NCBI RefSeq assembly: GCF_036711975.1
Contig: NC_091967.1
Span: 11,718,001 to 11,782,000 of the forward strand
Origin: Onthophagus taurus
Lineage: Eukaryota > Arthropoda > Insecta > Coleoptera > Scarabaeidae
DNA: 64,000 nt
Direction of reading: 5' to 3'
The notes beneath the pieces were generated by a model. It made no database searches and was not told the DNA's origin. It was given only the letters and a program-made list of their open reading frames with translations. Shown piece by piece: positions 1-64,000 of the stretch. Each line of letters opens with the position of its first letter. Within the stretch, counting starts at the first letter, position 1. A program made the position numbers and the translations under genes.

Positions 1-50
1 TGATTTCTTTTATTACTATTTTTCTAACATTTAGCTACTATAGAACTTAC

Positions 51-165
51 TTTCTATAAAAAATCGAGACTCGTCTTTTAAATTCTCTGATAGCTTTGCA
101 ACAACAGGATTAATTATTCTTACTTTATCAATTTCATCAAAAAAAATTTCTACGTTTGAAGCCAT
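51..165 (-). CDS. IFT20: IFT20-like intraflagellar transport protein, first exon only (partial)
   Basis: This is one exon of about 38 codons. It starts at the ATG at 165-163 and ends at a GT donor (AAA|GTAAGT) just below 51, in phase 1; the rest of the gene lies left of the window. The peptide has the IFT20 N-terminal pattern: FDEIDKVRIINP matches the family's FDELNKLRVLDP, and a lysine/glutamate-rich LKDES..FF segment follows at the spacing of the family's LKEECKDF. IFT20 is a small coiled-coil subunit of the IFT-B complex, which moves cargo to and along cilia. In insects it is expected to act in sensory neurons and possibly sperm. A near-consensus X-box lies about 24 bases upstream of the ATG, which fits a ciliary gene. 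The call rests on about 38 residues, so it is good but not certain. Confidence 0.72.
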
Positions 166-865
166 TTTGATTTTTATGTTAAATCGTTGTTGCCATGGTT
201 GTTGGTCACAAGAAAGAAACAAAGACCAGATAATCATATGTGGTGCTCACTTCATGTCCAGGTTTGATGTAGTAAAAATCTTTGAAGATGTCAAAAACTA
301 ATATAAATTTGTTGTCCAATCGTCCCCTCTCTTTCAAGCGACCACCCTTTAGGGTAATACTTCGGGGGAAACACATGAACTTGTTGGAGATTCCGATACA
401 TTCATTCAACCTCCTGTTAAGTAGGAAGATTCATCCTTCATTTAGGTCCCTCGTCTTTCTTAATTCATTTTTACAACAACTTGACTCACGGGAGGGGGGT
501 CTCTTGCGCCTGTAGCGGTATCCCCTTTGGCATCTTCTTCCAGCTTCCTGTTGAGTAAGTTATATAGCATGATCTTGGTATTTGCTCAAAAAAGTTATCT
601 TTGGTAACTTTTCAATAAAACGCTGAATGTATGCACAACTCCTCTCAATGCTGTTTATGATGTATTAATATTATCACTACGATTTTGTTTATAAGTTCTT
701 TCCATATCTGATTTGTGATAGATTGGTTATAATAAAAATCAGACGATGATTAAAATTAATATAGATAACCAAGTTTATGACCACAAAAAAAAACAGTGTA
801 TTTTCTTAATCTTATATTTATTTTAAATCTAACAATAATATCAATAAAATTAATGATAAATAATT
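166..865. other. Intergenic: IFT20 5' flank and chitin synthase A 3' flank
   Basis: Apart from the X-box-like site, no gene is seen. On the minus strand, an AATAAA at 822-817 lies about 44 bases beyond the stop codon of gene A and is its likely polyadenylation signal. The short open frames in this stretch have no recognisable product. Confidence 0.5.
189..202 (-). promoter_or_regulatory. Imperfect X-box (RFX site) upstream of IFT20
   Basis: On the minus strand the site reads ACAACCATGGCAAC. The right half (GGCAAC) and the central AT match the RFX consensus RYYNYY-AT-RRNRAC, and the left half has one mismatch. It sits about 24 bases upstream of the IFT20-like ATG. RFX factors activate many ciliary genes through X-boxes in their proximal promoters. 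Its function here is inferred. Confidence 0.45.
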
Positions 866-3800
866 CTAGACATCTATGTCTTCACCAAGTTCGAATGCAT
901 TATTATCAAAAGTCATACTACCATCGGGACGATTAAAAGTTTCAATACTGCTCGGTCTTGCCGTGGTAGATGGCCTTCCAAACATTTCGTCATTGAATCT
1001 ATCTCCAAAGAAAACTTGACTCGGATTTGAAATTGTGCTCTTTCGCGGTGTGTTAACATTGCTATCAGTACGGCTTCCTGGGGATATGCTACTTCCTCTT
1101 TTCATCGCCGATTTGCGATTTTTAGGACTAGGATCGAAATTATGAACTTCTTCGCCGAAGTTTGCAAATGTTACTCGACTCGTTGGAATATTAGATTTTC
1201 GGAAAATGGTTACTCTGCGTTTCTGCAAATCGGCCAACGTGTTTTTAGGTAATCCAGGTAAATCTTCAATTCTATCTAGGTTATTTAAAAATCGCTCCTC
1301 TAAATTTAGGACTAAATTTCCTTTTCTGCGATTTAGCAGGTGCCGTACGGTTGGTCGTCGACCTGGAGGAAGATTGATTTCCTCATTATCTTCCTCATTT
1401 TGTTCTTGAATCTTTTTCACGAATTCCACCGGATCCATGCTTAAATTTTCTTCTGCATCGACGTGTTTTACCTAAACAAATTGAAATTAAATAAGATGTT
1501 TCATAAAAACTTCATTAAGCACTTACTTGAGTTTCGAAAATATTTAATGAAGTATTTGAAATAATCTGAGAGAAGGTTTGTAATCTATGAATTAACATGG
1601 CTACGAATTGTACTACGAGCAATATTGCGTAAGCGGCCAAGAAAACTATTCCAATAGGTTCCAGTTGAAGATACTCTTTCATAATTCTAATTTCATTTCC
1701 GCTTTCCAGGTACGTAAAGTTGGATTTTACACCGAATGGCCAAGGGACGTGAATAAGATCCTTTTTTAACGTCAGCAAGAAAATAACCAATACAAATATT
1801 GCGTTTATCATGAAAAATGCCAATACCATTTTATCGCGAAGATTTTTTAAATCGGCTGCAATCCGTTTCTAAAAACAATATTCAATCAATAAAAAGATAG
1901 TGTTGAAATAATTTTAATAGATAAGTGTAAAAATTGATAATTATCAGTGCTAGAACATTTAATGAAACGTTTATCGAGTGTTAAGTACCTTATCAGCTGT
2001 GTCATCAATAGGATGTAAATACTCATCCAAAATTCCCTCCCAAAATGCTTCTTCTTTCGAAGTAAGGAAATTGACTTCGCCTCTTTGGATGGATTCGTCT
2101 TCCAACCACGTGCATCCAGATATTTCTTCAGTAAAATCTTCCCTACTTATATCCATTGAATATATTGACTGATCTTCACTATTTTCTTCTTCGATTTCTT
2201 CTTCTTTGCACTCTTCAATGTCTTGAATGTTTAATCTTTCTTCCATTTTATCTAATCGTTCCAAAATCATATTTAAAGGCGTGTTTTGTGCCAGTGTGCA
2301 GCATAAGCACCGAAACAAATTTCCAAAAGATAATTCCATTCCGCCTGCTGTTTCTTCGCCGGCTCCCAAAAATCTTAAAATTTTATTGCTTGTAGTCTGG
2401 GGTTCTGGTTTTTTTGGATTTTTTGCATCTTGTGGAGATTGTGTTGGAACAACTGTGACTTCCCGCGTACCCCATGATACGTTATTCATGTTGAAGACTG
2501 AGTAAATAACGAGTATCATGTACATACAAGGTACTGTAACGTAATATACCACACCAAATTTCAAACAATTTAATTCTTTGGGATGCATCAGTGCCGTAAA
2601 TATCATTTCGCCCGCGACACAAAAGAAGAACAGTGATGAGGGTGCTAATATACCGTCACTGGTAATTTGGAGAAGAATACCCACTAATACTGCCATCATC
2701 ACTAAACTGTATACTCCACTTAGAATTGCTGCAACAAACAGCTTCATTTTTTCTTTTAGTAATTTTAATCGATGGTATTATTATTAAACAAACCTGCACT
2801 TTGTCGTTGGAAACTAATGAGCAAGTAACAACCAAGATTATTAATGGAACTAGATTCCACAACATACTTTGCCATTGACTCATTTGAAAAGCAGCCACAA
2901 AAGCACCTACCAACATGAGGAAAATCGTTCCTGGTCCTAAAATTGTACCGACCATTAAAGCACCCTAAAACAAAACATATTTAGAAATAAATTTGTGATC
3001 TATAAATTAGATAGTTACCTGATAAAGAATATAAAGTTTTGAAATATTATTGTTGGCTTTAATTGTTTGACCGGCTGTCATGAGTAAATCAAGAATATTA
3101 GCTGTAGTGGACGGCATCCATCGTCTTCTTTGATTAAAGAATTCGTTGAATCCCTCAGGACAATGAGTGTAAGCATCAGAAGCAGCTGAATATTCAACCC
3201 GATACCCCCTTTGTAACAATAAGGTACATAACCATCTATCTTCACCCTGATCGAATTGTACGTAATGCAAAGCTTCCGATGATTTAGTAGCATAGCGTCT
3301 CATCACATTATCATCCATAAGGGCTTCTCCTCTGAACAAGGAAAAACAACCGGGACTACAAAGTACACACCCAATAACGTGCTCTGTCGCTTTTTGAAGC
3401 CAATGACCAATGGCATATTCAAACATTTGGTACCAATACATAACACCAGATCCAAGTGGGTGAATTCGCCCACAAGCAGCTCCTAAAGTTACGTCTTTTT
3501 TCATTAAATCTATAAGCAGATGTACTGCCTTGGGTTGAAAATCGATATCACCATCGAGAGCCATTATGTAGGTGTTGGTAGCGCGTAAAACTTTCCGATG
3601 TTGTTCCAAATCAGAAGCCATTAATCTATAGAAAAATGTATCTTAATATCTTTATATTACGATTTTTTGATTACTTACTTATAACCGAGCAGATAGTACA
3701 TGTACATTACTTGGGACCATCTTTTCTTCTTCCTTATTTTTTTAGCGTCTTTTAAATGCGCAATCATCTTTGTATTACCGGGTAGTGTCCACTCTAATCT

Positions 3801-6800
3801 ACCACCGTAAGGGGTCGTATATTTTACAGGAGGTTTCACTTTCACCTGTACTTTATGTACATATGTTGCTGCTTCGTCCACTGATTGAACTAAATCTCTC
3901 ACCCAAGAATTAATTTGAGGATCCGGATCATCGTTATGCTTTCTTAGAAAAGCATCATCAAAAAATACATGTGCTATAAACAAATATTACCTCTGTTATA
4001 TAACTTTGAAAATCTAGCGGACATTATGGCACACATTTTTATACATTGAAGTCTATTTACACAAGAGATAGAGCAACAGAAAAGGACAAAACATAAGAAG
4101 ACACGAGAATCAAAGGAAAGTAATATGGGAAAATTTTATTATACTTACTTTCCATTTCATAGTAATCATCAATTTTATATCCAAATTCTTTTACTAATCT
4201 TCTAGCATTTTGATCGGCGTCCATTCGTAATATCGATTTAAGAAACTCCATCATTTCGTCAGTAGTTTCGTGCCACATCGTACCACAAGCGTAAATTCTT
4301 GGTATGATATCTTCTTGATATTCTTCCGTTCGATTAGTTTCCACTTCAATGAAGTCTTCATCATCATCATCATCTAACATTGCATTTCCGACTTCGTTTT
4401 TATCTGCTTTTAATCTGATCGGTTCGTCGTTGATTCTTCGATTCATCGCCAAATCTTGATCTAGTACGAAAGGTTCGTACATAGGTCGAACATATAATCT
4501 TTCAGTTTTTGCCATTTTTTCGCATTTTGGAACCCATATGTGGGCTGTTATCCACGCTTGTGATATTATCCAAAATAGCCATAAATAAGGATAATCGTTT
4601 TGAATAAAATCTTGAATTTCACTTGGTTCGGGGCTATTAAAGAATAGATATAGAGGTATCGTGCTGTAGAAACTGCATGGATCTGTATTATACTTTCCAC
4701 ACATAATAATAATAATAGATACCGCTACTGGTATAGTTAAATTGATGGGAACTGCGTAGGAAAATTGATGCAAATGTGTTTTACAAGCAAATTTACCAAA
4801 GATGTAACTTAGATAAGTGAAAGACATGGAAATGAGGAATATCCAAACAGGTGTTAAATGACTGCTTTCAATTAATTGATAAGATCCACTTGCAATAGCT
4901 TCCCCCAATGTTCCATTACGTAAAAAATTGGGCACTTCGGTAACGTTGATGTAATGTGGACTGAATGCTTCAGGAAATAAATCAAATAGTTGTTGGACAG
5001 GGAATTCATCTTTCAAGGTCGTAATTACAACCATTGTTATGAAAAATGCTAAACATTTCCAAAGTGAAACAATTGTGTATGTGAAATAACGTTCTAAAGT
5101 AAATTTTTTATTGGTGTTTGTTAAGTTTTTAATAAACAACCAAGAAGTTGTTGCTAAAGCGTAATTTTCCCACCATGCTATTGAAATTAAGATTGCAGCA
5201 ACTGGAATGAACCACATGTTTATATCGTTGTCGTAGTACGCTATAGGCAAAAGAAATAAGCCGACTCCTTGACACATAATGCTTAATATATCCCCAATCA
5301 TGTTGAAACTTATATCTGGTCCTTTTATTTTTGATAGAAAGTTTAGTATCGAAGGAATAAATGCCAAACCATTGGTCAACATAATCGCTTTAACGGCATC
5401 CATTTTTGGAAGAACAAGATATACCAAAATTGCATTTCCAACTGCTGATAATGTTTCACTAATAAATACTTTTAAAAATTCGCCTAGTTTTGGTCTATTC
5501 CATGATTTGTACAACACCATCCGAACTGCTCTTAGAAAAGTTCCAATTTGTGGTACGCAATACGTGAATAATAGTATCCACATCCACGCAATTTTTTCTT
5601 CATCCGGCAAGATAACGGAAAATTGTCTATTTTTATCTACAAATTAAAAAAAAAACAAAATGCCATGAATTAATCACCGATCGGTTATTGATAATAGATC
5701 ATTAAAAAAATATTATTTTTTTTTATTATATCTTATCAATCATCCTGTTTACATGATTTTAAGCATGTGCAGGTACAATTTTCGGTAATGTTTCGTTATA
5801 ATCTAATTAAATTGATTGCTATTTTGTTTTCGTAACATTGCACCTAGATAATATAGAATATTTGACAAAAATAGTAAAATAAAAGACGACTTATAAGAAT
5901 ATATACGAAAATATTCGAAAACTGGGCCGTGTTTATAATCTCGCCAAGTATATAAGTACCGAGGAGTCTGAAGGAATAGCAAAGCAGGAATTTGCTGGAA
6001 CTGGGAATGAAGTTGGAGGAGGTTGATGGAGGTTATTGGGAACAGGGATAGGAGGAACGTGGTGTTGGAGATGCTGCAAGCATAAGAAGGGAACTTAGAT
6101 GATATTGTTATATGTTGAGATGTAATAAGGGCTTGTCCATATTGGTCCATAACAGAGACAGTAGACATTTGGTCATGGATATGGAATACCCCGAGTATAA
6201 GAGAGCTCTGATAGATTGAAGGTTATGCTGGGACACGGCATTTGCTTGAGGTGGCAAGCCAGACCACACGCCCCTGACCCATACAAATAGATTATAGTCA
6301 TCCAATCCTTTGCTTTATAGGTAAAGGAGACCTTGCATCCACGCTAGATGATCAAAAAGCAATTCCGGATGAAAGAACTACTGTATTACATGGGGAACGT
6401 AAGCAATGGTCTAAAATTCGAGACCTGTAGGGAGATATAGATTTTCCACTACATAGCCAATATTTCTCTGAACTTGGTTTTAATCTGCGAAATATGTGAT
6501 AAACGGTTGGAAGTTGATGCACGAGTATGTAGAGTTAATCTCACCGGAGGAGGTTAAATGCTAAGCCTAAGTATTCGATTGATAATGTCAACGCGGCGAA
6601 ATTTAAAGGTTTTAAACCCATGGATAAAATTTGTCACTAATTTATTGGTTAAGGAACATTATGCAAAGAGAAAAAAAAATACATTACCTATATCTCTATT
6701 ACAATATGGTTTTTCATTTCCACTTAATTGTGACGTCATAAATATTAACGTCCCCTTTGAAATAAGAGCTCCACCCAACACAAATACGAAAGTAATAAAA

Positions 6801-7024
6801 TAAGCCAAAACTTTTCCAGATTTTTCGGCAAAATCTAACCATTTGGTTTCCACCATAGAACCAGTTGGTGTAATTCGCGGTGGGTCTTCGAATATATTCC
6901 ATGCTTTCTTTTCTTGTTCACGTCGACTGAAAATATTAAAAATTCAAGTCAAATATTTCCAATAATTTTTCTTGGGCACTCACGTAAACTCTGAAAGCAA
7001 AGGATCTTTCTCCTCTGGAATCAT
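866..7024 (-). CDS. Chitin synthase A (long form), 9 exons, about 1513 aa
   Basis: A GT2-family membrane enzyme that polymerises UDP-GlcNAc into chitin and extrudes it across the plasma membrane. Exons: 7024-6984, 6926-6688, 5636-4149, 3973-3679, 3625-3019, 2964-2794, 2741-1989, 1868-1527, 1471-866. All junctions are GT-AG and keep phase. The N-terminal cytosolic part has WNIFEDPP and is followed by many membrane segments. The catalytic domain has CGTMWHE (about residues 544-550), DGD (712-714), EDRW (816-819) and QRRRW (853-857). A five-segment membrane cluster then leads to SWGTRE (about 1036-1041), an acidic loop, two more membrane segments and a polar tail with MDPVEFVKKIQ. The length fits insect chitin synthases (about 1500-1600). 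The third exon is one 1488-base block where the paralogues have one or two introns. CGTMWHE replaces the usual CATMWHE. No pair of alternative exons is seen, so a CHS-B-like (gut) type is more likely than CHS-A/kkv; this is inference. Confidence 0.92.
5637..6687. other. Second intron of gene A, with unassigned less AT-rich DNA
   Basis: This 1.05-kb intron holds a stretch at about 5930-6560 whose base composition is visibly richer in G than the flanks. It has short open frames on both strands and may be an old transposon remnant. I could not match it to a family. Confidence 0.3.
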
Positions 7025-7600
7025 TTTCACTGTTATCTATGCACTATTATATTCGCGAACTACAAGTACTATAATTCAATCGGCATATACATGTTACTTT
7101 CGTGAGCAATGTGCTACCTCTGTTTTCTAACTGGAACAACTGATTGGGTAAAAACAGCTTGTTGTGGAAATACAGGGTTTTAGATTAGATTAGACATGGA
7201 TCTTAACGGATATATGAAAAAATCATGAGCTAAAAGTTTTTCTAATTGAACTATTAAGATAAATATGAAAGTTTCTAAGAATTAAATTGTAATGAATTCG
7301 TAATTGCGGATTTTTTAGGAAATATGTACTTCAAAAAATACATTTAATAATGGTGTTTTTATACAAATTATCATCATGGCAGCATATAATTGAATAGTAT
7401 AGATAGATATCTTTATCGATAAACACATCTGATTAGTTTTAATTTGTAATTATTGCTTTATCTTTTCATTATCTTCAATTAAAACAAATTAAATTTCGTT
7501 TATGATTTATTATGATACAAAGAAAATGCAAAACATATGATAATTTTATATTACCTACACATTTAAAAAAATAAATTATGTATATATCTATTTACTACAT
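7025..7600. other. Intergenic between chitin synthase genes A and B
   Basis: About 580 AT-rich bases that contain the promoter of A and the 3' flank of B. A minus-strand AATAAA at 7511-7506 lies about 90 bases past the stop of B and could be its polyadenylation signal. No gene is seen. Confidence 0.4.
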
Positions 7601-10600
7601 TCAAACATTTTCGATGAAACCATAATTTACATCACCAGTTCTTCTCTCCACTCTATTGCAATTTAAATTATCATTATTATCAAACCAATTTTTATCATTG
7701 CCCATTTGGTCAATTATTGCATCTTCTAAATCTGTGTAAATATTACTCTTCGGTAAATCGATTTCTTCATGCCTTCTAGTTGTAAAATTTTTTGTATGTC
7801 GAGTATTCTGGTTTCGTTGGATTTTTTTGATTATTTCTACGGGGTTTGATTGGGTGTTATCCTAAAAAAATCACTGTCTAATACTTTATCTTATCACTTA
7901 ACTAATTAGATTACCTTACGAAGTGTTAGTTTAGTATTACTCATTATTTGAGCAAATGTTCCAAAACGATGGATAAAAATTGCGATGAGTTGAATAAATA
8001 ATAGTAAAAGTGTAGCGAGTACAAGGATAGTATTGAAGAGCTCTAATTCGAAGTTTTCTCCGTCATCATTAAATGGCCATGAAATGGTGATGTTTTTCGA
8101 TGTTAATAGAAACAAAACTGATATAAACATACCATTTACAATAATTAAACTGCTTATAACTTTTTCCCGAAGATCTTTCAAGTCGTCTATCATTCTACTT
8201 TTATTTTTAGCGTCATCAAGTGGATAAAGATATTTATTGAGCAATTTCACCCAAAACACATTTTCTTCTTCGGAAATATTTCCAATACTACCATGTCTCA
8301 AATCGTTATCATTAATCCAAGATTTTTCTGTTACTTCTTCAAATATTGACTCTTTATTTATTTCTCGTGTACCCCAGGAAACTTTATCCATATTAAATAT
8401 TGAATATATAAATAAAATCAAATGCATTGTTGGGATCATTGCGTAGAAAACAGGAAAATATTTCAAGTAGTATATTTCTTGTGGATGACATAGTGTTACT
8501 AATAACAGCTCAACTAAGAATATACAAAAGAAAAGGGTCCATGGAGATGTAAATCCTGTACTCAATAATTCGAACCAACCACTGACGAAAAATGTGCACA
8601 TTAATGGCGTGTAAATTCCACATAATATAAGAGCAATTTGTATCTTAAACAAAAATCAATTATTAATTTATTGTTACTACTTATTAGACCACAAAGGTAA
8701 TAGCTAATTGTTTTATCAGTGGATTGTTCAAATGTGGGATTGGGAGCAGTTCTCCAACAGATATACCGATATATATTTACCTGTATTTTTTCATTATTTA
8801 CGTATCCACAAACTGCAATATATATCAAAATTACAACGAGATTTATCACAAAACTTAAATAAAGGCTGATATCAAACAGAGATTTGCACATGTTAACCAC
8901 TATCCAAAAGATCATCGATGGAGTAATTATGGTCATAATGTTGAATATGTATTGATATATCATAAATAAAATAGATACAGTTTGGTTCACTTTTGTTACC
9001 AAACTTGTTCGTGATAATAAATCGAGTATGTTAGCTGTTGTTGATGGTATCCATCTTCTTCGTTGGTTAAATAATTCTCGAAAACCTTCAGGACAGTTCG
9101 TATAAGCATCGGAAGATGCTACATATCCAACTTTAAATCCACACAATACTAATAATGTTGATATCCATCTATCTTCACCTGTAGTATAAACCTTATCATT
9201 AGTTATATTAATTAAGAATTATATTCTCACCGTGATCGAATTTGATAAAGTGAACTGCCTTAGTAGACTTTGTTGTTAATTTTTTTATGATTGACATAAC
9301 AGCAGTAGCTCTAAAGATTGTAAAACATCCTGGACAGCAGAGAATGCAACCGACAACATTTTCGGATGCTTTGTACATCCAATGACTGATTGCGTATTCA
9401 AACTTTTGATACCAAGAAAATATTCCCTTTCCAACTGGGTGAACTCTTCCACAAGCCGCTGCTAAAGTTTTATCTCGTTTCATGTATTCTAATAACATGT
9501 GAACAGCTTTTGGCCTGAAACGTATATCACCGTCAACCGATAAAATAAACGTATTTTCAGCTTCCAATTCTTTTTGGATGTTGTTTAAGTCGTTTCTTCC
9601 CATAATGCTGAAAACGAATTAATTAAATTAAGATAATTGATATTTTTTGAAAGAAATATTTAATATTACCGATGACCTAATATGTAATATAAATACATAA
9701 CTTGTGACCATCTTTTCTTCGATCTTATTTTGTCATTATCTTTTAAATGAGCAATCAATTTTGTTTTGCCGGGTAAAACCCATTCTAGTTTACCACCATA
9801 AGGAGTAACATATTTGATTGGTTCTTTTAACTTAATATTACATTTATGAACCATAGCAACAACTTCTTTTACACTATTAATTAAGTCTTTCACAAAATCA
9901 TTCATTTGTGCTTGTTGATTTCCTTGCGATGTTTTTGTAAAAGCATGGTCAAAAACAATATGACCTAAAAAAATAAGTATTTTAGTTTTTAAAAAATGAT
10001 ATGTAGGTAATTGAAATTTACTTTCTAATTTGTAGTAATTGATAGATTTAACATAATTCTTTCCAATTCGTCTTAAGCAATGATCTTCATCGAGATACAC
10101 AATCGATTTAAGGAAAGTTATCATTTCTTCTTTAGTTTCGTGCCACATCGTGCCACAAACGTACAACATAGGTTCTACGTTTTCTGTGTCGTTTGAAAAT
10201 GTTTCTTTATCTCCACGATAATCAAAGTCGTCATTACGTCTTCTATTCATTGCTAAATCTTGATCAATAAAGAATGGTTCATAATACGGTCTGACATATA
10301 ACTTTTCAGTGGAAGCTAACGATTCATTTTGAGGAGCTCGTATATGAAAAGTTACCAAAATGAACGACGCCAATAATAATAGGCCCATGAATATTAGCCA
10401 AATATCTTGTGCTTCGTAGTTAATACTATCATTGAAAAATAAATATGATGGAATTATGCTAGAGTAAGCACAATTATTATTATTGGTGTATTCGATAGAG
10501 AGCCCCAAAATTCCTAGAACTGTTACAACTCCTGATAAATGCAATGGCGTCGCATATGATATTCGTTGAATATTAATTTTACAAGCAAATTTTCCAAAAA

Positions 10601-12342
10601 TGTATGTTAAATAAGTTGCAATTATGCTCAGGGTTAGAACCCAAATCGGTGTTAGATAATTGTTAGTAATTACTAAATTTGAAGCATCGTCGTTTTTCTA
10701 AAAAAATAAGATTGAGTAATAATGTCGATGTTTTTATTATGTACAGAACTGTTCAGAAATTATGTGACGCAACTAAACTTTTAAAGCGCGTCAAGTACGG
10801 AGCTAGTTAATTTTTGTATGTGCGTTAATGGGAATGAATCAAGAAGACAACATCCACCTTATTGAATTATAAGGTCAATAAAACCCTTTGTTTTTGATTT
10901 CTGAACAGCTCGATACACATTTCTAAAAATATCTTTACATTTTTAATAATAATATCATGGTGATCAAAAGCATTCTTGAAAGATGAAAATAGGTGATCTA
11001 TTTTTCCATATTGACTCAATTCAATAAGACACATCGTACCGAAAAATAAGATACATTTCCATAACGAAACAATACAATAAGTAAAGTATCGGCTATTTGG
11101 AAATGTTTTACTAGATATTATCATGTCTTTAAAATGAGTCGATTTATAAATGTTTATGTTTCTGATATAATTCTCCCACCATCCAAGCGATATTAGAACG
11201 GCTGCTAAAGGAAGGAACCAAATGTTTGGGCCGTTGTGAAAGATAGTTAATAATATTATTCCTGTTCCTTGGATAATGACGCACAAAGTATGTAAATAAG
11301 CAAACTTAGAAATTTGCTGATTTTTTCCGGTGACATTAAAGCTAAGCGCTGAAATAAAGCGGAAGTATTATAAAAAATAAATTATCTTGAACACATAAAA
11401 ACAATATGATAGATAAAAATTATTGATTGATTAAATTATTGATATCATATAATATATTGGATAAATATTACAAAAAATACTAATTGAATAAATACTACAA
11501 TAGGAACTATATAGGATAAATATCACAACAAATACTAGACAATACCGCAATAGGAATATTTATGAAGTACCTACTTATATTTCTCATTCATATTTCATTG
11601 TAATTTTTATATAGTCTTTAAATCCATCATAACTGTCTTATTTAATAACTTAATAATAAAAAAAAATACTTACATAAAATGGCTGGAATTACACAAAAAC
11701 AATTCATGATGAGACATCCTCTTACAAAATCCGATCTAGGTAAAATGTAAAACACCAAAATCGAATTGCCGATAGTTGATGAAGATTCCCCCAAGAAAAC
11801 AGAGACAAATTCAAGGATACCAGGCATTTTCCATTTTTTAAATAACAAAATTCTCCATGATCTTAAAAACGTCGCTAATTGAGGTACGAAATAAATAAAA
11901 ATCAAAATCCACATCCAAGCTACAATTTCTTCTTCTGGGAGTTCGACAATAAATTCTCCTTCACTGCCAACTATTTAATAATGGAGGTTGAGAAAAGCAA
12001 ATCTTAACTATAAAAACATTAATTACCATTTTCTTTGCAATATTGCTTAGATTTACGGCTAAGTTGAGCAGTTACAAAGAGTAACGTTGCTTTTGATATT
12101 ACAGAACCAAATAAAACCATCAAAAATGTGATGATGTATATTAAAAGTTTGGTAAACCTTTCTAATGTTTTCCATTTCTCGTCTTCTTCATCTGGGCTTT
12201 CATCCGATAATTCTGGGGGTTCGTCAAATATATCCCATTTATCATCGATTTGATCACTAAAAGAAAATATGACTTATTTGAATTAAAATAATTTTTTAAC
12301 TTACGTTTTATTTGAAGATTCATAATTTTGAATCAATGTCAT
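7601..12342 (-). CDS. Chitin synthase B (short form), 10 exons, about 1236 aa
   Basis: A chitin-synthase-family GT2 membrane enzyme of the short subfamily. Exons: 12342-12305, 12256-12027, 11970-11674, 11348-10939, 10697-10022, 9964-9670, 9607-9231, 9178-8781, 8643-7915, 7861-7601; all phases agree. Present are WDIFDEPP near the N-terminus, CGTMWHE, VDGD, EDRW, QRRRW and SWGTRE, so the catalytic core looks intact. After QRRRW the usual GTILGPGTIF membrane segment is replaced by an unrelated-looking hydrophobic stretch (YIFNIMTIITPS). The hydrophilic segment between SWGTRE and the last membrane pair is only about 45 residues, against about 150 in A. This explains most of the roughly 280-residue shortfall. 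The tail keeps NPVEIIKKIQ. The gene is very close to C in both exons and introns. Substrate and product are inferred from the motifs; a changed product or regulation is possible. Confidence 0.88.
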
Positions 12343-13972
12343 GTTGTATCAAGAAGTTCAATCGGCCATGCTACATTCAATGCTATGAAGTTCGAGATGG
12401 TTAATTTATATTCTTACAAAAGGTACTTGATAGGCACACTTGTTATCTGAGTTTTTACAATGCTTTGTTATCAACCTAATTGGAAACCACATTTTTGATT
12501 ACATTAAAATAGATACAAATCAACTAACCGGAAACTATAAATTATATATAATTCTACCTGACAACTCCAAGTATAGTTGTATCTTTTAGATTAATACATT
12601 GTTATAGCGTAAAAATGAAAGGAGGAATCGCGTAATTAAATATTGAAGAATATAGTAATATTTTATTACATAATTATATTACAGAAAGAAAGGAATGTTT
12701 GATGGTGTCCGAGTAGGTTTTATGGAGAATTAGTTTTTCTTTATAATTTTTGAATATGGTATTGATTATTAAGATTTATATTAATAAATCGATATAATCT
12801 GAAACTAGAATACCACCTTTTTGATTTTGCAACCATATCATCAAGCAGTAGTGCAGCACTTTTTATTCTCCAAGGTATCTTATACAGTTCCTACGACCAC
12901 GTATCATTTTCCATGGTGCTATGTTGACCTCTAATGAATAACTGGTTATGTGGTATTAACTTCTTCCTTGATAGAGTTTCATACACAGTAACTCAATAAA
13001 ACCCTCTCCAGTGCCTTCGACATCAAAGGCTAATGGGCCCATATGACGTCATCTTACAATTAGTTCATTCGGCTTGAAGATTATAATTATTTGTGACATC
13101 TTCCAGTGTATGGGAAAATACTCCACTTTTACCACAGCATATCTGGAATTTACTTTTGAAGTGTGCTGGTGATCAGGTCCATCAATAATGTCCCTGATTT
13201 CGCACATATTCTCTCTTTTGATTGGAAGGTCCATTTGATAGGGAGCTGCCAGTGTTTCCTGAATAAGCTCGTTATGAGCAATTGCTGTTCTAGTATTTGG
13301 AGTATAATTTTGTAAATGTTTTGCAAAGACATTTACTTTCCTAGTAGGATTTGAAGTTGGGTTTGCTATTTGAAAAAATTAGCGCTGACGTCATAACTTG
13401 TTTAAAAATGGTGGAAAAAATTTAAAATCTACCAAAAAATTACCAAATGTTTAAATCCTTAGACCTGCCTCGCCGCTTCTATATTACTTCCACCACCATT
13501 TCCTGTAGAAACAAATTGCTACAATATCGAATTATTTTCGTCAGGAGCACAGATTTGATAGGATTCGTATAACTCAATGCCCAAGGTTTTACACAATCTG
13601 CGTTACTTCAAACCGAAAAAATCGCTTAAGGTGTGTGGTTAAAATCACATTTAAACAGTTTTAATACTGTTGGTTGTTTAAAATAGACTAACATCAGGGC
13701 GTAAATATAAAACGTTTTATACGATTAATTTCTGGTTAAGAAATCAATCTCTTAAAGATAACGAAAATTTACACTGTTACAACGTTGTGATTACGATTAC
13801 CTTATGTTTTGCAATCGATAGTTTTTAATAGTTTAATAGGAAAGTTATTACACCCAGACGTATTTTTAGGGCAAACGTTAAGAGAATGTTAAATAAATGC
13901 GCAGAATCAAAGAAAGAAACAACAAAAGGAACAGAATATCACACCGAACTTTTAGAATTTATCCATTTTTAA
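12343..13972. other. Intergenic between chitin synthase genes B and C
   Basis: About 1.6 kb. The part at about 12540-12800 is clearly alike to the upstream flank of C (about 20380-20770), so it belongs to the duplicated block. A LINE remnant lies at about 13030-13380. The remainder, about 13390-13970, shows no gene. Confidence 0.55.
13030..13380 (-). mobile_element. Jockey-like LINE remnant (reverse transcriptase start)
   Basis: The minus-strand translation shows the start of a non-LTR reverse transcriptase: a run ending in YFPIHWKMSQIIIIFKPNE, which fits the jockey-clade pattern FP..WK.A.I..I.KPGK, preceded by LAAPYQM and an EIRDII segment. The reading spans more than one frame and only a few hundred bases remain, so it is a decayed fragment. 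A homologous, more decayed copy lies upstream of gene C at about 21330-21690. Confidence 0.6.
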
Positions 13973-16900
13973 TCAAACATTTTCGATAAACTCATAATTT
14001 ACATGATCATTTCTACTATTCATTCCATTACAATTTATATTATTATTACTATTATTAATTGCATCCTCCAGATCTGTATAAACACTATTTGGATCATTTG
14101 TTTGTCCGTTATTTTTTCTAGCACGTTGTGTATTGTGTTTTTGAAGAAATTTTTTCGTTAATTTCACTGGATCTGTTTGCGTATTATCCTGAAAATAATA
14201 ATTATCAAAATATATTTGTTATTTATTACTTAATTCACTTACTTTGCATAGTGTTAGTTTTGTGTTACTCATTATTTGGGCGAAGGTTCCAAAACGATGA
14301 ATAAAAATTGCGATTAGTTGAATTAAAAATAGTAAAAGTGCGCCGAGTACAAGGATAGTATTGAAGAGCTCTAATTCGAAGTTTTCTCCATCATCATTAA
14401 ATGGCCATGAAATGGTGATGTTTTTCGATGTTAATAGAAACAAAACTGATATAAACATACCATTCACAATAATAAGGGTGCTGACAACTTTTTCCCGAAG
14501 ATCTTTCAAGTCGTCTATCATTCTATTTTTATTTTTAGCATCATCAAGCGGATAAAGATATTTATTGAGCAATTTCATCCAAAACATATTTTCTTCGTCG
14601 GATATATTTCCAATACTACCATGTCTCAAATCGTTATCATTAATCCATGATTTTTCTGATACTTCTTCAAATATTGACTCTTTATTTATTTCTCGAGTTC
14701 CCCAGGAAACTTTATCCATATTAAATATCGAGTATATAAATAAAATCATATGCATTGTTGGGATCATTGCGTAGTAAATAGGAAAATATTTCAAGTAGTA
14801 TATTTCTTGCGGATGACATAGTGTTACTAATAATATTTCAAGTAAGAATATACAAAAGAAAAGGGTCCATGGAGATGTAAATCCTGTACTCAATAATTCG
14901 AACCAACCACTGACGAAAAATGTGCACATTAATGGTGTGTAAATTCCACATAATATAAGAGCAATTTGTATCTTAAACAAAAATCAATTATTAATTTATT
15001 GTTACCACTTATTAGACCACAAAGTTAATAGCTAATTGTTTTATCAGTGGACTGTTCAAATGTGGCTTTGGAGGTAGTTTTCCAACAAAGAAATATCGAC
15101 GTATATTTACCTGTATTTTTTCATTGTTTACGTATCCACAAACTGCAATATATATCAAAATTACAATGAGATTTATCACAAAACTTAAATAAAGGCTGAT
15201 ATCAAACACAAATTTGCACATGTTAACCACTATCCAAAAGATCATCGATGGAGTAATTATGGTCATAATGTTGAATATGTATTGATATATCATAAATAAA
15301 ATAGATACAGTTTGGTTCACTTTTGTTACCAAACTTGTTCGTGATAATAAATCGAGTATGTTAGCTGTTGTTGATGGTATCCATCTCCTTCGTTGATTAA
15401 ATAATTCTCGAAAACCTTCTGGGCAGTTCGTATAAGCATCGGAAGAAGCTACATATCCAACTTTAAATCCACACAATACTAATAATGTTGATATCCATCT
15501 ATCTTCACCTGTAGTATAAACCTTATCATTAGTTATATTAATTAAGAATTATATTCTCACCGTGATCGAATTTGATAAAGTGAACTGCTTTAGTAGACTT
15601 TGTTGTTAATTTTTTTATGATTGACATAACAGCAGTAGCTCTAAAGATTGTAAAACATCCTGGACAGCAGAGAACGCAACCGACAACATTTTCGGATGCT
15701 TTGTACATCCAATGACTGATTGCGTATTCAAACTTTTGATACCAAGAAAATATTCCTTTTCCAACAGGGTGAACTCTTCCACAAGCCGCTGCTAACGTTT
15801 TATCTCGTTTCATCTGTTCTAATAACATATGAACAGCTTTTGGTCTGAAATGTATATCACCGTCAACCGATAAAATAAACGTATTTTTAGCTTCCAACTG
15901 TTTTTGAATGTTGTTTAAGTCGTTTCTTTCCATAATTCTGAAAACGAATTAGTTAAATTAAGGTTATTGATATTTTTTGAAAGAAATATTTAATATTACC
16001 GATGACCTAATATGTAATATAAATACATAACTTGTGACCATCTTTTTTTCGATCGTATTTTATCATTATCTTTTAAATGAGCAATCAGTTTTGTTTTACC
16101 GGGTAAAACCCATTCTAGTTTACCACCGTAAGGAGTAACGTATTTGATTGGTTCTTTTAACTTAATGTTACATTTATGAACCATAGCAACAACTTCCTCT
16201 ACGCTGTTAATTAAGTCTTTAACAAAATCATTCATTTGTGCTTTTTGATTTCTTTGCAACGCTTTCGTAAAAGCATCGTCAAAAACAATATGACCTAAAA
16301 AAATAAGTAGTTTAGTTTTTAAAAAATGATATGTAGGTAATTGAAGCTTACTTTCTAATTTGTAGCAATTGATAGATTTAACATAATTGTTTCCAATTCG
16401 TCTTAAGCAATGATCTTCATCGAGATACACAATCGATTTAAGGAAAGTTATCATTTCTTCTTTAGTTTCGTGCCACATCGTGCCACAAACGTACAACATA
16501 GGTTCCACGTTTTCTGTATCGTTTGAAAATGTTTCTTTATCTTCACGATAATCAAACTCATCGTTACGTCTTCTATTCAATGCTAAATCTTGGTCAATAA
16601 AGAATGGTTCGTAATATGGTCTAACATATAACTTTTCAGTGGAAGCTAACGATTCATTTTGAGGAGCTCGTATATGAAAAGTTACCAAAATGAATGATAC
16701 CAATAATAATAGTCCCATAAATATTAGCCAGATATCTTGTGCTTCGTAGTTAATACTGTCATTGAAAAATAAATATGAAGGAATTATGCTGGAGTAAGCA
16801 CAATTATTATTATTGGTGTATTCGATAGAGAGCACTAAAATTCCTAGAACTGTTACAACTCCTGATAAATGCAATGGCGCCGCATAAGATATTCGTTGAA

Positions 16901-19900
16901 TATTAATTTTACAAGCAAATTTTCCAAAAATGTATGTTAAATAAGTTGCAATTATGCTTAAGGTTAGAACCCAAATTGGTGTCAAGTAACTATTAGTAAT
17001 TACTGAATTGTAAGAATCGTCGTTTGTCTAAAAAGATAAGATTGAGTACTAATGTTGATGTTTTATTATGTACAGAACTGTTCAGAAATTTTGTGATGCA
17101 ACTAAACTTTTGAAGCCAGTCAAGTACAAAACTAGTTGATTTTTGGATATCTTATTGAATTATAAGTTGTGGGCTAATGTATCACTTTTCGTTTATACAT
17201 TTATAAACTCTCTGGTCACCTACTACATTGTTTCTAAGTACACTAATCGGCTAGAGAGGTCAGTGTTAGCATAGTTCCTGATACTTAATATCCTGGACGT
17301 TTTTCAACATCGTCCATAACATCTTTTAATAATTTCCTTCTAATTTTGTTATATCAATGTAGCTAGTTGGGTTGGGTTGGGTTTAGGTGGAGACACAGTG
17401 TGTTGTGTCATGTCTACATTTATTAAACATTAAAAAGTTTAAACATTAAATCAACTAATAAAAGTTTGCTTGCTTCAGTATCTCATGCCTGAAAATTTCT
17501 TCAAAATAGACGAAGCCTTATCTCGTATAAACACCAAATTCTTTGTTTGGTTATCACAAATGGTTGTGCATCTGCCACTATATTGCTAACCATGCTTGCG
17601 TGGCCTGGTACAAAAATTAGAGAGATTTTGAAATACTGTGTCTGAAATATATTAAAATTATTGCTGAATACAATTTGATCCATCAAGTTGAGAAAAATGA
17701 CGGAGATGATCTTAATTAGACATTTTGTATTTAATAGAACATCTTTGTAAACAGATCAATCAAGATTCAAGGAGACATCTCTAATAGTATTATTAACATA
17801 TTTAGAAAATATAAAATAAATATAACCTTCAAAACAAATAACACCATATTTGATCAAATACAAAATTGGAAAGATAAGATGAACAAATTGAGCAAGAGCG
17901 AGGTTGGGCGAAACATGGAGCGCCATCTATATTAGTGAAGCTGGAAAAATGATAAGACACACTTTATTGGAGATGACAAATTTAAAAATCTTGAATGTCT
18001 CAACGAATCTATAACTACTTTCTTAACGTATTCAACATTCGGATTTGGTCTTCGATAAAATACTTCTTCATCCCACTAATCATCATCCATAAATTATAAT
18101 TTTCTTTTACTATAATTCTTAAATGATATAATATCGTTCGACACGCAAGCGTTATCCCCACCAAATGATACGTTAGTTTTATTCCGCTAATTTGCCTCCT
18201 CTTAGGTGTTATCTCATACGTTTTTATGTTAATTTTCTTTATAATTACTGTATTAAAGCAGTAGTTTGTTTTTGTTGTGGTGTTGAACGTATTAACATTA
18301 TATAAATGGAATAGTTACATTTCCAATAAAAAATCCCTGTGGTTTTTCTATTTAAAAATTCTGCTATATGAGAACAAAACAACTTATTGATTAAGTGATT
18401 GGTAAATTCATCCTTGGTTAGCCATCATATTGAGCATTTATTTTCGCATAATTCGATCATTTTTATTGCGTTTTTATCGTATCAGTGTACATGAATCAGA
18501 TTAACAGCGGCATGAATCAAACACAACATCACAAGAACAAGTGGGAACAGCTAAAATACATTTGCCTAAAAGCGATTTTTTTCGTATATAGTGTTTCATT
18601 AATTTATCTTAAGTGTAACCCGAAATTTTTGAACAGAACATAATCAGTAATCTCCCATAATAATAAGTATCCAAAATTTTAATAAGATAGCAAAGTTATG
18701 CAACAAATCGTCTGGCAACTGACTATTGTTTTTGATTTCTGAACAGTTCGATACACATTTCTAAAAATATCTTTACATTTTTAATAATAATATCATGGTG
18801 GTCAAAAGCATTCTTGAAAGATGAAAATAGGTGATCGATTTTTCCATATTGACTCAATTCAATAAGACACATCATACCGAAAAATAAGATACATTTCCAT
18901 AACGAAACAATACAATAAGTAAAGTATCGGCTGTTTGGAAATGTTTTACTGGATATTATTATGTCTTTAAAAGGAGTCGATTCATAAATGTATAATCTGA
19001 TATAATTCTCCCACCATCCAAGTGATATTAAAACGGCTGCTAAAGGAAGGAACCAAATGTTTGGGCCGTTATGAAAGATAGTTAATAATATTATTCCCGT
19101 TCCTTGGATAATGACGCACAAAGTGTCTAAATAAACAAACTTAGAAATTGGCCGATCTTTTCTGGAGAAATTGAAGCTAAGAGCTGAAATAAAACAAAAG
19201 TATTATAATAAATCAATTATCTGGAACACGTAACAACAACATGATAGATAAACATTATTGATCTCTTAAAATCCGATTATAGCATCCGGACTTAAGTAAA
19301 ATTATAATTGAATAAATATTACAATAGGAATATTTATGAAGTACCCACTTATATTTTTATAACAATGGGATTTAATTTTCAATTGGGGGATATCCATTAT
19401 TGTAATTTTTATGTATCTTTTCATCCATCTGTCTTATTTAATAACTCAATAATAAAAGAACTACTTACATAAAATGGCTGGAATTACACAAAAACAATTC
19501 ATGATGAGACATCCTCTTACAAAATCCAATCTAGGTAAAACGTAAAACACCAAAATCGAATTACCGATAGTTGATGAAGATTCCCCCAAGAAAACGGAGA
19601 CAAATTCAAAGATACCAGGCATTTTCCATTTTTTAAATAACAAAATTCTCCATGATCTTAGAAACGTCGCTAATTGAGGTACGAAATAAATAAAAATCAA
19701 AATCCACATCCAAGCTACAATTTCTTCTTCTGGGAGTTCGACCATAAATTCTCCTTCACTGCCGACTATTTAATAATGGAGGTTGAGAAAAGCAAATCTT
19801 AACTATAAAAACATTAATTACCATTTTCTTTGCAATACGGTTTAGATTTACGGCTAATTTGAGCAGTTACAAAGAGTAATGTTGCTTTTGATATTACAGA

Positions 19901-20137
19901 ACCAAATAAAACCATAAAAAAAGTGATGATGTATATTAAAAGTTTGGTACACCTTTCTAATGTTTTCAATTTTTCGTTTTCTTCATCCAGGTTTTCATCT
20001 GATAATTCTGGGGGTTCGTCGAATATATCCCATTTATCATCGATTTGATCACTAAAAGAATATATGTCTTATTTGAATTAAAATAATTTTTTAACTTACG
20101 TTTTATTTGAAGATTCATAATTTTGATTCAAAGTCAT
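13973..20137 (-). CDS. Chitin synthase C (short form), 10 exons, about 1220 aa
   Basis: The closest paralogue of B. Exons: 20137-20100, 20051-19822, 19765-19469, 19183-18777, 17027-16352, 16294-16000, 15937-15561, 15508-15111, 14971-14243, 14188-13973. Nine of the ten exons equal B in length or differ by one codon, and phases agree throughout. CGTMWHE, VDGD, EDRW, QRRRW and SWGTRE are intact, so it looks functional. The fourth intron is about 1.75 kb against 240 bases in B, because of a roughly 1.55-kb insertion. The last exon and intron and the very end of exon 9 resemble D rather than B: the tail shares TDPVKLTKKF and NGMNSRNDHVN with D. This looks like a gene-conversion or unequal-crossover tract with its edge near 14290. 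As in B, the segment after QRRRW departs from the usual membrane sequence. Confidence 0.88.
17167..18725. other. About 1.55-kb insertion in the fourth intron of gene C
   Basis: Both edges align to the corresponding intron of B: TTATTGAATTATAAG on the left and TTGTTTTTGATTTCTGAAC on the right. The material between them is absent from B. No coding domain or clear terminal repeats were seen. It includes a short run of GGGTT-type repeats near 17372. It may be a decayed transposon or DNA lost from B. Confidence 0.5.
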
Positions 20138-22383
20138 GTTGTATCAAGAAGTTTAATCGGACACGTTCTATTGCATGAATTGAAATGCTATGAGATTAGG
20201 TTGTTCGAGATGGATAATTTATATTCTAACAAAAGTACTTGATAAGACACTTGTTGTCTGAGTTTTTAATATTTACGTTAATATGCTATCAACGTAACTG
20301 GGAACCACACTCTTGACTACGTTAAACAGATAAATAACAAATCACCGGAAACTATAAATTACATATAATTTTACCTGAGAACTGTTGCTAATTGAAGTTT
20401 CTAAGTATAGTTGCATCTTTTAGATCAATATATTGTTTTAACGTAAAGATGAATAAACAAGAACCACGTAATTAAATATTGAAGATTACTTTTAAAAAAC
20501 CATAAGTAATAAAATAATTAATGTTTAAATAAGCGATTTACAGGATGTAATTGCATGATAATAACTGAATTAATTATGAGCGTTTTATTAAATGAACGTA
20601 CATATGCAAGACTGTTGTAATATTTTAATTACTTAATTTTTAAAAACATTTGTAATTGTGATAGCAATATTTTATTACTTCATACTTATATTACAGAAAG
20701 AAAGGAATGTTTGATGATGTCAGAATAGGTTTTATTAAGAATAAGTTTTTCTTTATAATTTTTGATTAGAGTTCAGGATTGATTTCTATACGGGATAAAA
20801 TATTTCAAAATCACTTTATGGTAATTATTCAGATGCTACACACATTTTTTTATTAAATCCTAATCTCTACAGTTGAAAAATGATGGTCAATTATTCAGCT
20901 TGAGGTAGTCCAATCGTTTTTGTTGTTAAAAAGCATGGTCCTCTAAGATTTGCCACGTAATAATAAAAAATTATGTACAGTCTAACATTTCTAAACATTG
21001 TAACAATTATTTTAAAAACATGTTCTGGGACGTTTAAGAAATCAGGCGTTGGACGAACATTATCAAACATTAACCCTTAATTAAATAAATCGTTTAGGAT
21101 AATCTAAAACAATCTCAGAAAATGATATTATGACGATGTAATTAAATCTAATATGAAACTTTAAGGGACTAGGGACATCATTAACTCTGAAGATGCAGAA
21201 TACCATTTCTATTTTTGTTACGAGATCGTCATGCCACATCTTATCACAGACTTGAGAAAACATCATTGAGAAACATCCAAGAAAACAGCAATGATGTAGT
21301 TTTTATATTGCAAGCTATCTATTATAGTTCTTTTAACCATCTATCTTTTCCATAGTGCCATGCTGCTCTCAAATGATTTGGTATTAACTTCTTCCTCGGT
21401 ACAATATCCCAGAGTTACCTTTTACCACAGCATTGAGGATGTAAAGGATTTACGTATGAGGTTCATCTAGAATTTGCTTCTGTATTATGCTGATTTTGGT
21501 CATTTTTTGGTCTTAATCAATAAATAATGTTCTTGATTTCGAAAATATTCTCTCTTTTGATTGGAAGATAATTTTATGATTGGTTATGAGCAATTGCTAT
21601 TTTAGTATTTGGAATAAATATATTTTGTTAATGTTCAGCAAAGATATTTAATACTTTTTCTAGTTGGTTTCTTGCCGTCTTTCTTCCTTATAGCCATATT
21701 TGTGGATTATGTGGTTTCAAATAGAGTTATTTTTACCAGCTGTGAGGTGCAGATTCTTTAAGAATTTTTGGGTACTTGTGTTTTATGTGTCTGTAATGAT
21801 TCTTTCAGTTGTCGTGAAGTTGTTTTTAATTTACTTGTATTTCTGGACCCCAGGCTTGTTATACTTGAGATAAGATTAGGTACTTTGCCAGGTCCGAGAG
21901 CCAACATGATGACTAACATGTTCACCTTATTATCCAAAATAGTTATGTAAAAATTCTATCGTCTGGCGGTTATGAGTCTGGATCTCCAGAAATGATGAGA
22001 ATCAAAAGAAAACGACATACCAGCAATTTGAAAATACTGGTCGTCACTTATAGACATTCCAAGATAGCAATGATTAATGTTACTTTTTATTAAGACTACC
22101 AACTTGTAGGACTTGTAAGACATGCTTACAAAATAAGCTTCCAATGATAACTGTATGAAAAGAACTGAAGAAGAAATTTTCATTAATGTAAATTCAAATG
22201 TCTTCTTATTGTTTCCGTGTACAGTTTTAGCTTGTGTTTTAATCATTTTAACTAAATGTGTTTATAATGTTCATATTTATTTTTATTAATACAATAATAT
22301 TATTATTTATAATAATTCGAATAACAAATTTTATCCTCTTCTCTTATTATATCACAACGAACTTATAGAATTTGTATTTTTAA
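20138..22383. other. Intergenic between chitin synthase genes C and D
   Basis: About 2.2 kb. The part at about 20380-20770 matches the upstream flank of B. A decayed LINE copy follows at about 21330-21690. A 96-codon open frame on the minus strand (22246-21956) has no recognisable product. The rest shows nothing. Confidence 0.45.
21330..21690 (-). mobile_element. Decayed LINE copy homologous to 13030-13380
   Basis: Several stretches align in order with the LINE remnant upstream of B and its left flank, for example TGGTATTAACTTCTTCCT and ATATTCTCTCTTTTGATTGG. It is therefore a duplicate of that remnant and not an independent insertion. The reverse transcriptase frame is no longer readable. 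Confidence 0.5.
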
Positions 22384-25300
22384 TCAAACGTTTTCGATGA
22401 ACCCAAAATTTACGTGATCGTTTCTACTATTCATTCCATTACAATTTATATTATTATTGCTGTTATTAATTGCATCCTCCAGATCTGTATAAACACTATT
22501 TGCATAATTTGTTTGTCCATTATTTTTTCTGTGGGAATGATTATGTTTTTGAAAGAATTTTTTCGTTAATTTGACTGGATCTGTTTGCGTATTATCCTGA
22601 AAATAATAAAGATCAAAATATATTTGTTATTTATTATTTAATTCGCTTACTTTGCATAGTGTTAATTTTGTGTTACTCATAATTTGAGCGAAGGTTCCAA
22701 AACGATGGATAAAAAATGCAATTATTTGAATCGTGAAAAGTAACAGCGTAAAAACTACAAGAATAGTATTAATAAGTTCTAATTCGTAGCTTTCCCCGTT
22801 TGAGATAAATTTAAATGGCCATGGTATGGTTATATTTTGTGATGTCAATAGAAACACCACCGATATAAACATACTATTTACAATGAAAAGAGTACTAATA
22901 ACATTTTCTTGAAGATTTTTCAAATCATCTATGATTCTATCTTTATCTTTAGTATTATCGAGTGGATAAAGATATTTCTCAAGAATTTGAGTCCAAAATA
23001 AATTTTCTTCGTCTGAGAGACTTCCTAAATCTCCATATTTTAAATCGTGATCATCGAACCAAGATTTTTCCGATACATCTTCAAGTATTGTTTCTTTATT
23101 TACTTCTCGCGTTCCCCACGATACTTTGTGCATATTAAATACGGAGTATATATATAAAATTATGAGCATCGTCGGAATCATTATGTAATAAATAGGTAAA
23201 TATTTCAAGTAGTAGATTTCTTGTGGATGACATAATGTTATTATCAATATTTGAATTAGGAAGATAAAGAAGAAAAGTGTCCATGGAGTTGTAAATCCGA
23301 TACTCAATAACTCAAACAACCCATTGACAAAGTATGCGCACATTAATGGTGAATAAATTCCACACAAAATAATAGCAAGTTGTATCTTAAAAAAATTAGG
23401 TTCAATTAGTTTTTTATATTTTAATAACTTTATAGGTAGATTTTTACTTGAGATTTCTACTTAACAACTTATCTCTTGGCGAGCTAAGTCTCCAGATCAT
23501 TTTAATCTCAAATAGTCACCATTATTATCTAATAATACAAACCTGAACTTTTTCACTTTTTACATATGCGCAAACTGCGATGTATATCAAAACTAGAATC
23601 AAGTTTATTATTAAACTCAAAGAGAGGCTGATGTTAAACAAGTGTTTGTTCATGTTAACCACGATCCAAAATATCAACGATGGTGTTAGAAGAGTTATAA
23701 TGTTAAATATGTACTGATAAATCATGAATAAAATAGACACATTTTCGTTGATTTTCGTTACTAATTTTGTTCGAGATAATAAGTCCAACATGTTAGCTGT
23801 TGTAGAAGGAATCCACCTTCTTCGTTGATTGTAAAGTTCTCCAAAACTTTCTGGACAATTCGTGCATGCATCAGCAGATGCAACATATCCAACTTTATAT
23901 CCGCATAATGCTAATAACACCGATATCCATCTATCTTCACCTAATATATAATTGTTTTATATTTATCGCACATTTAATTAGTTTCTCACCATGATCGAAC
24001 TTCATAAAATGAACAGCTTTACTAGATCTGATTTTCAGTTTTTTTAAGATTGACATGATAGCGCTCCCTCTGTAGATTGTAAAACATCCGGGGCAACAAA
24101 GAACGCAGCCGGTTATATTTTCAGATGCTTTATACAGCCAATAACTAATTGCATATTCAAATTTTTGATACCAAGCAAAAATTCCTTTTCCAACTGGGTG
24201 AACTCGCCCACAAGCCGCACCTAATGTTTTATCCCGTTTCATTTGTTCCAATAACATTTCAACACCTTTTGGCCTGAAATGTATATCACCGTCAACCGAT
24301 AAAATATAAGTATTCTCCGCTTCTAATTCTTTTTGAGTGTTGTTTAAATCATTTCTTTCTATAATACTAAAACGAACATTAAATTTTAAATTAAAGTTTG
24401 TTAATACAATATTTACCGATGACCTAATATGTAATACATATACATAACTTGTGACCACCTTTTCCTCGATCTTACTTTATTATTATCTTTTAAATGAACA
24501 ACTAATTTCGTTTTTCCGGGTAAAATCCATTCCAATTTACCCCCATAAGGAGTAACGTATTTAACTGGATCTTTTAGCTTAATATCATTATTATAAACTA
24601 AAGAAGCCACATTATCCACGCTATTTATTAACTCTTTCACAAAATCGTTCATTTGTGCTTCTTGATTTCTTTGTGATGTTTTTGTGAAAGCATCATCAAA
24701 AACAATGTGACCTAAAATTTCCAATTCAAATTTGAAAAAGAAACTAATCAAGCAGTTAACTCTTACTTTCTAATCTATAATAATTTATAGATTTATTAAA
24801 ATAATTTCCAATTCGGGTTAAGCAATGGTGTTCATCAAGAATTATAATCGATTTAAGGAACGTTAACATTTCATCTTTAGTTTCGTGCCACATAGTTCCG
24901 CAAACATACAACATAGGTACTACATTTTCTTTACTATTTGAAACGTTTTCGATATCAAGAAACTTATTATAAAGCCTTCTATTCATTGCTAAATCTTGAT
25001 CAATTAGAAAAGGATCGTAATACGGTCTAACGTATAATTTTTCAGTGGACGCTAACACTTTATTTTGTGGTATGTATATATGACAAGTTGTCATAATGTA
25101 TGACCCTAATAAAAATAATCCCATAAATATTAACCAAATATCTTCTATTTCGAAAACATTTGGGTTATTCAAAAATAAATATGAAGGAAATGTTTGTAGG
25201 GAATCACACTTAATGTTGTTGTTGTTTTCTAAAGAGAGTATCAAAAATCCTAGTGTTGTTACTACTCCAGATAAATGTAATGGAATCGCATAAGATATTC

Positions 25301-27929
25301 GCTGAATATTAATTTAACACGCAAATTTTCCAAAAATATATGTTAAATAAGTAGTAACAACACTTAATATTAAAATCCAAATTGGTGTTAAATTGTTAGT
25401 AAGTGTAATATTAGATGTTGTGTTAGTAACATTTCCGTTTATCTAAAAAATCATCAATTATTTTATTTTGTTATTGTACAAAGTTATCCAAGAGTAGTGT
25501 GCTAAACGAAAATTGAATTCCGTTTATTTTTTCTAGAAATGTAGAACATTATAATAATATAACAAAGAGACATAATTATTTAACGTTGCATGTTGGGAGC
25601 CAACATTTAGATATGCAACTGATAATCATTCAACATCGTTTGAAAATGAGCAAGTGAAAATCATTGGAACCGATCAGAAGTAATTTGGAACAAATTACAA
25701 AGTATTCGGAGCGATTAAGAGCTAAGGAGAAACTTTAAAAACGAAATATGATGAATGTGAAGAATACTTTTCGAGGTTTGCTGAACTGTCATTGATCAAA
25801 AATTGCTTGTTATGATCCCTTCACTTATTTCTCAATAATTTTGCCAACATTTCCAGTCTGATTAAACTTAACTCTTTCTTTTCTGCTTATCATTCAGCTA
25901 TTCCCTTTCATATCTCCAAAGTTTTTTTCATGGTAGCATACTTCCTTTCTAAGTTACCGATGACATCGATCTTTTCTTCTTCTTCTACGTCTCTACATCC
26001 CATGTTAGGCCCTCGCCTCCCTTAACCTTTGCTCCAGTCACTAAAAGATGTGGAAGTGTAGCCATCCGGAATAATTGAACAGGTTTAAGCGTATGATATA
26101 TTGAAATCTACTACAAATATTAAGTTTTGATACTATTGTTTGCTAACAATGAAAGATGTTAGTATTCAGCAGGAGATATTGGAATCAAGAAAAAAGAAAG
26201 TGATATACTGAAAGGCCTAAACTTGCTTTCAAATGTCATTTGAATAAATCGAGGTTTGGTAAGTCCAGCAATCTAGCAGATCAACTAATTAGTACCACAT
26301 TGCTCAACCCAACCCAAGCAAATGTTCCCTACTACCTAAACGCAGACTCTTTTACGTAATCATCAAAATCGATTGTGAGCACCACAAAATTGCGGATAGG
26401 AATCACGAAAATTAAAATTTGTAAATGTTGCATAATCCGTAAAACAACCTGATTCGCCGAAAATGGGATTTAATAAAACCTTGATGAATCTATTGTTCAA
26501 TTCATCAAACGAAGCTTGAGGGAGATAAAGTCTTCTAATAGCTCGTAGCTGTTTGCATGAAGCTCCATAAATGCTAATGGGTGATACTAAATGTCAACTT
26601 TTTCGCGTCAAAGAGAAGCATATTTCTGAACAATAATTACAAATATCTAAAAAAATCTGAAATGAAGTCTAATATATAGGTGGGTATTGAGTATGAGATT
26701 TTCGTTAAGCACATTACTGTTGAATGATTTTTTTTCCTTAAAAATTCATACATTTTGAATAACAATATTGTAGTCATCAAAAGCATTTTGGAAAAATAAA
26801 AACAAGTGGTTTACTTTCCCATGCATTATCCACTCTATAAAACACATCATTCCAAAAAATAATATACATTTCCATAACGAAACAATACTGTAAGTAAAAT
26901 ATCGACTGTTTGGAAATGTTTTACTTGATACAACCACATCGTTAAAAACACTAGTTTTATAAATCGTTTTGTGTCTGAAATAATTTTCCCACCACCCAAA
27001 TGATATAAAAATGACGGATAGTGGGAGATACCACACATCTTGTCCATCGTAGAAAACAGTTAACAATATTATTCCTATTATTTGTATCGCAACACAAGAA
27101 GAATCTAAGCAAATCAATTTTGAGTTTACCTCTTTATCGGTATACTTTGACCAAAGTGCTGTAATGAGATGGATTAATTAAGAAAGCAATTTAAATTGAA
27201 CAATGTTACATCAATCATTTGATATTCTGAGTTATATAAATAGAAAAAAAACTTACATAGCATTGCTGGTATTAAACATAAACAATTCATAATAAGGCAT
27301 CCTCTAATAAAATCCATTCTAGGTAAAACGTAAAATACCAAAATCGAATTGCCGATAGTTGATGAAGATTCGCCCAAGAAAACGGAGACAAATTCCAACA
27401 TACCAGGCATTTTTTAAATAATAAAATTCTTGACGATCTTAAAAACGTGGCCAATTGAGGTACAAAATAAATAAAAACAAGAATCCACATCCAGGTTACA
27501 ACCTCTTCTTCTGAGAGTGTAATAACAAATTCACCTAATTCACCATCAGCTACTACATTATTAAAAGGATCAAATTAAATAAATTAAAAAAAAAAAAAAT
27601 ACCACTACCATTTTCGTGGCAATATAGTTTTGGTTTACGATTAAGATGGGCTGTTACAAAAAGTAAACTTGCTTTACATATTACACAGCCAATTAAAACT
27701 ACAAAAAACGTAATGATACATATCAAAAGTTTGGTAACTTTTTGGACCCCTTTCCATTTATCATTTCCTTGATCTGAATCGGTATCCAATATTTCTAAGG
27801 GATCCTCAAATACATCCCATTTATCATCATTTCGACCACTGCGAAAAGATATATTGTTTAAAGATTTATTTTATGTTAGAATATTGTTCCCACTTACGCT
27901 TGATTTGAAGAATGAAAATGATAAGTCAT
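22384..27929 (-). pseudogene. Chitin synthase D (short form), probable pseudogene
   Basis: A ten-exon relative of B and C. Exons: 27929-27898, 27838-27609, 27552-27257, 27158-26752, 25442-24767, 24711-24417, 24366-23990, 23940-23543, 23385-22651, 22596-22384. Two lesions are visible. Exon 3 is 296 bases instead of 297 plus two extra codons, which fits a 7-base loss just after the codons for MPG (near 27410) and breaks the frame. In exon 5 the codon after TGT in the segment that reads GKFACK in B is TAA (25316-25314) where B and C have AAA. The GT2 motifs downstream (CGTMWHE, VDGD, EDRW, QRRRW, SWGTRE) remain, although SDAYTHCPEG has drifted to ADACTNCPES. Splice sites are kept, so inactivation is probably recent. 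A sequencing error or a polymorphic null allele cannot be excluded. Confidence 0.8.
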
Positions 27930-29255
27930 CTTCTAACAAGAAAGCCAATCGCAATTTGTCTACCACTATAACATTTCTGTACTTATATATCCTATCAATA
28001 ATTGATAAAATCCGATTCTAAAGTAATAAAAGTATATCAATCAATACCCTAATATTCTAACTGGTAATCTTGATCTGTATAAACACCTTGAACTATTTAT
28101 TAATAAATTACGCCTGAAAAATAATGATAAGAAGACAAGTGGTGTTAGAACAGCTTAAATGATCAAACGTTTTTTGTTATGTAAACGTATTTTAAATAAA
28201 ACAGTAACACGCGTAGGTATCATGATCTACGACAAAGGACGCCGAGTACTCTCAATTTTATTTCATAATTTCTAAAAATATTTTATTAGATCAAAAATGA
28301 TAATGACTGATGAAGCAATAGTTTCGGTCTAAAGCCCTAAATCATCAAGTTATGAGCAATTTGGAACTTAATTACGGCATACACATTAAGAAGTCAATTT
28401 TGTGACTTATTTTTCACTTAAAGCAGTATTGTTTGTTTTAGTTTCTTTTGGTATTCTTTTATAATAAACGGATTCCGTATTCATGCCTTACTTTTATTAC
28501 GAAGAGGAAAGTTTTTTCTGAGAGCCTGAAAATTTTGTAAACGGCTCATAATTAGTATTTATAATAATAAGTATTTCTAAAAACGCAGAAATTTCAGTTA
28601 CTTCAATTTTGTATTAAACCTGGAAACAATTTATATTTCCTCCTTATAATATTATGTTCAAATCATTAAGACTATTAAATGGCATACATTTTGTGGAGAT
28701 ATCTTTTCAAAACTAAACATGGATCTCCATTAAGAACATCTTCTCGTAATTGGGTTGCTTCCAAAATCGCTCTAGTACTTCATCTTTCGTAAGCCATGAT
28801 GCATTAAAAGTTTGCATTTTCCATTTTTATGCACAATGTTCTTTGCATGCTGCACATTCACAGGAATTCTTTGGGTAACCAATGCTTCTCGATGAATGGC
28901 ACAGTGATTCCACTCTGCAGATATGAACATATACGAACTTTTCTGACACTCTGCTTTTTAATATTACTTTCTGCTAATGCAACATCATGACTTTAAGCAG
29001 AAAAATCTTGATTTTTCGGATAGTGCAATTGATGTCCATGACGACCCAACACCACACGATGATTGTATGAAGTGGCAACTAAAATGAGCAACCAACTCAA
29101 ACAAACAAATTTTCACATATAATGCAGAAAATATTTTATTACAAATAAATTAAACAAATTTATATGATTTTAAAATAAACACTTTATTTAAAATTAAACT
29201 TAATTGTAAATTAATAAATTATTTATTACATTTAATACAACTACGTCACGAATCG
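27930..29255. other. Intergenic between chitin synthase genes D and E
   Basis: About 1.3 kb of AT-rich DNA. A stretch at about 28690-29060 is less AT-rich and may be repeat-derived, but I could assign no family. No gene is seen. Confidence 0.35.
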
Positions 29256-32200
29256 TCAAGAATTTGCGTAAGTTCTGCTGGTTTTAAGTATACTTTTGCT
29301 ACGTATGTTTGAATTAAGATTTGACACAGTACTAATTTTGCTGGTGTCTAGTTTTGCCACAGAGGACTTTGAAAAATCTAAAAAAATAATCAAATAAGTA
29401 AATAAAACCATGCTAAATAAATAAGTTACTTCTTATTTCTGTTCGTCGCCTAAAGTTTTCCTCAAGATCATTACTAACTCTATCACCACCTTTTTTGGCT
29501 TTCTGTAACCTATTTATTGCAGCGGCTTGACTATAAGACGGTCCAATGAATTCTTCATTTTCGTCATCGTCCACGTCTTTAACTGATTGCAATTTTTTTA
29601 CGAATTTCACTGGATTCATTTTCATAATATCGCTTTGGCTCATTTTGACAGTCTAGAAATTAGTTACCATAATCTCAATTTAAAATAACTTTCTATATTA
29701 CTTACCGATTTGGTAAAGATATTAAAATCTAATGTGGTGTTTGCCATAATTTGTGAAAAGGTACCAAATCTATGAATTAACATTGCAATATATTGAACGA
29801 TTAGTACGAGGAAGAACATGGCTAAGAATACAATTCCAACCGGTTCTAATTCAAGGTATTTTTTGTTAATTATAATCTGAAAATGTACAATGTATAATAA
29901 TTTTAAGTGTTATCAATAATTAATATTTACCTCATTTTCGCCGGTATTGTAAGTAAAATTTGATTTTGCATTGAAAGGCCAATTAAGATGAATGTCGTCT
30001 TTCTTTACGGTTAATAAAAATATAACTAACACAAATATAGCATTTATCATAAAGAAAGACATTACGACTTTATCGCGAAGATCCTTTAAGTCTTCTGCTA
30101 TTCTCGCTTTATCTTTGCTGTCGTCTATTGGTTCCAAATACTTACGAAGGAGATTTTCCCAAAATAACAGTTCATTTTCTGGTAAACGAGAAGCCGCTGA
30201 ATATTTTAAACAATTATCTCTGGTCCAGCTATGTTCTGGCACCGAACCGAAAAGTTGCACATGTTTAGAATTCTTAATCAAAGGAGATTTTGGTGCAGTT
30301 TCATTCTCAACACTTTCCTGAATATTTTGTTCGGGTTCTGGCTCCTTCCCTTTTTCTATCATCTCCAGTTTATCTAATACAGCGTCAAGTTTACTTTTTT
30401 CGGCGAGTTCTTTTTCAGCAAAGAGCTTTTTCGAAATGTTATCCAGAAAATTAATTATTGCACCTTTCGCGCCATTCTTTTCTTTCTTTTTGATTTGTTC
30501 AGCGGATGATTCTACCGTTACTTCTCTTGTTCCCCATGATACATTGTTCATATTAAAAACTGAGTATATGATAAGTATCATGTACATGCAAGGTACAGTT
30601 ACATAATAAACCAAGCCGAATTTTAAACAATTAAATTCTTTTGGATGTAGCATCGCAACCGAAATCATTTGGCCAGCTACGCAGAAAAAGAATAACGATG
30701 AAGGAGCAAGAAAGCCGTCGTCTTTTATCTGGAGAACTATTCCAACCAACACCGCCATCATTACTAGACAATAAACACCGCTTAATATTCCCGCTATAAA
30801 TAACTGAGTTTTGTCCTTTTGGTAAAAAGTGCATGTTATCACAAATATCATAATGGGAATACTATTCCATATAAAACTCGTCCATTGATCCATTTGAAAT
30901 GCGGCTACAAACGCTCCTATTAACATCACAAAGATCGTTCCTGGTCCCAAAATTGTTCCAACCATCAAAAATGACTAAAAATATTTTTTTTATTAACAAA
31001 ATTAACGAAACGTAAAAATACCAAATCGTACCTGGTAAGCAATGTATAATTTTGAGATGTTATTGTTAACTTTCACTGTTCTATCAGAATTAATTAATAA
31101 ATCAAGAATATTAGCAGTGGTTGATGGAACCCATCTACGACGTTGATTAAAGAACTCGTTGAAACCCTCAGGACAATGAGTATAAGCATCTGATGCAGCT
31201 GAATATTCAACACGATATCCTCTTTGTAATAAAAGTGTTGATAACCATCTGTCTTCACCTGTAAATTTATCATATACATATAATTGTTTTTTATCACAAC
31301 CCTTCACTAAATAAACCTAAGCAAGTAAAATACAAACCTTGATCAAACTGCACGTAATGTAAAGCTTCCGAAGATGTTGTTGCATATTTCCTCATTACAC
31401 TTACATCCATTAAAGCACCTCCTCTAAACAAAGTAAAACAACCGGGGCTGCAAAGTACACATCCAATAACGTGTTCTGTAGCTTTTTGAAGCCAATGACC
31501 AATCGCATATTCAAACATTTGATACCATGCCATAATTCCGTTTCCGATTGGATGAATTCTTCCGCAAGCAGCCCCTAATGATTCATCCTTTTTCATTAGA
31601 TCCACAAGTAAAGTTACCGCTTTTGGTTGGAAATCAATATCACCATCTAAGGCTAATATGTAAGTATTGTGAGCTCTTAACGCTTTTTTGCATTCATCAA
31701 TATCATCACGTTCAACAATCCTATAAAAGATTAATATGAAGAACATAAGACTATTATATTTAGAATTCTTACATGTGTCCTAGAATGTAATACATGTACA
31801 TAACTTGTGACCATCTTTTTTTAGGTCTAATTTTCTTTTTATCTTTTAAATGAGCAATAAGTTTGGTTTTTCCTGGTAAAGTCCACACTAATCTTCCACC
31901 GTAAGGTGTAACATATTTTACAGGAGGCTTTACTTTCATATGAACCTCATGTACAATCGATGTTGCTTCATCTACAGCTTCGATTAAATCCTTTACGAAT
32001 CGATTCAATTTGGGATCTGTGTCGTCTTGTGATTTTCTTACAAATGCATCGTCAAAGAAAATGTGCGCTGCATAAAATAATAAATTAATATAGTTCATTT
32101 TAAAAAAAAATAAAAACATACTTTCAAACTCATAATAATCTGGCATCTCAATCTGTAAATAATTTTTTACAATTCTTCTAGCGCATTGATCTTCGTCCAT

Positions 32201-34439
32201 TCTAATAATCGATTTTAAGAATGTTATCATTTCCTCTTTAGTTTCATGCCACATAGTTCCACATCCATAAATCCTTGTGATACTATCCTCTTCTAATATC
32301 GGAACTATATTGCTTGGATCTTTAGATTTTGATAAATATTCCAAGATCTGAGCGTCCAAAACTTCGCCTGGAGTGAAAGCTTCTCTTGGTAACTCATCTA
32401 ATCGTCTTCTATTCATCGCTACATCTTGGTCTATTAAAAACGGTTCATACATAGGTCTGACGTATAATCTTTCAGTTTTTGCAAGTCTTTCTGCTTTGGG
32501 AGTCCAAAGATGAGCAGTTATCCAAACTTGCGAAAACAACCAAAGTATCCAAATCCAACTGAATTCGTTAGCAAGGAAATCGCCCAAGTTATAAAGTGGT
32601 GGTAAGTTAAAAAAAAGATACGGAGGAATACTATTGCTAAATGCGCAATCATCACTTATGTAAAGACCGCATATAGTTATCAATCCAGTTATTGTAACAG
32701 GGACAGCAAGATTAATAGGGAAGGCAAGTCCAAAACCTTGAATGTATGTTTTACATGCGAATTTTCCAAAAACGTAGCAAATATATGTTGAGCCAATGAA
32801 AATTAAGAAAACCCAAACCGGAGTCATGACATCGCTTAAAATTTTTGTTGACATGCTGGGGGATATTGCATCTTCTAAGTAAAGGTCTTTCAATACATCG
32901 ATTGGAGTTATCTATAAATAATAATGGTGATAATAATACGATTGTATATGCAGAAATAAAAAATCTTACTTCTTTCACGGTGATGTTATGAGAATGAAAT
33001 GCGTTAATAAAATTGTCAAACATTGCTGCGGCACCATTTCCATGATTTTTTTCTATCAATACAGCACACAAAAGAAACAAAGCACACTTATAAATTGATA
33101 CTATTGAGTAAGTAAAATAACGACTATTGCTGAATTTTTTATTGGCTTTTACCAAATTCCTCAACCAACCCCTCCGCAAATTCTTATAATCCATAGTAAA
33201 ATTTTCCCACCATCCTATCGAAATAAATATTCCCACCAAAGGAATTAGCTTAACTTCGGAATCATCACTAATTAACGGAAATACAAAAAAAGATGATATT
33301 TGAATAACAACACTGAGCAGATCCAACGCTAATTTTTGCGTACCATCAGCACTTTTTAAATCATTCCTGTAACTATTAATGACGTAATTTTCTTCGTAAG
33401 CCAACAAAAATTTTGATGCAACAACTGAAACAATTCAAATTTATAATGTTAGCCACATAGATATTTGATGGATTTTTTTCTAATATAGTATCTACAAGCA
33501 GATTTGAAACGGGATTATCCGTTATAGCCAAAAGTCCCTAAAACAACTTTTTGAAGAAAACGTCTTTAAAAAAGTCATATCATCAAAACCAATTGAAATC
33601 GCCTGATAGTTTTGAAGTACTTGAACTTGAATAAAGAAAAAATCATCGCTAATCTCACAATTGGTCACTTCAAACGTAAGTCAAAAACGTAGTTGTGTTG
33701 CGTACGAAACAATCACGACGCGTGCAATTAATTTTTTAATTTTGCATTGTGTACTTACTGAGAACTGCTGGAATAAAACAAAATGCGTTTGTTAACATAA
33801 TTCCTTTTAGTACGTCCAATTTCGGTAAGACTACAAACACAAGAATCGCATTTCCAATTGTTGAGCATGTTTCACTGATGAAAACCGATAAAAATTGTGA
33901 TAAGTACGGTATTTTCCAAGACTTATATAGCATGATTCTCAACGATCGTATAAAAGTTCCAAGTTGTGGAACGAAAAATGCAAAAATTAACATCCACACC
34001 CATACTAATCTTTCTTCTTCAGGAACTTCCACCGAAAAGTTTTTAGTTCTGTCTATAATTAGAAAATAAAAGTAAATACAAGTTTATGTTTAGGAGTGTT
34101 TAATTGTTACCCAGCTTTTCGTTGCAATACGGCATTTCTTTAATGTTTAGTTGCGATGTCATAAATAACAAACATCCTTTCGATATAACTGCGCCGCCAA
34201 GAACCACCAAAAACACTACGATGTACGTACAAAATTTTCCTAATTTTTCCGCGAAATTAACATATTTTGTTTCAACCGAAGAGCCGGTTGCTTTATTTAC
34301 GGGAGGATCTTCAAATATATCCCATTTATGTTGCTCTTCAACTCTTAAAATTTTATAATTTTTGTTAAAACCTTAATAATACACATATTTTAATATTTGC
34401 AACTTACTCTCGTATCAAAGGAATCTGTTCTTCGTTCAT
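29256..34439 (-). CDS. Chitin synthase E (long form), 12 exons, about 1422 aa
   Basis: A GT2 chitin synthase of the long subfamily. Exons: 34439-34408, 34343-34111, 34052-33759, 33424-32970, 32911-32122, 32067-31773, 31720-31338, 31258-31032, 30974-29931, 29876-29706, 29652-29430, 29377-29256; every phase agrees. The order is WDIFEDPP, N-terminal membrane segments, CGTMWHE, LDGD, EDRW, QRRRW, the normal GTILGPGTIF membrane cluster, SWGTREV, a charged loop (a lysine-rich run, then a glutamate-rich run), two membrane segments and a tail with MNPVKFVKKLQ. The last exon is short and ends in a serine- and lysine-rich stretch. Exon 9 joins blocks that are separate in A. It is closest to F in the C-terminal part. 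It looks intact. Confidence 0.9.
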
Positions 34440-36226
34440 TTTATGAGTTATGAAAATTGATCTCTTCTTAATAGATGAACGTAGTAGGTAAAGTAAGTTT
34501 TAATAAACAATCATAACTGATTAAAGGGATTTACTAATACTGCAATGATTTCGATTCGACGAGTTTATTAGTGTTAGTTTTGAATAGAATAAAACTTTAA
34601 AAAAATTAGAGAGATTAGATTAATTATAGTTTGAAACGGGATTTATTGTTCGGCTTAAACTCTTGAAAATTAGACAATTATCTGCTCCTGTAAGTAATTA
34701 TTTTTATATTACCTATCTAGCACTGATTGACAGGATGATTAATTTTAGCTTAATTTTTGAGTAAGTAGGATTCCTAATTGAGATAAAGTCACGTGTTGTT
34801 TCACTAATCTAGAAATATTAAGAAAGAAATATTTGTTTCAAATAAATAAATAGACAATAAACAAGTTTATCAAAAAACCGATTTTCATTATTGCAAGATC
34901 TTTTGAATGCTCTCCACTATATGTGCCTTTTTACAGAGGTATTATGCTTTATACAATTTAGGATTCTGATATTCAATGCAAATTCTTACCATGAACCTGA
35001 AAAAATGTTTAGACATCTTTTGTAACTTTATTTCTACAAAAAGTCATTGCAAAGTATTGCGAACTATCAAAACTTATTGTGCTAGAGGTACCCCATTGCC
35101 AAACATTCATAATATCAGCTTAAATTAATATGCAATCGCTTTCTTATCACACCACATGTTGAAATTTATTTGCATTACTTTACAACATGAGAGAGCTGAT
35201 TTCTAAACAACCACTTTTCGTGAGGACAATTTGTTGTATCCATTCAACGCCTTCAAGCACTACTATCTGCTGATTTTCCTCCATCCATAATGGATTTTCC
35301 TCATCATCCATTATGTCAATGGATATTGCAAACATTAGTTCGCATCCTTCCATTCCCGACACAGATTCTTTTTACCGATGAAGCCAGTTTCTCAAGAAAT
35401 ACAATAAAGAATTTTCATAATAAACAAAGAATGTTTGTGTTGGAATAGGTGATGATTATCTAATTGGACCAGTATTTCTACCAGGAAGATTTGCTGGCGT
35501 GGTGTATCGCAACTTTTTGGCAGAAACGCTGCCTGAGTTTCTGGAGGATGCGCGATAAGAATTGCAATGTGGTTTATGCACGATGGTGCACCACCACATT
35601 TCAGTTTGGTTGCTGTTGTGTTTGAAAGAGTTCGACAGTCAATGACGAGAACATTGAATCTTGAATTCAGGTTGGAGGAAGTCATTTCGAACATTTATTG
35701 TAGATTGAGCAACTTTACATGTACTTTTTGATAATAAAATGTTGTTACTGTCGCAAATTTTGTTCGCCCTGTATATTCGAAACAAAGGGGTTTTTCAAAA
35801 ATCATCTAAAAAATTAAGATTAACACAAATTATTGTATTAAACTTGTTATTAAAAATTTTATTTAAGGGCTTTATAATACAGGATAATTACCAATAAAAT
35901 ATAAATGATAAACTTAATACTATAACAATCATCGACAATTTTTTTGATGTTATCTTTGAAGTACAAACTGAACAGACCTTAGATTTCACTTAGATTACCG
36001 CCGCAATTCCTTGGAAATATTTACTTTGATAAATACCTATTGATAGATATAGATAATACACTCGAACAATAAATATATCTGCCTACTGATTAAGAAAATA
36101 TGCTACATTGTAAATGAAAACAAAAAAAAACGATTCTTGTATCATTTTTTCATAATTAGGTGCAGTATGTATTCAAATAAATAAATTTTGTGTTATTACG
36201 AGACGCACCAAACACGCAACAAAGTA
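34440..36226. other. Intergenic between chitin synthase genes E and F
   Basis: About 1.8 kb that holds the promoter of E, the 3' end of F and one DNA-transposon remnant (about 35170-35775). The rest shows no gene. Confidence 0.45.
35170..35775 (+). mobile_element. Tc1/mariner-superfamily (IS630-like DDE) transposase remnant
   Basis: In two plus-strand frames the core of a DDE transposase is visible: ILFTDEASFSRN with FHNKQ, then DYLIGPVFLPGRFAGVVYRN and LPEFLEDA. These match the FTDE.F.RNG..N.HN and LIGP..LP.RLNG..Y..FL..LPELLED pattern of insect IS630/Tc1-type elements. Stops and frame changes show that it is dead. The right side ends near TTCGCCCTGTATA at about 35768. No matching left terminal repeat was found, so it is probably truncated. 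Confidence 0.65.
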
Positions 36227-39200
36227 TCAAGCGAACGAGGTGAATTCATCATTAACAAATCCTCTATTCATATGGCCACCATCTTTAAGCGTTACAGAAG
36301 GTTGTTGTATATAAACAGATTTTCTTTTTTCCATTATAGTTCTTCTTCGATCCGCGATAACTTCAACAGTTTTTCTAGGTAATGGTCCTTTGTAATCTAA
36401 AAAAAATCATATTCAGACACCTTTCATTTAATTATCATTAAAAACTTACTATCAATTAATTCTGTTCTTTTTGTAAACGCTTCCTCCAAATCATTTATTG
36501 GTTGTTGCTGTTTAAGAGCACTTTTTTGTAATCGAAAAACAGTCGGCCTCCGTTCTGGAGCAACGAACATAAACGCATCATCTTCATCATCACTGTCATC
36601 AGCACCTTTTAATTTTTGTAATTTTTTGATATACTCAACTGGATTCATCGCAACGACTTCTTCTTCCGTTAAATTATCAACCGATCTGTCAAATAATCTT
36701 ATATTTGTGTTAGCAACGATTTGAGCAAACGTTTTTAATCTATGAATTAACATAGCGATAAATTGGATAAATAGTAGAGATGCAAAAGCTATCAGAAAAA
36801 CACCACCAATCGGTTCTAATTTTAAATAGTCCTTGTATATTCTAATCTACAATAAAAAATTATATTATAATAAAACAGTTAATGAGTTAAGCTAGATATT
36901 ACTATGAAACTGACTGAATTTTATTCATTAAACTGGAAGGAATATAACTGGGTGAATGGTTTACATTGAAATAAACTTTACTATACATTATTAATCATTA
37001 CCTCGTTTGCATCATTCAAATAAGTAAAATTAGCTTTAACTTCCAATGGCCATTTAACGTTAATATAATCCTTTTTCAAAGTCAATAAAAACACGATTAA
37101 TACAAATATAGCATTTAACATGAAAAATGCTAAAACCATTTTATCCCTTAACGCTTTTAAGTCGGCGGCAATACGTTTCTTTTCTTCGGAATCGTCAACG
37201 GGATGAAGATACTTTTCCAATATACCTTCCCAAAATTCAACTTCATTGTGTGCAAGCACCTCTACAAACCCCCGTTTGAAATTTTCATCATACATCCAAC
37301 TACCTTCCAAGTTCTCGTCAACGCTTGTATCGACAAAACTACCTTCGAAGTTTTCAATCGATTCAATAGACGGGGGTTTGTCGTAAATTTCTTCTTTCTT
37401 TTCAATCGTATTTGGTTCTTGCATGCTGTTAAGTTTATCCAAAATCGTTTTTAATTGTTCATTTCCCGCGTTATCCGGAGTGGTGAAGAATAAACATTTA
37501 AAAATATTACCCAAAGAAAATTCAAATCCTCCTTTTGTATCGTCGTTCTTTGATCCTAACAAATTCGTGACTTTACTTGTACTCTTATTATCGTTTTTAG
37601 CTGGTTGAGGATTTGGAGGTGGGGCCCCTTGAGCTTGCGGCGCAACCGTTACTTCACGAGTACCCCATGATACATTGTTCATATTAAAAACTGAATAAAT
37701 AACCAATATCATATACATGCAAGGTACAGTTACATAATAAACCACGCCATATTTTAAACAATTAAATTCTTTTGGATGTAGCAGCGCTGCTATTATCATT
37801 TCTCCAGCAACGCAAAAGAAGAATAATGAGGATGGCGCAAGAAAACCATCGCTGTTTATTTGCAGTATAACACCCACAAGTACAGCCATCATAATTAGAC
37901 TATAAATTCCACTTAATATGCCAGCGACAAATAATTGAATGGTATCTTTTGTAAATATCGAACAAATTATCACGAAGATCATAATTGGAACGACGTTCCA
38001 CATAAAGCTCGACCATTGATCTAATTGAAAAGCAGCTACGAAAGCACCAACCAACATCAAGAAAATTGTTCCCGGTCCAAGAATTGTTCCAATCATAAGG
38101 ACAAACTAGAAAATAATATTTATATTATTATAACATACATATACAAAATAATAAAATAATTACCTGATAGCCAATATATAATCTCGATATATTATTATTT
38201 ACTTTAATAGTTTTGTCAGAACTTAATAACAAATCAAAAATATTTGCCGTCGTTGAAGGCATCCATCTTCTGCGTTGATTGAAAAATTCATTAAATCCTT
38301 CAGGACAATGTGTATAAGCATCCGAAGCAGCTGAGTACTCAACTCTATATCCACGCTGAAGCAACAATGTGCATAACCATCTATCTTCACCCTGATCGAA
38401 TTGAACGTAATGTAACGCTTCGGAAGATTGCACCGCGTATCTTCGCATAACACTGGCATCCATCAAAGCGCTTCCTCTGAACAACGAAAAACAACCCGGG
38501 CTACAAAGAACGCATCCTATAACATGCTCCGTAGCTTTTTGCATCCAATGCCCGATAGCATATTCGAACATTTGATACCACACCATAGGACCACTCCCAA
38601 TGGGATGAATTCTCCCACAAGCTGCTCCTACGTTCATATCTTTTTTCATCAAATCGACTAAAAGACGAACCGCTTTTGGTTGAAAATCGATATCACCGTC
38701 TAAAGCTAAAATAAAAGTGTTGTTTGAACGTAAAGTTTTTTTGTGTTCATCCCAATCATCACGCTCCATCAATCTAAAACAAAATATTTGAAACAATCAT
38801 AAAAAATTTAACCATCATAATTTTAAGTACTTGTGCCCAAGAAGGTAATACATGTACATAACTTGAGACCATCGTTTTTTAGCTCTAATTTTCTTCTTGT
38901 CTTTTAAATGGGCGATTAATTTAGTTCTTCCTGGAAGCGTCCACACCAATCTTCCACCGTATGGTGTTACTGATCGTACCGGCGGTCTTACTCTAATATT
39001 AATTTCGTGAACCTTTGATGCTGCATCATCAACGGCATTTATTAAATCTTTCACATATGAATTAATTTGTGGGTCTGGGTCATCTTGAGTTACTCTTACG
39101 AAAGCATCGTCAAAAAATACGTGAGCTATAAGAAAAATCATTTAAAATGTGTTTTTTAAATATAATAATTAGACCAATTGGTTGGTTTGCGTGGGTGTAA

Positions 39201-42200
39201 GTTGATAATGACCATATTTTACACGTTTAAAAGTTTAGTTTTCTGCTTCAATATTATATCTGTTTGCACAAAAACGTCATTTTAGCAAAATGAAAGCTGG
39301 AAATTAGCACGAAGAGAAAAAAAACAGACATAAATTAGTAAACAACTTACACCACACATCCACTCCATAAAACTATTAATTGATTCTCACTTTCTAATTC
39401 GTAATAATCCGGAACTGGATAATCTAAATATGACTTAATAATTCTTCTAGCGCATTGATCCTCATCTAATCTTATAACTGATTTTAAGAACTCCATCATC
39501 TCATCTTTCGTTTCATGCCACATGGTTCCACATGCATATATCCTCGAAATACTATCTTCCTCCACATCAACCGGCACCATTCTTCTCCCACTCCTATTCA
39601 TTTCCAAATTCAATAGAGCTTGTCTTCTATCAAACTCTTCTTGTCTCTTACTTTCTTTCAATGGTTGATCAAGAATACGTCTGTTCATCGCTAAATCTTG
39701 ATCTATGACGAATGGTTCATACATTGGTCGCACAAACAGTCTCTCAGTTTTTGCTAAACGTTCACTTCTTGGTGACCAAATATGCAAGGTGATCCATACT
39801 TGCGATAACAACCAAAGTAGCCACATCCATGAGTGTTGTTGTCCGACGAAATCTTTTAAGTAATGAATAGGTGGTGAGTCAAAAAATAAATATGGTGGGA
39901 TGGTGTCTGTGAAGGAACATTCATCTTCGTTGTGAACTCCACACATTGCCACAAGTCCGGATATTGTAACAGGAACGACAAGATTTATAGGAAATGCGTA
40001 CGATAATCCTTGAATAAAGACTTTACAACAGAATTTTCCAAATATATAACATAAATAAGTTGAGCATACGCAAATTATAAACAGCCAAACCGGAGTCATT
40101 ACATCAGATTTTATTAATATTCCAGGTCCAATTGAGACTGCTTCATTAATCGATAATTGATTCATCAGAAGCGGTTTAACTTCACGAATTGTTATGTTAT
40201 GTTCTCCAAAAACATCATTGGCAAATAAATGAGTTACATCACCTTCATAACTGTACTCAGTAAAAACCATCATCATAAAAAAGATAAAACATTTCCATAA
40301 TGAAACAAAAGTGTACACGCAATATCTGCTATTGGAGAATTTTCTGTTAGCCTTAAGAATTTGTCGTATTATACTTTCTTTTTCTCTAGAATCTTCATTT
40401 TTCTTTACATTATCGCTATCATAACTATAATTTTCCCACCATCCAGCAGATATAAAAATAGCAGCTACTGGAATACACCAAAGAACTGGATCATCTTCTA
40501 CAATTGGCCACATGAAAAATACCGTTCCTTGGATGAGGATACAAAGTAAATCTAATCCTAATCTATAGAAAACATCCGGATCAGAAACGTTATTTGTGAA
40601 ATCATATGATGGTCGACGTTTCGATTTGTATTTATCGTAAAGTTTTGATGAAAAACCTGAAAAAATTAATACTTGATAGGTTTTATAACATTGTTTTTTG
40701 CCATCCAGATAACAATTTACAACAAAACAATCTAATAATGTTCTTAATTCATTCATTTAATTTATGAATGAACCATGATAAATATTTTTTTTAATCATGT
40801 GTCATTTTATTAATAAATTTAATGTTAAAAAATTCTAGAAAGTAAATGAAAAATAAAAAGGATTTAAAACTCTGTTGCTAAACAACGATAATAATCTAAA
40901 GATAGTTATATTTTTATGATAGAAATGCGTAATAAATCATGATAAATCATATCGATCAATGTACGTCACCTACTTACTTAAAACAGCCGGCACGAAACTA
41001 AAAGCATTCGTAAGCATAATGCCCTTGACGACATCTAAAGAAGGTAAAATGACGAAAACTAAAATTGCTGTTCCTATTGTAGAACAAGTTTCGCTAATAA
41101 AAACCCCAAGGAATTGCGCAGTTGTCGGTTTTCTCCAGTCTTTGTACAGTAAAATTCGTACGGATCTTATAAAGGTGCCGACTTGCGGTACAAAAAATGC
41201 GAACGTTATCATCCACATCCAAACGGCCTTCTCTTCCAATGGTAAAGTTACCGTAAATTGTTTATTGCCATCTGTAACAAATAATTCCGAATGATTGATA
41301 AGTTATCATGCGACAGGATGTAATTTTTTTAATGGTCTTTGATTATAAGATTAGTCTAGATTTTTGTACGATCAGTATTTCTTAGAATTAAACAGGATGT
41401 AATTAGTTAATATCTTGATAATAAATTAGATTTTGTGATTCATTTTTTACAACGGAATTGTATTTTATTCTAGATTTTTATTAAATTATTGGAAATTTAT
41501 TATGTGCCTTTACAATTATAAAAATCACATTTTGTAACCGAAGATGATACTTTATTGGAGTAATTTCAGTATTTTGCTTTACTTTGTTAACAAACCAAAA
41601 ATTCTTTTAACTTTACATTAACTCCATTCTAAAAAAAAAGGGATCATCAATCAATATGTCCAGAATGGTGAGAGATCGATCAATTGTCTTATATCAGGAC
41701 CTACAAATATTCCTTCTTTAATTTTGGTATCACTGAGCCTAGGAAATTTATTTAACTCAAGCTCACGCCATGCTCAAGAGGAGGAGGAAGCAACAATACT
41801 TCATTAGGCAGATTCTGCACTACCCTAAAATTTCCACATATTTGCCATTTAACCGCTGCATATTTTTTCCAGAATCTTGGGTTTTGAAATTGCTCTTCAC
41901 TAGAACAATCGAGTTTGGCATCTTCTTCAATAGAACTCGATAATCTTAATGGACTCAAAGATTGCTTTGGTGCCGAAATTTCAAAGAATTGGTGTTGATA
42001 GACATCTGCATATTTTACGGAATTTTGGCTTGTTAGAGAAGTCCTTCATTAAATGTTTGTCAAACAGAACTACCAGTCTTCTGCATGGTGCTTGGGTTCA
42101 CGCCACTATATTGCTACTCTAAAAGACATTTCTTTTTCTATTAGAAATGGACTTGGGTTAAAGTCCATTTAGCTTTATATCGTACCAATGTGATACATGC

Positions 42201-43696
42201 AAAATTTTGGAAAAATAGTGATTAAAGAATGTATGATAATGAAAAAGACTAACTTCTTTCATAATGTCCAGAAAGTGGTTTTACAGTAGACCCAAAAAGT
42301 ATTTATGTAACATTTAGAATTTGGAAGAAAAATACAAGGTGCTTAAAGTTGAATAAAAATAAGATATACAAAATTATAAACATGCAAACAAAAGTTGGTA
42401 GCTTATAATCTCATCGGAAATGATGTGCTAAAAATAAACAATTTTTGCGTTTTATGGCATAAATTTTGAGGAGGAAACATAAGATATTTTATAGTTTGAT
42501 TTATATGTACCACAAAACAAAAACTGAATTGCTACGACAATTTGGCAGCGGTAGACCTTAGAATTTGAAAGAACAAATGTAGTAAGGACACAATATGTAA
42601 TTCAACATAGCACTGCGCTTATGGGGATTAAATGACTGAGTTTGCTTATTGAGCAGAATAACTGCACTACAGCAGAATACTTTAACTTGTACTATGCATT
42701 AAAGTTGAATTACTATTAGCTCAGCTTATCAGACTGAGCACAAATATCACAGAGATCATTAACATTGATTTTCAAAGAATATTGTAAAATGATACAACAA
42801 TCGTGATATAATTCAAAATAATAAATTTCATCCTATTCATTAAATATGTGTATTTGTTTGTATTTTCATCAAGAGTGATACATATCAAATTTTAATCAGA
42901 TTTGAGATGGAACGAATTTCTTAATGGTTTCAAGAGATTTGTATCTCAACGGTACTTAAATTTTAAGTGAGTGTAAACTCGAAATTTATTTTAAACATCA
43001 TGGATTTAATTCAATAGAAATTCCTAACACTGCGAGCACCAGGATTACAATTGTAAAAGGCGGTTATGATATAACAGTTATTTGAAAATAGTGGTTAATC
43101 ATAACTGTACATGTTAGGAAGATATTTATCTCATCATTGTCATTAATTATTCGTTTTTGGTCTCACCTATGACAAAAAAGGATGTTATGCGTTTTTTGTC
43201 AGGGTGCTATTGAACAAAAACATTAGTGTACTAACTAAATACACAGTTTTGACTTTAATTAAATTAAATTAAGAAAAGAAATAATGAATTGGCTACATTT
43301 AATCTGTTAATGTTATCATAAAATTTCATCTCATGTACTCAGGTAAGCATTCAATTTTAATTACCTAATTGTGTTCTACAATACGGTCTTGTTTTACCAC
43401 TTAATTGTGATGTCATAAATAATAATGATCCTTTCGAAACAACGGCTCCACCTAACACCACTATAAATCCTATGATATAACAAAAAAATTTTCCGAATTT
43501 TTCACCAAAATCAATCCATTTTGTTTCAACGGTTGAACCAGATTCCACGGCAGTTGGTGGATCTTCAAAAACGTCCCATTTCTTTTTTTCTTGTTCAGGA
43601 CGTCTAAAAATATATTTCTTAATTTTTTCCTAAAACTCAAGATTTCAAAAAATCTTACAAGGGATTAAGAGGTTCCATCTCTTCGTTATTCATCAT
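36227..43696 (-). CDS. Chitin synthase F (long form), 9 exons, about 1470 aa
   Basis: A GT2 chitin synthase. Exons: 43696-43659, 43603-43365, 41271-40978, 40656-39391, 39125-38831, 38773-38164, 38105-37002, 36846-36450, 36396-36227; phases agree. Motifs in order are WDVFEDPP, CGTMWHE, LDGD, EDRW, QRRRW, GTILGPGTIF, SWGTREV, an acidic loop, a final membrane pair and a tail with MNPVEYIKKLQ and a basic end. Exons 4 and 6 are uninterrupted where E has introns. The second intron is 2.1 kb. Of the six, F looks the most complete relative to a classic insect enzyme. Whether it is the ancestral copy cannot be told from the sequence alone. It looks intact. Confidence 0.91.
41272..43364. other. Second intron of gene F (2.1 kb)
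   Basis: AT-rich DNA with no recognisable gene or element. A 68-codon minus-strand open frame (41958-41752) gave no recognisable domain. Confidence 0.4.
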
Positions 43697-45156
43697 TTTG
43701 TAGGAATTTTTTATTTTTTAACAATTTTCGCTGTAACACTTTACACTTACATTCCATAACATTTATAACACCTTTATTGTTGTCCTCAATAACACTGGAT
43801 TTTTTCGAAGCTGTATCTTGACGATATTTGTTTTTGATTAGATATATCTACCAATTACCATAATGGATTTTTTTAATTGTACATTATTCGCCGTAATACA
43901 AATTGTTCTTAAATTTGATTAGCATTCGGTGGGGATTTATCTCAGATTAAAGGTTGATATTGTAAAAATGTAGATAACAAATATATATCCAATTGGAATT
44001 AAAGAATTTAAAAGAAAATAAAAGAATAAAACAATAAATTCTAATTTAATTTCTCAATAACTTGTGGTTATGGTATTAGTAATGTCGTGGTAAATTAATA
44101 TTTCGTTCTTGTTACTATTATTTTTTTCATTATTGTTACTATTATTAAGTTGTATTGTTTTTAATGCTATCTAACAGATGCTTGCAAATCATCATGAGCG
44201 AAAAGACTAGTACCCAAATGAAACTGGACAATAGCTTTCCACAAGAAACGGTGCTGGCTCCTCTGCTTTTTAGTCTCTACATAGTAAAAATTCGCGAAGC
44301 CATATCAAAGAAGTTCAAATACGCAGATGCCTGGGTGCTTGCTACAAACCATAAAAAATTGGAGTGCTGAGAAAATTTTAGCAAGTGTCTTGGCTACCCT
44401 GGGGATGTATTTCAGCGACTGGAGACTGCTGCCCAATGTCACCAAGAACCTGGAACGCTAAGATTTAAACAACACTTTGGGAAAACAGCTGTAAAACTCA
44501 GAAACACCATCATGCAAAACCTGAACCTGAACTTACATCGATAGCATTGGATCTTGTGTACCCCGTGGTAGAGAGAAACTACAAAAATGCTAGATGGAAA
44601 TAACTTCAACATAATTGAGCGGTGGAGAGAAGAGTGTAACGCTTGCCAACAGGACTATGCCATGTGTTCAAGCAAGCTAGAGGGTTTCGACCAACCAACA
44701 CGAATCTGGGCATTACTCAATAGAATGAGGACGAATTGCGGCAGGTGTACTCTTCAAGTGGAGAAAAATACTCTCCACAAATTGCGACTGTGGTACTGAA
44801 AGACAAACTATTGAACACCTGGTAGAGCAATGCCCATTAGGTTCTAGAGTAGCAACCCTTCACTATACTTCACTATATTTGTAATTTTGATGTTTGTTTG
44901 TACAGCTTGTTATTATAATTGTTACTATCATTGTTCTGTAATGTATTGTTTACACCATTCATATACAAAACTCTCTCTCTGTATATACTATTACCTATTT
45001 CTAATATAATGGACTATACATATATGAGAATATACTTTTATTTTTATTTAATGAAAAGTACTAAAACACATTGATTTAAAATTAATAAATTTATTTATCT
45101 ACAAAATAAATAATAATTTCACTGGAACGCAATACTAGTATATGAAAATCAATTAA
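43697..45156. other. Intergenic between chitin synthase F and the ribophorin-like gene
   Basis: About 1.46 kb. It holds the promoter side of F, a LINE remnant at about 44155-44865 and AT-rich DNA to its right with a short CT-rich run near 44970. No other gene is seen. Confidence 0.45.
44155..44865 (+). mobile_element. Jockey-like LINE remnant (reverse transcriptase palm to C-terminus)
   Basis: Plus-strand reading gives FPQETVLAPLLFSLYI, then FKYADAWVLATNHKKLE. This is the PQGSVLAPLLF...YADD block of a non-LTR reverse transcriptase, with YADD changed to YADA. Further on, LNRMRTNCGRC matches the cysteine-bearing segment after the reverse transcriptase of jockey-type LINEs. The parts lie in different frames with stops between, so the copy is dead. 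Confidence 0.68.
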
Positions 45157-46517
45157 CTAGGACTTTTGTAAAACCAAAACAGATTTTACATAACTAACAA
45201 ATAAGTAAAACAGAAAAATTGATTCTACGTAAGTAATGATGTAAAAGGCAGGTTTAAAAACATGAATCGGCCCCCTTTTATAAACCACACGGAAATTCGG
45301 TGCCAAACCATTAACCAAATCAAAACTTTCAAAAACAACGATTTCTCTTGATGGTGCTAAAGCGGTTGTTATAATTTCTTTGTCCCCAATCTTCACGTCA
45401 GCATCCTCGGTTATATTTGCAGAAATTAATCTCGACGATTCTGGCAAATACACTTTGGTTTTTGCAGTTTTTATGAAAGCATTTGGAAGAACATCGTCCA
45501 CTACAACCATGTCTAAAACGTAAATATCGTCCGATTTTTGTAGATATGGATAGGCAGGAACGGTGTATTTTAGTGTATAAATCGTTTTCCAAGCCATGAA
45601 AAGTTCATAGCGAGATTCAAAAACTAAGAGAGTGCCATAATCGGAATAATAAAGTTGAGATTTGCTGTTATTCCCGATTCCGTCGAATAGTTTTATATTG
45701 AAGGCCAATTCTGGTAACAGCGTACGTAATTTTGTCCTGGTGTAGTTCGGAACTGGTTGGTATGGTTGCTTGGATTTATATCCTATTACAATAAATATAT
45801 TATTAATAAACGTTATGCACGAATTTGTTAATTAATATAATTAAAAATTTATTTACCTTTATTAACAACAGTAACGGTTTCCTCAATTATAATAAATCCG
45901 TAATGAGAAATATCAATTTTTCTTTCAAAATTAGTAACATAATAAAATGGCAAATTATTCATATAAACAATTTGTAAAGGAAAAAAACTGTACGGCTGAA
46001 CATCGAACAACTGATTAGAAACCCGAGTTTTATTACCGTGAATTTTCGGTTCAATTTCAACAAATTCACATCTTTTCTCCGGTAATTCATAAACAATCAT
46101 GAAATTTTTCGTTTTATACACGGAATAATATTCTAAGTTTCCTTTATAATGAATAAAACGTTGTGTACTATGCGAATCTATCAATACCAGCTCATCCAAA
46201 ACAACAATAACCACTTCAAGCGTAAATCGTTCGTTTTTTAAAATCACTTTCGGTAGTTTAATTAAATAGGTACGATTATCATATTTAAGGTAATCTTGAG
46301 AAAACGTTACTTTAGCTTTTTGAACGCTAGGATCTAACGTGTAAGTGTAGTCATTTACCCCATCTTCTCCATTGTTCACAAATTTGATATCCTCGATAAT
46401 TATAACATTTTGATTTTCTAAAGTAATATTTTTATAAACGTTCTCATTTATGATTTCAACGCAATCACAAAAAGGAATTATTAAGAACCAGAGTAGTATT
46501 ATTTTTGGCGGAAACAT
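45157..46517 (-). CDS. Ribophorin-I-like protein (OST subunit 1 family), short, 428 aa
   Basis: Two exons, 46517-45857 and 45782-45157, join in phase. The first Met is followed by a signal peptide (IILLWFLIIPFC), and the product ends with one membrane segment near the C-terminus. Ribophorin I is the ER-membrane subunit of oligosaccharyltransferase that holds substrates for N-glycosylation. Family features are LPKVILKNERFTLEV, FF..Q.VY.NNLPFYYVTNFERKI.ISH.G.I.IEETV, an LRTLLPELA segment, a tryptophan in AWKT, and a late YKRG...FKPAFYI block before the membrane helix. Typical ribophorin I is about 580-610 residues. This one stops just after the membrane segment and lacks the long cytosolic coiled-coil tail. 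Sequence drift is high. A specialised paralogue, perhaps tissue-restricted, is more likely than the housekeeping copy. Confidence 0.75.
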
Positions 46518-46804
46518 TTTCACTTTGAACTCAAAGAGGTATTTCACAACAAATGTCAAATTTACTATATTTACTGAAATTAGCTGAATAAGATAGCATA
46601 CTTTGATAAATTTGATTTAATTTTTATTTCGTAATTTGACTTTAAATTATATTTTTGTTGTGATAAAACTTACTTACGGATTTAAACAATAATTTAATAT
46701 TGTATAATATATATAATATAATATATTAATTTATGTATTAGTATAATATATTATATACAATATATATAATATACCGAAAAATCACATTAAAGTTTCGATG
46801 TGAC

Positions 46805-47300
46805 TAAGGAATGTTACGTAAGGTTAGTTCTGTTTACAAACATTAATTATAGCGTGAAGTTTTCTTTAGTAATTAGTAATGCCAATTATAGCGTGAAGTT
46901 TTCTTTTGAAATGCCAATTACACCGTGAAGGTATGTTAAGTAAGGTTAGTTTTGTTTACAAACATTAATTATAGCGTGAAGTTTTCTTTTGAAATGCCAA
47001 TTAAACCGTGAAGGAATGTTAGGTAAGGTTAGTTCTGTTTACAAACATTAATTATAGCGTGAAGTTTTCTTTAGTAATTAGTAATGCCAATCATAGCGTG
47101 AAGTTTTCTTTTGAAATGCCAATTAAACCGTGAAGGAATGTTACGTAAGGTTAGTTTTGTTTACAAACATTAATTATAGCGTAAAGTTTTCTTTAGTAAT
47201 TAGTAATGCCAATCATAGCGTGAAGTTTTCTTTTGAACTGTCAATTAAACCGTGAAGGAATGTTACCTTAGGTTAGTTCTGTTTACAAACATTAATTAAT
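46805..47300. repeat. Minisatellite inside the TIR element
   Basis: The core words GGTTAGTTCTGTTTACAAAC and ATTATAGCGTGAAGTTTTC recur. The word around GAATGTTACGTAAGG starts at about 46809, 46929, 47012, 47132 and 47254, so the unit is about 120 bases and one copy is shortened to about 83 bases. Confidence 0.8.
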
Positions 47301-47808
47301 GTTTGTACATACGTTCACAGGCGGTGCTGAAGATATTCCAGACATGTTTCAGACACATTTGTAGCGAAATGTTTCAAATGAAATGTTTCTGCTACATATT
47401 TTAATGATATTTCATAAATATTTCTACTGAAATGTATTTGATACATATCTTTAGATACGTTTCGTAAAAATCGTATCTGTCACGTATATGAAACGTACTT
47501 CTAAGATGTTTCATTTAATTCACTGTACGTTAAAATTGAAATGTTTCACAGAGGTTTCTTGTTTACTGGGACGTCACAAGTAATGTTAACCATACATTTT
47601 CCTATTAAACCGGTCAACACCTAACCTACGAATTGTTTATTTTATAGTCAAGCACAAAATCAATCTGATAAACTTATAATTAAAGTTATTTTCACTAAAT
47701 TAGGTGAGATTACAACGTATATTTTCGGATGAAACACCCTTGTTTTTCTTAGGCTTTCGATGCATAATGACTATAAATAGACTGTGTGTCAGTAGACTCT
47801 GTGTTAAT

Positions 47809-47918
47809 ACTAGAACTAACACTAGACCTAGAACTAGAAACATTCGGGTTTAGCCGCACGTCTCTCAAGACGGCTAAACCCGATTGATTCTAGTTCTAGG
47901 TCTTATGTTAGTTCTAAT
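47809..47918. repeat. 48-bp near-perfect inverted repeat (hairpin)
   Basis: The left arm 47809-47856 and right arm 47871-47918 pair with about five mismatches around a 14-base loop. The inner stem includes CGGGTTTAGCCG against CGGCTAAACCCG, and the outer stem includes CCTAGAACTAGAA. It lies inside the TIR element. Confidence 0.8.
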
Positions 47919-48539
47919 GATTGTACTAGTAAAAAACTAGAACTAGAAAGTATCAATCCGGAATTTATAACCCACCCTCTGCTCCAAGCCCAACCCGACA
48001 TTTGAGAAATTCGCACTGGTTTAAATGTTAATTAACCTAACTCAAAGTGGGATTTCTACACAAAATTCTAAAATAAATCGGTAAATTAGGTGGGTCCGAA
48101 TGTAACGTTTAAAGAGTTACAGATTTTAGGTTATCTTTAGTTTATAGATGGTAAACAAATATATATTTCGGGTATTTCACCCGAAAATATGCGTTTTAAC
48201 CAAATGTGCTGCGAAAATATATGTTGGTGACGTCACGTCGAAACTTTAAAGTGATTTTTCGGTAAGTTTTACAGTTTTCCGCACTTTTTTTTTTCGATTT
48301 CCCGTCGATAAAAACAAAATGACGATTTTTAAGCGACATGATGATTTTTGAATTATACCTTAACTTTTTTAGACTAATGTCATTCTTTTAAAACGCAGAA
48401 ACTTGCAACTTAATTACAACCAAGTATCAATATAACATAGTAATGAATACAGCATTGATTTTTATTAATAAAAGGTAAATAAATGAGAAATGTTTCAATA
48501 AACTTAAGAAAGCTCATTGCTTCCTTTTTTTCTTACCTG

Positions 48540-49236
48540 CTATGAATGTCTTAATAGCGTTTCCAAATAAACTCTAAACGCTAAAATAAGAATTTCAAAA
48601 TTTTTCTTGTACCATTGAAAATTATAGGTAACATGTGTTTTCCAATTTTCATCAAGAAATTTTTTATAGAATTCGCTCATTTCATCGGCAGTTAAAGCAC
48701 GATTTTCTTCCTGTGATACTCTATGAGCTTTTATATAAACTTGCCTTTCCTAAAATGTGTATGATTTACATATAACACTCAAATTACAAAAAATCTTAAG
48801 TAACCTTAACAAATTTAGTATTATGTTCGCTCCAAAATTTTTGGTTCCATTCCTGAGTACTATCCTGTATTTCTCTAAGTTTTTGTTGTAAAATCGTTTC
48901 ATGTAGGGATCGTTTTCGAATGATGGGTCTTAAATTGGAAATAGGATCAGGTGGACCGATCATGTCAACATTTTCTTTTTCTGTTACAGAAATTATGGGT
49001 ACTTCAGCAGTTTTCTCTAAAAACACAGCTTCCGGTGATCTTACATTAGAATGTTTAGTATTTAAACTCTAAAAGATAAGAAAAATAATTTATTACATAA
49101 TATAATCTAACCTAACTTTTGTTAATTTTCAACACAAATTATTAATTAATGTATTACAACTTACGTGAACGGAACTACAAGATAGTTTTATTACATTTAC
49201 GATCGGTTTCCGGTTTATTAACCTTTTACTAAACAT
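48540..49236 (-). CDS. COA8: Cytochrome c oxidase assembly factor 8 (APOPT1 family), 181 aa
   Basis: Three exons, 49236-49165, 49068-48805 and 48749-48540, all in phase. COA8 is a mitochondrial matrix-side protein needed for normal complex IV assembly and protection under oxidative stress. The sequence has a basic, hydroxyl-rich N-terminus that fits a mitochondrial presequence (MFSKRLINRKPIVNVIKLS). The family core follows: IGPPDPISNLRPIIRK, then LREIQDSTQEWNQKFW, and after the last junction LTADEMSEFYKKFLDEN and YNLSWYKKNFEI. All the conserved blocks are present in order, and the length fits the family. It shares no regulatory link with its neighbours that I can see. Confidence 0.9.
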
Positions 49237-49665
49237 TATTGCTATTTTTAAGTACTAATTCACAGGAGGGATGTAATATTGACAATCCCAAAAATCTAAG
49301 AGTTATCAGCGATTATATATCTTATTACTTATTACATAATTCTTCGATTTTATTATAAAGGCTTATTAGAGTCATTATCAGTAAATTCTCTCATTAAACT
49401 AGAGATATAAAATTAAATTTGTGTTTAAAATATCCCATGCGTATAACATAACATAACCTATAAAATTCTAAATCACGTAGAAATATTTGTTTCTACTTTT
49501 TAAATATAGATGGCACTCAAAGTAATATTGAAGTTCAAATTTAATTTGGATTTATTATTTATTCTGGAATAAATGTTCAAGTTATCGATGATTTTATTAA
49601 ATAATAACAAATTGTGCTTTAAAGTATAAAATCTGAAAGTGCAATTATATTTTTCGTACTTTGTA

Positions 49666-50525
49666 CAGGGTGGTTCAAATTCGATATCCGAAACTGTCAG
49701 AAACTATGAGTTAGAAAAAAAGTAGCTTACATGTCATGATCTTGTTTTTTGGGAAACTGCTAATGCCAAAAACCTCAAAGCGCTATTATCTTTTGTTTTT
49801 CCCCTAGGAGCCAAGGCTGAAAATATCGTAAAACCAGCAAGTGCAATTATCTTGGTTATTATTATAGGTGGAGTATTATAACTAAGACATTATATGGACA
49901 CTTTTTTACAGAGAATTTGATGATAATAAGTCTATTTCTTATTGTTTTAGAATAAAGCTAAAAATAATTTTTTTTTGTGTTGTTAAAAAATTAATTTTAC
50001 AGTTTCCTGTAAATTACGGTACTAAAAACTAAAAATTATTCTATTAAAAATTTATATAAAATTTACTATATTTTCTACTATGTAACATTCTAACATGTTA
50101 AACTTTTCGTAATTTATCTTAAAAAACAGGATTTTTAATTTGACACTTCAGAAAATTTTTGGATACTAAGTTTATTTGAATTTAAAGCAATATATGAGCG
50201 CCATCTATCAATAATTTATTAAGTCATTTAATAATAATATTAAATATTAATAAAAAAACGTGAAATAATGCAATCTATTCCAACTTTTGTGCAAAACAAA
50301 TATAAATTAAATAGTTCAACAAATGTATTTGTTTCAAATATCAGAAATGTTTTTTTAATTTTTAGTTATGATTTACAGGGAACTGTAAAATTAATTTCTT
50401 TGACGACACTAAAAAAGTTTATTTTTAGCTTTATTCTAAAACAATAAGAAATAGACCTGCCAAACCCTATATTTTTGTAATCAGACAACAATAACGAATT
50501 TAATAAATCGAATTTGAACCACCTG
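49666..50525. mobile_element. Fold-back MITE-like element, about 860 bp
   Basis: The left end CAGGGTGGTTCAAATTCGAT matches the reverse complement of the right end (CAGGTGGTTCAAATTCGAT). A TA lies just outside each end and may be the target duplication. Further inside, a second pair of arms (about 49920-50020 and 50365-50460) is complementary over some 90 bases, including TATTTCTTATTGTTTTAGAA. No coding potential is seen. The end motif resembles Tc1/mariner-type elements of insects. Confidence 0.75.
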
Positions 50526-50529
50526 TACT

Positions 50530-50805
50530 TCATAATCTAGAGATCATCTGCCAAAAGGTCCCTCTCCTAGCTTCGTTAGCAATTCCTTTGCGTATATTTT
50601 GTACGTCGTACTCAGTAAGCTGATATCTCTATAATTCTCCACTATCCTTTTTGTTCCCTTTTTGTACAAGGTACTTATTATGGCCGTCCTCCACCCGTTC
50701 GAAAACCTTTCTCCTTTCAATATCTTTCTCAACACCATCAACAACCTCGTTCTGGGTCCCATCTTCTCTTTATCTTCATTATCTCCATTCACTACTGTCA
50801 CACCA
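50530..50805 (-). mobile_element. LINE remnant (reverse transcriptase N-terminal part)
   Basis: The minus-strand translation gives GWRTAIISTLYKKGTK, VENYRDISLLSTTYKIYAK and upstream LMVLRKILKGE. This matches the W..A.I..I.KKG....ENYR.ISLL....KI pattern at the start of a non-LTR reverse transcriptase. The copy is only about 275 bases long and abuts the fold-back element. Confidence 0.65.
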
Positions 50806-51051
50806 ATACAAGATTTACATCAAGAAAGCTTTATTAATAACGGTATATTTGATAGTACTTTTTCAAAATTGTCAAAATAGAAGTTTCTGTGTCATCAATA
50901 CTTTGAAGTCAAGCTTAAATTTGTGTAGGATACAATGTAAACGAATACATTTTATAGAATGGGCACTAAAGAAAATTAGCAGTTAAATGAAAAATATATT
51001 TGAAAAGTTTAAAATTTTACGTCTTGTATTGTTGGATTATTAATTTTAACA

Positions 51052-53987
51052 ATGTCTTCGGTAAGATTTAACATGCTTTAAAAGTTAATTTTAAACAATA
51101 TGTGATTATGATTCATAGAGACTTACAAATCGCCTAGATCAGATCGAAAATGACATTCGTCTTATGATGATGTTACAAAAATGTGGTAGTGATTCGTCTA
51201 AATCTAACATCGATTTGAACTCGAAAAGTGTGGTTTTGCAAAAAAAATTAAGTTGTGATAAATCGTATTTCATTTTATTATTGCTATCGAAGTGCATGTT
51301 TTAAATAAAAATTGGTTTTGTAGATACATTTCAGAAAAATCTACGAAAAGTTTACCAGTTGGTAGAAGAAATGTTTTGAAATTTGACGCAAATCGCTTAA
51401 CATGTCCTGATATAATTCAACCACCTCAAAATTTTTCAAATACATCAAGTTTTCACGATAAATTATCCAGTTCAGGATCGAATGTTGAAAATTTAAAATC
51501 ACATTCAAGTTCACCGTTAGGATTAGTGAGATATTATTAAAATTAACATAAATTGTATTTTAATAAAATACGTATTTAGGAGTCAGAGTATGAACAAACA
51601 AGGAAACGTATTCTTGAAGAGGAAGTGATGAAATTAAAATCAGAACTGTCTACAGTATTAGAACACAACGAAGAGTGTACATCAATGATTAATCAATTTA
51701 AAATGCAAAACGAAAAGATGAAGTTTCAAATCGATGAGATTAACGGTAAATTATTGGATATGACAAAAGAAAAGGATTATTTATGTAGATGTTTAGAAAG
51801 AGAAAGAGGAAAAGGAACAAAAAATAACGAAGTAACTGACGATACAGAATCAAACAGTTACGATGAGAATAAAGAAGAAATTAAATCCCTAAAAGAATCT
51901 CTGTTTATGTTATCAAAGAAATTAGAAGAAAACGACCAAGAAAAACAAAATATAATAAAACAAAAAGATAAATTAGATTTAAAATTAAAGAAACAAAAAG
52001 AAATGACAAAGAAAATAACGGAAATTAACCATAAATTATCAAATTCAATTAAAATTAAACACGAAAGTTTTATCGTTCTTAGAAACAAAAATAGTAAATG
52101 CGAAAAGGAATTAGGACAATGCAAATTGAAATTGAAAAAATCACAAGAAGAACTTGAGAAATTAAAACGAGAATTAGATGATAATCGAGAAAATATGAAT
52201 AAGATTCCTAAAGAACTTACGGAAAAATTAAATATTTTAAAGGAAAAAGAACAACAATCCCAAAATGAAATAATGCGCTGGCGATGTGAAGCCGAAAATT
52301 TACGTGTAAAAGTAGAAGAATCAACGAAAAGAATAATGAAATATCAAGAAAATGAAGATTCAACTTTGGCTATTAAAAAACAAAACCAATTGTGTGTTAC
52401 AACATCAACTATTTTACGAAACAAAACTAACGAATTACAAAAAACGGTGGATGAGCAAAGGAGAAAAATAGAAGAATTAGAATTTATTCGGCAACATCAA
52501 GACGTTGTGATTAATTCTCAACACGAACAACTTTTATCAAAAGTATCTTTTAATTACAAAAAAAAATTCAAATTATACCTTAAATTTCCAGGATGAACAA
52601 ATTAAATTGCAAGAACAAGAAAACGATATTGTCAAAGAAAAATGTTTACAATTAGATAAACAATTAGAAATCGTCCGGAATGTACTTGACTCAAGAGATG
52701 AAAACCAATCTAATAATTACCAAAAAATTTGTCAATTAGAAACCAAAATTGAAGAATTAAAGTGAGTTCTAATACAAAATTCGTTATAATGTTATAGTTA
52801 TTCTTATAGATCAACTCTAGAGAAAGAAAGACGAAATTCGCCACAAGATATAGATAAAGAATGTATAAAAGACACGGAAAAAATTAAAAAAATGTCTTCA
52901 GCGCTTGAAGCATCCAAACAAAAATTAGAAATGACGATCAGAGAATTGGACCGAGAAAAAGAAAACTCCAAAGTTATGGTGAATGGATTAGAAGTATGTG
53001 TTGATTTAATAAGAAATAAAAAATCATTTAAAACGATTGAACCCTTTTTTTTTATGTAGAAATTAACGTTAAAAAAAGAAAAACTTGAAGGAATGATGTT
53101 TAATTTGGAAGGATCATGCAATGATTTATTAATCGAGAAAGAACGATACGCTAAATTATGTGACGATCTTGAACAAGAATTAGCTTCCGAAAGAAAAACC
53201 AGAGTGTATGAACGCGCAGCTTTGATCGATGAACGAAACAGGGCTTTCGATGTTGCCAGAATGGCGGCAGTTACTTTAATCGAAACTGTCGAGGATTACG
53301 AATTAGTTACTAAAACACAAATGGAAGTCAAAAAAAGTATTTGTAATTTGGTCAAGAATAAACAAAAAAGACGTCCGGGGTGTCCTCCAGTAATGATGGG
53401 CAAAACAGACTTTATTTATTTAAATTCTTTTTTAATTTTTAGATTGTATCTGATAAAATGAAAAATACATCCAGTGAAAGTGAAATGATTAATGAAAACT
53501 TGGATTCTCCTCAAGATTTTAGGGATGAGATGTCTTCGTCTGAAGAATCCGATAATAAACAAGAAGTAAGTTAAATATATAATATATTTATATGGTAGGT
53601 TTATTATTTTCTTTTTGTTAGACGATTTGCAACTTTAATCCTGGAATCATAGCCACAGAAGGCACGTTAAGAATACCAATTCCGATGACTGCTCTTAATC
53701 CATATGCAACAGTACAATCTACATTAATTCCCACTACACCACACGCATGTTGGTTCGGAAATTGCGGATATCAAACAAACCAAGCGATGTGTAACGCAGC
53801 CAATCCATACCAATTGGCATCGTGCAGTAACACGAATCAATATCCAAACCACTGCCAAAATGGTGTTAAATATAGTTTGCAGAAGAAACCTTCAAAAATA
53901 CGCCCACCTATTAAAGTTGTCAATAAAAAGAGTACCAATTCTAGTTTAAATCGAAACAAACGTTCAAAAATTACTGATGAAAATTAA
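51052..53987 (+). CDS. Coiled-coil protein of unknown function, 9 exons, about 822 aa
   Basis: Exons: 51052-51060, 51119-51251, 51335-51525, 51580-52542, 52592-52761, 52810-52993, 53060-53389, 53443-53565, 53622-53987; all phases agree. The second intron uses a weak donor (A|GTTGTG) and is the least certain. Residues from about 110 to 600 are almost entirely heptad-type coiled coil rich in K, E, Q and N. A basic segment KNKQKRRPGCPP follows, then an acidic serine-rich stretch, and a distinct C-terminal domain with six or seven cysteines (for example CWFGNCGYQ) and a basic end. The architecture resembles centrosomal, axonemal or testis coiled-coil proteins such as ODF2, but no signature decides this, and I assign no function. 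An AATAAA at 54056-54061 is its likely polyadenylation signal. Confidence 0.72.
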
Positions 53988-54055
53988 AAAATTATTAGTT
54001 ATTGTTAATATTTTTAAGTTTATTGTTTTTTTTTGTTAAAGTATTGTATTTTGTA

Positions 54056-54061
54056 AATAAA
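54056..54061 (+). terminator. Polyadenylation signal of the coiled-coil gene
   Basis: AATAAA about 70 bases past the stop codon. Confidence 0.6.
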
Positions 54062-54839
54062 AATGGGTTATTTGTTTTATAAATAGATTTGTATTATTTA
54101 TCAATTTGTTACACTGGGACAGTCACATGGAGGTCTGAACCGTTATTGTTTTAAGGAGTCCGATCGAGTTTCAAATAACAGTTGAAGTAGACGGACAACT
54201 TGACACTGTTCGTCCCTTATTTATTGCACTCACGTAATACCTACCTAGATAAAAGAAATAATTAACATTTTCCAACTTTCAACAAGAATACTTAATCGAC
54301 GTTGTAGTTTTGAAGAAGATCCTTTTGGCGAAACTAAATATTAAAAGGAGGAGACAACCAAAAAAAAAATTTTGTTATAAAGACTAAAACGTGTTTGCCA
54401 AAAATAGACGTTGCTCATAAAATTTTCAATAACATTCTTCCCAAGAGTTTTATCGTCCTCGCTTAACAAGGTGATTCATCGTAATGGAAGGTTATGAAAG
54501 GTGTATTGTTTCAAATGGTTTATTGATAAATTAGAAGCGATTAAGATTAAGAACTATAATTAAAACTTTTTAAGCAAAATTTTTGCTGATATTTTTTTGT
54601 TATATTCTACTTACATATTAAGATAGCATGTCTAATACAAGGTAATCCATACCGAAAGCTTAATACATGTAATTTTTTCTGTTCACGAATAAACAACATA
54701 AGGCATTACAAATAATGATTAGTTATTTTCGAACCATGGTCAAATCGTACATATTGGTTATCGACGTTTTGTTTCAACAGTATTATTCCTCCTAATACCA
54801 GCTAAAGACGTCTCGAAAAACCGTTCTTCCACCCACCAG

Positions 54840-54849
54840 TATTTAAAAG
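54840..54849 (+). promoter_or_regulatory. TATA-like box of the SOD-like gene
   Basis: TATTTAAAAG lies 79-88 bases upstream of the ATG at 54928. This leaves room for a start site about 30 bases downstream and a short 5' leader. Confidence 0.5.
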
Positions 54850-54927
54850 GAGTTGGCACAAGAACATTTAACCATTTACAGGCAGGAAGAGAATCGATCA
54901 AGACCAATTTCGATTTCTTAAATCATT

Positions 54928-57336
54928 ATGTTGCGGGGTGTCGGAGTGTTTTTAATTGCCTTTTCTGCGATTTCTTCGGTTCCTTTGAACCCTCCCAGAA
55001 AGTTTATCGGCGCTGATCCTGAAATAATTAGAGTACCTAGAAATTTAGTCATCAAATCCTATCCGGCCGTTGAAAACTATCAAAGCGATTTGTATGAAGT
55101 CATTATGGAACCGTATGTTTTTGTAAGTTTCTTTTTGTTTTATTTTGATAAACATTCATTTATATGTGTATTTGATTTTAGAACAGTGGAGTTTATTCAG
55201 CAATCGCAATGTTTAAAGATTGCGAAAATGCTATTAAAGGAGAAGTTTTCTTCTATCAAAGTGAACCACCTGGTGGTCCCGTTATGATTAGTGGGAACAT
55301 TACTGGTTTACCATCGGGTAAACATGGAATACATATCCATAGATCTGGATATATGAGAGAAGGTTGTGAAAAATTAGGGGAACATTATAATCCATATATG
55401 GTAAGTTTAATTAACTTATCTATATGACATCTAATCAAGTTTAAAACTTGCATCAGCAAATTATTGCAAAGTACACGATTTTTACACACAGCGATAGAAA
55501 AATGGTTAGATTTTTCAAATTCGTATCTCAAGAACTAATTGAGATATCGTCATAAAACAACAAGCATTTTAACGCAAATTTAATCCAAAATTAGTACTCC
55601 AAAAATCATTTCGTTATTCTAAGAAATTTAGATGTAATAACTTTTTGAATGCATCTTTGCGTGTAATTCGTAATTTTTTAATGTTTAAAAAATCGTATCT
55701 CAAGAACTAATTGAGATATCGCCATAAGATAACAAGCATTTTAACGCAAATTTAGTCCAGAGTTGACACTCCAAAAATCATTTCTTTATTCTAAGAAATT
55801 TAGAAGCCCCAATATTTTGAATACATCTTTGCGTGTAATTCGTAATTTTTTAATGTTTAAAAAATCGTATCTCAAGAACTAATTGAAATATCACCATGAA
55901 ATAAGAAGCATTTTAATGCAAATTTAGTCCAGAGTTGACACTCCAAAAATCATTTCTTTATTCTAAGACGTTTAGAAGCCACAATGTTTTGAATACATCT
56001 TTGCGTGTAATTCGTAATTTTTTAATGTTTAAAAAATCGTATCTCAAGAACTAATTGAGATATCGCCATAAGATAACAAGCATTTTAACGCAAATTTAGT
56101 CCAGAGTTGACACTCCAAAAATCATTTCTTTATTCTAAGAAATTTAGAAGCCCCAATGTTTTGAATACATCTTTGCGTGTAATTGGTAATTTTTTAATGT
56201 TTAAAAAATCGTATCTCAAGAACTAATTGAGATATCGCCATAAGATAACAAGCATTTTAACGCAAATTTAGTTCAGAGTTGACACTCCAAAAATCATTTC
56301 TTTATTCTAAGAAATTTAGAAGCCACAATGTTTTGAATACATCTTTGCGTGTAATTCGTAATTTTTTAATGTTTAAAAAATCGTATCTCAAGAACTAATT
56401 GAAATATCGCCATGAAATAAGAAGCATTTTAACGCAAATTTAGTCCAGAGTTGACACTCCAAAAATCATTTCTTTATTCTAAGAAATTTAGAAGCCACAA
56501 TGTTTTGAATACATCTTTGCGTGTAATTCATGCTTTTAGAGGTTAATTTGTTTATATTTAAAAATTCGTATCTCTAAAACTAATCGAGACATCGCAATTA
56601 TTTTTTCTTATCGAAAACCTTATGACTTGTTATGTCGTTTCGTCATTCTTGGTTCTACTTTTCCTATGATACTTAGGTCCAGTTGTCTTTCCATCGCTTT
56701 GAAGATCTTCTTATTGATCTTTTTGTGTATGTTTTGCCATCTTTTGTCAGGAACGACTGATAGTAAACTTAAATGAAGGCTACAAACCAAATTTCATATG
56801 GAGCAAGTCTAAGGCAACGCATAAAATTGATGTCCTCTAAAATAAGAAGGTAACCGTGTAAACGAAGTTGGTATTAATGTTTTTGCGTAAACCAATACCA
56901 TCAAATAAATTGATGTATTCTGACATAGTTATACCTCTATACCTCTAAGTCCATCGATGATCCATTTTTAGAACAGACCATTTCAAAATGTTCTCCAGAC
57001 GTTAGTTACTACAAGCTATTTTCATAACATACAAACATCTATACAATTTCTTATCATTAAACTATTTTGTTTTAGATGCAACATGGTGGTCCAATGGATC
57101 CACTTCGTCACGCTGGAGATTTAGGCAACATTGAAGTAACTGAAGGAGCTGAAAGAACTGAATTTACATTTATAGATCCAATAATTTCGTTGGTGGGAGC
57201 TAGATCAATTGTTGGAAGATCAATAGTAATAACAGAAGAGATGGATGATTTAGGAAGAGGAGGAACTGCTGAAAGTTTCACAACCGGTTCTACATCGAAA
57301 CCAATCGCTTGTGCTGCCATCACTTACATTCGTTAA
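54928..57336 (+). CDS. Secreted Cu/Zn-SOD-like protein, probably catalytically inactive, 224 aa
   Basis: Exons 54928-55122, 55182-55400 and 57076-57336 are all in phase 0. A signal peptide (VGVFLIAFSAISS) and an N-terminal extension of about 60 residues precede the SOD fold. Present are the copper histidines in GIHIH, Cys57 (REGC), the zinc-site histidines in GEHYNP and QHGGP, and RHAGDLGN (His80, Asp83). However, the segment that is VVHE in active enzymes reads VITE, so the His120 copper ligand is Thr. The segment GSRLACG reads SKPIACA, so Arg143 is lost. The Cys57-Cys146 pair is kept. The protein should fold and may bind zinc, but normal superoxide dismutation is unlikely. It may be like Drosophila Rsod-type proteins. 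Intron 2 (1.67 kb) is largely a tandem array. Confidence 0.85.
55490..56590. repeat. 172-bp tandem (satellite-like) array in intron 2 of the SOD-like gene
   Basis: The word TCGTATCTCAAGAACTAATTG recurs in phase at about 55521, 55693, 55865, 56037, 56209 and 56381, exactly 172 bases apart, with a degenerate seventh start near 56566. Neighbouring copies differ at only a few positions, so homogenisation is recent. Confidence 0.92.
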
Positions 57337-60300
57337 ACATTAAATCTTTTTTAATTCAATCTATCCTTTTTTTTGTGCAAAATCAACTTTTTTACATTGT
57401 TCCTTTTTGATGTTATCACCGTTCGGATCAGGAGGTTATGAGAATCGAAAGGTGTATACAAACGTATAATTAAGTATACTAATTAATGCGCGCCGTTCGG
57501 ACTTGGTCCGTCTACAGCAAGAAACTTGTAAGGATGTCGTAATGCGTACGAGAGTTGTTGAGAAAATTGTTCGTTTTGTGTACGTTTCTTATTTTAACAG
57601 TAAAACCGAACGAGCCGTGAATAAGGTGTATTTATTCAGTCTTTGTCCTTGCTCAATCGTAGTATTGTATGTGAATGATACTTGATAATTTTATTACGTT
57701 TAAACGCAGTTCCATTGGAATGCTAAATATGTTAGAGTAGGTCAGCAAATTTCCACTTCAATAGGCACCGTACAAAAAAATTGTTCTTTTATTCCTATTA
57801 TTTGTGTTTTTAGATTAAATAAAGTAATTAATTGGAGAAGTTGCGTTTTTCTTTGTAAAATTGTTATGTAAACTGGGGATAACCCGGATTAATTTGCATT
57901 ATAATTTAACCTTGACAGTCAGAAGCTTTAAAAAATATTAACACAAGAAGTATTTAATAAATACCAACTTCATGAAAATTTTCTCCACGTAATTTTAATT
58001 GTGCTAGTTACGTAAATCTTAACCGGCGTCACCAATTTAAGACATCTCGTCTTAAGAAGGTTCAAGCGACTGAAAGTGGATTGACCATGGACGAATTTTT
58101 TTACGAGTTCTATTTTTATTTTAAAACAAGAAATGGTCTTGTAAACAAAATCTTGTTTAAACATAAAAAACAATACAGTAGTCCAAGTAGGATAGAATAT
58201 GTATTATTAGAATATGAGGGAGAACATGAATATGAACCCCACCCAAACCTTTTATTCATATTAACAACATGATGTCAGCATAATAACGATGACTCGTTTC
58301 CCATTAACCAGTACTCGGCTTGATTGTGTAAGAGAAAGAGTTTTTTTTTAAATAGTAATTATTATTGACTTTGGTGAGTCAAAAAAGTTGCTTTAAATAC
58401 CGTAATTTGAGTGTGTGTGAGAAAAGTATGTTATCGCTAAACTAAATTTAACTAACATTCTTCGGGCATTACAATTAAAAAATAACACACCATTGTGTTC
58501 TACGAGTTACCTTGAAAAATCCTTCAAAGTCCTAACAATATAATTAATCGTAGTACGTAAAAGCCATATATGTAAAGATGTAGGAATCAAGGTGAAAATC
58601 AAACGATTTCTTGTTTTTTATGCCTCTTTAATGATGTCTATCTGCCTAATTATTTTTGAAATCTGTTTTCAAAATACGCCTAACAAACAACATAACAACT
58701 AGATTACATGCGAGGTATTTTTAAATACAGATAAAAAAAACCTTCGTTATACTTTATACAAACAAACCTATAACATTACATCTTTAAAAAATAACAAAAA
58801 CACGAAATATTCTATTTTGTAACGAGATACAGTTCATTTTAGTCAATACAAGATTAATGCAGAAACATAATCTTTCCATTTAAAAAATAAACATCAAGAT
58901 TCACAATCGCCCAATTTTAAGTAAATGTTGTTTGTCGAGTATTATTTACATAATTTGCATGAAATTCTAAGATTTCTTAGTTATTGGAAATCCTTGTGCT
59001 ATTTGATATTTCCGGTCCAACCCAACAAATTTCCAAATAACGTGATTCATCTTAATGAATAAAACCAAGCTTAAATCAAATTTAAAAAATGTTTAAGAAT
59101 TTTCATAAATTTAATAAAAATTCATAAAGTTTAGAAATCAGTTAAGGCCTTTAAAGAATGATAAACTAATCGTTAATTGGAATTACGAATTATTTACTAA
59201 AAGGAAATGTTAAATGTTTCATCGGAAATTACTTTGTTCTTGATTCATTTCCTTTACATGGCTTGCAACGCAGAAAGAATGTTTTACTGCTTTATTTGGA
59301 CAGATTTTAGCACCCAAGTTAATACAAAATACTTATTCTGGGAATGCACTTTGTTGAAAATTCTTTGCAACCAGATACTTGACATTATCATTGAAGTCCA
59401 TAAAATGTATAGCGCGAAATTTGTGGATACTTTCACTCTTCATCCACTTTACTCTCTTACAGAACCTCATCCATTCACCTTTTCATGATTTCTTAGCTTG
59501 ATTGAAAAGTTATTTTATGTCTTCTCCTACAGAAAAGCACAAGCACTTCCCTTTTTATTTTTATTCCTGCTATCCGTCAATCACAATTCTAGCCAAGGAT
59601 AGTATTCTGAACATGCTTTTTTTTTTCTTGGACACTTTTGGATAATATATTTGCCTTTCAGTATGCCAGTAGCATACTGGAGAGAGATCAAGAAACTTTC
59701 TCAAATGATTCGGGACGTTAAACTAATGGCACGGAAGCTTTATGTGTAATCATTACAACGTTCCTTGTTGTAATAATGCTCTTTCCTGCATTCATAATCT
59801 TCAAGTGATTTGAACGATTTTGAAAGGCACATCAATCTTCTTCTGCAAGACTGTCTACTTTGCAAGACTTTTCCAATCTAATCATAATTTGCAATAGTGA
59901 TGATCTCATCAGTTAGATTCAGTTATTTTTAAACAGATCCAAATTGATGCACAAAACATTATGTCATTATATTATTGATTAGTGTGCAAAATGTCTACAC
60001 AACAAAGGATTTAATTTAGGGTTGACTTGATTTTCAAGATTTGCTTCTTCCAGGTGAGGAATCCAAAGACAGATACCAACCATGAGGAAATTTCTGTCAA
60101 AATATAACAAACTAAAATATTTGGGGAATAATTCGGATACATTTTATCAAATGTATTTGTGATCTTTCTGTCAAGATCTTTCTTTAGTTATCATGAAAAG
60201 TTGTACATTACATTCGGTGTTATTGTTGTTTTCACGAATCTTCTTTGCCCTTTCCAAAAATAATTTCGCAACTTATAATGAAGAAACCTCACTACTGTAT

Positions 60301-61233
60301 TCTTACCATTAGTCTTTTAGAGATGATTGCCCAAAAACCCTTATTGACAAGTTTGAATGGTTTTACGAATAAAAGATCTTAGTCTGGTGTATTAAATTGG
60401 TTTAGAAGAAAAATGTATCAATAATTTCATAAATAATTGATTAACTAACTATATCCATCCTTCCCTCAGTATCACTAAACCTATTATTACAACTTGAATT
60501 CATAGTTTATTGATTCGTTTTGGGGAAAAAGCATTGTTTATTTATACGTCCACTTTTTATTAACCCATCGCGTCCCCGTTTCCACACGAATCGTTTTGAA
60601 AACAGCCCTCTCTGTAGGTCATCTATGTTTAATTAACACACCCAGAGCGGTGTATAATAACACAGAGAGTCCAGGATTGGATTAGAACTTTCGCCCTATC
60701 TAAAAGAATGTCTACTATTTTTTTATCATCTACTAAGTTTAATAAATTCGGTTATGTTAATTAATCTTTACGATTTATAATTTAATAATGTTGATTAAGT
60801 AATAATTGTAATGTTATAGGTAATATTTGATTTGATTTTTTTTTTGGTTGTTACGGTACTGATTTTATGACGTATGCGTAGAACGAACGCAACTACCTCT
60901 CTCTATTAGAACTCTATTATAGATCAATTCATCAAACCAACATCGTAGTTGCCTTCGGGTACAACTTATGCAACAAAACCACGGCTACAAACATTCTATC
61001 TGTCCAGAAGTTCAGAACCGGTTCGACTGATTACACCTATAAGTAAACGCGCTTACGGTCCTGTTTTATCATTTTATCGTAACGAATCGTACATCTCACA
61101 CATCGCCCGTTTATAGTCTCTCTCTCACAATAACTTTCACTTTCTTTCAAATCAACTTTAGCTTCACACGACGTTCGACATTGATACGAAAAACATCCCT
61201 TTAAAGAACTAATAAGAAGAATAATTTAAGAAG
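57337..61233. other. Intergenic between the two SOD-family genes
   Basis: About 3.9 kb. AATAAA at 57818-57823 could end the first gene, about 480 bases past its stop. The short open frames near 57503, 58081 and 59207 show no recognisable domain. The last few hundred bases presumably hold the promoter of the second gene, without a clear TATA box. Confidence 0.45.
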
Positions 61234-63581
61234 ATGTTGAAATTAGTGGTTTTGCTCGGGTTTTTGGCTGCTTTTTGCGCTGCTGAGGTAAGTAATTGAT
61301 GGCTAAAAGATATATTTTAATTTTGATTTATGTAGTTTATTTGTTGATAAAATTTTTATTGATTTCAATTTATTTATACCATAATTTAATTTTCATATTA
61401 TAATTTAACTTATTATTTTGTTAATTTAAAATAGAATTTTTAATGATTCAGAAGGAATTTTCCTATTTCGTCATGTTCCCCCTACTCATGAAATAATTTA
61501 AATTTCAAATTACAAAACAAAAAGAATTATATTATTTAGCGATTGTGATTTTAACAATTTGTTATCGCTACTGTTAGTTTACAATTATATAAAAAGAATA
61601 ATTTGTAATCTTATTTGTATACACATTAAACTCCTTTCTTATCGATTCACGTATTGCTTGAGGCATTTTGATAATAATCTAATCTATTCCTTGTTGTAAA
61701 GAATAATGTTTAGGATGAAAATAAAATTTTGTTCAAAAAATAAAAAACCACCTGTAGCTTATTTATAGGTCCGCACTTGCGCATGTTCCGCATTGTACAA
61801 AACGGTCAATAATATGTTGAATGATGTAAGAAAGTGCCTGACCTACATAAATGCAAATATAATAAAAAAACAACAAAAGAATCCCGCTATTACTTCTGAC
61901 CAAAAACATCTCTGCTCGATCAATTTAATTAAACTGGAACTCTCGGAACGATCTCTCATTAATATTGTCGAAAGATACGCCACACACATCCAACGTCTTC
62001 ATTATTACTAAATGTGATTAAACAATGTGCATGGTAAGAGGATCAGAGATAATTTCGAAGTGAAGCAATTAAGTTATTTACTTTAGTAGTTTTAGATTTT
62101 CAAGCTTTAGTGATCAAAACAAGAATCGGCCCTGCGTAATCTATACTCATACTAATCTCATAATTTGAGTACTGTTTTTGGACTCTATCCAAATGATTTA
62201 GACGTTGTAGAAAAACACTGGTCAACCTATGAGATTAATATGATCCACCAGACTGTGTTTAGACAACATTTAAATCATTTAGATATCATTCAAAAACTGT
62301 ACTCAACCTATGAGATTAACATGATTCACTAGACTGTGTTTAGACAACTTTTAAATCATTTAGATGTCATTCAAAAACTGTACTCAACCTATGAAATTAA
62401 TATAATTCACTAGACCGTGTTTAGACAACATCTCTAAATCACTTAAATGTCATTCAAAAACTGTACTCAACCTATGAGATTAATATAATTCACTAAACTG
62501 TGTTTAGACAATATCTCAATTTTTTTTCTTGGACAATTTTGAATCTTTTCTTGTCTGGTAATGAGTCTAAATCAACAAAATAGAATCTTTGCTAATCAGA
62601 AACAGTGAAAACATGGAGAGCCAGTTTCCAGGCTTCCTAAAAAACTTCCACAGATTTTTTATGGAATAAGGAATAATGAATATGCGATAATCATCTGTGA
62701 TAAGAGCAATAGGTCTCCACAAAATCAACAAGACCATGAAAGTCTTGCTGAAAACGGTGATGATTTACAAATAGTAATAGAGGCAGGCAGAACAACAAAG
62801 TGGTTGGAAAAGACGCAAAAGATGTGATGGCCATCGTCCATGATTGATGCAAAAAAAAAGCTCTGAGTGTTAAGCAGAAAACAACATATTGATTACTAAA
62901 GACTACTTGTACTTCGAATTTGCTAATTTTTGTTTAATGCGAAAGGTATCTAAGATAGACTAGAGTTGCAAAATTGATTATCTACCATTAACGTAATAAA
63001 AACTTTTTAGTTATATTTGAATATGGACAAACATGATACATTTCTTGAAACTATTTTGTTTTTTTTTTTCAGAACAAAGGTATTGCTATTATTACAACTG
63101 GTGTAAGTGGAGTATCCGGATCACTTACTTTCACTGAACTAAGTGGTGGAGGAGTCCATATTGTGGGTACTATCAAAGGATTAACCCGCGGTAAACATGG
63201 GTTCCATATCCATTCAAAGGGAGATTTAACCGACGGATGTGGATCAACAGGATCTCATTTCAATCCATACAACGTGAGCATTACTTTTAGCATTATTTAC
63301 ATTAAATAATTTTTTTGTTGATTCAGAAAACTCATGGTGCTCCTGACGCTGAACATCGTCACGTTGGTGATTTAGGAAATATTGAAGCGGGCGCAAATGG
63401 AATTGCCACCGTAGATATTACCGATAAAATCATTTGTTTGACTGGTGAAACTGGAATTTTGGGACGAGCTGTTGTGGTCCATTCTGGGGAAGATGATCTT
63501 GGATTGCAAGATACCGATGAATCGCACACCACTGGTTCTGCAGGTTCACGAGTTGGATGCGGAATAATAGGCATCTTGTAA
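61234..63581 (+). CDS. SOD3: Extracellular Cu/Zn superoxide dismutase, 169 aa
   Basis: Exons 61234-61287, 63073-63273 and 63327-63581 are all in phase 0. It converts superoxide to hydrogen peroxide and oxygen. The first exon encodes a clean signal peptide (LVVLLGFLAAFCAAE), so the enzyme is secreted into hemolymph or the extracellular space. All metal and active-site residues are present: GFHIH, DGC, GSHFNP, KTHG, RHVGDLGN, VVHSGEDDLG and GSRVGCG. The mature length of about 150 residues fits the minimal Cu/Zn SOD domain. The symbol follows insect usage for the extracellular form. Its neighbour is a tandem relative with the same exon phases that has lost catalytic residues, so the pair arose by duplication. 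Intron 1 is 1.8 kb and carries an 82-bp repeat. Confidence 0.92.
62170..62520. repeat. About 82-bp tandem repeat, 4 copies, in intron 1 of SOD3
   Basis: The words CTCAACCTATGAGATTAATA and GACTGTGTTTAGACAACAT recur about every 81-84 bases, near 62231, 62312, 62393 and 62476. Copies differ by several bases each. Confidence 0.8.
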
Positions 63582-63713
63582 ATCTTTTACTTTATTCTTA
63601 GTGCCTTATTTGTGCTTTGTATCGTGTAAATATAAATCTACGTTTGTTGCGTCTTTCCTTCTTTTTTTATCCCTTCTGTTTTCAATTTATTTCAATTTCT
63701 GCTGTTTTGTGCT

Positions 63714-63719
63714 AATAAA
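63714..63719 (+). terminator. Polyadenylation signal of SOD3
   Basis: AATAAA about 130 bases past the stop codon. Confidence 0.6.
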
Positions 63720-64000
63720 AGCTTAAAAAATGTATGTTGCTACCTAGTTCTTATTTGTTGTGAGTGTAAATCAACTTTATTAAAACTGGTGTATATTTTA
63801 GATCTGATGATTTCAAGTTCAGTGGATCGGGATATGTATCGCCAAATATCTTAATGTTGTGTGGTGCATCACTTTTAATATACTTCAAGCACTGGTGAAG
63901 TTTAATGGAGGATCTATAGTAAAAAAGAATGCATCGTTTTACCCAAATTTTAAACATTACCAAATAATAACAGAATTAATTAATTATAAATATGATACTG
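63720..64000. other. 3' flank to window end
   Basis: AT-rich DNA with no recognisable gene. Confidence 0.4.

Follow-up and report, generated by a model that had tools for sequence, protein, structure and literature searches.

Two chitin synthase (CHS) genes have been described for most insects in the available part of PMC9631950, and two insect types of the enzyme, one for the cuticle and one for the gut lining, are distinguished in the available part of PMC12431666. What is to be made, then, of a locus in the dung beetle Onthophagus taurus where six such genes stand in a row, and are they additional copies of one of the known types or is there something different among them? The window considered here is the whole stretch of 64,000 nucleotides that was analysed, and all positions without another label refer to it.

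The array was confirmed as real. As claimed in the initial annotation, the minus strand carries a head-to-tail row of six CHS genes at positions 866–43696, and both ends proved to be exact in the spliced alignment of O. taurus proteins from which the gene models were obtained, position 866 being the last base of the stop codon of gene A and position 43696 the first base of the ATG of gene F (Table 1; gene coordinates include stop codons). In the direction of transcription, the order is F, E, D, C, B and A, with intergenic gaps ranging from 576 bases (B to A, the smallest) to 2246 bases (D to C, the largest). The description of all six as complete or near-complete had to be corrected, since D is a pseudogene broken by a loss of 7 nt and an in-frame TAA; A, B, C, E and F are intact and have no internal stop. 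Protein P0001 of O. taurus is 100% identical to gene F. The array stands in an assembly that we infer to be the published long-read one of 290.0 Mb, obtained with 86.6x PacBio HiFi and Omni-C data according to the available part of PMC10942260.

The domains PF03142 and PF23000 were found by Pfam in all five intact genes above the curated cut-offs, the PF03142 scores being 113 bits for E, 104.9 for A, 104 for F, 100.1 for C and 95.7 for B. The motifs DxD, ED, QRRRW and WGTRE are kept in the same five genes, and DxD, ED and QRRRW are also present in the readable part of D. The six gene models together have 54 introns, 53 of the GT-AG type and one, in E, of the GC-AG type; this donor belongs to intron 3 of E (33373–33745) and is the sole non-GT donor.

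Table 1. Positions in the window of the CHS genes, of local features within them and of the upstream neighbour of the array
Feature	Position	Strand	Basis
Gene A, intact class B CHS, 9 exons, 1513 aa	866..7024	(-)	P0003, LOC111426060; spliced alignment, 2 aa differences, stop TAG
Gene B, divergent subclass, intact CHS of 1236 aa in 10 exons	7601..12342	(-)	P0121; spliced alignment, 0 differences, stop TGA
Gene C, divergent subclass, intact CHS of 1220 aa in 10 exons	13973..20137	(-)	P0122; spliced alignment, 0 differences, stop TGA
3' tract of C resembling D (last part of exon 9 to exon 10, with intron 9)	13973..14310 (high edge approximate)	(-)	Informative sites
Gene D, pseudogene, B/C subclass, 10 exons still recognisable	22384..27929	(-)	Frame lesion and in-frame stop
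In-frame TAA, exon 5 of D	25314..25316	(-)	Sequence; own-frame reading after the lesion
Loss of 7 nt relative to C, exon 3 of D	27407..27420 (approximate, near 27414)	(-)	Sequence comparison
Gene E, intact class B CHS, 12 exons, 1409 aa	29256..34439	(-)	P0002, LOC111426064; spliced alignment, 3 aa differences, stop TGA
Gene F, intact class B CHS, 9 exons, 1470 aa	36227..43696	(-)	P0001; spliced alignment, 0 differences, stop TGA
Ribophorin I-like gene, upstream neighbour of F, marks the upstream end of the array	45157..46616	(-)	PF04597 in two pieces, E 1.4e-19 and 2.1e-19

A PF03142 scan of the whole 290.8-Mb genome (33 contigs), carried out exon by exon with only the best candidates scored, so that a decayed fragment elsewhere could escape, gave 12 matches, 10 in the array and two in one gene of contig C6. 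The latter is the class A gene kkv, and its place in a FastTree tree of 64 sequences is among beetle class A proteins, that of Popillia included. With five intact class B genes, the pseudogene D and kkv, this beetle does have more CHS genes than the usual insect two, as had been proposed. kkv resembles the genes of the array in family and motifs and has 50–53% identity to A, E and F; it differs from them in being single and unlinked to the array, in having an alternative exon pair and in the complete absence of changes at 322 near-invariant alignment columns, of which 2 are gapped. Both versions of this exon lie within the kkv locus (C6:7339000–7348900), and class A CHS genes typically carry such a pair. 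In the public Popillia protein P0036, both kkv exon versions stand in series, which is probably a fault of the gene model.

The origin of the array was studied with two trees, one of 64 CHS without D (FastTree) and another of 19 sequences including the readable part of D (IQ-TREE). In the first, the five intact copies fall among beetle class B proteins, not class A ones, and the support of the array clade is 1.00; in the second, all six copies form one clade inside class B (UFBoot 100). Compared with insect CHS-A and CHS-B, the copies are not scattered, and the proposed local duplication is supported by this single clade together with four introns common to the five intact copies, at alignment positions of about 16 (phase 2), 95 (phase 1), 634 (phase 1) and 732 (phase 2). 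The similarity of the copies in motifs and intron positions, on which the initial annotation had relied, was found for the motifs and for these four introns and not for the remaining intron positions, which are patchy among the copies. Two introns of E also occur in B and C, and D has one of the two exactly and the other shifted by four alignment columns; A and F have one intron each in common with B, C and D.

The branches of A, E and F (0.31–0.51 substitutions per site in the 19-sequence tree) are comparable in length to the branches of other beetle families, and it is therefore probable that the earliest duplications predate Onthophagus by a wide margin. Four deep lineages can be recognised from the trees, namely A, E, F and the ancestor of B, C and D, and within the last of these D diverged before B and C separated. 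The attachment of the B/C/D lineage differs between the trees, being with A in the FastTree one (0.69) and with E in the IQ-TREE one that includes D (85). None of four topologies for its placement was rejected by the AU test (p 0.11–0.82), bp-RELL and c-ELW exclude just the topology uniting A, E and F, and the introns shared with E, A and F conflict over the nearest lineage. No other named scarab class B CHS occurred among the matches listed (the best 120 of 356, 99 of 99 and the best 120 of 284), and Popillia was represented by a class A protein only among the matches listed in the homologue searches.

The copies do not make up a uniform set. A, E and F have the look of normal class B synthases, and B, C and D are a fast-evolving and strongly derived subclass, belonging to class B by descent and untypical as its members. 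To describe this difference, 220 proteins were reduced to 197 and, once near-duplicates had been removed, to 154 other CHS, whose arthropod membership is partly assumed; the exclusions were six entries from Onthophagus, four from fungi, two from nematodes, three from molluscs and every protein of <1100 aa. Columns conserved in at least 97% of the 154 proteins were considered near-invariant (322 columns), a measure that leans to class A, because the homologues were sampled by similarity to the array genes, with the best 120 of longer match lists, and class A proteins are numerous. On this measure, 5 columns are changed in F, 13 in E, 13 in A, 82 in C, 85 in D and 87 in B, the value for D being counted on the part after the lesion only, which leaves 21 further columns gapped. 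With leave-one-out columns (95%), changes were found at 110 of 380 in B and 105 of 380 in C; among the 154 others, a set from which very divergent CHS elsewhere may be missing, the maximum is 59 of 386, and over all rows the median is 1.

The most widely conserved positions were largely spared. Of the 68 columns in common with four fungal CHS, 58 are unchanged in B and 61 in C, 10 and 7 universal columns having been lost. DxD (D736 and D738, in F numbering), PGCF, E840-D841 and QRRRW are retained in both proteins, and the DxD, ED and QRRRW motifs are catalytic. Changed or gapped columns of the GT2 core number 33 of 109 in B and 32 of 109 in C; in B, they also amount to 20 of 49 in the membrane part between QRRRW and WGTRE and 14 of 37 in the C-terminal part. 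Both proteins are altered at G920, G924 and G926 of the membrane motif GTILGPGT and at D740 beside DxD. A simple hydropathy count gave 16 membrane segments for B, 15 for C and 12–15 for the others, which indicates no obvious loss of a helix block. Odd residues over the same membrane motif (F 917–937) are seen in the Photinus protein P0021, a class B isoform model, where a wrong exon is the probable cause.

Another peculiarity concerns the loop between WGTRE and the next conserved block, which was measured in 160 of 205 proteins, 45 without one of the two anchors being dropped. It comprises 41 residues in B and C, the shortest value measured, 125–145 residues in A, E and F, and a median of 178 in the 160 homologues; elsewhere among them, a loop of <60 residues was found only in the tephritid fly protein P0163 (54). 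In class A enzymes, a coiled coil situated here is needed for full localisation and activity and not for rescue, and WGTRE is needed for ER exit in Kkv, as stated in the available part of PMC9894549. WGTRE itself is retained in B and C. According to the accessible text of PMC12431666, Drosophila Chs2, which makes the peritrophic matrix, is without a coiled coil after WGTRE. The fly protein P0163, a higher-fly class B CHS from Zeugodacus, is similar to B and C in its short loop and in its long branch (1.12 vs. 1.20 for the B/C stem, FastTree), and it differs from B in the number of near-invariant changes (42 of 387 vs. 110 of 380). Convergence at the residue level was considered for this pair and rejected, as the same residue is present at just 2 of 21 shared changed sites.

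The stem of B, C and D is 1.21 long vs. 0.37 for E (IQ-TREE, 19 sequences), and Tajima counts with kkv as the outgroup are 249 for B vs. 82 for E. A dN/dS of 0.169 between B and C (bootstrap 0.125–0.231, codons 1–1110) indicates that both are under purifying selection. Among 75 near-invariant columns changed in both B and D, the same residue stands in 54 (72%), vs. an overall B-D identity of 70%, and because these two values are so close, the sites seem to be relaxed and not fixed for some new function. The changed sites of B and C overlap those of other fast CHS more than expected and rarely carry the same residue, which points to weaker sites.

Pseudogene D died recently, since its own frame past the lesion contains exactly one stop in the remainder of the gene and dN/dS is 0.20 for B-D and 0.19 for C-D. 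A protein of D was absent from 99 of 99 matches to the B query. The copies of this subclass also bear traces of recombination. Over nine of ten exons, the identity of B and C is 93–98%, with D differing from the two; in the last exon, B-C identity is 71% and C-D identity 90%. In three 3' windows up to the stop of C, the values are 93, 82 and 90% for C-D vs. 74, 67 and 76% for B-C, and the informative sites flip from uniting B and C against D to uniting C and D against B in the 150-column window starting at column 4200, the stop of C being at column 4580. The 5' flanks of B and C can be aligned (88 and 83% in two windows), the sequences after the stop cannot, and dS between the two genes is 0.16. 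Judging from these patterns, an exchange of sequence between C and D at their 3' ends is plain, and conversion would be the likelier mechanism. A simple unequal crossover was rejected as the origin of C: the likeness of C to D ends at about the stop codon, with the next window unalignable (43%), and a conversion-like tract fits this better. Intron 4 has 241 bases in B (10698–10938) and 1749 in C (17028–18776) with matching ends, suggesting an insertion or deletion of 1.5 kb after the B-C split. An older annotation contains a protein, P0123, that is a mosaic of B and C; this may be additional evidence of recombination or an assembly fault.

Summarizing these data, we consider it probable that the array arose by an old tandem expansion of class B (CHS2-type) synthases of the peritrophic matrix and includes one remodelled subclass, in which B and C are specialised. 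From what is known of the family, A, E and F would be working class B synthases, which would polymerise GlcNAc from UDP-GlcNAc at the GT2 core and extrude the chain through the membrane helices to the midgut peritrophic matrix. Their assignment to peritrophic chitin would follow from class B membership, as in Tribolium CHS2, the knockdown of which lowers midgut chitin (available part of PMC12431666). Tribolium CHS2 and Drosophila Chs2 resemble the array genes in having the same Pfam domains, a place in the beetle class B clade, and WGTRE and QRRRW; the setting is different, with two CHS genes in most insects as described (PMC9631950) and five intact class B genes and a pseudogene within 43 kb here. 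B and C probably still catalyse, since the universal motifs and purifying selection remain, and they would do so with modified membrane segments and a loop after WGTRE that is nearly gone. It is likely that they are a specialised second class B form, differing from the others in partner, place, time or polymer and not in dosage alone; that they make a new kind of product is only possible. The whole picture suggests that chitin production was extended and partly remodelled, probably in the gut lining.

A bolder version of this reading makes B and C a third functional kind of insect CHS, derived from class B, in which the membrane exit path was rebuilt and the loop after WGTRE nearly lost, selected for a structurally different chitin or for a mixed complex with A, E or F in the gut of a dung feeder while the copies recombined; in our opinion, this is doubtful. 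It is unlikely that the expansion was a matter of dosage only, with redundant class B copies kept for quantity and B and C relaxed and heading to loss like D. Such a view takes support from the death of D, from near-invariant changes in B and D that agree no more than the gene average and from the spread of the B and C changes over the whole protein, the GT2 core included, but it is opposed by dN/dS values of 0.17 (B-C), 0.20 (B-D) and 0.19 (C-D), by frames intact over 1236 codons in B and 1220 in C, and by the retained catalytic motifs. A fast stem followed by long constraint is also unlike simple decay.

The departure of B and C from chitin synthesis, with the fold kept in inactive subunits or for some other GlcNAc product, seems improbable. 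Although these proteins are the most divergent CHS of the set by the leave-one-out count and are changed at the three glycines of GTILGPGT and at D740 by DxD, their DxD, ED, QRRRW and PGCF motifs are retained and in PF03142 score they come close to the other copies. Very improbable is an assembly artefact, in which haplotypes would have been joined end to end in the whole array or a part of it. The close likeness of B and C in nine of ten exons and the mosaic P0123 might be explained in this way; however, intron lengths and spacing differ between the copies, A, E and F are just 56–61% identical in protein, B and C have different 3' ends as well as a dS of 0.16, and the assembly is apparently the HiFi and Omni-C one (PMC10942260, available part).

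The locus presents a common gene family in an unusual arrangement, with an unusual subclass among its members. A species that has five intact genes of the gut class, two of which are altered at approximately a quarter of the positions common to nearly all the relatives sampled, offers a natural experiment on the parts of the enzyme that determine polymer, translocation and targeting. Such natural variants are useful because Drosophila Kkv and Chs2 are not interchangeable and their chimeras fail, as reported in the available part of PMC12431666. The array also opens the question of whether peritrophic matrices diversified with diet in dung beetles. These insects process large volumes of microbe-rich food, and this diet might have favoured more gut chitin or a different one. 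Among the literature titles listed, none describes an array of class B CHS genes from any dung beetle; the word "chitin" is absent from the main text of PMC10942260, the paper on the O. taurus assembly, and was not found in PMC9239855.

Several minor observations concern the surroundings of the array. The ribophorin I-like gene consists of two open frames just upstream of F. The flanks include a protein phosphatase 2C gene on the side of A and, on the other side and beyond the window, genes of a tetraspanin and an allantoicase. A long coiled-coil-like open frame without a Pfam match lies on the plus strand at 51580–52593. Shorter tandem arrays occur at 46806–47322 and 62222–62511, with units of 83/122/205 bases and 81 bases, and a 172-base tandem unit, repeated in 5.9 copies with 94% matches at 55517–56529, is a possible satellite.
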